Source: Hippasteria phrygiana
Lineage: Eukaryota; Echinodermata; Asteroidea; Valvatida; Goniasteridae
Direction: 5' to 3'
NCBI GenBank assembly: GCA_037893225.1
Contig: JAZGUH010000074.1
Location: 62,001 to 126,000 of the forward strand
Length of the DNA: 64,000 nucleotides
Under the pieces are notes generated by a model. The model was not told the DNA's origin, ran no database searches, and was given only the letters and a program-made list of their open reading frames with translations. Each line of letters begins with the position of its first letter. The first letter of the stretch is position 1. The position numbers were made by a program, and so were the translations under genes. This document shows positions 1-64,000 of the stretch, piece after piece.

Positions 1-1508
1 TAGATATCGGTAATGGCCGATTTATCCACAGATTCAGATTCAGTTTCTGATGACATATCATGGGATAAACTTTCGCAACAAACCCCAGTGGATGCTCAAG
101 ATCATACAAATCATGACGATCATCCACGATCAACCTTTGACGTAGTATATAGCCAGGCACAAAGTAATACGCAGTTTCAAACTCAAAAAAGAAAACGACC
201 AAAGTCCAGCCTTAATTACAGTGACGTCTACACAGATTCAGAAGGAGACACTCCTAATGAACATCCAACAAAATCCCACAGGCGGGGTATCCGTAAAAGG
301 GTCTATGTATTATATGTGTACATTCATCTGGATGTATCTTGTTCGTATCTTGCTTGTAAACTTAGGTCGATAAAAAGCTTCAGGCTTATTTTGACCCGTC
401 ACTTTAATAACAAAATTATCATGCTACTAAAAGAGGGGTAGTGGCTGCAGACAGTTCTTTAGCAGCGAAAAAAGAAATTTCAATCTACAACTTAGAAGTA
501 CATTCTTTTTTAAGCAGTTGATAGATAGAGCTGAAACAACTTTACTTGGTCGCTATTCCAATGGCACTTGTCAACAACTCGCTGTGTGAAACAACATTTC
601 CGCACATCAAGTCTACATGTAATGTATAGTCAACATGTACAGTACATACATTACATGTACAGTATACATCCGATCCAAGTACTCGGTATGTGAATTGTTC
701 ATGTCATAAAAAGTAATAAGCGAATAATTCGTGCAAAACAGGTGAAAATTAGGGTTGTTTGATTATTTGTCGGGGTGTTTATTTCTTTGTTTCTTCGGTA
801 GTCATCTTTATCATAGTGATGTGGGGATCTGTGCGCCAGTGGCGTAAACACGGGGAAGGAGTTCAGGGGCCCGCCGATTTGTATTTCTTTTTTGTTTCGT
901 AAATTTAAAAAGGGGAAAATTGTACACAAAGTGATGTTTCAAATTTCAAGCGGTGTTTAGGGCAGGGGTATCCCCGTTGAGAAAAAGTTCAAGATGCAGT
1001 ACTTCGTTGACAAATTCAATAATCATCCCCACTTTTCGACACGGATTTACTCGCCACTGGTGAAATCTCATTTGTTTGGCGTATATTATTTATTGGTAAT
1101 ACCTGTTATTATTGTGTTTATTATTTGATAGTGTTGAAATAACTCTTATGATGTAACTTTCCATAAATTCCTGCCGTCAAATGTAACACAAGGTCGTGGA
1201 CTCAATATCGGCATCAGTATAGCTGTTTTACTTTGATTTGCTCATCATTGCACGCACAGCCGATTTTAGTCGAAATTTATTTCGATACATAGGCCTACAA
1301 CTTTATTTTTGTATAGGAAGGGGCTGGTGCATTATTTATTTTACAATTATAAATACAGATTTACTTATTTACTTATTTTCGTTTAGTTCTGTCATGGTAC
1401 ATTTTGGCGTTTGGCGGGTGGGGTGTCATGTTATCACGGACTATGTTCGACTGTAGGCCTATCGTATATATTTTTGGTGGCACAAACACATACAAAATAC
1501 TTGTACAT
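1..1508. repeat. Y0 module, 3' part
   Basis: This is the right-hand 1.5 kb of a Y module, cut by the window edge just before the small-ORF ATG at 13. It holds the small ORF, an inverted repeat near 613-656 (arms ACATGTAATGTA / TACATTACATGT) and AT-rich sequence without other coding potential. It shares the variant CTACAACTT with Y3, while Y1, Y2 and Y4 have CTAGAACTT. Confidence 0.9.
13..441 (+). CDS. hypothetical 142-codon ORF of the Y module (copy 0)
   Basis: I do not recognise this protein. Residues 1-96 are hydrophilic and protein-like: a Ser/Asp-rich start, a basic KRKRPK cluster near residue 60 that could be a nuclear localisation signal, then an acidic stretch and a basic SHRRGIRKR. 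From about residue 97 the translation becomes hydrophobic and looks like intron read-through (VYVLYVYIH), so the coding part may be a first exon with a weak donor near 289-298. The ATG context is favourable: G at -3 and G at +4. In complete copies a CAGGTAAGC donor-like site lies about 60 bp upstream and CTTCTAG about 10 bp upstream. All six copies translate identically. It could be a captured gene fragment or chance. Confidence 0.35.
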   Translation: MADLSTDSDSVSDDISWDKLSQQTPVDAQDHTNHDDHPRSTFDVVYSQAQSNTQFQTQKRKRPKSSLNYSDVYTDSEGDTPNEHPTKSHRRGIRKRVYVLYVYIHLDVSCSYLACKLRSIKSFRLILTRHFNNKIIMLLKEG

Positions 1509-1560
1509 GCAGTATGTACAGGATCATGCATGCAGCAGTCATTGCAATTGTAATCTGATA

Positions 1561-1616
1561 TGGCGCGCGCGCCCTGTGGGTCAGCGCGCGCGAGCCCTGT
1601 AGGTCAGCGCGCGGTC
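1561..1616. repeat. CpG-rich short triplication at the start of X
   Basis: GCGCGCGCG-type blocks alternate with CCTGTGGGTCA and CCTGTAGGTCA, giving three GCGCGC blocks about 22 bp apart. It is present at the same place in every X module. The strong CpG content contrasts with the AT-rich Y sequence before it. Function unknown. Confidence 0.7.
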
Positions 1617-3013
1617 GTGGGGTATTATTTGCAGTTACATGGGTTCATCTGCGTTCATCAGTTCGGGATTCAGTGTACAGCCGCAAGCCTGCTATGATCG
1701 TGACGACACAGCCCCTTTAATAGCCACGAACCGCCAGTAACAACGTCTGGGGAATTTCGTAAAATCTCCCGCCGAAAAATGGGGAAAACTAGTGCGCATG
1801 CGCAATTCTGTATGAAAATGAGGAACATTTTCTCTTCACGCACGCGCATATACGAAGAAGAGCTGCCATGAAGTTGCACAATAGTCTGGTAGCTATCTAT
1901 ACTACTGGCCGAAGGGGCGCCGTTCGCGATCGAAGCTTCGTAGGATCGAATTTCCCTTCACAGTAGTTATACTAAATACCCAATAAATAAAATAATAAGA
2001 AAATAATTGCGGGCACAGACATGGGTGCATATTCTGAGAAGTCGAAGCTTGCAAAATAAATGTCCTTAAAGGTAATGTACATGATCGGTCATTGTTACAA
2101 TTTTCAAAAATGGGCGGATTTGGGGGTTAGTGTTTTACAGGAAATATCGTTCTACTAACCTGTTCAAAGTTTTGCGTTGTTGGATGGCGAAAACAAGAGA
2201 GAAAAACGGCGCTCCTTTCCAGCCGTTTGGCGGATGATAGCGTGACGCGCTCCGAATGGCAGCATGTCCGGGGCGCGCCACTGTTCGGGTAGCCACGCGC
2301 GCCTTGACTTAAGTCTTAAGGGCAGTTTTCCAACGTTTTCCAGCTGGAAATCGTTGGAAAACGATATCAATTTCTACTTTTCTTGACAACGACAGCACAA
2401 CTAGTGCCGTAATTTCACAGGATGATTGAGACTACTATTAACTTACAATCGAGTAAGGTATTTCGTAATAATTCAGTAAAAACAACTTAGACGATTACCA
2501 ATCGTGTACACTACTTTTAAATATAATAATAAATAAAGAACATTACTTGTTTTTTTTCCCGGAAACCCTTAGAGTTAATCAATCAAATATGCATTCTGGT
2601 ATTATGCCTTTTTAAACAAAAAAGTTATGTGATGTTGACCAAGCTTTCAGGTGCCGCGATTCACCGGGGCCCCATACTCCGGCTTACCGGCTCCCATGTA
2701 GGACTCTTAAGGGCTCGGATTCCGGTCCATCACAGATCAGACCCCGGTCCATCACACCTCCTTCCCCACTCATCCATATAACCTGAAGGTCTAGCACCGT
2801 AAAAGGGAGGAACATGGCTGCACCCTAAGCAATGACTGCCGAGCCAGCCAAACGTGCCATGAGCCTGTACGATGATGCTTACCTGGATTTCACGAGCGGT
2901 CCCAACTGCACTGCTAATCGACCGCACGCCACAGTACAGTTGGTATTTGGGGACGGTAAACGAATACTCTTATAAATAATGACATTTCTGGAAAAGAAAA
3001 AGGAAATACTGAA

Positions 3014-3095
3014 AAGCTTGGAATCGAACCCTCAGCTTAAGATCCGATAAACGACTCGATGAACGACTCGCTTAACCACTCGGCCACTAAGCTGT
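3014..3095 (-). ncRNA. tRNA(Ser/Leu)-like sequence with Pol III A and B boxes
   Basis: Read on the minus strand, an A box TGGCCGAGTGG (3076-3086) and a B box GGTTCGATTCC (3020-3030) match the internal Pol III promoter of tRNA genes. The class-II-like A box plus GGTTAAGCG suggests a serine or leucine tRNA ancestor. T-stem and acceptor pairing are poor and the middle contains a CGAGTCGTT duplication, so this is a pseudo-tRNA or SINE head, not a working tRNA. B-box copies start near 8061, 18868, 21613, 24359, 27104, 32112, 37154 and 42199; the one at 8061 lacks 8 bp. Confidence 0.6.
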
Positions 3096-3240
3096 TACTG
3101 CCTGAGAGAATTTTTAAACCTATTGAAACAGAGAAGAAACCACACGGCGGCAGTACAATACCCGAACATGGTTGAATGAATCCATTATCCCTTGCGTACG
3201 GATGACGCCATATGGCGTCAAAAAAATGCCACCAGGCCGG

Positions 3241-3646
3241 ATGGCGTGATTTTTTTCCCTAGGAAAGTTAGGGCAATTATCATAAATGGGCGCTGTACTT
3301 GGCTGTGTGAGCTGAGACAGGTTCTCAGACTTGTTTTCCCTTGAAATAAAATCCTCCACACCACAATTAGTACAAGAAAAATAAATATAAATCGGGCAAA
3401 GGATTCGAACCCAGGCCTCTGTAGTCCAAAGCCTTATGCTCTACCAATATAGCCACAACAGTAGCTGGACCAAATATTTTTACTTCAACCTTATATTGTT
3501 GTCTGAATGATGCGTGCGATGCTTATTATAAAAAATAACTTAATCATGAATATGCATGATGGTAATAGCGGTCTAGATACGCCCATTTATGATAACTGCC
3601 CCTAACCTTCCTTGGAAACAAAATTATGCGGCCGGATGACGCCATT
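3241..3646. repeat. inverted repeat enclosing the second tRNA-like sequence
   Basis: The arm at 3241-3292 (GGCAATTATCATAAATGGGC) matches the complement of the arm at 3580-3646 (GCCCATTTATGATAACTGCC), with further complementarity around CCTAGGAAAGTTAGG / CCTAACCTTCCTTGG and GCCGGATG. It looks like a foldback element of about 400 bp that carries or captured a Pol III unit. It is present in all full X modules. Confidence 0.7.
3394..3465 (-). ncRNA. second tRNA-like sequence with Pol III boxes
   Basis: On the minus strand TGGCTATATTGGTAGAGCA resembles a D-arm/A box and GGGTTCGAATCC (complement at 3401-3412) is a consensus B box, 32 bp apart. Acceptor and T-stem pairing are weak, so it is tRNA-derived rather than a functional tRNA. 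It sits in the loop of the inverted repeat at 3241-3646. Copies have their B box near 14208, 19250, 21995, 24741, 27487, 32493 and 37537; X9 ends before this point. Confidence 0.55.
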
Positions 3647-4300
3647 GGCCGCCGTTTGTGCAGTTTCAATCCATTGTTGGATTATTGTTTATGTCATGCT
3701 TGACTGCAAAAACACATTGTAGCGGTTCGATTTGGCTGCCAGAACCGCTGCAACACCCCGACGTCTCCCGTAAAATACCGTGCCCAAGGGGTTAAGAATC
3801 ATGGCTTTGTAACTGTAAATTTGAAAAATGAGGGAAACTAGTGCGCATGCGTCAATTCTGTATGAAAATGAGGAACATTTTCTCTTCACGCACGCGCACA
3901 TACGAAGAAGAGCTGCCATAAAGTTGCACAATAGTCTGGTAGCTATCTATACTGGCGAAGGGGCGCCGTTCGCGATCGAAGCTGCTATGCTTTGCCGGCT
4001 ATATGCGCTAGCGGCTGCAGTGTCAAGTTCACCGCTCGTGTTCGCATGCGACGTCTTGCAACTGTGACGATCGACGTGAGGGAGATGCGACGGGGAATTG
4101 GAAGGTGCAAACTACATAATGCGCGCTGCAATTATTGGGCTAAGCAGGTGCGTGCGCACAACACGGCTTCTACGAAATTCCCAAGACGTTGTTACTGGCC
4201 GTTCGTGCTTAATATTTTGTCATGATAACGCCCTCTCGCGGCGGCCGGTTATCGCGTATATGCGTAACAACGTCTTGAACCAAGACTAGGTAGACAACTG

Positions 4301-4624
4301 TACTCTCTTAATGTAAAAGAGTGAAAAACTCAATCTCAAAAAGAGTGAATCCCTTCTCAAACCACTCGAAAAGAGTGAATCTCTCATAAAAACCACTCGA
4401 AAAGAGTGAAAAACCACTCGAAAAGAGTGAAATTTACACTCTTTCAAGGAACCATATAAGGGACAACTCGAAAAAGAGTTGTCCCTTATTATGGCTCCAC
4501 GAAAGAGTGGAAATTTCACTCTTTTCGAGTGGTTTTTATAAGAGATTCACTCTTTTCGAGTGGTTTGAGAAGGGATTCACTCTTTTTGAGAGTGAGTTTT
4601 TCACTCTTTTACATTAAGAGAGTA
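4301..4624. repeat. 324-bp foldback (long near-perfect palindrome) in Y1
   Basis: The sequence begins TACTCTCTTA and ends TAAGAGAGTA, and the two halves are reverse complements over most of their length. Each arm is itself made of short repeats of ACTCGAAAAGAGTG, a small palindrome. The centre is near AACTCGAAAAAGAGTTG, followed by TGTCCCTTAT. As single-stranded DNA or RNA this would fold into one long hairpin of about 150 bp. It resembles a foldback or MITE-type element fixed in every Y module. Confidence 0.88.
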
Positions 4625-4629
4625 GGCCT

Positions 4630-4756
4630 ACTGTATAGAGTACCGAAGTCTGACGTCAGTTGCCGCGGCAATGGTTCCAAACAAATGCAGTTTAGAATGT
4701 ATTCTGGTTCCAAACATTGTATTGATTGACGTCATCACTTCGGTACTCTATACAGT
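4630..4756. repeat. 127-bp terminal-inverted-repeat element with CRE sites
   Basis: The ends are ACTGTATAGAGTACCGAAGT and its exact reverse complement. Each arm is followed inward by TGACGTCA (near 4651 and 4728), the full CRE palindrome bound by ATF/CREB-type factors in animals. It begins 5 bp after the foldback, so the two may be one composite element. Copies lie at 15435-15561, 28714-28840, 33721-33847 and 38764-38890. It could be a small MITE or part of a promoter for the downstream ORF. Confidence 0.75.
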
Positions 4757-5019
4757 CAGTCCCACAATTACAATATAGAATTCTCACCATGGTCTTTGTG
4801 TGGCGTCGGTTCTATGTCGACGTCGCAAAGTATGCAAAATCGGAAAACTTCCTGTCGAGCGGTGACGTGGTGCGGACGTGTCTGTGTGGCGCGAAATTTA
4901 AATTTTGCCCCTCATCAACGGCTGATCCTTGATCACTATAACTTTACCTTTTAGGACACAGGTAAGCAATACAATTAAATCGCGAGGTGTATTGGAATAC
5001 TCCCTTCTAGATATCGGTA

Positions 5020-5448
5020 ATGGCCGATTTATCCACAGATTCAGATTCAGTTTCTGATGACATATCATGGGATAAACTTTCGCAACAAACCCCAGTGGAT
5101 GCTCAAGATCATACAAATCATGACGATCATCCACGATCAACCTTTGACGTAGTATATAGCCAGGCACAAAGTAATACGCAGTTTCAAACTCAAAAAAGAA
5201 AACGACCAAAGTCCAGCCTTAATTACAGTGACGTCTACACAGATTCAGAAGGAGACACTCCTAATGAACATCCAACAAAATCCCACAGGCGGGGTATCCG
5301 TAAAAGGGTCTATGTATTATATGTGTACATTCATCTGGATGTATCTTGTTCGTATCTTGCTTGTAAACTTAGGTCGATAAAAAGCTTCAGGCTTATTTTG
5401 ACCCGTCACTTTAATAACAAAATTATCATGCTACTAAAAGAGGGGTAG
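5020..5448 (+). CDS. hypothetical 142-codon ORF, copy 1
   Basis: Translation identical to the copy at 13-441. Here the full upstream context is present: CAGGTAAGC near 4959, CTTCTAG near 5005, and CRE-bearing inverted repeats at 4630-4756 that could act as promoter elements. Function unknown. Confidence 0.35.
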   Translation: MADLSTDSDSVSDDISWDKLSQQTPVDAQDHTNHDDHPRSTFDVVYSQAQSNTQFQTQKRKRPKSSLNYSDVYTDSEGDTPNEHPTKSHRRGIRKRVYVLYVYIHLDVSCSYLACKLRSIKSFRLILTRHFNNKIIMLLKEG

Positions 5449-7247
5449 TGGCTGCAGACAGTTCTTTAGCAGCGAAAAAAGAAATTTCAATCTAGAACTT
5501 AGAAGTACATTCTTTTTTAAGCAGTTGATAGATAGAGCTGAAACAACTTTACTTGGTCGCTATTCCAATGGCACTTGTCAACAACTCGCTGTGTGAAACA
5601 ACATTTCCGCACATCAAGTCTACATGTAATGTATAGTCAACATGTACAGTACATACATTACATGTACAGTATACATCCGATCCAAGTACTCGGTATGTGA
5701 ATTGTTCATGTCATAAAAAGTAATAAGCGAATAATTCGTGCAAAACAGGTGAAAATTAGGGTTGTTTGATTATTTGTCGGGGTGTTTATTTCTTTGTTTC
5801 TTCGGTAGTCATCTTTATCATAGTGATGTGGGGATCTGTGCGCCAGTGGCGTAAACACGGGGAAGGAGTTCAGGGGCCCGCCGATTTGTATTTCTTTTTT
5901 GTTTCGTAAATTTAAAAAGGGGAAAATTGTACACAAAGTGATGTTTCAAATTTCAAGCGGTGTTTAGGGCAGGGGTATCCCCGTTGAGAAAAAGTTCAAG
6001 ATGCAATACTTCGTTGACAAATTCAATAATCATCCCCACTTTTCGACACGGATTTACTCGCCACTGGTGAAATCTCATTTGTTTGGCGTATATTATTTAT
6101 TGGTAATACCTGTTATTATTGTGTTTATGATTTGATAGTGTTGAAATAACTCTTATGATGTAACTTTCCATAAATTCCTGCCGTCAAATGTAACACAAGG
6201 TCGTGGACTCAATATCGGCATCAGTATAGCTGTTTTACTTTGATTTGCTCATCATTGCACGCACAGCCGATTTTAGTCGAAATTTATTTCGATACATAGG
6301 CCTACAACTTTATTTTTGTATAGGAAGGGGCTGGTGCATTATTTATTTTACAATTATAAATACAGATTTACTTATTTACTTATTTTCGTTTAGTTCTGTC
6401 ATGGTACATTTTGGCGTTTGGCGGGTGGGGTGTCATGTTATCACGGACTATGTTCGACTGTAGGCCTATCGTATATATTTTTGGTGGCACAAACACATAC
6501 AAAATACTTGTACATGCAGTATGTACAGGATCATGCATGCAGCAGTCATTGCAATTGTAATCTGATATGGCGCGCGCGCCCTGTGGGTCAGCGCGCGCGA
6601 GCCCTGTAGGTCAGCGCGCGGTCGTGGGGTATTATTTGCAGTTACATGGGTTCATCTGCGTTCATCAGTTCGGGATTCAGTGTACAGCCGCAAGCCTGCT
6701 ATGATCGTGACGACACAGCCCCTTTAATAGCCACGAACCGCCAGTAACAACGTCTGGGGAATTTCGTAAAATCTCCCGCCGAAAAATGGGGAAAACTAGT
6801 GCGCATGCGCAATTCTGTATGAAAATGAGGAACATTTTCTCTTCACGCACGCGCATATACGAAGAAGAGCTGCCATGAAGTTGCACAATAGTCTGGTAGC
6901 TATCTATACTACTGGCCGAAGGGGCGCCGTTCGCGATCGAAGCTTCGTAGGATCGAATTTCCCTTCACAGTAGTTATACTAAATACCCAATAAATAAAAT
7001 AATAAGAAAATAATTGCGGGCACAGACATGGGTGCATATTCTGAGAAGTCGAAGCTTGCAAAATAAATGTCCTTAAAGGTAATGTACATGATCGGTCATT
7101 GTTACAATTTTCAAAAATGGGCGGATTTGGGGGTTAGTGTTTTACAGGAAATATCGTTCTACTAACCTGTTCAAAGTTTTGCGTTGTTGGATGGCGAAAA
7201 CAAGAGAGAAAAACGGCGCTCCTTTCCAGCCGTTTGGCGGATGATAG

Positions 7248-7280
7248 CCTTTTGTCAAGGCACGCGTGGCTACCTGGACG
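7248..7280. repeat. 33-bp segment present in most X modules, absent from X1 and X7
   Basis: Positions 7254-7275 form one arm of a hairpin whose other arm is 7328-7348: GTCAAGGCACGCGTGGCTAC pairs with GTAGCCACGCGCGCCTTGAC with one mismatch. X1 and X7 lack exactly this left-arm segment and keep the right arm. Confidence 0.8.
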
Positions 7281-8212
7281 CGTGACGCGCTCCGAATGGC
7301 AGCATGTCCGGGGCGCGCCACTGTTCGGGTAGCCACGCGCGCCTTGACTTAAGTCTTAAGGGCAGTTTTCCAACGTTTTCCAGCTGGAAATCGTTGGAAA
7401 ACGATATCAATTTCTACTTTTCTTGACAACGACAGCACAACTAGTGCCGTAATTTCACAGGATGATTGAGACTACTATTAACTTACAATCGAGTAAGGTA
7501 TTTCGTAATAATTCAGTAAAAACAACTTAGACGATTACCAATCGTGTACACTACTTTTAAATATAATAATAAATAAAGAACATTACTTGTTTTTTTTCCC
7601 GGAAACCCTTAGAGTTAATCAATCAAATATGCATTCTGGTATTATGCCTTTTTAAACAAAAAAGTTATGTGATGTTGACCAAGCTTTCAGGTGCCGCGAT
7701 TCACCGGGGCCCCATACTCCGGCTTACCGGCTCCCATGTAGGACTCTTAAGGGCTCGGATTCCGGTCCATCACAGATCAGACCCCGGTCCATCACACCTC
7801 CTTCCCCACCCATCCATATAACCTGAAGGTCTAGCACCGTAAAAGGGAGGAACATGGCTGCACCCTAAGCAATGACTGCCGAGCCAGCCAAACGTGCCAT
7901 GAGCCTGTACGATGATGCTTACCTGGACTTCACGAGCGGTCCCAACTGCACTGCTAATCGACCGCACGCCACAGTACAGTTGGTATTTGGGGACGGTAAA
8001 CGAATACTCTTATAAATAATGACATTTCTGGAAAAGAAAAAGGAAATACTGAAAAGCTGGGAATCGAACCCTCAGCTTAAGAGCCGATAAACGACTCGAC
8101 TCGCTTAACCACTCGGCCACTAAGCTGTTACTGCCTGAGAGAATTTTTAAACCTATTGAAACAGAGAAGAAACCACACGGCGGCAGTACAATACCCGAAC
8201 ATGGTTGAATGA

Positions 8213-8216
8213 ATAC
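8213..8216. other. target-site duplication ATAC, left
   Basis: ATAC precedes the left LTR and is repeated at 13985-13988 after the right LTR; uninserted X modules have it once. Confidence 0.9.
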
Positions 8217-8556
8217 TGTAGCGTTTGGACCGGCTAGCAACAGAGGGCGCTCTACACCTTCCACGGTGCGGACTGGAGCCCCTGTGAAGTGGACCGGCTC
8301 ACAACAGAGGGCGCTCTACACCTTTCACGGTGCGAACTAAGAACCCTGGAAAACAGACTGGTCAACCCGGCTCGGCAGCCATCTTGTTGTTGTTGCTATA
8401 TAGCGTCAGTCAGTCACATGTTTTGGAGCTTGTTATGCAAAGAAGTGTGTTTTGTTCTGTACCGTAAATTGGGAATAAAGCGAGGTTCGAGCAGAAATAT
8501 AATTGCCTGAGTTGTCAATGATTGTGTTCCGATCAAAGCCCAATCGACACGCTACA
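8217..8556 (+). repeat. left LTR (340 bp)
   Basis: Starts TGTAGCG, ends GCTACA. In its 5' part a segment of about 48 bp containing AACAGAGGGCGCTCTACACC occurs twice, 63 bp apart (from about 8227 and 8290), like a duplicated U3 enhancer. TATATAG at 8397-8403 is a possible TATA box and AATAAA at 8474-8479 a polyadenylation signal. GCCATCTTG just upstream of the TATA is the complement of a YY1-type site. Confidence 0.93.
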
Positions 8557-8557
8557 C

Positions 8558-8575
8558 TGGCGGCAGCGGTGACAC
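8558..8575 (+). promoter_or_regulatory. primer-binding site candidate
   Basis: TGGCGGCAGCGGTGACAC starts 1 bp after the left LTR. A TGG start complements the CCA end of a tRNA, as in other LTR elements. I cannot say which tRNA is used. Confidence 0.6.
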
Positions 8576-8644
8576 GATCTGGACGGGAAATTCAGGTATT
8601 TTTGACTGTTGTTTTGCTCGGTGGCTTGAACACGGATCGGCGTT

Positions 8645-9346
8645 ATGGCCACATGTAGGGAACATATCGCGGATGAGACCCTGAAAACATATGTGACGAT
8701 AGATGAATTGCAATCTTTCTTGTCCCCCGGGCCACAATCTAGTGGGGGAATTACTCCGGGGAGGGTAGCAAAGGAGTGGGAATTTGACCTGTGGGGGCGT
8801 GATGATGGTCAGCACTTAGGGACAGAGTTCGCTAGGCCAGTCAGGGAGCCCGTCAATCAGGAATTGGAAATTCCCACCCAGGAATACCCGCGGGGAGAAA
8901 CCACTTCGATTTACAGTAGGGGCCAGAAAACTATGAGTACACCCCTTCCCTCTCCCCGCAAACCAGTCCATAGCAATATAACAGACCCGTTTGGTTTTGG
9001 CGGGAACAGTTGCCCACGTGACCTTGACCTGCGCGGTTTTGGCGGGAACGGCGGCACGTGTGACCACGTGACGGACCCATGCTTCCCCGAAGGGACTAAC
9101 CAAACACAAACAAATGAGGTGGATCCTTACCATTCGGAGAGGATCCGCCGTACACAAACCAATGAGGGGGATCCTTACCATTCGGAGAGGATCCGCCGTG
9201 CACAAACCAATGAGGCGGATCCCCCCCAGAGGATCCGCCGTGCACAAACCAATGAGGTGGATCCTTACCATTCGGAGAGGATCCGCTGTACACAAACCAA
9301 TGAGGCGGATCCCCCCCCAAAGGATCCGCTGTACACAAACACATGA
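8645..9346 (+). pseudogene. gag: Gag N-terminal part, frameshifted in the minisatellite
   Basis: The frame opens 88 bp after the left LTR with MATCREHIADETLK, followed by about 150 residues of unrecognised, protein-like sequence with DELQSFL and a Pro/Gly-rich part. It then enters 16- and 14-residue repeats of the type TQTNEVDPYHSERIRR and AQTNEADPPQRIRR. At 9311-9318 a run of eight C replaces the usual seven, and the frame ends at the TGA of 9344-9346. The same peptide repeat resumes in another frame after 9985 and leads into the conserved Gag core, so gag was probably one ORF broken here. Confidence 0.6.
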
Positions 9347-10200
9347 GGCGGAACCCCCAAGAGGATCCGCTGTACACAAACCAATGGGGCGGATTCCCCC
9401 CAGAGGATCCGCTGTACACAAACACATGAGGTGGATCCCCCCCAGAGGATCCGCCGTGCACCAACCAATGAGGTGGATCCTTACCATTCGGAGAGGATCC
9501 GCTGTACACAAACCAATGTGGCGGATCCCCCCAGAGGATCCGCCGTGCACAAACCAATGAGGGGGATCCTTACCATTCGGAGAGGATCCGCTGTACACAA
9601 ACCAATGGGGCGGATCCCCCCCAGAGGATCCGCCGTGCACAAGCCAATGAGGTGGATCCTTACCATTCGGAGAGGATCCGCTGTACACAAGCCAATGGGG
9701 CGGATCCCCCCAGAGGATCCGCCATGCACAAACGGATGAGGTGGATCCTTACCATTCGGAGAGGATCCGCTGTACACAAACCGATGGGGCGGATCCCCCC
9801 CAGAGGATCCGCCGTGCACAAACCAATGAGGGGGATCCTTACCATTCGGAGAGGATCCGCTGTACACAAACCGATGGGGCGGATCCCCCCCAGAGGATCC
9901 GCCGTGCACCAACCAATGAGGTGGATCCTTACCATTCGGAGAGGATCCGCTGTACACAAACCAATGTGGCGGATCCCCCCCCCCCAGAGGATCCGCCGTG
10001 CACAAACCAATGAGGGGGATCCTTACCATTCGGAGAGGATCCGCTGTACACAAACCAATGGGGCGGATCCCCCCCAGAGGATCCGCCGTGCACAAACCAA
10101 TGAGGTGGATCCTTACCATTCGGAGAGGATCCGCTGTACACAAGCCAATGGGGCGGATCCCCCCCAGAGGATCCGCCATGCACAAACCTATGAGGTGGAT
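9105..10200. repeat. BamHI-rich minisatellite inside gag
   Basis: About two dozen units of two alternating kinds: about 48 bp with GGATCCTTACCATTCGGAG and about 42 bp with GGATCC followed by a C-run. Each unit holds two GGATCC hexamers and the core ACAAACCAATGAGG. The 48- and 42-bp lengths are multiples of three, but C-runs vary from 6 to 11 and shift the frame. Long open frames exist on both strands purely because the repeats lack stops. Confidence 0.92.
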
Positions 10201-13200
10201 CACATGGAACCACATGGCCCTAGGCAGACTGGTGCGGTCAGGAGACCGGTGATGCTCCCAGATAAGTTTGATGGCACATCATCCTGGGAGGACTACCTTA
10301 TCCACTTTGAAAGTGTCTCGATGGTGAACGGGTGGGGTGAAGCCGAGAAGGTGATGTTCCTTGCTTCACACCTAAAAGGAGTGGCTCGAGAGGCACTGTC
10401 CGACATGACATCGGAACAGCGCAAGGAGTTTCCCGCGTTCTTGGAGCACTTCGAGCAACGCTTTGGAGTCAGTGCGCAGGTTCCGCTGTACCGAGCCCAA
10501 TTGTCAATGCGTACGAGGGGAAGGGAGGAGCCTCTGAGTGATCTGGGGCAATCAATCCGTCGGCTCGTCTCCAAGAGCTACCCAGGACTGCCAATTCAGG
10601 CCAGGGAGGACCTGGCGGTGGAGGCATTCCGCAATGCACTTGGAGATGAACAACTTCAGCATCATGTGTTTGCCGGAAAAGCCAAGACCTTGGCTCAAGC
10701 AGTTACACTGGCTACAGAAATGGAGGCCTTCCTGGAATCCCAGATGTACAACAGGAAAGCTGGGCGAGGGGCTATAGATGTGCGAGTGGTAACAGCACAA
10801 GGAGATGGAAGGGACCATCAGAGGGCGCCAACTCCCTACCAAGATAAGAGCAACAGGGAATGTTTTCGCTGCCATAAACGTGGCCACTTTCGGAGGGAGT
10901 GCCCCAGACGCAGCTGGTTCAACAATGCTGATGGTGCCAACAGACAGAATGGCAGGGGAGTGAGACCAGCTTCGGGTGACAGCGAACAGCAGGAGCGCTA
11001 CCGGAGGTTGAAATCAGAAAAGGAAACGACCGCCTCTTGCTGTGTATTTCGGCACCAGGAGAAGAGCAGGGAGAACGCCGAGTGTCAACGGCAGTTATCA
11101 ACAAGGGAAGTTGAGGGCGAGGAGGACATGACTGATGCAACAGGTGGAAGGGAGGTCGAGGGTGTTGATGGGCTTGTAAAAGCATGGGATGCTCCCGAAA
11201 TCCGGTTGGCACAAGAAGAGGACACAGAGTTGCAGCATGTCTTGCGTTGGCTGGAGAACGGGGGTCCCAGACCAGGTTGGAAGGGAGTTTCGGCGCTGGA
11301 TGAGGGGACTAAATTCTGGTGGGCCAAGTGGGACACACTTGGACTAGTAGATGGGGTTCTGAAGGTCAGGTGGGAGGAGGTTGCGGGGCATAGCTCGGCC
11401 TGGAAGGTCGTGGTTCCAAAGGCCAAGGTTGCCGATGTCCTGCACCTAGCACATGACAACAGAACATCCGGTCATCTCGGGACAGCCAGAACAGTGGCCC
11501 GTCTCCGGCAAGCACCTGTCTACTGGAGAGGAATGAAGCGCCAGGCCGAGGAGTGGTGTAGAAAATGCCACAAGTGTGGATCTAAGAAGTCTCCCCCCAA
11601 GCCATTGCGAGCTCCTCTCCAACAATACATGGTGGGGGCTCCCATGGAACGGATTGCCATCGACATTACAGGACCACTTCCAAGTACCAAGCTGGGCAAC
11701 ACGAGCATCATGGTCGTTGCCGACTACTTTACCAAATGGGTCGAGGCATTCGCCATCCCCGACAAGACCTCCAAGACTGTAGCCCGAGTTCTGGTCGAGC
11801 AGGTCATCACTCGATTCGGAGCTCCTCTTGAGATCCACACCGACCAGGGGCGGGAGTTTGAGGCAGCGCTGTTTCAAAGTGTCTGTCAATTGTTGGGCGT
11901 CCACAAGACGCGTACGACGCCGTTCCACCCCCAGTCTGATGGTATGGTAGAGCGGTTCAACCGCACACTCAAGACCATGCTCAGTGTCTTCGTCAGGGAG
12001 AAACAGGACGACTGGGATGAGCACTTGCCATACCTGATGATGGCCTACCGTTCTGCCCAGCATGAGAGCACGAAGATGACGCCGAACATGCTAATGCTTG
12101 GCAGGGAGATCGGTCTACCCTTGGACTTGGTAGTTGGAGCCTCCAAGGAGGACACCGATGGTCCCGTGGACCTACACGATTATGCTCAGGAGCTGAAGGA
12201 GAAAATGAGGGATGCTCACGCCTTTGCTAGAGGCCACCTCAGAACGAGTCAGCTGCACCAGAAGAAGTGTTATAACCGCAGGTTGCACGGAAGTGGTTAC
12301 GAGCCAGGAAGTCCGGTCTGGTTGTACACCCCCCAAAGGAAGCTGGGACGAGCTCCCAAGCTGCAGTGCTGGTGGGACGGGCCCTTCATCGTGCTAAACA
12401 AGATTGATGATGTGACCTACAGAATCCAGAAGTCGCCTCGCTCCAAACCGAAGGTGGTGCACTACAACCGTCTCAAGCCCTACCTGGGGGAAGTGCAGGC
12501 GGACTGGTGGACCAAAGCTGTGCCCGGAGCTAAAACCGTTGAACCTCAACCCATGGATGGGGGAGAGTCGTCAACTAGGGGGAACGTAGAACCTGCTGGT
12601 CCACCGCGGGTGGAGGTATCCAGACGGAAACGCGTTAGGGTGAAAGACCCTGAACCAACGGAGGTTGCTGCTAAGCCCGTACAGAAAACAAGGCATGGCC
12701 GGCCCGTGGTTCAGCCCGACAGATATTGCCACCAACTAAATAACCCTTCTTCTTCTTCCCCTTGCAGGATGGACGAGGTACGCTGCGAACAGTGCGGGAG
12801 GACCTTCACAAGGAAGACCAACCTTCGACGTCATCGACGGACCTCCTGCGAGAAGACGCACCCAACTAAGCCCTACCAATGCGGAAAGGGCTGTGGACAG
12901 GCCTTCTACCGGTCCGATATCCGGGCTAAACACGAGCGCGTCTGCAGTGGGGTCCAGCTAGTGGGGTCCATGCTGCAGGATGAGCTCGAGTTATCTGCCA
13001 GCGACGAAGAATTCGAGCTCATGGACGCCACTGCAGGAGGTATGGAGTGCCATCCCGTCGGGGGCGAAGCCAGCTACCACTCGGAGCGGCCTCGCGCCAC
13101 TCAGCAACCAGCGACCAACCCTACAGCCGAGGCTAGCTGCCGCTCGGAGCGGCCTCGTGCCACTCCCCGGCCGGCGACGAAGGCTGCAGCCGAGGCTAGC

Positions 13201-13665
13201 TGCCGCTCGGAGCGGCCTCGTGCCACTCACCGACCAGCGACTAAACTGACAACCGAGGCCAGCTGCCAACCGGAGCGGCCTCGCACCACCACTCCCCGTC
13301 CGGACCACCCTCAACCCGAAGCTGGCCAGTCTAGCGGCCGAAAGAGACGTTGGACCGGCGCCATGCAGAAGACCAAATCCACAGCTGGGACTTGCCGCCC
13401 ACGGCCGGCGCCGTCGAGGGCACCTTCAGCCAAACGCCACCGGAGGCGGGACAGCATGCCCCCACTGGGGCGTGTATTACCTTCCCAGACGGTTCCCGCT
13501 GGACAACATCCACCCTGGAACAAGACGGCTGGAACAAGAGCGGACAAGGCCTACCCGGGATGCGGCTACGAGCATGGAGGGACCACATCTAGCCGCCTTC
13601 CCCGAACTTATTTGAGGGCAAATAAGAGTCCTGGGAGGGGGCGGTGTAGCGTTTGGACCGGCTAG
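9652..13665 (+). CDS. Gag-integrase fusion with zinc-finger tail; PR-RT-RNase H missing
   Basis: The frame is 1337 codons. Residues 1-184 are minisatellite, the first part out of the gag frame. The Gag core starts at M185 (nt 10204), with KFDGTSSWEDYL as in Gypsy Gag, and ends with a CCHC knuckle CFRCHKRGHFRREC at 404-417. After about 90 residues comes the integrase: H601-x6-H608 and C639-x2-C642, then catalytic D671 (IDITG), D731 (HTDQG) and E767 (VERFN), a D-D-35-E core, and a GPY/F-like end (WWDGPFIVL). Protease, RT and RNase H, normally between knuckle and integrase, are absent. A further module from residue 1040 has two C2HC fingers, then four 20-residue SERPRAT repeats (1139-1220). The last frame runs into the LTR; an alternative frame ending at 13592 looks more protein-like for the tail. 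Confidence 0.88.
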   Translation: MDPYHSERIRCTQANGADPPRGSAMHKRMRWILTIRRGSAVHKPMGRIPPRGSAVHKPMRGILTIRRGSAVHKPMGRIPPRGSAVHQPMRWILTIRRGSAVHKPMWRIPPPQRIRRAQTNEGDPYHSERIRCTQTNGADPPQRIRRAQTNEVDPYHSERIRCTQANGADPPQRIRHAQTYEVDHMEPHGPRQTGAVRRPVMLPDKFDGTSSWEDYLIHFESVSMVNGWGEAEKVMFLASHLKGVAREALSDMTSEQRKEFPAFLEHFEQRFGVSAQVPLYRAQLSMRTRGREEPLSDLGQSIRRLVSKSYPGLPIQAREDLAVEAFRNALGDEQLQHHVFAGKAKTLAQAVTLATEMEAFLESQMYNRKAGRGAIDVRVVTAQGDGRDHQRAPTPYQDKSNRECFRCHKRGHFRRECPRRSWFNNADGANRQNGRGVRPASGDSEQQERYRRLKSEKETTASCCVFRHQEKSRENAECQRQLSTREVEGEEDMTDATGGREVEGVDGLVKAWDAPEIRLAQEEDTELQHVLRWLENGGPRPGWKGVSALDEGTKFWWAKWDTLGLVDGVLKVRWEEVAGHSSAWKVVVPKAKVADVLHLAHDNRTSGHLGTARTVARLRQAPVYWRGMKRQAEEWCRKCHKCGSKKSPPKPLRAPLQQYMVGAPMERIAIDITGPLPSTKLGNTSIMVVADYFTKWVEAFAIPDKTSKTVARVLVEQVITRFGAPLEIHTDQGREFEAALFQSVCQLLGVHKTRTTPFHPQSDGMVERFNRTLKTMLSVFVREKQDDWDEHLPYLMMAYRSAQHESTKMTPNMLMLGREIGLPLDLVVGASKEDTDGPVDLHDYAQELKEKMRDAHAFARGHLRTSQLHQKKCYNRRLHGSGYEPGSPVWLYTPQRKLGRAPKLQCWWDGPFIVLNKIDDVTYRIQKSPRSKPKVVHYNRLKPYLGEVQADWWTKAVPGAKTVEPQPMDGGESSTRGNVEPAGPPRVEVSRRKRVRVKDPEPTEVAAKPVQKTRHGRPVVQPDRYCHQLNNPSSSSPCRMDEVRCEQCGRTFTRKTNLRRHRRTSCEKTHPTKPYQCGKGCGQAFYRSDIRAKHERVCSGVQLVGSMLQDELELSASDEEFELMDATAGGMECHPVGGEASYHSERPRATQQPATNPTAEASCRSERPRATPRPATKAAAEASCRSERPRATHRPATKLTTEASCQPERPRTTTPRPDHPQPEAGQSSGRKRRWTGAMQKTKSTAGTCRPRPAPSRAPSAKRHRRRDSMPPLGRVLPSQTVPAGQHPPWNKTAGTRADKAYPGCGYEHGGTTSSRLPRTYLRANKSPGRGRCSVWTG
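12751..12766 (+). promoter_or_regulatory. splice-acceptor-like pyrimidine tract before the zinc-finger module
   Basis: A run of C and T (CTTCTTCTTCCCCTTGCAG) ends 2 bp before an in-frame ATG at 12769 that starts the zinc-finger module. It could be the 3' splice site of a subgenomic mRNA, as used for third ORFs in some LTR elements, or simply coding for a serine run. Confidence 0.4.
13633..13644 (+). promoter_or_regulatory. polypurine tract
   Basis: GGGAGGGGGCGG lies immediately before the right LTR, where plus-strand DNA synthesis is primed in LTR elements. One C interrupts the purines. Confidence 0.65.
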
Positions 13666-13984
13666 CAACAGAGGGCGCTCTACACCTTCCACGGTGCGGA
13701 CTGGAGCCCCTGTGAAGTGGACCGGCTCACAACAGAGGGCGCTCTACACCTTTCACGGTGCGAACTAAGAACCCTTGAAAACAGACTGGTCAACCCGGCT
13801 CGGCAGCCATCTTGTTGTTGTTGCTATATAGCGTCAGTCAGTCACATGTTTTGGAGCTTGTTATGCAAAGAAGTGTGTTTTGTTCTGTACCGTAAATTGG
13901 GAATAAAGCGAGGTTCGAGCAGAAATATAATTGCCTGAGTTGTCAATGATTGTGTTCCGATCAAAGCCCAATCGACACGCTACA
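13645..13984 (+). repeat. right LTR (340 bp)
   Basis: Identical to the left LTR apart from one base (T at 13776). TATA at 13825-13831 and AATAAA at 13902-13907. The Gag-integrase frame runs 21 bp into it before stopping. Confidence 0.93.
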
Positions 13985-13988
13985 ATAC
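13985..13988. other. target-site duplication ATAC, right
   Basis: Partner of the left copy at 8213-8216. Confidence 0.9.
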
Positions 13989-15106
13989 CATTATCCCTTG
14001 CGTACGGATGACGCCATATGGCGTCAAAAAAATGCCACCAGGCCGGATGGCGTGATTTTTTTCCCTAGGAAAGTTAGGGCAATTATCATAAATGGGCGCT
14101 GTACTTGGCTGTGTGAGCTGAGACAGGTTCTCAGACTTGTTTTCCCTTGAAATAAAATCCTCCACACCACAATTAGTACAAGAAAAATAAATATAAATCG
14201 GGCAAAGGATTCGAACCCAGGCCTCTGTAGTCCAAAGCCTTATGCTCTACCAATATAGCCACAACAGTAGCTGTACCAAATATTTTTACTTCAACCTTAT
14301 ATTGTTGTCTGAATGATGCGTGCGATGCTTATTATAAAAAATAACTTAATCATGAATATGCATGATGGTAATAGCGGTCTAGATACGCCCATTTATGATA
14401 ACTGCCCCTAACCTTCCTTGGAAACAAAATTATGCGGCCGGATGACGCCATTGGCCGCCGTTTGTGCAGTTTCAATCCATTGTTGGATTATTGTTTATGT
14501 CATGCTTGACTGCAAAAACACATTGTAGCGGTTCGATTTGGCTGCCAGAACCGCTGCAACACCCCGACGTCTCCCGTAAAATACCGTGCCCAAGGGGTTA
14601 AGAATCATGGCTTTGTAACTGTAAATTTGAAAAATGAGGGAAACTAGTGCGCATGCGTCAATTCTGTATGAAAATGAGGAACATTTTCTCTTCACGCACG
14701 CGCACATACGAAGAAGAGCTGCCATAAAGTTGCACAATAGTCTGGTAGCTATCTATACTGGCGAAGGGGCGCCGTTCGCGATCGAAGCTGCTATGCTTTG
14801 CCGGCTATATGCGCTAGCGGCTGCAGTGTCAAGTTCACCGCTCGTGTTCGCATGCGACGTCTTGCAACTGTGACGATCGACGTGAGGGAGATGCGACGGG
14901 GAATTGGAAGGTGCAAACTACATAATGCGCGCTGCAATTATTGGGCTAAGCAGGTGCGTGCGCACAACACGGCTTCTACGAAATTCCCAAGACGTTGTTA
15001 CTGGCCGTTCGTGCTTAATATTTTGTCGTGATAACGCCCTCTCGCGGCGGCCGGTTATCGCGTATATGCGTAACAACGTCTTGAACCAAGACTAGGTAGA
15101 CAACTG

Positions 15107-15429
15107 TACTCTCTTAATGTAAAAGAGTGAAAAACTCAATCTCAAAAAGAGTGAATCCCTTCTCAAACCACTCGAAAAGAGTGAATCTCTCATAAAAACC
15201 ACTCGAAAAGAGTGAAAACCACTCGAAAAGAGTGAAATTTCCACTCTTTCAAGGAACCATATAAGGGACAACTCGAAAAAGAGTTGTCCCTTATTATGGC
15301 TCCACGAAAGAGTGGAAATTTCACTCTTTTCGAGTGGTTTTTATAAGAGATTCACTCTTTTCGAGTGGTTTGAGAAGGGATTCACTCTTTTTGAGAGTGA
15401 GTTTTTCACTCTTTTACATTAAGAGAGTA
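15107..15429. repeat. foldback in Y2
   Basis: Copy of the Y-module foldback, 323 bp, with GAAAACCACTCG in the left arm where Y1 has GAAAAACCACTCG. Confidence 0.86.
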
Positions 15430-15825
15430 GGCCTACTGTATAGAGTACCGAAGTCTGACGTCAGTTGCCGCGGCAATGGTTCCAAACAAATGCAGTTTAG
15501 AATGTATTCTGGTTCCAAACATTGTATTGATTGACGTCATCACTTCGGTACTCTATACAGTCAGTCCCACAATTACAATATAGAATTCTCACCATGGTCT
15601 TTGTGTGGCGTCGGTTCTATGTCGACGTCGCAAAGTATGCAAAATCGGAAAAACTTCCTGTCGAGCGGTGACGTGGTGCGGACGTGTCTGTGTGGCGCGA
15701 AATTTAAATTTTGCCCCTCATCAACGGCTGATCCTTGATCACTATAACTTTACCTTTTAGGACACAGGTAAGCAATACAATTAAATCGCGAGGTGTATTG
15801 GAATACTCCCTTCTAGATATCGGTA

Positions 15826-16254
15826 ATGGCCGATTTATCCACAGATTCAGATTCAGTTTCTGATGACATATCATGGGATAAACTTTCGCAACAAACCCCA
15901 GTGGATGCTCAAGATCATACAAATCATGACGATCATCCACGATCAACCTTTGACGTAGTATATAGCCAGGCACAAAGTAATACGCAGTTTCAAACTCAAA
16001 AAAGAAAACGACCAAAGTCCAGCCTTAATTACAGTGACGTCTACACAGATTCAGAAGGAGACACTCCTAATGAACATCCAACAAAATCCCACAGGCGGGG
16101 TATCCGTAAAAGGGTCTATGTATTATATGTGTACATTCATCTGGATGTATCTTGTTCGTATCTTGCTTGTAAACTTAGGTCGATAAAAAGCTTCAGGCTT
16201 ATTTTGACCCGTCACTTTAATAACAAAATTATCATGCTACTAAAAGAGGGGTAG
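15826..16254 (+). CDS. hypothetical 142-codon ORF, copy 2
   Basis: Translation identical to the other copies; lies in Y2 about 260 bp after the inverted-repeat element. Function unknown. Confidence 0.35.
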   Translation: MADLSTDSDSVSDDISWDKLSQQTPVDAQDHTNHDDHPRSTFDVVYSQAQSNTQFQTQKRKRPKSSLNYSDVYTDSEGDTPNEHPTKSHRRGIRKRVYVLYVYIHLDVSCSYLACKLRSIKSFRLILTRHFNNKIIMLLKEG

Positions 16255-17322
16255 TGGCTGCAGACAGTTCTTTAGCAGCGAAAAAAGAAATTTCAATCTA
16301 GAACTTAGAAGTACATTCTTTTTTAAGCAGTTGATAGATAGAGCTGAAACAACTTTACTTGGTCGCTATTCCAATGGCACTTGTCAACAACTCGCTGTGT
16401 GAAACAACATTTCCGCACATCAAGTCTACATGTAATGTATAGTCAACATGTACAGTACATACATTACATGTACAGTATACATCCGATCCAAGTACTCGGT
16501 ATGTGAATTGTTCATGTCATAAAAAGTAATAAGCGAATAATTCGTGCAAAACAGGTGAAAATTAGGGTTGTTTTATTATTTGTCGGGGTGTTTATTTCTT
16601 TGTTTCTTCGGTAGTCATCTTTATCATAGTGATGTGGGGATCTGTGCGCCAGTGGCGTAAACACGGGGAAGGAGTTCAGGGGCCCGCCGATTTGTATTTC
16701 TTTTTTGTTTCGTAAATTTAAAAAGGGGAAAATTGTACACAAAGTGATGTTTCAAATTTCAAGCGGTGTTTAGGGCAGGGGTATCCCCCGTTGAGAAAAA
16801 GTTCAAGATGCAGTACTTCGTTGACAAATTCAATAATCATCCCCACTTTTCGACACGGATTTACTCGCCACTGGTGAAATCTCATTTGTTTGGCGTATAT
16901 TATTTATTGGTAATACCTGTTATTATTGTGTTTATTATTTGATAGTGTTGAAATAACTCTTATGATGTAACTTTCCATAAATTCCTGCCGTCAAATGTAA
17001 CACAAGGTCGTGGACTCAATATCGGCATCAGTATAGCTGTTTTACTTTGATTTGCTCATCATTGCACGCACAGCCGATTTTAGTCGAAATTTATTTCGAT
17101 ACATAGGCCTACAACTTTATTTTTGTATAGGAAGGGGCTGGTGCATTATTTATTTTACAATTATAAATACAGATTTACTTATTTACTTATTTTCGTTTAG
17201 TTCTGTCATGGTACATTTTGGCGTTTGGCGGGTGGGGTGTCATGTTATCACGGACTATGTTCGACTGTAGGCCTATCGTATATATTTTTGGTGGCACAAA
17301 CACATACAAAATACTTGTACAT

Positions 17323-20067
17323 GCAGTATGTACAGGATCATGCATGCAGCAGTCATTGCAATTGTAATCTGATATGGCGCGCGCGCCCTGTGGGTCAGCG
17401 CGCGCGTGCCCTGTAGGTCAGCGCGCGGTCGTGGGGTATTATTTGCAGTTACATGGGTTCATCTGCGTTCATCAGTTCGGGATTCAGTGTACAGCCGCAA
17501 GCCTGCTATGATCGTGACGACACAGCCCCTTTAATAGCCACGAACCGCCAGTAACAACGTCTGGGGAATTTCGTAAAATCTCCCGCCGAAAAATGGGGAA
17601 AACTAGTGCGCATGCGCAATTCTGTATGAAAATGAGGAACATTTTCTCTTCACGCACGCGCATATACGAAGAAGAGCTGCCATGAAGTTGCACAATAGTC
17701 TGGTAGCTATCTATACTACTGGCCGAAGGGGCGCCGTTCGCGATCGAAGCTTCGTAGGATCGAATTTCCCTTCACAGTAGTTATACTAAATACCCAATAA
17801 ATAAAATAATAAGAAAATAATTGCGGGCACAGACATGGGTGCATATTCTGAGAAGTCGAAGCTTGCAAAATAAATGTCCTTAAAGGTAATGTACATGATC
17901 GGTCATTGTTACAATTTTCAAAAATGGGCGGATTTGGGGGTTAGTGTTTTACAGGAAATATCGTTCTACTAACCTGTTCAAAGTTTTGCGTTGTTGGATG
18001 GCGAAAACAAGAGAGAAAAACGGCGCTCCTTTCCAGCCGTTTGGCGGATGATAGCCTTTTGTCAAGGCACGCGTGGCTACCTGGACGCGTGACGCGCTCC
18101 GAATGGCAGCATGTCCGGGGCGCGCCACTGTTCGGGTAGCCACGCGCGCCTTGACTTAAGTCTTAAGGGCAGTTTTCCAACGTTTTCCAGCTGGAAATCG
18201 TTGGAAAACGATATCAATTTCTACTTTTCTTGACAACGACAGCACAACTAGTGCCGTAATTTCACAGGATGATTGAGACTACTATTAACTTACAATCGAG
18301 TAAGGTATTTCGTAATAATTCAGTAAAAACAACTTAGACGATTACCAATCGTGTACACTACTTTTAAATATAATAATAAATAAAGAACATTACTTGTTTT
18401 TTTTCCCGGAAACCCTTAGAGTTAATCAACCAAATATGCATTCTGGTATTATGCCTTTTTAAACAAAAAAGTTATGTGATGTTGACCAAGCTTTCAGGTG
18501 CCGCGATTCACCGGGGCCCCATACTCCGGCTTACCGGCTCCCATGTAGGACTCTTAAGGGCTCGGATTCCGGTCCATCACAGATCAGACCCCGGTCCATC
18601 ACACCTCCTTCCCCACTCATCCATATAACCTGAAGGTCTAGCACCGTAAAAGGGAGGAACATGGCTGCACCCTAAGAAATGACTGCCGAGCCAGCCAAAC
18701 GTGCCATGAGCCTGTACGATGATGCTTACCTGGACTTCACGAGCGGTCCCAACTGCACTGCTAATCGACCGCACGCCACAGTACAGTTGGTATTTGGGGA
18801 CGGTAAACGAATACTCTTATAAATAATGACATTTCTGGAAAAGAAAAAGGAAATACTGAAAAGCTGGGAATCGAACCCTCAGCCTAAGAGCCGATAAACG
18901 ACTCGATGAACGACTCGCTTAACCACTCGGCCACTAAGCTGTTACTGCCTGAGAGAATTTTTAAACCTATTGAAACAGAGAAGAAACCACACGGCGGCAG
19001 TACAATACCCGAACATGGTTGAATGAATACCATTATCCCTTGCGTACGGATGACGCCATATGGCGTCAAAAAAATGCCACCAGGCCAAATGGCGTGATTT
19101 TTTTCCCTAGGAAAGTTAGGGCAATTATCATAAATGGGCGCTGTACTTGGCTGTGTGAGCTGAGACAGGTTCTCAGACTTGTTTTCCCTTGAAATAAAAT
19201 CCTCCACACCACAATTAGTACAAGAAAAATAAATATAAATCGGGCAAAGGATTCGAACCCAGGCCTCTGTAGTCCAAAGCCTTATGCTCTACCAATATAG
19301 CCACAACAGTAGCTGGACCAAATATTTTTACTTCAACCTTATATTGTTGTCTGAATGATGCGTGCGATGCTTATTATAAAAAATAACTTAATCATGAATA
19401 TGCATGCTGGTAATAGCGGTCTAGATACGCCCATTTATGATAACTGCCCCCTAACCTTCCTTGGAAACAAAATTATGCGGCCGGATGACGCCATTGGCCG
19501 CCGTTTGTGCAGTTTCAATCCATTGTTGGATTATTGTTTATGTCATGCTTGACTGCAAAAACACATTGTAGCGGTTCGATTTGGCTGCCAGAACCGCTGC
19601 AACACCCCGACGTCTCCCGTAAAATACCGTGCCCAAGGGGTTAAGAATCATGGCTTTGTAACTGTAAATTTGAAAAATGAGGGAAACTAGTGCGCATGCG
19701 TCAATTCTGTATGAAAATGAGGAACATTTTCTCTTCACGCACGCGCACATACGAAGAAGAGCTGCCATAAAGTTGCACAATAGTCTGGTAGCTATCTATA
19801 CTGGCGAAGGGGCGCCGTTCGCGATCGAAGCTGCTATGCTTTGCCGGCTATATGCGCTAGCGGCTGCAGTGTCAAGTTCACCGCTCGTGTTCGCATGCGA
19901 CGTCTTGCAACTGTGACGATCGACGTGAGGGAGATGCGACGGGGAATTGGAAGGTGCAAACTACATAATGCGCGCTGCAATTATTGGGCTAAGCAGGTGC
20001 GTGCGCACAACACGGCTTCTACGAAATTCCCAAGACGTTGTTACTGGCCGTTCGTGCTTAATATTTT
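17323..20067. repeat. X3 module (2745 bp)
   Basis: First of four consecutive X modules. It shares private variants with X8: CCTAAGAAATGAC near 18673, GGCCAAATGGCG near 19083 and GCGCGTGCCCTG near 17403. At its 3' end AATATTTTG runs directly into the next GCAGTATG, with no Y between. Confidence 0.93.
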
Positions 20068-22812
20068 GCAGTATGTACAGGATCATGCATGCAGCAGTCA
20101 TTGCAATTGTAATCTGATATGGCGCGCGCGCCCTGTGGGTCAGCGCGCGCGAGCCCTGTAGGTCAGCGCGCGGTCGTGGGGTATTATTTGCAGTTACATG
20201 GGTTCATCTGCGTTCATCAGTTCGGGATTCAGTGTACAGCCGCAAGCCTGCTATGATCGTGACGACACAGCCCCTTTAATAGCCACAAACCGCCAGTAAC
20301 AACGTCTGGGGAATTTCGTAAAATCTCCCGCCGAAAAATGGGGAAAACTAGTGCGCATGCGCAATTCTGTATGAAAATGAGGAACATTTTCTCTTCACGC
20401 ACGCGCATATACGAAGAAGAGCTGCCATGAAGTTGCACAATAGTCTGGTAGCTATCTATACTACTGGCCGAAGGGGCGCCGTTCGCGATCGAAGCTTCGT
20501 AGGATCGAATTTCCCTTCACAGTAGTTATACTAAATACCCAATAAATAAAATAATAAGAAAATAATTGCGGGCACAGACATGGGTGCATATTCTGAGAAG
20601 TCGAAGCTTGCAAAATAAATGTCCTTAAAGGTAATGTACATGATCGGTCATTGTTACAATTTTCAAAAATGGGCGGATTTGGGGGTTAGTGTTTTACAGG
20701 AAATATCGTTCTACTAACCTGTTCAAAGTTTTGCGTTGTTGGATGGCGAAAACAAGAGAGAAAAACGGCGCTCCTTTCCAGCCGTTTGGCGGATGATAGC
20801 CTTTTGTCAAGGCACGCGTGGCTACCTGGACGCGTGACGCGCTCCGAATGGCAGCATGTCCGGGGCGCGCCACTGTTCGGGTAGCCACGCGCGCCTTGAC
20901 TTAAGTCTTAAGGGCAGTTTTCCAACGTTTTCCAGCTGGAAATCGTTGGAAAACGATATCAATTTCTACTTTTCTTGACAACGACAGCACAACTAGTGCC
21001 GTAATTTCACAGGATGATTGAGACTACTATTAACTTACAATCGAGTAAGGTATTTCGTAATAATTCAGTAAAAACAACTTAGACGATTACCAATCGTGTA
21101 CACTACTTTTAAATATAATAATAAATAAAGAACATTACTTGTTTTTTTTCCCGGAAACCCTTAGAGTTAATCAATCAAATATGCATTCTGGTATTATGCC
21201 TTTTTAAACAAAAAAGTTATGTGATGTTGACCAAGCTTTCAGGTGCCGCGATTCACCGGGGCCCCATACTCCGGCTTACCGGCTCCCATGTAGGACTCTT
21301 AAGGGCTCGGATTCCGGTCCATCACAGATCAGACCCCGGTCCATCACACCTCCTTCCCCACTCATCCATATAACCTGAAGGTCTAGCACCGTAAAAGGGA
21401 GGAACATGGCTGCACCCTAAGCAATGACTGCCGAGCCAGCCAAACGTGCCATGAGCCTGTACGATGATGCTTACCTGGACTTCACGAGCGGTCCCAACTG
21501 CACTGCTAATCGACCGCACGCCACAGTACAGTTGGTATTTGGGGACGGTAAACGAATACTCTTATAAATAATGACATTTCTGGAAAAGAAAAAGGAAATA
21601 CTGAAAAGCTGGGAATCGAACCCTCAGCTTAAGAGCCGATAAACGACTCGATGAACGACTCGCTTAACCACTCGGCCACTAAGCTGTTACTGCCTGAGAG
21701 AATTTTTAAACCTATTGAAACAGAGAAGAAACCACACGGCGGCAGTACAATACCCGAACATGGTTGAATGAATACCATTATCCCTTGCGTACGGATGACG
21801 CCATATGGCGTCAAAAAAATGCCACCAGGCCGGATGGCGTGATTTTTTTCCCTAGGAAAGTTAGGGCAATTATCATAAATGGGCGCTGTACTTGGCTGTG
21901 TGAGCTGAGACAGGTTCTCAGACTTGTTTTCCCTTGAAATAAAATCCTCCACACCACAATTAGTACAAGAAAAATAAATATAAATCGGGCAAAGGATTCG
22001 AACCCAGGCCTCTGTAGTCCAAAGCCTTATGCTCTACCAATATAGCCACAACAGTAGCTGGACCAAATATTTTTACTTCAACCTTATATTGTTGTCTGAA
22101 TGATGCGTGCGATGCTTATTATAAAAAATAACTTAATCATGAATATGCATGCTGGTAATAGCGGTCTAGATACGCCCATTTATGATAACTGCCCCCTAAC
22201 CTTCCTTGGAAACAAAATTATGCGGCCGGATGACGCCATTGGCCGCCGTTTGTGCAGTTTCAATCCATTGTTGGATTATTGTTTATGTCATGCTTGACTG
22301 CAAAAACACATTGTAGCGGTTCGATTTGGCTGCCAGAACCGCTGCAACACCCCGACGTCTCCCGTAAAATACCGTGCCCAAGGGGTTAAGAATCATGGCT
22401 TTGTAACTGTAAATTTGAAAAATGAGGGAAACTAGTGCGCATGCGTCAATTCTGTATGAAAATGAGGAACATTTTCTCTTCACGCACGCGCACATACGAA
22501 GAAGAGCTGCCATAAAGTTGCACAATAGTCTGGTAGCTATCTATACTGGCGAAGGGGCGCCGTTCGCGATCGAAGCTGCTATGCTTTGCCGGCTATATGC
22601 GCTAGCGGCTGCAGTGTCAAGTTCACCGCTCGTGTTCGCATGCGACGTCTTGCAACTGTGACGATCGACGTGAGGGAGATGCGACGGGGAATTGGAAGGT
22701 GCAAACTACATAATGCGCGCTGCAATTATTGGGCTAAGCAGGTGCGTGCGCACAACACGGCTTCTACGAAATTCCCAAGACGTTGTTACTGGCCGTTCGT
22801 GCTTAATATTTT
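20068..22812. repeat. X4 module (2745 bp)
   Basis: Second of four consecutive X modules. Both junctions are direct X-X joins with the same breakpoint. It carries the same tRNA-like and inverted-repeat structures as the other X modules. Confidence 0.93.
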
Positions 22813-25558
22813 GCAGTATGTACAGGATCATGCATGCAGCAGTCATTGCAATTGTAATCTGATATGGCGCGCGCGCCCTGTGGGTCAGCGCGCGCGAGCC
22901 CTGTAGGTCAGCGCGCGGTCGTGGGGTATTATTTGCAGTTACATGGGTTCATCTGCGTTCATCAGTTCGGGATTCAGTGTACAGCCGCAAGCCTGCTATG
23001 ATCGTGACGACACAGCCCCTTTAATAGCCACGAACCGCCAGTAACAACGTCTGGGGAATTTCGTAAAATCTCCCGCCGAAAAATGGGGAAAACTAGTGCG
23101 CATGCGCAATTCTGTATGAAAATGAGGAACATTTTCTCTTCACGCACGCGCATATACGAAGAAGAGCTGCCATGAAGTTGCACAATAGTCTGGTAGCTAT
23201 CTATACTACTGGCCGAAGGGGCGCCGTTCGCGATCGAAGCTTCGTAGGATCGAATTTCCCTTCACAGTAGTTATACTAAATACCCAATAAATAAAATAAT
23301 AAGAAAATAATTGCGGGCACAGACATGGGTGCATATTCTGAGAAGTCGAAGCTTGCAAAATAAATGTCCTTAAAGGTAATGTACATGATCGGTCATTGTT
23401 ACAATTTTCAAAAATGGGCGGATTTGGGGGTTAGTGTTTTACAGGAAATATCGTTCTACTAACCTGTTCAAAGTTTTGCGTTGTTGGATGGCGAAAACAA
23501 GAGAGAAAAACGGCGCTCCTTTCCAGCCGTTTGGCGGATGATAGCCTTTTGTCAAGGCACGCGTGGCTACCTGGACGCGTGACGCGCTCCGAATGGCAGC
23601 ATGTCCGGGGCGCGCCACTGTTCGGGTAGCCACGCGCGCCTTGACTTAAGTCTTAAGGGCAGTTTTCCAACGTTTTCCAGCTGGAAATCGTTGGAAAACG
23701 ATATCAATTTCTACTTTTCTTGACAACGACAGCACAACTAGTGCCGTAATTTCACAGGATGATTGAGACTACTATTAACTTACAATCGAGTAAGGTATTT
23801 CGTAATAATTCAGTAAAAACAACTTAGACGATTACCAATCGTGTACACTACTTTTAAATATAATAATAAATAAAGAACATTACTTGTTTTTTTTTCCCGG
23901 AAACCCTTAGAGTTAATCAATCAAATATGCATTCTGGTATTATGCCTTTTTAAACAAAAAAGTTATGTGATGTTGACCAAGCTTTCAGGTGCCGCGATTC
24001 ACCGGGGCCCCATACTCCGGCTTACCGGCTCCCATGTAGGACTCTTAAGGGCTCGGATTCCGGTCCATCACAGATCAGACCCCGGTCCATCACACCTCCT
24101 TCCCCACTCATCCATATAACCTGAAGGTCTAGCACCGTAAAAGGGAGGAACATGGCTGCACCCTAAGCAATGACTGCCGAGCCAGCCAAACGTGCCATGA
24201 GCCTGTACGATGATGCTTACCTGGACTTCACGAGCGGTCCCAACTGCACTGCTAATCGACCGCACGCCACAGTACAGTTGGTATTTGGGGACGGTAAACG
24301 AATACTCTTATAAATAATGACATTTCTGGAAAAGAAAAAGGAAATACTGAAAAGCTGGGAATCGAACCCTCAGCTTAAGAGCCGATAAACGACTCGATGA
24401 ACGACTCGCTTAACCACTCGGCCACTAAGCTGTTACTGCCTGAGAGAATTTTTAAACCTATTGAAACAGAGAAGAAACCACACGGCGGCAGTACAATACC
24501 CGAACATGGTTGAATGAATACCATTATCCCTTGCGTACGGATGACGCCATATGGCGTCAAAAAAATGCCACCAGGCCGGATGGCGTGATTTTTTTCCCTA
24601 GGAAAGTTAGGGCAATTATCATAAATGGGCGCTGTACTTGGCTGTGTGAGCTGAGACAGGTTCTCAGACTTGTTTTCCCTTGAAATAAAATCCTCCACAC
24701 CACAATTAGTACAAGAAAAATAAATATAAATCGGGCAAAGGATTCGAACCCAGGCCTCTGTAGTCCAAAGCCTTATGCTCTACCAATATAGCCACAACAG
24801 TAGCTGGACCAAATATTTTTACTTCAACCTTATATTGTTGTCTGAATGATGCGTGCGATGCTTATTATAAAAAATAACTTAATCATGAATATGCATGCTG
24901 GTAATAGCGGTCTAGATACGCCCATTTATGATAACTGCCCCCTAACCTTCCTTGGAAACAAAATTATGCGGCCGGATGACGCCATTGGCCGCCGTTTGTG
25001 CAGTTTCAATCCATTGTTGGATTATTGTTTATGTCATGCTTGACTGCAAAAACACATTGTAGCGGTTCGATTTGGCTGCCAGAACCGCTGCAACACCCCG
25101 ACGTCTCCCGTAAAATACCGTGCCCAAGGGGTTAAGAATCATGGCTTTGTAACTGTAAATTTGAAAAATGAGGGAAACTAGTGCGCATGCGTCAATTCTG
25201 TATGAAAATGAGGAACATTTTCTCTTCACGCACGCGCACATACGAAGAAGAGCTGCCATAAAGTTGCACAATAGTCTGGTAGCTATCTATACTGGCGAAG
25301 GGGCGCCGTTCGCGATCGAAGCTGCTATGCTTTGCCGGCTATATGCGCTAGCGGCTGCAGTGTCAAGTTCACCGCTCGTGTTCGCATGCGACGTCTTGCA
25401 ACTGTGACGATCGACGTGAGGGAGATGCGACGGGGAATTGGAAGGTGCAAACTACATAATGCGCGCTGCAATTATTGGGCTAAGCAGGTGCGTGCGCACA
25501 ACACGGCTTCTACGAAATTCCCAAGACGTTGTTACTGGCCGTTCGTGCTTAATATTTT
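22813..25558. repeat. X5 module (2746 bp)
   Basis: Third of four consecutive X modules, again joined directly to its neighbours. A T-run near 23887 is one base longer than in most copies, a variant shared with X9. Confidence 0.93.
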
Positions 25559-28304
25559 GCAGTATGTACAGGATCATGCATGCAGCAGTCATTGCAATTG
25601 TAATCTGATATGGCGCGCGCGCCCTGTGGGTCAGCGCGCGCGAGCCCTGTAGGTCAGCGCGCGGTCGTGGGGTATTATTTGCAGTTACATGGGTTCATCT
25701 GCGTTCATCAGTTCGGGATTCAGTGTACAGCCGCAAGCCTGCTATGATCGTGACGACACAGCCCCTTTAATAGCCACGAACCGCCAGTAACAACGTCTGG
25801 GGAATTTCGTAAAATCTCCCCCCGAAAAATGGGGAAAACTAGTGCGCATGCGCAATTCTGTATGAAAATGAGGAACATTTTCTCTTCACGCACGCGCATA
25901 TACGAAGAAGAGCTGCCATGAAGTTGCACAATAGTCTGGTAGCTATCTATACTACTGGCCGAAGGGGCGCCGTTCGCGATCGAAGCTTCGTAGGATCGAA
26001 TTTCCCTTCACAGTAGTTATACTAAATACCCAATAAATAAAATAATAAGAAAATAATTGCGGGCACAGACATGGGTGCATATTCTGAGAAGTCGAAGCTT
26101 GCAAAATAAATGTCCTTAAAGGTAATGTACATGATCGGTCATTGTTACAATTTTCAAAAATGGGCGGATTTGGGGGTTAGTGTTTTACAGGAAATATCGT
26201 TCTACTAACCTGTTCAAAGTTTTGCGTTGTTGGATGGCGAAAACAAGAGAGAAAAACGGCGCTCCTTTCCAGCCGTTTGGCGGATGATAGCCTTTTGTCA
26301 AGGCACGCGTGGCTACCTGGACGCGTGACGCGCTCCGAATGGCAGCATGTCCGGGGCGCGCCACTGTTCGGGTAGCCACGCGCGCCTTGACTTAAGTCTT
26401 AAGGGCAGTTTTCCAACGTTTTCCAGCTGGAAATCGTTGGAAAACGATATCAATTTCTACTTTTCTTGACAACGACAGCACAACTAGTGCCGTAATTTCA
26501 CAGGATGATTGAGACTACTATTAACTTACAATCGAGTAAGGTATTTCGTAATAATTCAGTAAAAACAACTTAGACGATTACCAATCGTGTACACTACTTT
26601 TAAATATAATAATAAATAAAGAACATTACTTGTTTTTTTTCCCGGAAACCCTTAGAGTTAATCAATCAAATATGCATTCTGGTATTATGCCTTTTTAAAC
26701 AAAAAAGTTATGTGATGTTGACCAAGCTTTCAGGTGCCGCGATTCACCGGGGCCCCATACTCCGGCTTACCGGCTCCCATGTAGGACTCTTAAGGGCTCG
26801 GATTCCGGTCCATCACAGATCAGACCCCGGTCCATCACACCTCCTTCCCCACTCATCCATATAACCTGAAGGTCTAGCACCGTAAAAGGGAGGAACATGG
26901 CTGCACCCTAAGCAATGACTGCCGAGCCAGCCAAACGTGCCATGAGCCTGTACGATGATGCTTACCTGGACTTCACGAGCGGTCCCAACTGCACTGCTAA
27001 TCGACCGCACGCCACAGTACAGTTGATATTTGGGGACGGTAAACGAATACTCTTATAAATAATGACATTTCTGGAAAAGAAAAAGGAAATACTGAAAAGC
27101 TGGGAATCGAACCCTCAGCTTAAGAGCCGATAAACGACTCGATGAACGACTCGCTTAACCACTCGGCCACTAAGCTGTTACTGCCTGAGAGAATTTTTAA
27201 ACCTATTGAAACAGAGAAGAAACCACACGGCGGCAGTACAATACCCGAACATGGTTGAATGAATACCATTATCCCTTGCGTACGGATGACGCCATATGGC
27301 GTCAAAAAAAATGCCACCAGGCCGGATGGCGTGATTTTTTTCCCTAGGAAAGTTAGGGCAATTATCATAAATGGGCGCTGTACTTGGCTGTGTGAGCTGA
27401 GACAGGTTCTCAGACTTGTTTTCCCTTGAAATAAAATCCTCCACACCACAATTAGTACAAGAAAAATAAATATAAATCGGGCAAAGGATTCGAACCCAGG
27501 CCTCTGTAGTCCAAAGCCTTATGCTCTACCAATATAGCCACAACAGTAGCTGGACCAAATGTTTTTACTTCAACCTTATATTGTTGTCTGAATGATGCGT
27601 GCGATGCTTATTATAAAAAATAACTTAATCATGAATATGCATGATGGTAATAGCGGTCTAGATACGCCCATTTATGATAACTGCCCCTAACCTTCCTTGG
27701 AAACAAAATTATGCGGCCGGATGACGCCATTGGCCGCCGTTTGTGCAGTTTCAATCCATTGTTGGATTATTGTTTATGTCATGCTTGACTGCAAAAACAC
27801 ATTGTAGCGGTTCGATTTGGCTGCCAGAACCGCTGCAACACCCCGACGTCTCCCGTAAAATACCGTGCCCAAAGGGTTAAGAATCATGGCTTTGTAACTG
27901 TAAATTTGAAAAATGAGGGAAACTAGTGCGCATGCGTCAATTCTGTATGAAAATGAGGAACATTTTCTCTTCACGCACGCGCACATACGAAGAAGAGCTG
28001 CCATAAAGTTGCACAATAGTCTGGTAGCTATCTATACTGGCGAAGGGGCGCCGTTCGCGATCGAAGCTGCTATGCTTTGCCGGCTATATGCGCTAGCGGC
28101 TGCAGTGTCAAGTTCACCGCTCGTGTTCGCATGCGACGTCTTGCAACTGTGACGATCGACGTGAGGGAGATGCGACGGGGAATTGGAAGGTGCAAACTAC
28201 ATAATGCGCGCTGCAATTATTGGGCTAAGCAGGTGCGTGCGCACAACACGGCTTCTACGAAATTCCCAAGACGTTGTTACTGGCCGTTCGTGCTTAATAT
28301 TTTG
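25559..28304. repeat. X6 module (2746 bp)
   Basis: Last of the four consecutive X modules; its 3' end is followed by a normal Y module (Y3). It has an extra A in the A-run near 27304. Confidence 0.93.
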
Positions 28305-28385
28305 TCGTGATAACGCCCTCTCGCGGCGGCCGGTTATCGCGTATATGCGTAACAACGTCTTGAACCAAGACTAGGTAGACAACTG

Positions 28386-28708
28386 TACTCTCTTAATGTA
28401 AAAGAGTGAAAAACTCAATCTCAAAAAGAGTGAATCCCTTCTCAAACCACTCGAAAAGAGTGAATCTCTCATAAAAACCACTCGAAAAGAGTGAAAACCA
28501 CTCGAAAAGAGTGAAATTTCCACTCTTTCAAGGAACCATATAAGGGACAACTCGAAAAAGAGTTGTCCCTTATTATGGCTCCACGAAAGAGTGGAAATTT
28601 CACTCTTTTCGAGTGGTTTTTATAAGAGATTCACTCTTTTCGAGTGGTTTGAGAAGGGATTCACTCTTTTTGAGAGTGAGTTTTTCACTCTTTTACATTA
28701 AGAGAGTA
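28386..28708. repeat. foldback in Y3
   Basis: Copy of the Y-module foldback, 323 bp, same form as in Y2. Confidence 0.86.
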
Positions 28709-29104
28709 GGCCTACTGTATAGAGTACCGAAGTCTGACGTCAGTTGCCGCGGCAATGGTTCCAAACAAATGCAGTTTAGAATGTATTCTGGTTCCAAACA
28801 TTGTATTGATTGACGTCATCACTTCGGTACTCTATACAGTCAGTCCCACAATTACAATATAGAATTCTCACCATGGTCTTTGTGTGGCGTCGGTTCTATG
28901 TCGACGTCGCAAAGTATGCAAAATCGGAAAAACTTCCTGTCGAGCGGTGACGTGGTGCGGACGTGTCTGTGTGGCGCGAAATTTAAATTTTGCCCCTCAT
29001 CAACGGCTGATCCTTGATCACTATAACTTTACCTTTTAGGACACAGGTAAGCAATACAATTAAATCGCGAGGTGTATTGGAATACTCCCTTCTAGATATC
29101 GGTA

Positions 29105-29533
29105 ATGGCCGATTTATCCACAGATTCAGATTCAGTTTCTGATGACATATCATGGGATAAACTTTCGCAACAAACCCCAGTGGATGCTCAAGATCATACA
29201 AATCATGACGATCATCCACGATCAACCTTTGACGTAGTATATAGCCAGGCACAAAGTAATACGCAGTTTCAAACTCAAAAAAGAAAACGACCAAAGTCCA
29301 GCCTTAATTACAGTGACGTCTACACAGATTCAGAAGGAGACACTCCTAATGAACATCCAACAAAATCCCACAGGCGGGGTATCCGTAAAAGGGTCTATGT
29401 ATTATATGTGTACATTCATCTGGATGTATCTTGTTCGTATCTTGCTTGTAAACTTAGGTCGATAAAAAGCTTCAGGCTTATTTTGACCCGTCACTTTAAT
29501 AACAAAATTATCATGCTACTAAAAGAGGGGTAG
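29105..29533 (+). CDS. hypothetical 142-codon ORF, copy 3
   Basis: Translation identical to the other copies; lies in Y3. Function unknown. Confidence 0.35.
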   Translation: MADLSTDSDSVSDDISWDKLSQQTPVDAQDHTNHDDHPRSTFDVVYSQAQSNTQFQTQKRKRPKSSLNYSDVYTDSEGDTPNEHPTKSHRRGIRKRVYVLYVYIHLDVSCSYLACKLRSIKSFRLILTRHFNNKIIMLLKEG

Positions 29534-30600
29534 TGGCTGCAGACAGTTCTTTAGCAGCGAAAAAAGAAATTTCAATCTACAACTTAGAAGTACATTCTTT
29601 TTTAAGCAGTTGATAGATAGAGCTGAAACAACTTTACTTGGTCGCTATTCCAATGGCACTTGTCAACAACTCGCTGTGTGAAACAACATTTCCGCACATC
29701 AAGTCTACATGTAATGTATAGTCAACATGTACAGTACATACATTACATGTACAGTATACATCCGATCCAAGTACTCGGTATGTGAATTGTTCATGTCATA
29801 AAAAGTAATAAGCGAATAATTCGTGCAAAACAGGTGAAAATTAGGGTTGTTTGATTATTTGTCGGGGTGTTTATTTCTTTGTTTCTTCGGTAGTCATCTT
29901 TATCATAGTGATGTGGGGATCTGTGCGCCAGTGGCGTAAACACGGGGAAGGAGTTCAGGGGCCCGCCGATTTGTATTTCTTTTTTGTTTCGTAAATTTAA
30001 AAAGGGGAAAATTGTACACAAAGTGATGTTTCAAATTTCAAGCGGTGTTTAGGGCAGGGGTATCCCCGTTGAGAAAAAGTTCAAGATGCAGTACTTCGTT
30101 GACAAATTCAATAATCATCCCCACTTTTCGACACGGATTTACTCGCCACTGGTGAAATCTCATTTGTTTGGCGTATATTATTTATTGGTAATACCTGTTA
30201 TTATTGTGTTTATTATTTGATAGTGTTGAAATAACTCTTATGATGTAACTTTCCATAAATTCCTGCCGTCAAATGTAACACAAGGTCGTGGACTCAATAT
30301 CGGCATCAGTATAGCTGTTTTACTTTGATTTGCTCATCATTGCACGCACAGCCGATTTTAGTCGAAATTTATTTCGATACATAGGCCTACAACTTTATTT
30401 TTGTATAGGAAGGGGCTGGTGCATTATTTATTTTACAATTATAAATACAGATTTACTTATTTACTTATTTTCGTTTAGTTCTGTCATGGTACATTTTGGC
30501 GTTTGGCGGGTGGGGTGTCATGTTATCACGGACTATGTTCGACTGTAGGCCTATCGTATATATTTTTGGTGGCACAAACACATACAAAATACTTGTACAT

Positions 30601-33310
30601 GCAGTATGTACAGGATTATGCATGCAGCAGTCATTGCAATTGTAATCTGATATGGCGCGCGCGCCCTGTGGGTCAGCGCGCGCGAGCCCTGTAGGTCAGC
30701 GCGCGGTCGTGGGGTATTATTTGCAGTTACATGGGTTCATCTGCGTTCATCAGTTCGGGATTCAGTGTACAGCCGCAAGCCTGCTATGATCGTGACGACA
30801 CAGCCCCTTTAATAGCCACGAACCGCCAGTAACAACGTCTGGGGAATTTCGTAAAATCTCCCGCCGAAAAATGGGGAAAACTAGTGCGCATGCGCAATTC
30901 TGTATGAAAATGAGGAACATTTTCTCTTCACGCACGCGCATATACGAAGAAGAGCTGCCATGAAGTTGCACAATAGTCTGGTAGCTATCTATACTACTGG
31001 CCGAAGGGGCGCCGTTCGCGATCGAAGCTTCGTAGGATCGAATTTCCCTTCACAGTAGTTATACTAAATACCCAATAAATAAAATAATAAGAAAATAATT
31101 GCGGGCACAGACATGGGTGCATATTCTGAGAAGTCGAAGCTTGCAAAATAAATGTCCTTAAAGGTAATGTACATGATCGGTCATTGTTACAATTTTCAAA
31201 AATGGGCGGATTTGGGGGTTAGTGTTTTACAGGAAATATCGTTCTACTAACCTGTTCAAAGTTTTGCGTTGTTGGATGGCGAAAACAAGAGAGAAAAACG
31301 GCGCTCCTTTCCAGCCGTTTGGCGGATGATAGCGTGACGCGCTCCGAATGGCAGCATGTCCGGGGCGCGCCACTGTTCGGGTAGCCACGCGCGCCTTGAC
31401 TTAAGTCTTAAGGGCAGTTTTCCAACGTTTTCCAGCTGGAAATCGTTGGAAAACGATATCAATTTCTACTTTTCTTGACAACGACAGCACAACTAGTGCC
31501 GTAATTTCACAGGATGATTGAGACTACTATTAACTTACAATCGAGTAAGGTATTTCGTAATAATTCAGTAAAAACAACTTAGACGATTACCAATCGTGTA
31601 CACTACTTTTAAATATAATAATAAATAAAGAACATTACTTGTTTTTTTTCCCGGAAACCCTTAGAGTTAATCAATCAAATATGCATTCTGGTATTATGCC
31701 TTTTTAAACAAAAAAGTTATGTGATGTTGACCAAGCTTTCAGGTGCCGCGATTCACCGGGGCCCCATACTCCGGCTTACCGGCTCCCATGTAGGACTCTT
31801 AAGGGCTCGGATTCCGGTCCATCACAGATCAGACCCCGGTCCATCACACCTCCTTCCCCACCATCCATATAACCTGAAGGTCTAGCACCGTAAAAGGGAG
31901 GAACATGGCTGCACCCTAAGCAATGACTGCCGAGCCAGCCAAACGTGCCATGAGCCTGTACGATGATGCTTACCTGGATTTCACGAGCGGTCCCAACTGC
32001 ACTGCTAATCGACCGCACGCCACAGTACAGTTGGTATTTGGGGACGGTAAACGAATACTCTTATAAATAATGACATTTCTGGAAAAGAAAAAGGAAATAC
32101 TGAAAAGCTTGGAATCGAACCCTCAGCTTAAGATCCGATAAACGACTCGATGAACGACTCGCTTAACCACTCGGCCACTAAGCTGTTACTGCCTGAGAGA
32201 ATTTTTAAACCTATTGAAACAGAGAAGAAACCACACGGCGGCAGTACAATACCCGAACATGGTTGAATGAATCCATTATCCCTTGCGTACGGATGACGCC
32301 ATATGGCGTCAAAAAAATGCCACCAGGCCGGATGGCGTGATTTTTTTCCCTAGGAAAGTTAGGGCAATTATCATAAATGGGCGCTGTACTTGGCTGTGTG
32401 AGCTGAGACAGGTTCTCAGACTTGTTTTCCCTTGAAATAAAATCCTCCACACCACAATTAGTACAAGAAAAATAAATATAAATCGGGCAAAGGATTCGAA
32501 CCCAGGCCTCTGTAGTCCAAAGCCTTATGCTCTACCAATATAGCCACAACAGTAGCTGGACCAAATATTTTTACTTCAACCTTATATTGTTGTCTGAATG
32601 ATGCGTGCGATGCTTATTATAAAAAATAACTTAATCATGAATATGCATGATGGTAATAGCGGTCTAGATACGCCCATTTATGATAACTGCCCCTAACCTT
32701 CCTTGGAAACAAAATTATGCGGCCGGATGACGCCATTGGCCGCCGTTTGTGCAGTTTCAATCCATTGTTGGATTATTGTTTATGTCATGCTTGACTGCAA
32801 AAACACATTGTAGCGGTTCGATTTGGCTGCCAGAACCGCTGCAACACCCCGACGTCTCCCGTAAAATACCGTGCCCAAGGGGTTAAGAATCATGGCTTTG
32901 TAACTGTAAATTTGAAAAATGAGGGAAACTAGTGCGCATGCGTCAATTCTGTATGAAAATGAGGAACATTTTCTCTTCACGCACGCGCACATACGAAGAA
33001 GAGCTGCCATAAAGTTGCACAATAGTCTGGTAGCTATCTATACTGGCGAAGGGGCGCCGTTCGCGATCGAAGCTGCTATGCTTTGCCGGCTATATGCGCT
33101 AGCGGCTGCAGTGTCAAGTTCACCGCTCGTGTTCGCATGCGACGTCTTGCAACTGTGACGATCGACGTGAGGGAGATGCGACGGGGAATTGGAAGGTGCA
33201 AACTACATAATGCGCGCTGCAATTATTGGGCTAAGCAGGTGCGTGCGCACAACACGGCTTCTACGAAATTCCCAAGACGTTGTTACTGGCCGTTCGTGCT
33301 TAATATTTTG
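30601..33310. repeat. X7 module (short subtype, 2710 bp)
   Basis: Same subtype as X1: no 33-bp segment, and the same tRNA-like and GAATCCATT variants. The two differ by a single-base deletion near 31861. X7 starts 29092 bp after X1. Confidence 0.92.
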
Positions 33311-33391
33311 TCATGATAACGCCCTCTCGCGGCGGCCGGTTATCGCGTATATGCGTAACAACGTCTTGAACCAAGACTAGGTAGACAACTG

Positions 33392-33715
33392 TACTCTCTT
33401 AATGTAAAAGAGTGAAAAACTCAATCTCAAAAAGAGTGAATCCCTTCTCAAACCACTCGAAAAGAGTGAATCTCTCATAAAAACCACTCGAAAAGAGTGA
33501 AAAACCACTCGAAAAGAGTGAAATTTACACTCTTTCAAGGAACCATATAAGGGACAACTCGAAAAAGAGTTGTCCCTTATTATGGCTCCACGAAAGAGTG
33601 GAAATTTCACTCTTTTCGAGTGGTTTTTATAAGAGATTCACTCTTTTCGAGTGGTTTGAGAAGGGATTCACTCTTTTTGAGAGTGAGTTTTTCACTCTTT
33701 TACATTAAGAGAGTA
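33392..33715. repeat. foldback in Y4
   Basis: Copy of the Y-module foldback, 324 bp, same form as in Y1, including the TTTACACTC mismatch opposite GTGGAAA. Confidence 0.86.
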
Positions 33716-34111
33716 GGCCTACTGTATAGAGTACCGAAGTCTGACGTCAGTTGCCGCGGCAATGGTTCCAAACAAATGCAGTTTAGAATGTATTCTGGTT
33801 CCAAACATTGTATTGATTGACGTCATCACTTCGGTACTCTATACAGTCAGTCCCACAATTACAATATAGAATTCTCACCATGGTCTTTGTGTGGCGTCGG
33901 TTCTATGTCGACGTCGCAAAGTATGCAAAATCGGAAAAACTTCCTGTCGAGCGGTGACGTGGTGCGGACGTGTCTGTGTGGCGCGAAATTTAAATTTTGC
34001 CCCTCATCAACGGCTGATCCTTGATCACTATAACTTTACCTTTTAGGACACAGGTAAGCAATACAATTAAATCGCGAGGTGTATTGGAATACTCCCTTCT
34101 AGATATCGGTA

Positions 34112-34540
34112 ATGGCCGATTTATCCACAGATTCAGATTCAGTTTCTGATGACATATCATGGGATAAACTTTCGCAACAAACCCCAGTGGATGCTCAAGA
34201 TCATACAAATCATGACGATCATCCACGATCAACCTTTGACGTAGTATATAGCCAGGCACAAAGTAATACGCAGTTTCAAACTCAAAAAAGAAAACGACCA
34301 AAGTCCAGCCTTAATTACAGTGACGTCTACACAGATTCAGAAGGAGACACTCCTAATGAACATCCAACAAAATCCCACAGGCGGGGTATCCGTAAAAGGG
34401 TCTATGTATTATATGTGTACATTCATCTGGATGTATCTTGTTCGTATCTTGCTTGTAAACTTAGGTCGATAAAAAGCTTCAGGCTTATTTTGACCCGTCA
34501 CTTTAATAACAAAATTATCATGCTACTAAAAGAGGGGTAG
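34112..34540 (+). CDS. hypothetical 142-codon ORF, copy 4
   Basis: Translation identical to the other copies; lies in Y4. Function unknown. Confidence 0.35.
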   Translation: MADLSTDSDSVSDDISWDKLSQQTPVDAQDHTNHDDHPRSTFDVVYSQAQSNTQFQTQKRKRPKSSLNYSDVYTDSEGDTPNEHPTKSHRRGIRKRVYVLYVYIHLDVSCSYLACKLRSIKSFRLILTRHFNNKIIMLLKEG

Positions 34541-35608
34541 TGGCTGCAGACAGTTCTTTAGCAGCGAAAAAAGAAATTTCAATCTAGAACTTAGAAGTAC
34601 ATTCTTTTTTAAGCAGTTGATAGATAGAGCTGAAACAACTTTACTTGGTCGCTATTCCAATGGCACTTGTCAACAACTCGCTGTGTGAAACAACATTTCC
34701 GCACATCAAGTCTACATGTAATGTATAGTCAACATGTACAGTACATACATTACATGTACAGTATACATCCGATCCAAGTACTCGGTATGTGAATTGTTCA
34801 TGTCATAAAAAGTAATAAGCGAATAATTCGTGCAAAACAGGTGAAAATTAGGGTTGTTTGATTATTTGTCGGGGTGTTTATTTCTTTGTTTCTTCGGTAG
34901 TCATCTTTATCATAGTGATGTGGGGATCTGTGCGCCAGTGGCGTAAACACGGGGAAGGAGTTCAGGGGCCCGCCGATTTGTATTTCTTTTTTGTTTCGTA
35001 AATTTAAAAAGGGGAAAATTGTACACAAAGTGATGTTTCAAATTTCAAGCGGTGTTTAGGGCAGGGGTATCCCCCGTTGAGAAAAAGTTCAAGATGCAGT
35101 ACTTCGTTGACAAATTCAATAATCATCCCCACTTTTCGACACGGATTTACTCGCCACTGGTGAAATCTCATTTGTTTGGCGTATATTATTTATTGGTAAT
35201 ACCTGTTATTATTGTGTTTATTATTTGATAGTGTTGAAATAACTCTTATGATGTAACTTTCCATAAATTCCTGCCGTCAAATGTAACACAAGGTCGTGGA
35301 CTCAATATCGGCATCAGTATAGCTGTTTTACTTTGATTTGCTCATCATTGCACGCACAGCCGATTTTAGTCGAAATTTATTTCGATACATAGGCCTACAA
35401 CTTTATTTTTGTATAGGAAGGGGCTGGTGCATTATTTATTTTACAATTATAAATACAGATTTACTTATTTACTTATTTTCGTTTAGTTCTGTCATGGTAC
35501 ATTTTGGCGTTTGGCGGGTGGGGTGTCATGTTATCACGGACTATGTTCGACTGTAGGCCTATCGTATATATTTTTGGTGGCACAAACACATACAAAATAC
35601 TTGTACAT

Positions 35609-38354
35609 GCAGTATGTACAGGATCATGCATGCAGCAGTCATTGCAATTGTAATCTGATATGGCGCGCGCGCCCTGTGGGTCAGCGCGCGCGTGCCCTGT
35701 AGGTCAGCGCGCGGTCGTGGGGTATTATTTGCAGTTACATGGGTTCATCTGCGTTCATCAGTTCGGGATTCAGTGTACAGCCGCAAGCCTGCTATGATCG
35801 TGACGACACAGCCCCTTTAATAGCCACGAACCGCCAGTAACAACGTCTGGGGAATTTCGTAAAATCTCCCGCCGAAAAATGGGGAAAACTAGTGCGCATG
35901 CGCAATTCTGTATGAAAATGAGGAACATTTTCTCTTCACGCACGCGCATATACGAAGAAGAGCTGCCATGAAGTTGCACAATAGTCTGGTAGCTATCTAT
36001 ACTACTGGCCGAAGGGGCGCCGTTCGCGATCGAAGCTTCGTAGGATCGAATTTCCCTTCACAGTAGTTATACTAAATACCCAATAAATAAAATAATAAGA
36101 AAATAATTGCGGGCACAGACATGGGTGCATATTCTGAGAAGTCGAAGCTTGCAAAATAAATGTCCTTAAAGGTAATGTACATGATCGGTCATTGTTACAA
36201 TTTTCAAAAATGGGCGGATTTGGGGGTTAGTGTTTTACAGGAAATATCGTTCTACTAACCTGTTCAAAGTTTTGCGTTGTTGGATGGCGAAAACAAGAGA
36301 GAAAAACGGCGCTCCTTTCCAGCCGTTTGGCGGATGATAGCCTTTTGTCAAGGCACGCGTGGCTACCTGGACGCGTGACGCGCTCCGAATGGCAGCATGT
36401 CCGGGGCGCGCCACTGTCCGGGTAGCCACGCGCGCCTTGACTTAAGTCTTAAGGGCAGTTTTCCAACGTTTTCCAGCTGGAAATCGTTGGAAAACGATAT
36501 CAATTTCTACTTTTCTTGACAACGACAGCACAACTAGTGCCGTAATTTCACAGGATGATTGAGACTACTATTAACTTACAATCGAGTAAGGTATTTCGTA
36601 ATAATTCAGTAAAAACAACTTAGACGATTACCAATCGTGTACACTACTTTTAAATATAATAATAAATAAAGAACATTACTTGTTTTTTTTCCCGGAAACC
36701 CTTAGAGTTAATCAACCAAATATGCATTCTGGTATTATGCCTTTGTAAACAAAAAAGTTATGTGATGTTGACCAAGCTTTCAGGTGCCGCGATTCACCGG
36801 GGCCCCATACTCCGGCTTACCGGCTCCCATGTAGGACTCTTAAGGGCTCGGATTCCGGTCCATCACAGATCAGACCCCGGTCCATCACACCTCCTTCCCC
36901 ACTCATCCATATAACCTGAAGGTCTAGCACCGTAAAAGGGAGGAACATGGCTGCACCCTAAGAAATGACTGCCGAGCCAGCCAAACGTGCCATGAGCCTG
37001 TACGATGATGCTTACCTGGACTTCACGAGCGGTCCCAACTGCACTGCTAATCGACCGCACGCCACAGTACAGTTGGTATTTGGGGACGGTAAACGAATAC
37101 TCTTATAAATAATGACATTTCTGGAAAAGAAAAAGGAAATACTGAAAAGCTGGGAATCGAACCCTCAGCTTAAGAGCCGATAAACGACTCGATGAACGAC
37201 TCGCTTAACCACTCGGCCACTAAGCTGTTACTGCCTGAGAGAATTTTTAAACCTATTGAAACAGAGAAGAAACCACACGGCGGCAGTACAATACCCGAAC
37301 ATGGTTGAATGAATACCATTATCCCTTGCGTACGGATGACGCCATATGGCGTCAAAAAAATGCCACCAGGCCAAATGGCGTGATTTTTTTCCCTAGGAAA
37401 GTTAGGGCAATTATCATAAATGGGCGCTGTACTTGGCTGTGTGAGCTGAGACAGGTTCTCAGACTTGTTTTCCCTTGAAATAAAATCCTCCACACCACAA
37501 TTAGTACAAGAAAAATAAATATAAATCGGGCAAAGGATTCGAACCCAGGCCTCTGTAGTCCAAAGCCTTATGCTCTACCAATATAGCCACAACAGTAGCT
37601 GGACCAAATATTTTTACTTCAACCTTATATTGTTGTCTGAATGATGCGTGCGATGCTTATTATAAAAAATAACTTAATCATGAATATGCATGCTGGTAAT
37701 AGCGGTCTAGATACGCCCATTTATGATAACTGCCCCCTAACCTTCCTTGGAAACAAAATTATGCGGCCGGATGACGCCATTGGCCGCCGTTTGTGCAGTT
37801 TCAATCCATTGTTGGATTATTGTTTATGTCATGCTTGACTGCAAAAACACATTGTAGCGGTTCGATTTGGCTGCCAGAACCGCTGCAACACCCCGACGTC
37901 TCCCGTAAAATACCGTGCCCAAGGGGTTAAGAATCATGGCTTTGTAACTGTAAATTTGAAAAATGAGGGAAACTAGTGCGCATGCGTCAATTCTGTATGA
38001 AAATGAGGAACATTTTCTCTTCACGCACGCGCACATACGAAGAAGAGCTGCCATAAAGTTGCACAATAGTCTGGTAGCTATCTATACTGGCGAAGGGGCG
38101 CCGTTCGCGATCGAAGCTGCTATGCTTTGCCGGCTATATGCGCTAGCGGCTGCAGTGTCAAGTTCACCGCTCGTGTTCGCATGCGACGTCTTGCAACTGT
38201 GACGGTCGACGTGAGGGAGATGCGACGGGGAATTGGAAGGTGCAAACTACATAATGCGCGCTGCAATTATTGGGCTAAGCAGGTGCGTGCGCACAACACG
38301 GCTTCTACGAAATTCCCAAGACGTTGTTACTGGCCGTTCGTGCTTAATATTTTG
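35609..38354. repeat. X8 module (2746 bp)
   Basis: Shares the private variants of X3, but is followed by a Y module rather than another X. Confidence 0.92.
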
Positions 38355-38435
38355 TCGTGATAACGCCCTCTCGCGGCGGCCGGTTATCGCGTATATGCGT
38401 AACAACGTCTTGAACCAAGACTAGGTAGACAACTG

Positions 38436-38758
38436 TACTCTCTTAATGTAAAAGAGTGAAAAACTCAATCTCAAAAAGAGTGAATCCCTTCTCAAACCAC
38501 TCGAAAAGAGTGAATCTCTCATAAAAACCACTCGAAAAGAGTGAAAACCACTCGAAAAGAGTGAAATTTCCACTCTTTCAAGGAACCATATAAGGGACAA
38601 CTCGAAAAAGAGTTGTCCCTTATTATGGCTCCACGAAAGAGTGGAAATTTCACTCTTTTCGAGTGGTTTTTATAAGAGATTCACTCTTTTCGAGTGGTTT
38701 GAGAAGGGATTCACTCTTTTTGAGAGTGAGTTTTTCACTCTTTTACATTAAGAGAGTA
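38436..38758. repeat. foldback in Y5
   Basis: Copy of the Y-module foldback, 323 bp, same form as in Y2. Confidence 0.86.
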
Positions 38759-39154
38759 GGCCTACTGTATAGAGTACCGAAGTCTGACGTCAGTTGCCGC
38801 GGCAATGGTTCCAAACAAATGCAGTTTAGAATGTATTCTGGTTCCAAACATTGTATTGATTGACGTCATCACTTCGGTACTCTATACAGTCAGTCCCACA
38901 ATTACAATATAGAATTCTCACCATGGTCTTTGTGTGGCGTCGGTTCTATGTCGACGTCGCAAAGTATGCAAAATCGGAAAAACTTCCTGTCGAGCGGTGA
39001 CGTGGTGCGGACGTGTCTGTGTGGCGCGAAATTTAAATTTTGCCCCTCATCAACGGCTGATCCTTGATCACTATAACTTTACCTTTTAGGACACAGGTAA
39101 GCAATACAATTAAATCGCGAGGTGTATTGGAATACTCCCTTCTAGATATCGGTA

Positions 39155-39583
39155 ATGGCCGATTTATCCACAGATTCAGATTCAGTTTCTGATGACATAT
39201 CATGGGATAAACTTTCGCAACAAACCCCAGTGGATGCTCAAGATCATACAAATCATGACGATCATCCACGATCAACCTTTGACGTAGTATATAGCCAGGC
39301 ACAAAGTAATACGCAGTTTCAAACTCAAAAAAGAAAACGACCAAAGTCCAGCCTTAATTACAGTGACGTCTACACAGATTCAGAAGGAGACACTCCTAAT
39401 GAACATCCAACAAAATCCCACAGGCGGGGTATCCGTAAAAGGGTCTATGTATTATATGTGTACATTCATCTGGATGTATCTTGTTCGTATCTTGCTTGTA
39501 AACTTAGGTCGATAAAAAGCTTCAGGCTTATTTTGACCCGTCACTTTAATAACAAAATTATCATGCTACTAAAAGAGGGGTAG
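39155..39583 (+). CDS. hypothetical 142-codon ORF, copy 5
   Basis: Translation identical to the other copies although the sequence just downstream has drifted. Lies in Y5. Function unknown. Confidence 0.35.
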   Translation: MADLSTDSDSVSDDISWDKLSQQTPVDAQDHTNHDDHPRSTFDVVYSQAQSNTQFQTQKRKRPKSSLNYSDVYTDSEGDTPNEHPTKSHRRGIRKRVYVLYVYIHLDVSCSYLACKLRSIKSFRLILTRHFNNKIIMLLKEG

Positions 39584-40651
39584 TGGCTGCAGACTGTTCT
39601 TTAGCAGCGAAAAAAGAAATTTAAATGTAGAACTTAGAAGTACATTCTTTTTTAAGCAGTTGATAGATAGAGCTGAAACAACTTTACTTGGTCGCTATTC
39701 CAATGGCACTTGTCAACAACTCGCTGTGTGAAACAACATTTCCGCACATCAAGTCTACATGTAATGTATAGTCAACATGTACAGTACATACATTACATGT
39801 ATAGTATACATCCGATCCAAGTACTCGGTATGTGAATTGTTCATGTCATAAAAAGTAATAAGCGAATAATTCGTGCAAAACAGGTGAAAATTAGGGTTGT
39901 TTGATTATTTGTCGGGGTGTTTATTTCTTTGTTTCTTCGGTAGTCATCTTTATCATAGTGATGTAGGGATCTGTGCGCCAGTGGCGTAAACACGGGGAAG
40001 GAGTTCAGGGGCCCGCCGATTTGTATTTCTTTTTTGTTTCGTAAATTTAAAAAGGGGAAAATTGTACACAAAGTGATGTTTCAAATTTCAAGCGGTGTTT
40101 AGGGCAGGGGTATCCCCCGTTGAGAAAAAGTTCAAGATGCAGTACTTCGTTGACAAATTCAATAATCATCCCCACTTTTCGACACGGATTTACTCGCCAC
40201 TGGTGAAATCTCATTTGTTTGGCGTATATTATTTATTGGTAATACCTGTTATTATTGTGTTTATTATTTGATAGTGTTGAAATAACTCTTATGATGTAAC
40301 TTTCCATAAATTCCTGCCGTCAAATGTAACACAAGGTCGTGGACTCAATATCGGCATCAGTATAGCTGTTTTACTTTGATTTGCTCATCATTGCACGCAC
40401 AGCCGATTTTAGTCGAAATTTATTTCGATACATAGGCCTACAACTTTATTTTTGTATAGGAAGGGGCTGGTGCATTATTTATTTTACAATTATAAATACA
40501 GATTTAATTATTTACTTATTTTCGTTTAGTTCTGTCATGGTACATTTTGGCGTTTGGCGGGTGGGGTGTCATGTTATCACGGACTATGTTCGACTGTAGG
40601 CCTATCGTATATATTTTTGGTGGCACAAACACATACAAAATACTTGTACAT

Positions 40652-42560
40652 GCAGTATGTACAGGATCATGCATGCAGCAGTCATTGCAATTGTAATCTG
40701 ATATGGCGCGCGCGCCCTGTGGGTCAGCGCGCGCGAGCCCTGTAGGTCAGCGCGCGGTCGTGGGGTATTATTTGCAGTTACATGGGTTCATCTGCGTTCA
40801 TCAGTTCGGGATTCAGTGTACAGCCGCAAGCCTGCTATGATCGTGACGACACAGCCCCTTTAATAGCCACGAACCGCCAGTAACAACGTCTGGGGAATTT
40901 CGTAAAATCTCTCCCGCCGAAAAATGGGGAAAACTAGTGCGCATGCGCAATTCTGTATGAAAATGAGGAACATTTTCTCTTCACGCACGCGCATATACGA
41001 AGAAGAGCTGCCTGAAGTTGCACAATAGTCTGGTAGCTATCTATACTACTGGCCGAAGGGGCGCCGTTCGCGATCGAAGCTTCGTAGGATCGAATTTCCC
41101 TTCACAGTAGTTATACTAAATACCCAATAAATAAAATAATAAGAAAATAATTGCGGGCACAGACATGGGTGCATATTCTGAGAAGTCGAAGCTTGCAAAA
41201 TAAATGTCCTTAAAGGTAATGTACATGATCGGTCATTGTTACAATTTTCAAAAATGGGCGGATTTGGGGGTTAGTGTTTTACAGGAAATATCGTTCTACT
41301 AACCTGTTCAAAGTTTTGCGTTGTTGGATGGCGAAAACAAGAGAGAAAAACGGCGCTCCTTTCCAGCCGTTTGGCGGATGATAGCCTTTTGTCAAGGCAC
41401 GCGTGGCTACCTGGACGCGTGACGCGCTCCGAATGGCAGCATGTCCGGGGCGCGCCACTGTTCGGGTAGCCACGCGCGCCTTGACTTAAGTCTTAAGGGC
41501 AGTTTTCCAACGTTTTCCAGCTGGAAATCGTTGGAAAACGATATCAATTTCTACTTTTCTTGACAACGACAGCACAACTAGTGCCGTAATTTCACAGGAT
41601 GATTGAGACTACTATTAACTTACAATCGAGTAAGGTATTTCGTAATAATTCAGTAAAAACAACTTAGACGATTACCAATCGTGTACACTACTTTTAAATA
41701 TAATAATAAATAAAGAACATTACTTGTTTTTTTTTCCCGGAAACCCTTAGAGTTAATCAATCAAATATGCATTCTGGTATTATGCCTTTTTAAACAAAAA
41801 AGTTATGTGATGTTGACCAAGCTTTCAGGTGCCGCGATTCACCGGGGCCCCATACTCCGGCTTACCGGCTCCCATGTAGGACTCTTAAGGGCTCGGATTC
41901 CGGTCCATCACAGATCAGACCCCGGTCCATCACACCTCCTTCCCCACCCATCCATATAACCTGAAGGTCTAGCACCGTAAAAGGGAGGAACATGGCTGCA
42001 CCCTAAGCAATGACTGCCGAGCCAGCCAAACGTGCCATGAGCCTGTACGATGATGCTTACCTGGACTTCACGAGCGGTCCCAACTGCACTGCTAATCGAC
42101 CGCACGCCACAGTACAGTTGGTATTTGGGGATGGTAAACGAATACTCTTATAAATAATGACATTTCTGGAAAAGAAAAAGGAAATACTGAAAAGCTGGGA
42201 ATCGAACCCTCAGCTTAAGAGCCGATAAACGACTCGATGAACGACTCGCTTAACCACTCGGCCACTAAGCTGTTACTGCCTGAGAGAATTTTTAAACCTA
42301 TTGAAACAGAGAAGAAACCACACGGCGGCAGTACAATACCCGAACATGGTTGAATGAATACCATTATCCCTTGCGTACGGATGACGCCATATGGCGTCAA
42401 AAAAATGCCACCAGGCCGGATGGCGTGATTTTTTTCCCTAGGAAAGTTAGGGCAATTATCATAAATGGGCGCTGTACTTGGCTGTGTGAGCTGAGACAGG
42501 TTCTCAGACTTGTTTTCCCTTGAAATAAAATCCTCCACACCACAATTAGTACAAGAAAAA
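40652..42560. repeat. X9 module, truncated at the array end
   Basis: The module follows the X sequence for about 1.9 kb and then stops after GTACAAGAAAAA. The second tRNA-like sequence and the right third of X are missing. It also has small private indels near 40910 and 41013. Unrelated DNA follows. Confidence 0.9.
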
Positions 42561-42880
42561 CTAGACATCTTGCGTCTCTTGCCAACAGACGCAGGGCTTT
42601 TCCGTTTTCTGTTATATTAAGCACAAAACTCCATCGCTTCTATGTCTTTTGCTACTCGAAACTTGACCTTTAAGCGTTATGCCATCATGACTTATTTCTT
42701 GGTCATGTAATTTCCATTATAGGATATATATGACAAGTTTAAGACCTTAGGTTGTTAAATGACGCAAATCCCGGTTACAAATTGCATTAAAAACTCAAAA
42801 ATCAAAAAATTAACACAGAATCGTCAGATAGCGTCATCGTGATGACGTATCAATTTTCATCTTTACCACTTGCTTTTATT
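42561..42880. other. unique AT-rich spacer after the array
   Basis: No gene, tRNA or clear repeat is visible. The sequence changes at 42561 from X to unrelated DNA. GATGACGT motifs begin to appear near 42840. Confidence 0.6.
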
Positions 42881-44060
42881 ATTCTATCAATTCCCATAAA
42901 AACAACAATCAGATCTCTCATGGTTGATTTTTTATTGATTTTCAAAGATTAAATCCAGAAATCTTTTATTGCTTGTAATCTGATGATGTCATCGTGACGT
43001 CATTATTAGAAAGCTCCAGAGCTATGTTAACTCTGCCATCTGAAGCAAATATCTGGATTATATCTCTCGCGGTTGATTCTTTTGCAATTTCTTAAGGTTT
43101 AAAGGTATTTTCATTGCAACTTCCGGTCTGGTGACGTCATCAATCTTTATTCCCTCAACTTGTTCTTTATAGCATGAAGCCGATTATATACATCCATTAT
43201 AAAGTGATTTCAGCAAACATCGCCACACACATCGACTGATTATTCATTTTAAACATTTTCAACCTGCCGCTTGAGGGCGTTCGAACATTTTATGATGTCC
43301 AGGTAATTTTTTGTGAAGTACAACCTAGGCGGAGACTAACATCGTTGAAAGCAAGTTCAAATCTTTTTCCACTTTCAAATTATGAGGCACTTCCGGTTTC
43401 AACGGGAAGGAAAGGTCACGTGATTTTGCTTGTAATATCAAATATGAAGACCTGGTTTATTCTATCAGTTCCCATAAAAAGCAAAATCAGATCTCTCTCG
43501 ATTGATTTTATATTGATTTTCAAAGATTAAATCTAGAAATCTTTGATTGCTTGTAATCCTATATCTGATGACTTTATCGTGATGTCATTATCAGAAAGCT
43601 CGAGAATGGAGCTATGTTAACTATAAGCAAATATCTGGATTACATTTCTCGCGGTTGATTTTTGAGCACTTTTTAAAGGTCTAAATCGGCTGATTATTCA
43701 TTTTTTTTTAATTGAACCTGCCGCTAGAGGGCTCTCGAACATTTTATGACGTCACCGGCAATGTTTTTGTTAAGTACAACCTAGGCAAAGACTAACATCG
43801 TTGAAAGCAAGTTCACATCTTTTTCCACTTACAAACTATATGGCACTTCCGGTTTGGTTCGGAAGGAAGGGTCACGTGATTTGACGCACACTAGATAAAA
43901 TGAAGATCCTGGTTTATACTATCAATTGACACTAAAACCAAGATAAGGGGTCTCACTGGTGATTTTATAAAGTATTTTAAAGATTAAAAATATTTATCTT
44001 AAATGGCTTGTAATATGACACCGGATGATGTTATCATGACGTCACTCTTCGAGACACGAC
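42881..44060. repeat. degenerate tandem repeat, ~460-580 bp unit, two and a part copies
   Basis: Copy A (42881-43458) and copy B (43459-43916) share blocks in the same order: TCTATCARTTCCCATAAAA, TTTTCAAAGATTAAAT, ATATCTGGATTA, AACCTGCCGCT, GTACAACCTAGGC, CATCGTTGAAAGCAAGTTC, GGCACTTCCGGTTT and GGTCACGTGATTT. A third partial copy starts at about 43917 (CTATCAATTGACACTAAAA). No reading frame is conserved, and TGACGTCA-like sites are frequent. Confidence 0.8.
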
Positions 44061-44303
44061 TTTGCTATAGGCTCTATGTCTGTGCAAATTTGGACTAAGG
44101 TCCGAGGTTGTTTGATGACCAAATTGCTAGTCAGAAAATCTATGCACAAAGTCCATACGGTTTGGGATAGAACTAAAATAAGACTAGAGGTTTGGTGTTT
44201 GTGGACAAACACAGAGCTGTTTCAGGGTATTTTGTGGTAGTTTAATGATGTCGGGGATTGGATTTCAATGGTGATTAAAAAAAAAAAAATTAAAATTCAT
44301 GTT

Positions 44304-44850
44304 AGATACCACATATCAACTTAATCGGACTTGTACTTCTGTAGATATATGGCTTTAAAAACTGCTACTTTAAGATGACGTCACGTGACATGTCATGACG
44401 TCATCATAATGTCATGTCAATTTTCATTCATAAACTTGCAGACCTACCTAGATATAACATTTCAAGTTAATGGAGCTTGTACTTTTGTAGATATATGGCT
44501 TCAAAAACTGGACCTTTAAGATGACGTCACGTGATATGTGATGACGTCATCATAATGTCATGTTAATTTCTATTTATAAACAAACTGGGCTACCTAGATA
44601 TTACTTTTCAACTTAATCGAACTTGTACCATTGTAGATGTATGGCTTCAAAAACTGCACCTTTAAGATGACGTCACGTGACATGTGATGACGTCATCATA
44701 ATGTCATGTTAATATTTTTATCTATAAACCTGCAGACATATATTACTTTTCAACTTAATCGAAAGTGTACTTTTGTAGATATATGGCTTTGAAAAATGCC
44801 CCTTTAAGATGACGTCACGTGACATTTGATGACGTCATCATGACGTAAAC
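44304..44850. repeat. four tandem ~146-bp units rich in CRE and E-box palindromes
   Basis: The motif AAGATGACGTCACGTGA recurs with its GATGACG starting at 44374, 44520, 44666 and 44808. Each is followed within 20 bp by ATGACGTCATCATAATGTCA (near-exact) and preceded by GTAGATATATGGCTT. Every unit thus carries a CRE overlapping an E-box (TGACGTCACGTGA) and a second CRE. The motif sits in a small nested palindrome. Confidence 0.88.
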
Positions 44851-44945
44851 GTACGGCACACATTCTGAGCAGTTGGTCTAAGTGTCTGCCAAGTTTAAAA
44901 GTAGCCAAAGTGGCCGGTAAGAAAGAAAATGTTTACAAATGCTAT

Positions 44946-45450
44946 CAAATCAACTAGAAATTAATCCCTTTTATAAACAGCATTCACATTTTAGTCATGG
45001 TTATCTGCCCTTCCCAGAATTCCTTCGTGTTATATTGATTTTGGTGTAAATTTTCAAATAGTTGTTATTTTTTACTTGAGTGAGCCACGATCATGAAATT
45101 TTTGAATTAGGTAGAGAAAAATTCGATGTGATACATTTTTATGATCGTACCGACGCTGACATGCGTTTAAAAAAAACGTATTTTTTTATGACGTCATCTT
45201 GACGTCACACAATTTTTCTCTTTTAGTACATATCGTTAAGACATGCCAAAGCTTTAACAAAAAGAATTTTGAAAAAATCTTGTTTTGTTAGCTAGACATA
45301 TTTAAAAGAATGTTACGATTTTAGAAATTCAAATTATCTAGCGACTTGAAAAAAGACCAGAAATCAACCCTTTTTATAAACAGCATGCACATTTTAGTCA
45401 TGGTTATCTGCCCTTCCCAGAATCCAGAATTCCAGAATTCCAGAATTCCA
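44946..45450. repeat. direct repeat pair (~75 bp) and CCAGAATT microsatellite
   Basis: ACATTTTAGTCATGGTTATC and flanking sequence occurs at about 44946-45020 and again at 45357-45430. The second copy ends in repeated CCAGAATT (45414-45450). Confidence 0.75.
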
Positions 45451-45589
45451 TACAAAAGGTTTACCCAAATCAAATAGCGCCCTCCTATTGTGTCCGCCAT
45501 ACCTCTAAAAGGCTAATTATCTCCCGGCGCAAACATTCCATCTTCTGACTGATTACGCGGTATCCGCTGCTGGATTGGATTCGAATCGG

Positions 45590-45720
45590 CCAGCCCGGTG
45601 GTCGAGTGGTTAAGACCTGCACTAGTAAGCAGGAAGTCGTGGGTTCGAATCCTTCCCGAGTAAACCTGTGATTTTTTTCACACAGGCTCTCGGAAAGCAC
45701 TGAGTATACCAGTGCTTCAT
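45590..45720 (+). repeat. tRNA-derived SINE
   Basis: The head resembles a Ser/Leu tRNA: A box TGGTCGAGTGG (45599-45609), stem CCTGC/GCAGG around 45616-45633 and B box GGGTTCGAATCC (45641-45652). The body has two small hairpins, CCTGTG/CACAGG (45664-45686) and AAGCACTG/CAGTGCTT (45694-45717). The tRNA fold is imperfect (8-nt anticodon loop, weak T stem), so it is a retroposed SINE rather than a tRNA gene. The 3' end is not clear. Confidence 0.72.
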
Positions 45721-45976
45721 AATTACGTTGGGATAGGGCAAAGGAGAAAATATCTCTGTTCTAATTTACTTTACCTTTAAGCTTGAAGGTACCGTGATAT
45801 CTTTCTTGTCCATATAGGTCATGTAATTTTGATATAGTAAGGTCTTGTTTAAGACGTTAAATATAGGCTAAATGGTTCAAGTCGCAGTTACAAATTATAT
45901 TAAAAATTCAAAAACCTAAAAATCAACATAAAATCGTAATATATATAGCGTTGTCATGAAGTAATATATTTGGAAC

Positions 45977-46398
45977 GTGGTCTTGGCTTGTGTGACGATT
46001 GCAGTCAATCTGATCAATAAAAGTTAAAACAATTTCAAAAACTGAAAAATTCCTAGAAAATCAGCCGATGACGTCACTTCAGATTTTATCAATTTTCATA
46101 ACGATCTGACTTACCTTTATATGTGTTTTTAAAAAGGGCATTTTGATGACGTCAGGATGATGTTACACATTTTCACATTTATAACTGTGACTTAACGAAT
46201 TTATTACAAAAAGGAATTTCGAATTTATTATATTGTGTTGATGAGATATGGCTTAAAATTTCAAAACCACAAACAAAATAAAATATATATATATATATAT
46301 ATATCATATGATGGCGTCATTATGACATCACTTCAATAAAACATCACCTCAATTGTGGTCTTGGCCTGTGTAAAGATTGGAGTCAATCTGATCAATAA
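45977..46398. repeat. direct repeat pair (45977-46020 and 46355-46398)
   Basis: GTGGTCTTGGC followed by AGTCAATCTGATCAATAA occurs twice, 378 bp apart, with similar flanks containing GATGACGTCA. Between them lies a TA microsatellite (about 46283-46304). Confidence 0.75.
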
Positions 46399-46419
46399 TA
46401 ATGGAATATTTTGCGAGAA

Positions 46420-47700
46420 GAATGAAATTAAAATTATTTTAAAATTCATAGACAATTAGCAGATGACGTTATAATGACGTCACCTAGAATTGTGCATGCT
46501 TGTTGGAAAATATGCCGCAAAGTCGGTTTGTATATTTACAATGCATGGATATGAATGGATATGAATGTTTTTAGGGCGTTACAAATCAAAAGAGTGAGTG
46601 TGTGGCATGCTTGGAAGTTATTTATGCTCGTATGTAGGTGTTCGTGGAGTGGATGTTTATGGCGGCATTTAGTTGGCTTGGGCCTTGTATTGAAGTTAGT
46701 GCCACTTCGTATTGGCAGATTGCATCTGGCAATAATGCAGAAATGGGAAAATGGTATAGCGCCCTCTATTTAGGGTTAGTCTGGTTCTTTTCATAGCGTG
46801 AAGTATTTACCCGACGTAGTTCATGTGACGGGTGTATATGCGCGCAATACATGTAAATGTATACAAGCGAGGTAGGAAGGACTAAATAATGCAGATCTAC
46901 CTGAAACAGATTTTGCACGTTTTCATTGCAAAATGTGGATCTGTTATTATATAATTATGTTTCTTGTCTTGGTTGTGAATGTGAATGATATAAAACCTTT
47001 TTGTATGGGTACTTGTTATTATCGCGAAAAGAGATTTGGGGTTTAAATTATAGGCCTAGGCTAGTTCTTGTTGTTGCAGTTGTCAGGTTGTATGACGTAC
47101 GTACATCTACATGTACATTACAGCATACGGGTACTCTGGGCAAAGACAATTTCTTAATGCCCTCTGGAATATGTTTTATTGTATCTGGTAAGAATAATGT
47201 TTTATTAAGGGGTATGATTTAATCAGTATTGAGGGAATTATTTGAAGTGTGATGACTTTAAAGTACATTATTAGCATGAGTAACGTAGGGCTCTGTTCCT
47301 TATTAATACTAATAGCTATATACTATAGCCTATACTATAGGAACAGAAATCCATTTGTAGGTTATTGGAATTGCCAAACTAGTTAGCGACTTTACAAACT
47401 AACACTAACAGGTATGTTGTAGATAAAGGGCAAGGTGTTAGTATTTTAGGGAGATTTAAACGCGAAAATAAAGATGGCGATCACCGCGATGCCCAGTAGC
47501 AGTAAACGCGCAAAACTGCATTGTTTTACATGGAAACATTCGTAAAAATATATGTCAATAGAATTAAGAGAAGTCTGCTTTAGGTTGAAAAAGTCATTTT
47601 GGAATGAGAAATAGTACCATTGACTCTAATTTGATCAAAATTAAAGAGGGGCTCTACACTATACAATCGCCAGACTTGTTAAGTTATTTTTTTGGAACAG
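46420..47700. other. AT-rich non-coding stretch
   Basis: I see no gene or large repeat here. Short open frames are not supported by any motif. AAGATGGCGATC near 47473 resembles a YY1-type initiator element, and the region could include the 5' end or promoter of the Helitron; this is speculation. Confidence 0.5.
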
Positions 47701-47710
47701 TTTTTTAGAC

Positions 47711-47853
47711 AAAAGACCTAAGACATAATGAAGTAATGGCTTTGTTTACATGGGACCCAGATTGGGACACTGGACAATCACCTCCTTTTGGGTTTCATCG
47801 GAAAATTGTGCACATGTAAACAAAGCATGATGTCATTATGTCTTGTGTCTATT
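47711..47853. repeat. inverted-repeat (MITE-like) element, ~143 bp
   Basis: Left arm AGACATAATG...GGCTTTGTTTACATG (47721-47751) and right arm CATGTAAACAAAGC...CATTATGTCT (47814-47843) are reverse complements with a small bulge. Looser pairing extends outwards by about 10 bp. No coding capacity. Confidence 0.7.
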
Positions 47854-47929
47854 ATTATTAGTCTTAACGATGTAGAGGTGTGCAATACACACTACAAGAA
47901 CTGGTATCCAGTAGAAGAAAGTGGAAATA

Positions 47930-48300
47930 TTTAACTTTAGTACCCCGCCCCCACCAAAATCAGTCAGGAACAGTGACATTTTTGAAAATAACCACCCATT
48001 TTTCTTTACAATTGTATAAACACTTGGCACAGAGTATAATTTTGAGATTTCAGTAAGAATTTTTTGTGGAAATAAATTACTGTTACATGTTCTTGGCACA
48101 GTGTATGGTCGCTGAAAGTGGCACATACATGTTGATTTGTGTCTTATGTTGTACAAATTTTGCTGATATAAATTTTGAAATAACAGGTTACAATGTATGT
48201 CACATGTTTAGATACCTGGAAATCAAGGAGGGTTAGTTATTTTCTAAAATTTTGCTGTTCCTGGCTGGTTTTGGTGGGGGTGTTTAACGTCTTGAAACAG
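47930..48300. repeat. inverted-repeat (MITE-like) element, ~370 bp
   Basis: The left arm (about 47930-47998) with CCCCCACCAAAATCAG and CAGGAACAG matches the complement of the right arm (about 48222-48300) with CTGTTCCTGGCTGG and TTTTGGTGGGGG, roughly 65 bp with mismatches. Short frames inside are not convincing genes. Confidence 0.65.
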
Positions 48301-48468
48301 TCAATACCAAATATTAAATCTCAGAAATTGTTATTGTTCATGAAGGTCAACACGGTATACTATCAAATTGGTGCATCACTGCAGGAAGATGCAAATGTAT
48401 ACAGTGAGCTCTATAGCTATACGGTGTAAATGACCAAATGTTAATCTGTTTTGTTTTTTCTCTCCCAT

Positions 48469-48541
48469 GGGGGGGGGGGGGGTAATCTAATGGTCCATCC
48501 ACCCCTGGTCAAAAAGTGTGTGTGTTTGTGGGGGGGGGGGG
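48469..48541. repeat. two poly-G tracts (14 and 12 G)
   Basis: G-runs at 48469-48482 and 48530-48541 with a GTGTGTGTTTGTG stretch between. Each could join a G-quadruplex. They lie 100-170 bp upstream of the Helitron ORF, and run lengths may be sequencing estimates. Confidence 0.85.
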
Positions 48542-48612
48542 CTATATATCCCCATTCTCCCAGGATTTATGTCCATGTTGGGAGGGAAAATAGGAGGTAA
48601 CTGATTGAGGGA

Positions 48613-51600
48613 TTGTATTTGTTTGGTTTATTTCAGAAAATGAAGGCCAAGAAGACACTGAATCGTGGGATTGTGGGACGCCGTTTTGATGAATGTTTGT
48701 CTGTCATGCAGTCATCACCTCATTTCCCTCCTTTCATTATTCCATTTCATTCTTCTTCTATGTCCTGTGTTTGGTCTATTTCATCTTCCAGCAGGTTCAC
48801 ATCGTCCTCTCATCCAAATGCTCTGAGGTTGGCGCCTCCTCAGAGAAGTCGTCTGCTCGTGACTGCCGGGCAGTGCGCAAACCAGTTGGCACCAGACAAA
48901 TGTGTGTATGTACTGGAACAAGTGACACCAAATTCACTTAGTTCTGGTACTGGGGCTCTCTTGCCTTGCAACTGTAGAAGCCAACAAAAAAGATGCACTG
49001 AGCTCAGCAAATTTAAACTCAGAAAATTTAAGCCCTGGAATTGTGAGCACAGAAATGTAAATCGAGAAATGTTTCAATTGAGTAATATTGACAAGGAGAT
49101 ACCACAGACCAGAGATGGAAGGACTCTAAATGATGAGCAGAGAAGAAGAGTGAGTATGCTGAGGAAGTGTAGAATCAAGCATGTGTCACAGAAGAGGAAA
49201 GGTAATCAGATTGCATTGAAAATGTTGAAGGCAAGTGGACAGACATGTTGTAGTAGGAGTCAGGTATTGGAGTCTGTTGTGGAGTATTATCAAGAGGCAA
49301 AGAAGGTTTCCAAACCAAATCGGAAGAAAATCAGAAGAAATGAGCGAAAACAAGCATTTCATAGATTGCGGAATGGTACGGTATTCGAATATCATATGAG
49401 CAAAGAAGAGAAAAGATGCCATGAAAAAAGGCAGAAAAATGTGCAAAGTAAAACTCGAAGATGTCTGAGTTATGTTATCAAGAACATGGGCAAGAAGGCA
49501 GGTGGTGAATGCAAAGAAGAACAATTGAGCACAAAGGGTTCGACTAAGAAATTAGAAAAAAGAAATCAGCATAAGCTAACCTCTAAGAAGAGTAAGAATT
49601 CACCAGCAGAAGCAAAGAGTGACACAAAGAAGTCAAATAAACAAAGTGTTCAGGAAATAAACAAGGTGAAAATTGTAGATCATTCAGTGAAGGATAAATG
49701 TGGTAGGCAATGTTGGTTGTGTGATGAGGTAATTGGTAAATATGAAAGAATTCTGACATGTGATACTTGCAACATATGGTACCATGTGAATTGTATGGGA
49801 TTTGCAAATATTGAGCATTTGGCCACCAACTCAGTGTCATGGATGTGTTCTAAATGTGGACGATGTAATTACTGTGTTTCTTTCTTGTATGATCTTGGAA
49901 TTCCTACAGATGAGAACGTATTTCAGATATTACTGACTGAAGTTGGTATTGATGAGGAATCGGTCAGGGTACATGGTGAGAATGTTTTGTGCACAGAAGG
50001 CATCAAAGAGATTGCAAAAAATGGAATTGAAGGTGAGCCTAAGAAAAGCAGAGATAATCTGCATGTAATTAGTGGCATCAGGAAGTTGAGAAATCCAGGC
50101 AAGAAACACTGTATAAAAGAACAAAGTGGAGGGTACTCATTACGTAGCAAAAAAAAGGCTAATAGTGTGGAGTGCAGTTCTAAAAATGAAGAGAAGGGAA
50201 ATGAAGGTGTTGATGAAAATAAACCTATTCATTTATCTGATGCACAGACGAATAATGTAGAATATGTAAAGGAAGTTAAAGCACAGAAGGTTGGAAATGA
50301 AACGGAGGGGACTCTAGAAACAGGAATGAAGTTACGATACACTCTTCGAAATAGGAAAGAACACATGTTGGTTATAAATGAAAAGGAAAATGAGGAGGGG
50401 AAATCAAAAAGGAAAGCTGAAGGAAATTGTTCGGGAGCTACAGGCAGTACAAAGAAACTCAGAATGTTGCCAAAAAGAAATAAATCATGCAAGACAAACA
50501 AATCTGATGAAGTGAAAAATAAAACGTGTGTATGTAAAAGAGCAAGGTGTTTCTGCACAAGCAATACAAAGAAGGAAGAAATTTATGGTAGAGTTGTTCA
50601 AGGAAGTTTTCATCAAGGTGACTATAAATTTGCTGAGAATAGTGGCAAGCAGTGTGTTGCAAACAGTTTGTGTGCAGTACTGTACAGCAGAATTAAGAAC
50701 TTGAAGCAATGGTGTTCTACTGATGTGGATGTTGTATTGAATACTGGAAATGAATTATATAGTTACTTATCGCGTAGTTCTACAATGATGAATGAGTATT
50801 TGTTGATTAATGAGTTACCTGATGAAATAGATGTGTTTAGTCAGCATTTCAATATGAAGTTTTATGAATCTGTGTCTGGTATGTTTGGAGGAGAAACAAA
50901 TCTATCTGAATTCAATTTGATTCCATTGAGTTGTGCATTGGAGCAGACACTTCAGAAATATACTGCATGTTTCATATGTTTCAATGGGAATACATTTTCA
51001 GTAATTGCTCAAGATGGAATGTACTATATTTTTGATTCACATTCTAGAAATCACAATGGTTGGCAAGACTCTGATGGAAGAAGCTTGATGAAATGTGTAA
51101 CTTCATGGCAAGGTGTGTATAAGTATTGTACTGAACTTGGAAGATCTATGAATCTGTCTGATACTGAGCAATTTGAAATTACAGGTGTTAATGTATGGGT
51201 TAATGATGATCTTAGCATCTGTAGTCATGAAGACATTGACAATGGCAATAGTGCATGTACCAGAAGTAACACACACAGAATGGAAGCCAAATATTCAACC
51301 AAAGGAAATGCAAGTATACAGTTTGAAAAAACTTGTGGATCAAAAAGAAATACAGTACACATAGTTTCGTCAGATGCTGTACATGCCACAGATATTGATC
51401 AGGAAATTACTTGTAATGATAACAGTGATAATGACCTAGAAATCATAAAAGTTATTCAACCAGTCACTTTTAAATTTGTTCCATTAACTAATGAAAGTAA
51501 GATTGCATTGTGTCGGAAATTTGGTGTGACTAAAATGTGTCTTGATGCTGATATGATTTCTAAGAGATGCGAAAAAATGGGATCACCTGATACCATAAGG

Positions 51601-54600
51601 AAAATTCAAGGTGATGGTAACTGTTTTTTTAGAGCTATTTCTTGTGCTATATCAGGAATTGAAGAAAATCACATGCAACTCAGGATAGCAACTGTTAATT
51701 ACTTGTTGGAAAATGCAGTTAAATTTCAGTGTTTCTTACGGGAAAATCACATGACAGTGGAAGACTATGTAATAAGAGAAAGAGTTTCTGATAGTGGTAC
51801 ATGGGCTACAGAGGTTGAAATCATGGTAGTAGCACATATGTTGGGTGTAAATGTATTCACATTTGATGATGCTAATAAGTGGTATGTATTTTCTGGTACA
51901 TGTGGTGATAGTCATAGGCCATCAAGTTCAGGTATATATTTGTACCACAGGAGAAGAGTACATTATGATCTAGTTTTAAATGTACATGAGTTAATTACAA
52001 CTGTATCAGACATCAGTGAGCAGGAACCTGATTGTAACAAGGAGTGTGAGCTACAAAGTAGTAATGTATCTAAAGATAAGGACCAATATGATACTACACC
52101 AAAAGCAGAAGCATCAAAACATTCAACTTGTAAGAAACGGAAATATGTTAATGTGACATTGAAGCGGCAGTTGGATAGAGAAAGAGCTAGAGAAAGGCGT
52201 CAGTTGAAAAAGGAAAGTAAAGATTCAGAAAATGATGTGAAAATCAAGAAAGCAAAGCATAGGATTATAGATCACAAAAGATATGCAAATGATGTGAATT
52301 ACAGGGAATCAAAAAGATGTAGAAAGAAAGAGAAATATCACAATTCTGAGCAGTACAGGCAACATGAAATTGAATATGGTAAAAAGAAGTACAGAGAGAA
52401 TGCTGCCAATAAACAAAAATCCGCAAAGTTGAAATATCAAGGAAATGCATTGTATAGGAAGAAAAAAATTGATACTACAAAAATCAGGTACCATGATGAT
52501 GCTGCACATAGACAAAAGAAAATTAACAGGGCAAAAACAATGTACCATGAGAATGCTGTACATAGGCAAAAGAAAATTGACAATGCAAAGAATAAATATC
52601 ATAAAAATGCTATTTATAGAAACAGGATGGTCAAAGCTATAAAAAGAAAATATTGCATAAATAGCTGTTTCAGAATGAAAGTGATTAATAATCAGAAATG
52701 CAAGTACCGTTGTAATGTACATTATCGTAGGTATTTGATAGACGTAGGAAAAAGTAAGTACCAAAACGATGAACATTATCGTGAAGAAATGAAAAGGATG
52801 AATTTACAACGTTCAGTTAGAAAGAAAAAGAATGCACGTATTATGAGGAATGTTGCAAGGGATTGGAGGAACGATGTATTAAAAGGACCAGAGTATGTCT
52901 GTGCAGTTTGTCATAAACTTCTGTTTCGGAAACAAGTTATCAAATGTAATAAAAATAAATACAAGAATGTTGGTTGTATATCTGAGAAGTATTTACATAT
53001 CTGTGCATGCAATGAGGAGTGTGGGAACAAATGTCTTGTATCAGAATCAAGTAGGTCATGTCTGTGGATATGCTATACATGTCACAGGAAATTACTTAGT
53101 AATAAAGTACCAGCAGAGGCAAATGTAAATAATTTAGCACTTGTAGACATTCCAGTTGAATTGAGTTGTTTGAACATTTTGGAGGAACATCTAATTGCAA
53201 TTAATGTACCATTCATGAAGATGATAGCATTACCTAAAGGAGGACAGAATGCAGTTCATGGTCCAGTTGTATGTGTGCCATCAAATATAACAGACACAGT
53301 AACAGCATTGCCAAGGTGTGGAAATGATAATCAGTTGATTCGAGTGAAGCTGAAGAGAAAATTAACTTATAAAGGATATTACCAGTATCAGTTTGTGAAT
53401 AGGGAACATGTTGAAAGTGCATTAAGATACCTTAAGCAGTATAACACGTGGTATAGGGATATAGAAATAAACAGTGAATGGGACAATCCTGTGTCTGAAG
53501 ACGTAGATGAAATGGTGCACAATGAAAATGATGAAGCTGGTGAATCTGATGATACAAGTGATAGTGATGAGGAGACAGATGATGATCGCTTGCGTGGTAT
53601 TCCACTTGATACATGTTTGCAACCAGCAGATATAGGACAGGAAGTTCTTGATCAGTATTTTGATGATGTACTCTGTGTGGCACCATGTGAAGGAAATAAC
53701 CCAGTTAGAGTGTTAATGGAAGAAGGTAATGAGGCAAAATGTTTCCCAGCATTATTTCCAACAGGCACACCTATATTCAGTGATGATCATGATGTGAATG
53801 TTACATTATGTAGATACTTTCATAACAGACTAATGAATGCTGATAATAGATTTGCTAAGAGTACTCAATATATCTTTTATGCTCAGTATTTGTCCGAGAT
53901 TCAAAAAGTGATGTCAAGTGTTTCAATTGCATTGCGTCAAAGTTCAGGTAAAATGAATAATGGTGAGAGTGCTAATGCAAGCATGATTAAAGACAGGGAA
54001 CAATTAAGAGGCATTTTGAAATCGGACAGCGGATATAGATTCTTGAAACCAATCAGAGGTACACCCCCTTACTGGCAATCAACTCAAAAAGATGTAATGG
54101 CGATGATTAGACAACTTGGAATACCAACATGGTTCTGCTCATTTTCAGCAGCTGACATGAGATGGCCTGAAGTCATTAATACAATACTTAGACAGCAAGG
54201 TGATTCTAGAGACATTGAAGATTTGGATTGGAATGAGAAATGTAATGTATTGCGAAGCAATCCTGTGACTGTAGCCAGAATGTTTGACAAACGATTTCAT
54301 ACATTTCTGAAAGATGTCATAATGTCAAGAGCAGCACCTATTGGCAAAGTCAAGGACTATTTTTACAGAGTGGAATTTCAGCAGAGAGGATCTCCACATA
54401 CACATTGTATATTTTGGATTGAGAATGCACCAAGATTAGGAATTGACAGTGATGTTGATGTTATAAAATTCATTGACACATACATCAGTTGCAAGTTGCC
54501 ATCAAAGGAAGAAGATGAGGAATTGAATGAGATCTTGAGTCGTGTGCAGCAACATAGCAAAAGACATTCCAAGTCATGTAAAAAGAAAGGTACTGAATGC

Positions 54601-57600
54601 AGATTCAATTTTCCACGACCTCCGTCTAATAGAACATTTATCACTGAGCCAGATCCAATAGATGATGATAATGATAAAAACAGTGATGATAATGTTGATA
54701 GCACTGTAGCTAAGGATGCCAAGGAATTATTGAAATCAGTGTGGAATGGAATACAAAATGAGGATAATCAAGTTATGGCAACTTCAGAGCTATTTAAAAA
54801 TATTGGAATTACACAAGATGATTTTGAGAAAGCTAACAATGTTCTGAGCAGCAAAGCAAGTATTGTACTAAAGAGAGAACCACAAGATGTATGGGTTAAT
54901 TTGTACAATCCTGATTTGATAAGATGCTGGAATGCAAACATGGACATTCAGTACATCAGTGATGCATATGCCTGTGTAGCTTATGTTGTGTCATATATGT
55001 CCAAGGCTGAACGTGAAATGGGACAATTGTTATCACATGCTCAAAGAGAGGCACAAAAAGGGAACTTAGATGCTAGACAGAGTATGAAGGAACTTGGTTG
55101 TGTATATCTACATAATCGTGAAATATCAGCTCAGGAAGCAGTGTTCCGTGCTTGCAGTCTCAGATTGAAAGAAGGATCCAGGAAAGTGGAATTTATACCT
55201 GTTGGTGAAAACCCTGTCAGAATGAGCTTACCATTGAGTGTAATTCAGAATAAATCTGAAGATGATGATGATAATATCTTCATGATTAACAAAGTTGATC
55301 GTTATAAAGCAAGACCAGATATTGATGAATTTAAAGAAATGTGCCTTGCTACATTTTGTTCAGAATACAGAGTTATTTATAATGCAAATATATCTAAAGA
55401 ATGTAATAAAAGGAGACGATCACCAGTGTATGCACTTAAACATGGCTTGGGTCATATACAGAAACGTAGTCGAACTGATCCAGCAGTTATCAGATATCCC
55501 AGGTTTTCAGTGGCAAAGTGTTCTGAGAAGTACTATCATAGTATGTTGCAGCTGTTTCTTCCGTATCAAGTTGATGTTCAGTTGAAGCCACCACAGTTTG
55601 AGTCCTATGAACAATTTTATACAGATGGTGTTATTTGCTTTAATGATCAATTAAAACCTGTAATAAATATTGTTGAAAATAATCGCTCCATGTATGAAGC
55701 AAATATTGAATCAATTGAAGAAGCAGAGAAATATCTGGAAAAGTTTGGTCCTCAAGAAGATGCATGGGCCTTGATTTGTCCTAAGAGTGAAGAAGATAGA
55801 CTTGAATGTCAAGCAAAGCGTAAGCCAGTAATTGAAGATTCTGACAGTGAATGTGATATTCCTGATTTGAAAGCTGAACAAAAAGGAGATAAAATGTGTA
55901 ATATTGAACCACATTCAGTTAAAGTTTCCAAGCAGGAAGCACTGAGTTTGCTGAGATCCTTGAATGTACAACAGAGACAGGTATTTAATAAGATCAGAGA
56001 TTGGTGTTTGCAGAAAGTCAATGGTAAAAATCCTGAACCGTTTCATGTGTTTCTAACGGGTGGAGCCGGAACGGGAAAGAGTCATTTGATAAAGTCAGTG
56101 TACTATGAAGCAACAAGGATTTTCAGAAGAATAGTGCAGAATCCAGACAATGTCTCAGTATTACTTACTGCGCCAACAGGTGTTGCAGCATTTAATATCA
56201 ATGGTGCTACAATTCATAGTGCATTGTCAATCACCACTGATTCTAGATTACCATATCAACCTCTTGGTGAAGAAAAGTTGAGTACTCTGCGTAATGTATT
56301 GCAAGATCTTCAGATTTTGATTGTAGATGAAATATCAATGGTTGATCACAAGATTCTTTGCTATATTCATGGACGACTACGTCAGATTAAGCAAACACGT
56401 AATCATACACCCTTTGGAAATGTCAGTATTTTAGCTGTTGGTGATTTTTATCAGTTGCCTCCAGTAAAGGGAAAGTCATTGTACCAGAGAACAGTTACAG
56501 CTGACCTATGGAATGATATCTTCCAGAAAGTAGAGTTAACAGAAATTATGAGACAAAAGGAAGATGTACAATTTGCTGAAACATTGAACAGGCTACGTGT
56601 AAAAGAAAAGCAAAAGAAATTATCAGATGAAGATGTTGCAATGTTACAAGCTCGTGAAACTGGAGAGGATTGGGATGATGCATTACATATCTTTCCTTGC
56701 AACAAACAGGTCGATGAACACAATGTTAAGACATTGTTTGCAAAGTGTAGTGATTGTATATGTATTGAGGCAAAGGACATTCAAAAGGATTCAAAAGGTG
56801 GTAAAATGAAACGACAAGTGAAAGCTGTAAGCAAATCAACATATACTAGTTTACCAAAATCATTGTGGCTTGGTGTTGGAGCAAGAGTGATGTTAACAAA
56901 GAACATTGATGTATCTGATGGACTAGTTAATGGAGTATTTGGCACTGTCTGTGAAATAGTTTTGTTAGCTGATAAATCTGGCCCAAAATGTGTAGAAATT
57001 AAGTTTGACAATAACAATGTTGGTTTTAAATTGAAAAATCAAATACCATTCTTGTCTATTGATAGAGACACAGTACCTATTCAAATGGAAGAAGAAAGTA
57101 TTGGTAAACAATGTGTAAGACATCAGTTTCCATTGAAATTAGCATGGGCATGTACAGTCCACAAGGTACAAGGAATGACAACAGACAAAGCAGTTGTATG
57201 TCTTGAGCGTACATTTTCACCAGGACAGGCGTATGTTGCTCTCAGTAGAGTCACTTCATTGAATGGTCTTGTGATAGAAAAGTTTGATGAAAAATACATT
57301 TATTGTAATAAAGCAGTACATGAGTCATTGAATAGTATGCCATTATTTATTGAAGAAGATAAATCTAGGAGAGATATATCTAATGAGACTACTATCATGA
57401 TGCATAACATCCAAGGTTTGAAGGAACATTATACAGACTTAAAATGTAATAATGAATTTATGACATCTGATTTTATTTGTCTAACTGAGACATGGATTAA
57501 CGAAGAGCTGTACACAAACACTGAATTGACTGAATTTAAGTGTTATCATCAATTAAGAAGTCTTTCATATGATAATTCAAGTCATTCTACTCAAACATTA

Positions 57601-58041
57601 AAGCAACAGAGTCATGGAGGTGTTGCTGTATATGGTAGAAGGAATAAAACATTCAGTAGGATAATCATGCCAGTACAGAACATGGAATATATTGCATTTC
57701 AAATAATTTCTAATATGTCATGTTTAGTTGTAATAATTTACAGACCAGTGTCTTATGCTATAAATGCTTTTATTACCAATTTAAAAGTTTTACTTGAAGA
57801 ACTTCACAAAATATCCAACAAATGTATTATAATGGGTGATTTCAATGAAGATATTTTTAAACAGTGTTCACAAGTTGAGAAATTGATGGAAGATCATGGT
57901 TATAAGCAGTGTGTTACAAATGCAACTACAGAAAATGGAACATTAATTGACCATGTCTATGTCAGAAATTTGGACTCTGTGTCTGCTGTCATAAGTCCCA
58001 CTTACTACAGTTATCATGAAGCAGTTAGTGTGAAATTCTGA
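48613..58041 (+). CDS. Helitron Rep-helicase polyprotein: PHD, two cysteine proteases, HUH Rep, Pif1, EEP endonuclease
   Basis: An uninterrupted 3142-codon frame. A splice acceptor at 48636 suggests the real start is M10 (nt 48640) or a spliced upstream exon; residues 10-90 look weakly coding. Domains: PHD finger C367-C415 (CWLC..CDTC..WYHVNC..WMCSKC); tegument-DUB-like protease about 655-840 (GSFHQGD, C681, D808-S-H810); OTU about 990-1120 (D1001-G-N-C1004, H1117); basic repeats 1220-1400 ([13 protein letters not shown] type); DUF6570-like zinc domain about 1430-1640; Helitron Rep about 1733-2140 with HUH H1929-T-H1931 and catalytic Y2124/Y2128; Pif1-like helicase about 2439-2900 (Walker A 2483-2490, D2572-E2573, VHKVQGMT 2849-2856, ALSR); EEP nuclease about 2929-3142 (E2959, D3076, N3078, terminal SYH 3133-3135 in place of the usual SDH). 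Rep nicks and joins DNA, the helicase unwinds it; intactness suggests recent activity. Confidence 0.93.
48627..48636 (+). promoter_or_regulatory. splice-acceptor-like site at the Helitron ORF start
   Basis: TTTATTTCAG lies 3 bp before the ATG at 48640. A 5' untranslated or coding exon may lie upstream; GGAGGTAAC near 48594 is a possible donor but would leave too short an intron. Confidence 0.45.
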
Positions 58042-58192
58042 AAAAAAATTCACAAGTAAAGTTTTGTATACTATACTATTATCTTTACATAGGATAATTA
58101 GCTTACACTGCACAGTATATGTGTACTGGTTAATTGTTTCAATACAAATTGAAAATGACATTTGCTCAATTTAAAAGAAGTCTATGAAATGA

Positions 58193-58198
58193 AATAAA
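58193..58198 (+). terminator. candidate polyadenylation signal of the Helitron mRNA
   Basis: AATAAA 152 bp after the stop codon at 58041, the first canonical hexamer on this strand downstream of the ORF that I noticed. Confidence 0.45.
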
Positions 58199-58200
58199 TG

Positions 58201-58931
58201 TTTAAAACTGCTTTTAAGGTTTAGAAAACTTTGAGGAATTGTCAGCAATAATAAGCAAAATAATGGCTAGATTGCTAGATGGGAAGTAACATGGGAGCAA
58301 GAGTAAGCAAATTAGCAAGCCAGATTAGAAATGAGAACCATCATACTGAATTGTAACCAGTCAATGACAAGTCGGGTCACAAGCTACAGTAGATTAACAA
58401 TGACAAAGAAATGCCTTTATCACAGTTCATTGGAAATTATTTTGGCTTGACTTGTGAAGTGACTTGTGGTGACTTGATTACAACTCTAGAAGTATGATAG
58501 CAAGCAAGGTTTTAAAGTAAGATATCAGACGATGTAGTATGCAAGATTTAAGATGATAGGATGAAATAATTGAGAAAGAAATAATTAATGGAAATAACAT
58601 GTTAGAACAAATGCAGGATACGAGATAAAAAAAACACTGATAAGAAAGTACACAAGATAAATAGGCAAATAAGTATGGAAAATAGACAGGCAAGAGATAA
58701 TATGTACATCTGAGGCAGCAAATAGATAGAAATAGATAATAACAAATATAAACTTTATTAATGTGGAATTTTTGGTATTGCATCATGTGCATGTACAGTG
58801 TTTTTATAATGTGTGAATAACAAGGTGATAGTGGTCCTGGTGTATGAGTTAGCCATTGAAATGTCATTTGCTTTTTGATTTGGTAGATATATCAAAATGC
58901 ATGCTATCAAAACATCAGCAAACAGAGTAAC
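58201..58931. other. AT-rich non-coding stretch after the Helitron ORF
   Basis: No protein domain or RNA gene is visible. It probably includes the 3' region of the Helitron. Reverse-strand frames here (for example 58478-58867) have no recognisable motif. Confidence 0.5.
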
Positions 58932-59040
58932 CAAGATATAAGGCAAAATAAACAGGCAAGAATTTAGACAAGATATGAAGCAAAATAAACAGGCAAGAAA
59001 GTAGGCAATATGTAAGGCAAAAACAAAGACAAGAAATTAG
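58932..59040. repeat. three degenerate 37-bp tandem copies
   Basis: CAAGATATAAGGCAAAATAA at 58932, CAAGATATGAAGCAAAATAA at 58969 and a looser third copy from about 59004, each followed by AACAGGCAAGAA or a variant. Confidence 0.75.
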
Positions 59041-59474
59041 TACAAAGATACATGTATAAGGCTGGCAAGGTGAAATGAGCTGTTACTAAAATGCTTTGTA
59101 GCATCTGTTGAGGATTATGCAATTGACAAAATCGCAATTTTTGGATTGCATGTTGTGGCCTAAATTGCCATAGTATCTAGTTAGGGCCTTAACGATTATA
59201 AGTCTGGCTTTAAGTCGCATTTTGACACACCCTGTCAAAATGTCACTATGAGGAGTGGGGTGAGCTAGAGACTTTTATCCACTTCTCTTGTGCTGCTTTG
59301 AGATGTACCACCATATACTTCAATCAACTGTACTTTGGACGATTCATCTTGATGGTTATGAAACAGTGAGCCAGTCTTCAGCTTACTTTGCCTTTATATT
59401 CCTTTGATTGCTTCTACCACGCCAGCTCGATAATAACCTAGATGACTTACACCAGACTTGTTGAATTCTATTTG

Positions 59475-61435
59475 CTTGGACCAAACTGGTTGAATGTATC
59501 CCAAGATTGTTTTGACCAGACTGGTTTACTGCTCTTCCTATATGATTTGGACCACACCAGTTAAGTACTCTTTCGAAATGACTGGGACCATACTGGCTGG
59601 GTGCTCTTCCTAGATGGTTTGGACCACACTAGTTCAGTGCTCTTCTGAAATGACTGGGACCACACTGGCTGAGTGCTCTTCCTAGATGGCTTGGACCAGA
59701 CCGGTTCAGTGCTCTTCCTAGATGGCTTGGACCAGACCAGTTCAGTGCTCTTCCTAGATGGTTTGGACCACACCAGTTCAGTGCTCTTCTGAAATGACTG
59801 GGACCACACTGGCTGAGTGCTCTTCCTAGATGGATTGGACCAGAGCAGTTCAGTGCTCTTCCTAGATGGTTTGCACCACACCAGTTCAGTGCTCTTCTGA
59901 AATGACTGGGACCACACTGGCTGAGTGCTCTTCCTAGATGGATTGGACCACACCAGTTCAGTGCTCTTTTGAAATGACTGGGACCACACTGGCTGAGTGC
60001 TCTTCCTAGATGGATTGGACCAGACCAGTTCAGTGCTCTTCCTAGATGGTTTGCACCACACCAGTTCAGTGCTCTTCTGAAATGACTGGGACCACACTGG
60101 CTGAGTGCTCTTCCTAGATGGATTGGACCAGACCAGTTCAGTGCTCTTCCTATATGGTTTGCACCACACCAGTTCAGTGCTCTTCTGAAATGACTGGGAC
60201 CACACTGGCTGAGTGCTCTTCCTAGATGGCTTGGACCAGACCAGTTCAGTGCTCTTCCTAGATGGTTTGGACCACACCAGTTCAGTGCTCTTCTGAAATG
60301 ACTGGGACCACACTGGCTGAGTGCTCTTCCTAGATGGATTGGACCAGACCAGTTCAGTGCTCTTCCTAGATGGTTTGCACCACACCAGTTCAGTGCTCTT
60401 CTGAAATGACTGGGACCACACTGGCTGAGTGCTCTTCCTAGATGGCTTGGACCAGACCAGTTCAGTGCTCTTCCTAGATGGTTTGCACCACACCAGTTCA
60501 GTGCTCTTCTGAAATGACTGGGACCACACTGGTTGAGTGCTCTTCCTAGATGGCTTGGACCAGACCGGTTCAGTGCTCTTCCTAGATGGCTTGGACCAGA
60601 CCAATTCAGTGCTCTTCCTAGATGGTTTGGACCACACCAGTTCAGTGCTCTTTTGAAATGACTGGGACCACACTGGCTGAGTGCTCTTCCTAGATGGATT
60701 GGACCAGACCGGTTCAGTGCTCTTCTTAGATGGTTTGCACCACACCAGTTCAGTGCTCTTCTGAAATGACTGGGACCACACTGGCTGAGTGCTCTTCCTA
60801 GATGGATTGGACCAGACCGGTTCAGTGCTCTTCCTAGATGGATTGGACCAGACCAGTTCAGTACTCTTGCTAGATGGTTTGCACCACACGAGTTCAGTGC
60901 TCTTCTGAAATGACTGGGACCACACTGGCTGAGTGCTCTTCCTAGATGGCTTGGACCAGACTGGTTCAATGCTCTTCCTAGATGGTTTGGACCACACCAA
61001 TTCAGTGTTCTTGCAAGATGGCTTGGACCAGATTGGTTCAGTGCTCCTTCTAAATGACTGGGACCACACTGGCTGAGTGCTCTTCCTAGATGGCTTGGAT
61101 CAGATGAGTTCAGTGTTCTTCTTTGATGGCTTAGACCAGACCGGTTCAGTGCTCTTCCCCGATAGCTTGAATCAGACCAGTTCAGTCCTCTGGCTAGAAT
61201 TGGACCAGACTAGTTTAGTGCTCTTTCTAAATAACTGAGATCAAACCGGTTCAGTGCTCTTTCTACATGGCTTGGACCAGAGCGCTTCAGTGCTTGGATC
61301 AGACAGGTTTAATGCTCTTCCTAAATAGCTGGGACCAGACCGGTTCACTACTCTTCCTAGATGGCTTGGACCAGACCGGTTCAATGCTCTTTGTAGATGG
61401 TATGTACCATACTGGTGCAGTGCTCTTTCTAGATC
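59475..61435. repeat. minisatellite of 36-bp monomers with 108-bp higher-order period
   Basis: About 54 monomers of the type GTGCTCTTCCTAGATGG + TTTGGACCACACCAGTTCA. The distinct monomer containing GAAATGACTGGGACC starts near 59646, 59791, 59899, 59971, 60079, 60187, 60295, 60403, 60511, 60655, 60763 and 60907: steps of 108 bp with occasional 72 or 144, always a multiple of 36. The outer copies, before 59560 and after 61070, are diverged. Two minus-strand frames stay open for 1.3-1.5 kb (12-residue repeats such as SRKSTELVWSKP), a natural result of a stop-free 36-bp repeat. Confidence 0.93.
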
Positions 61436-61996
61436 TGTGATCTGCTTTAGAAAAGATACAATACAAATGAATGTGATTTGTAAATTTTACACCTATCCCT
61501 ACTGACAAATTTTAGATGAACAATTTACATTACAATAGACTGTTAGTGACAGACTATCCGAAGAGTGCAGAACGAGTTTTCATCTTTTTCCGCTGCTTAT
61601 TACGGTCTTAGCCCTATGTGAGAGAATATTTTGGTACAAATTGTATTTTTATGATTTACCGGTACCACTTTTCATCTGCGCATTGTTAAATAAAAAAATG
61701 AATTTGTTTTGGGAAATTGGGATCTTGTACCTCTAGTTTTTAAAAGCTTGCCTGCACCTTTTATAAAGTCAGTTAAAAATAATCATGCAATAGTTGTAAC
61801 TGGTTTAGTGTGTAGTAGTTCTCCAAGTACATGTATACATATGTATGTATTGTCTAAAAAAATGTCGGATTGTATCCACAAAGGTATATGAAGTCTTTTA
61901 AACTACTAACGATGTACAGTATATTGGATAAACCATAACATTTTAAAACGTGAAAATTAATCTTTTTTGTTTATTTAATTTTTTTCATTACTGCAG
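61436..61996. other. AT-rich non-coding stretch
   Basis: No gene or structured repeat is visible. Confidence 0.5.
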
Positions 61997-62160
61997 TTAA
62001 CAAGTACCAATTGCTGCCATCCATATGAAATCAGCTGGGCTATGAGGTCATCATTTACTTCCTATTGTCATCTTTGCTGTAGTCATCACACGATGCTTCT
62101 CTACTTTGCATGTAGCTCTGTGTCATCCTTTCAAGGTGTCAGTAGCTGGCCACTTGTAAG
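61997..62160 (+). other. weak candidate exon (164 bp) between splice-like sites
   Basis: TTCATTACTGCAG precedes it and GTAAG|GTGAGT follows, both good matches to acceptor and donor consensus. The phase starting at 61997 stays open throughout and encodes a Ser/Cys-rich peptide that I do not recognise. Such pairs occur by chance, so this is only a candidate. Confidence 0.2.
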
Positions 62161-63506
62161 GTGAGTACTTATTAGGTGTATTTTACTAATGCAATGAAAT
62201 TGTGATGCTTTGCATTTGATAACTGGACAGCAACATGGGCAATTCTACGGTACAACATCATGGCTCAAAAAATGATTTTTTGTTTAAATATTGTGATCAT
62301 TTTACACGTAAATACAACCAGAATAGAATTAGTGTCAAATGACAGAGGAGTGAAAGTGGCTATCCACTCGGTGATATTTCAACTCTACTTAATTTGATCG
62401 ACTATGTATTTTTCAAAAAGAAAAATTGTTTTTAAAGGAAAATGGTAGTTTTGCTTCCTGTAATTGTACAAAAGTTCATGTCAGTTTCCGCCATGCTTAC
62501 AAGTGACTTGTTATTTTTTTTTTAAAGTTTTCTGTTGTTAGATATATATAAACATCAGACAAATTTATACATAGTACATACAACTAATACATACAATTTC
62601 TATGACTTTTTTTTTACCATGAATCCAGAGATGTAATTGTGTTACCGTCCTCGTGTAATTCCATAACCGGCATGAGTCTGATAAAATGTCAGTTTCTACA
62701 ATAGAAAATAATTTCTTTAAGAAGTTTTTGGTTGCAGATAATCCCTGATTTTCAAATCACTCATATTAGTAATTGTGTGAATTAATACAATAATTGAAAA
62801 AGCATTTTTGTTTATATAATGAAAATGTTGAATTTAGCTTTATCATACATGGATAAGCACCTAGCATAAAACATCTTTTGATATGATGCTAATTCTTCAT
62901 GTTGCTTACAACAAAACATAATTTTGTTACCGGAGAATTGTCCATATATGCTTAATAGTGTCATTAACTGTTCAATACAATACAGATCTGTATTTGCCTT
63001 CTTACTTGTTGAGATCCTGAATTACTTTGGATCACATGTTAGATGTTGATATCCTCACATACATTTTACTCGGGATGACGATATTTTCAGATAATTTACT
63101 TGGGAGATGATGACATTGTAAACTATGATGTCATTATCCCTTTGATAATAAAATTTTCAATGTAGGATGTCGTCATCGTGATATAATATTGTCATCATAA
63201 TGAATTTTCTCAAAAAGTCTTAGTATCCTTTTAACAAGATGTTGTCATTCCTGAATGCATTTTCTCAGTCCGTGAAAAATGTGTGTGCAAGACGACATCC
63301 TACATTTATGATGCTGTCATTCACGACTTAAATATCTTTCGAATATGACATTTCAACATTCACTATGTTTCATTTAATATCAAGCAAAGTATAATGCATA
63401 ACTTAGCTATGATACAAGTATAGCACTCATAGTGTGATGCAAACATGATTTTATTCACACACATACATATTCTAATTATGTAATTCTTTCATTTTGCATC
63501 TTCTGT
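62161..63506. other. AT-rich non-coding stretch with GATGACG/GTCATC motifs
   Basis: No gene found. Between about 63070 and 63320 there are many GATGACG, GATGTCATTATC and GTCGTCATCGTGAT motifs at irregular spacing, recalling the CRE-like repeats of 42.8-46.5 kb. Confidence 0.5.
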
Positions 63507-64000
63507 AGCAAGTTCCCATCTCGGCATCAAGGCAAAGACGATCTACCTTAGCTTCTGAGTGCAGAACTTTTATTTGAGTCTTCATTTCAACTTCAAGGTG
63601 AAGGGAATCTACTTTATCTGCTCAAATCAGAACTTTGATTTGATAACACTGGACAATTATGACTATAGTGAGTCTTCATTTCAACCTCAAGGCGAAGGGG
63701 GATCTACTTTATCTTCTCAGAGCAGAACATTGATTTGATAGCACCTGGCATGATGACTGTAGCAAGTTAGCATTTAAATTTCAAGGTGAAGGGGATGTAC
63801 TTCACCTTCTCAAAGCAGAACTTTGATTTGATAACACTGGACAATTATGACTGCAATGAGTTTTCATTTCAACTTCAAGGTGAAGGATATCTACTTTACC
63901 TTCTTGATACAGAACTTTGATTTGATAACATCTGGCATTATAATTACAGTGAGTCTTCATTTCAAATTCAAGGCAAAAGAGATCTACTTTATCTTCAATT
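63507..64000. repeat. ~94-bp tandem repeat running off the window
   Basis: GAGTCTTCATTTCAACTTCA-type starts occur near 63578, 63672, 63762, 63857 and 63952. Each is followed by AGGTGAAGG, ATCTACTTTA and CAGAACTTTGATTTGATA. A diverged first copy starts at about 63507. Confidence 0.88.

Follow-up and report, generated by a model that had tools for sequence, protein, structure and literature searches.

Among the systems closest to the array considered here, Xmix and Xstir of Xenopus are T2-MITEs of the Kolobok superfamily; their description presents a non-autonomous TTAA-targeting element with AGGRR ends and an amplified internal tandem repeat, Xstir being termed a simple sequence repeat family (PMC6004289). 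Kolobok termini have the form 5'-RR...YY-3', unlike those of piggyBac, and the account of KolobokP describes multimers with RR-YY ends and several tandem units per target-site-flanked insertion, for which unequal exchange between direct repeats was proposed (PMC9587614). In Drosophila virilis, the foldback transposon Tetris reportedly fed a satellite (PMC4079207).

The window analyzed here, i.e., 64,000 nucleotides of contig C74 of the sea star Hippasteria phrygiana, holds an array which resembles Xmix/Xstir in its TTAA-targeting element (hereafter K, with AGGGG ends) and Tetris in the conversion of transposon parts, foldbacks included, into a satellite. In contrast to Xmix/Xstir, the repeated unit, 4.7–5.1 kb long, combines several transposons with a LINE fragment and includes one K terminus, and K is an element other than Tetris. 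Broken mobile elements, pieced together around the end of a TTAA-inserting DNA transposon, make up the array in head-to-tail copies, and it is probably a composite non-autonomous Kolobok-type transposon multimerised into a macrosatellite. Its layout is as follows; module limits come from module alignment, for X2 and the X3–X6 run together with self-BLAST.

1..42560, forward strand: part of the macrosatellite inside the window (array on contig C74)
1..1507, forward strand: Y1, clipped by the window edge
1508..4219, forward strand: X1, lacking a 33-bp stretch that X7 lacks as well
4220..6514, forward strand: Y2
6515..15025, forward strand: X2, interrupted by an LTR element
8217..13984, forward strand: LTR retroelement within X2, 5.77 kb, with an ATAC duplication
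15026..17321, forward strand: Y3
17322..28303, forward strand: X3-X4-X5-X6 (starts 17322, 20067, 22812 and 25558), a direct tandem of four X with no Y between
28304..30599, forward strand: Y4
30600..33309, forward strand: X7
33310..35607, forward strand: Y5, the representative Y
35608..38353, forward strand: X8, the representative X
38354..40650, forward strand: Y6
40651..42560, forward strand: X9, truncated by ~29 kb of other DNA

The original prediction of a two-module array at near identity was borne out by self-BLAST and module alignment, which gave nine X modules of ~2,745 bp, the last one incomplete, and six Y modules of ~2,297 bp, the first one clipped. The X modules measure 2,710–2,746 bp (X2 taken without its insertion, and the cut X9, 1,910 bp, excepted), the Y modules 2,295–2,298 bp (Y1 excepted). 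Long within-array alignments in self-BLAST are 98.8–100% identical, mostly 99.4–99.9%; e.g., 1-8216 matches 29093-37316 at 99.8%, and the Y portion common to all six copies contains 11 variable alignment columns. In unit coordinates (U1 = 33310), the array starts ahead of the window at U4908 (C74:53287); on the right, it ends at 42560 within X9, and unit sequence picks up again at L026:3250 (C74:133749). As anticipated, the array matches no rDNA, 5S or snRNA cluster (no Rfam match in the window at gathering scores), and no histone-like ORF was noticed on inspection of the ORF list. Judged by its sequence, every traceable component of the unit is mobile DNA, and the array does not have the appearance of a gene cluster; no source element could be assigned to U1-84, to U539-628 or to much of the interior of E1, the main body of X. 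The components of the representative unit are listed below.

33394..33713, unstranded: foldback (giant hairpin), TA-flanked, missing in other copies, which read CTGTATAGGCC
33721..33847, unstranded: second MITE with 20-bp terminal inverted repeats, holding both TGACGTCA palindromes
33938..34372, forward strand: LINE 5' end (5'UTR and ORF1 start), I/Nimb-like, 84-85% identical to dispersed LINE copies
34112..34540, forward strand: small ORF of 142 aa, its N-terminus from LINE ORF1, its C-terminus read from transposon DNA
34367..35820, forward strand: 3' part of K (U1058-2511), TTAA-flanked, Kolobok-like, ending ...GACGACACAGCCCCT-TTAA and joined to the LINE at ACAAAA
35823..38343, unstranded: E1, 2.5 kb long, bordered by imperfect terminal inverted repeats GCCACGAACC.../...GTTCGTGC
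37163..37219, reverse strand: tRNA-like stretch showing both A- and B-box patterns (pattern match)
37530..37592, reverse strand: tRNA-like stretch carrying a strict B box (limits set by eye)

K most likely belongs to the Kolobok superfamily, an assignment made from target site and termini, since no intact transposase for K was found; its candidate coding remnant is a Cys-rich stretch of 93 aa with no Pfam match. The left end reads TTAA-AGGGGCTGTGTCGTC... and the right end ...GACGACACAGCCCCT-TTAA, the termini AGGGGCTG...CAGCCCCT conform to 5'-RR...YY-3', and two copies, L013/L033 and C22 (L017/L053), have TTAA at either end, with no empty allele seen. Dispersed unit copies often end at a K terminus. 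Among the 18 dispersed regions L034-L051, 12 have unit sequence that breaks off at U2507-2513, nine of them with the exact CAGCCCCTTTAA followed by other sequence. As to the remaining six, in one the unit continues into E1, in another it breaks off at U2238, two carry the left end of K instead, and two lack any match of at least 50 bases. The left terminus TTAAAGGGGCTGTGTCG, together with left-end interior, occurs at eight loci (L016, L033, L042, L043, L053, L054, L055 and L056), three of which have one flank in common; these terminus counts are lower bounds. For the stretch of K upstream of U1058, 150 copies were scored out of 1,223 candidates. The K length of ~2 kb was pieced together from L013, which supplies 530 bp left of U1058, and from U1058-2511, no solo K having been read end to end. 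Two other placements were considered and rejected: the 204-bp piece U2308-2511 is the right end of K and not a SINE, and the unit does not start at Y, as the dispersed copies put its natural end at U2511, within X. E1 itself can be read as a separate element making up most of X; it is flanked by TTAATA on either side, with ~160-bp direct repeats just inside each end, and its interior pieces U2855-2928 and U3145-3306 are found elsewhere too.

The small ORF is, by homology, a leftover fragment of LINE ORF1 fused to transposon DNA. Over residues 1-89/90 it is matched, at 77-81%, by the opening part of long reading frames dispersed in the genome, many of them of 545-561 aa, and a search with the LINE ORF1 protein gave 30 proteins. 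Four matching loci were examined and represent one LINE family, 5.97 kb long between two copies read through, with endonuclease and reverse transcriptase scoring above Pfam cut-offs, RNase H and a zinc knuckle falling slightly short of them, and a (CAA)n 3' tail. The homology of the unit to this ~6-kb source LINE, a full element with endonuclease and reverse transcriptase, begins at the very first bases of the latter and covers the UTR and ~89 codons of ORF1, and the point of fusion with the transposon shows a 6-nt microhomology, the shared ACAAAA. The source LINE, which we tentatively place in the I/Nimb clade, resembles such elements in its zinc-knuckle ORF1, endonuclease, reverse transcriptase, RNase H and tail, whereas the array retains just its first ~430 bases. 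A spliced gene beginning with the small ORF was also considered and rejected: the splice-donor-like site upstream is present in the LINE itself. Since the small ORF is a retrotransposon leftover, the array illustrates jumping genes turning into a satellite rather than a new type of gene cluster.

The composite transposon is built as follows. The TTAA-targeting K forms the backbone, with E1 set against its right end; a second K copy further along has lost its left part, the LINE 5' end being fused to it at the microhomology, the kind of junction expected if a deletion had removed the DNA from within an inserted LINE into K, and the MITEs and foldbacks occupy the region between the K copies. The outer K ends may let the composite move by means of a transposase supplied from elsewhere, and the direct repeat of the 1.45-kb 3' part of K (U1058-2511) would enable expansion, probably by unequal exchange, or else by re-integration of circles. 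Further exchange would keep long arrays alike, and Y was presumably deleted out of a run of X units. No host function need be assumed for the array.

Other contigs hold arrays of the X/Y unit as well, some reaching ~150 kb, the genome totals being lower bounds. On contig C22, a 20.8-kb stretch runs from 838064 to 858865 with TTAA and a K end on each side, and it contains four ORF copies spaced 4,706-4,707 bp apart (the tandem order rests on this spacing, 847501-853899 in the middle not having been read). Likewise, L013/L033 is a 6.7-kb copy of 1.3 units with TTAA at both sides; its left flank, and that flank alone, encodes a match to DDE_Tnp_1_7 (piggyBac-like), and the open frame on its right flank spans just some 50 codons. 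A tentative extension would make whole multi-unit arrays mobile, although this is rather doubtful: a 20-kb tandem of 4-5-kb composite units would transpose as one TTAA element, seeding new macrosatellites at other loci that expand to 150 kb and beyond. If so, macrosatellites would be a transposable state of a DNA transposon. The same genome offers a well-preserved macrosatellite alongside its source elements and a TTAA-bounded intermediate with four ORF copies in one stretch, and the route from a transposon to a kilobase-scale satellite becomes directly testable.

Spread and growth might instead have proceeded through re-integrated extrachromosomal circles, not through transposition of a TTAA-bounded composite. 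Some copies have other start or stop points (L014 from U2514 to U2168, L016 at U1422, L023 at U1594), and K ends were not observed at the three long-array ends read or partly read. These comprise the left end on C74, the right side of the same array, where it is cut, and the start on C497 (U4829); toward its other end, the C497 array continues as rearranged unit DNA up to the edge of L052, where the covered sequence stops. Because these ends have no K borders, the expansion of long arrays may have taken a route other than transposition of the composite. Still, the K terminus closing most dispersed regions and the TTAA flanking both sides of two multi-unit copies speak against circles, a route that we consider unlikely. 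In line with the composite reading, divergence is lower within than between contigs, at 0.26% vs. 1.37% (21 copies) and 0.47% vs. 1.49% (28 copies). Over U3200-4200, at least one between-contig pair is identical, and C497 differs from C74 by 0.32%, less than C74 copies differ from each other (0.49%), suggesting that homogenisation is not strictly local.

The original prediction was that the units could be transcribed and form double-stranded RNA. On this reading, the array would be a functional, transcribed macrosatellite in which hairpins, Pol III promoters and the small ORF cooperate, perhaps yielding double-stranded or small RNA. The individual features were largely found, and their joint operation is very unlikely. 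The hairpin is indeed very stable (331 nt, -237.5 kcal/mol, z -33.6, none of 100 shuffles being equally stable), but it is a TA-flanked foldback missing from several copies. The CRE palindromes TGACGTCA exceed chance (two per unit and 10 across the array, vs. 0.095 per unit expected in 200 first-order Markov simulations), but both are carried in the inverted ends of the second MITE, which has a solo relative at L053:8600-8722. The same holds for the strict B boxes (two per unit on the minus strand vs. 0.01 expected in 200 such simulations), but a fitting A-box pattern lies near just one of them, and ARAGORN predicts no tRNA gene in the unit or the array. Hairpin, CREs and tRNA-like boxes all look like separate insertions.

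The constancy of the small ORF was confirmed as well: it is nucleotide-identical in all six copies of the window and in three further C74 copies examined, and none of the variable Y columns falls within it. This constancy is weak evidence of constraint, because the shared Y varies so little overall. Across 26 array-type rows, which are not independent, codons with a single change number five synonymous vs. 29 nonsynonymous (74 vs. 271 sites), so the copy differences give no sign of purifying selection. LINE 5' ends often bear promoters, and therefore Y may be transcribed; nevertheless, the ORF is a LINE fragment and the other features look like passengers. In general, constant ORFs, promoter-like boxes and giant hairpins borne by satellites call for this caution.

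A strict KolobokP structure, in which long direct repeats at the termini each bear inverted ends of their own and multimerise via an encoded homing-type nuclease of the His-Me finger kind, is already disfavoured and highly improbable. The RR-YY ends and the tandem units in a single TTAA-bounded stretch are shared with the described KolobokP multimers, whose solo repeats reportedly have 3-5 bp duplications instead of TTAA (PMC9587614). In the array, however, no pair of complete terminal direct repeats bearing an inverted end on either side was found: the left inverted end is missing from the inner repeats, E1 comes after every right K end, and the K copy that follows starts internally after LINE sequence. 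The common K segment is 1.45 kb long, compared with ~450 or ~660 bp, and the unit has no frame of at least 150 aa, the longest stop-to-stop frame (145 aa) being the small ORF itself. An assembly artefact with duplicated or collapsed repeats, which the original prediction had allowed for, is scarcely credible: near-identical tandem DNA is difficult to assemble, but the units are distinguished by substitutions, the 33-bp indel and private LTR, TTAA and Helitron-like insertions, and related arrays with other periods (about 4,706 and 5,066 bp) are present on other contigs.

The LTR element splitting X2, absent from the original prediction, has 340-bp LTRs (8217-8556 and 13645-13984) with a mutual identity of 99.7% and a 4-bp target duplication, ATAC. 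Its 1,313-aa frame has Pfam integrase domain matches, a zinc knuckle and a C2H2 finger, both below cut-offs, and no reverse transcriptase match in Pfam. A Helitron origin of the unit was rejected, the Helitron-like frame sitting in DNA inserted into the array, outside the unit. The Helitron-like protein has 902 homologs; among the 120 listed, most are from marine invertebrates and fishes, and the best named ones are 59% identical.

Self-comparison of window positions 1-42560 confirmed the two-module macrosatellite of the original prediction, with nine X and six Y modules arranged as Y1-X1-Y2-X2-Y3-X3-X4-X5-X6-Y4-X7-Y5-X8-Y6-X9. In the assembly (944 Mb, 1,285 contigs), the window corresponds to C74:62001-126000; the array starts at C74:53287, upstream of the window, which thus holds just a part of it. 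Positions within the unit (U) are counted from window 33310 (U1), Y being U1-2298 and X being U2299-5044. The interpretation attached to this layout was supported only in part, since the small ORF turned out to be the 5' end of a LINE joined to other DNA, and the CRE palindromes to be MITE ends.

The 3' part of a TTAA-flanked DNA transposon, hereafter K, is represented by U1058-2511. Dispersed copies at five fetched loci (L013, L017, L021, L022 and L023) share a common stop at U2511, after GACGACACAGCCCCTTTAA. In 18 further regions, fetched where the right K end was expected, the match stopped at U2507-2513 in 12 cases, nine of them with exact CAGCCCCTTTAA followed by other sequence; of the remaining six, one continues into E1 (the terminal-inverted-repeat stretch of X), one stops at U2238, two carry the opposite K end, and two lack a match of at least 50 bases. 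The left K end, TTAA-AGGGGCTGTGTCGTCG, is present at eight loci; in L013, it lies 530 bp from U1058, with a Cys-rich frame extending beyond that point. At least 150 genome copies of this frame (150 scored of 1,223 candidates) indicate that K is common, its description being drawn from separate ends and partial copies. Kolobok elements are told from piggyBac by TTAA together with RR-YY ends (PMC9587614), and the Kolobok-like T2-MITEs of Xenopus carry AGGRR ends (PMC6004289). No transposase was found in the K copies examined, so we infer from sequence features that K belongs to the Kolobok superfamily.

The small ORF of 142 aa, located in Y, has at least 151 matches in the whole genome (150 scored of 1,965 candidates). 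Beside array-type copies, long open frames, many 545-561 aa in length, match its residues 1-89 or 1-90 at 77-81% identity. All four long-frame loci fetched belong to a LINE, 5.97 kb long in the two copies followed to the end, with a zinc knuckle just below the Pfam cut-off in ORF1, endonuclease and reverse transcriptase in ORF2, an RNase H match below the cut-off in a frame that runs off the edge of the locus, and a (CAA)n tail. Its first bases are common to five copies at the fetched loci (three with different flanks, two, both in L011, with the same flank), and the alignment of U629-1063 begins there; hence, Y contains the LINE 5' end. Downstream of U1058, the ORF continues into non-LINE DNA, the junction being a shared ACAAAA (LINE CAACAAAA-CGCC, partner TACACAAAA-TCCC, unit CAACAAAA-TCCC). 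Codon changes in the ORF among 26 array-type rows, themselves related, gave no sign of purifying selection (five synonymous and 29 nonsynonymous changes over 74 and 271 sites, respectively, leaving out two codons with more than one change).

Other components of the unit also resemble discrete insertions. The foldback, a giant hairpin in Y, occupies U85-404 and is flanked by TA; it is absent from the L013, L017 and L023 copies, which read CTGTATAGGCC; alignment shows it missing from the first L015 copy as well, and a longer stretch, U85-793, missing from L021. The empty sites keep both TA copies, which fits original absence and loss by excision alike. A second MITE, with a solo relative in L053, spans U412-538 and contains both TGACGTCA sites, so the CRE palindromes, present in the units as predicted, are part of MITE ends. 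Outside the array, the window has 17 more such palindromes; they recur in non-array repeats, e.g., as paired TGACGTCA sites in a 146-bp tandem repeat at 44303-44841. E1 occupies most of X, has arms of 47 nt (87% complementary), is bordered on each side by TTAATA, and appears to be a separate element. Strict B boxes occur in two tRNA-like stretches of the unit.

Multimers were found within single TTAA-bounded insertions. The L013 copy measures 6.7 kb and has TTAA at each border; starting at the left K end (L033:932), it comprises U1058-5044, U1-84 and U405-2511 and closes with the right K end (L013:6647). Its left flank has a DDE_Tnp_1_7 match, and its right flank carries a roughly 50-codon open frame. 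On contig C22, left and right K ends at 858865 and 838064, each with TTAA, enclose 20.8 kb with four ORF copies spaced by 4,706-4,707 bp (read on either side of 847501-853899).

The composite likely arose in the following order. K would have inserted, and E1 would have landed next to the right end of K. Further downstream, a second K copy may then have lost its left part by a deletion that fused it to an inserted LINE, after which the MITEs would have arrived. With the left and right K ends still outermost, the composite could have moved as a single piece, and tandem units would have formed by unequal exchange at its repeated 1.45-kb K segment. Later, some arrays would have lengthened and lost the outer K ends; X-only runs would be a product of Y loss.

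This kind of array is already known. Xmix/Xstir is a Kolobok MITE carrying an amplified inner repeat (PMC6004289), and KolobokP forms multimers (PMC9587614). The array as KolobokP itself is ruled out by two tested features, paired complete terminal direct repeats and repeat length. In the literature searched on macrosatellites and echinoderm tandem arrays, Kolobok, Xstir/MITEs and satellite–transposon composites, the unit is not named, an earlier description being possible.

Arrays occur on other contigs as well. C497 has at least 27 ORF copies among the matches listed, at 68-217 kb, spaced mostly by 5,040-5,044 bp, with a break of about 20 kb in the spacing at 187-206 kb. ORF positions give periods of 4,706 bp on C22 and about 5,066 bp on C84, and additional clusters on C59 and C483. 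A diverged variant (L018, C59:550-720 kb) differs from C74 by about 3% over U3200-4200 in one copy and has other DNA after U1422. Divergence is lower within than between contigs (0.26 vs. 1.37%, 21 copies; in a second region, 0.47 vs. 1.49%, 28 copies); in the second region, one or more pairs from different contigs are identical, and C497 differs from C74 by 0.32%, less than the 0.49% within C74.

Two modules are interrupted by inserted DNA:

8217-13984: LTR element in X2, 5.77 kb, 4-bp duplication
42561-64000, on to C74:133748: insertion into X9, about 29 kb, read on either side of C74:126001-130499

The LTR element has a 1,313-aa frame with integrase domain matches and no reverse transcriptase match; a minisatellite with periods of 48, 90 and 179 lies within the element at 9104-10201. 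In X9, about 29.2 kb of non-unit DNA follows GTACAAGAAAAA, and unit DNA picks up at C74:133749. This insertion begins with CTAGACATC, ends in a hairpin, GGCTTTTCCGAAGGATTTCGGAAAAGCC-AA, and is probably a giant Helitron-like element: its Helitron-like frame of 3,133 aa has PHD, OTU, Helitron_like_N and PIF1 above the Pfam cut-offs and an endonuclease domain just below. It also holds a 108/144-bp minisatellite (GGACCACACTGGTTCAGTGCTCTTCC) at 59472-61434; a tRNA-like sequence detected by ARAGORN at 45592-45663 is possibly a SINE head. A separate TTAA family of about 600 bp, with ends AGGGACACATTG or AGGTACACATTG, is inserted at differing points of the unit (L015:7928-8542, L026:7229-7821, L016 and L019).
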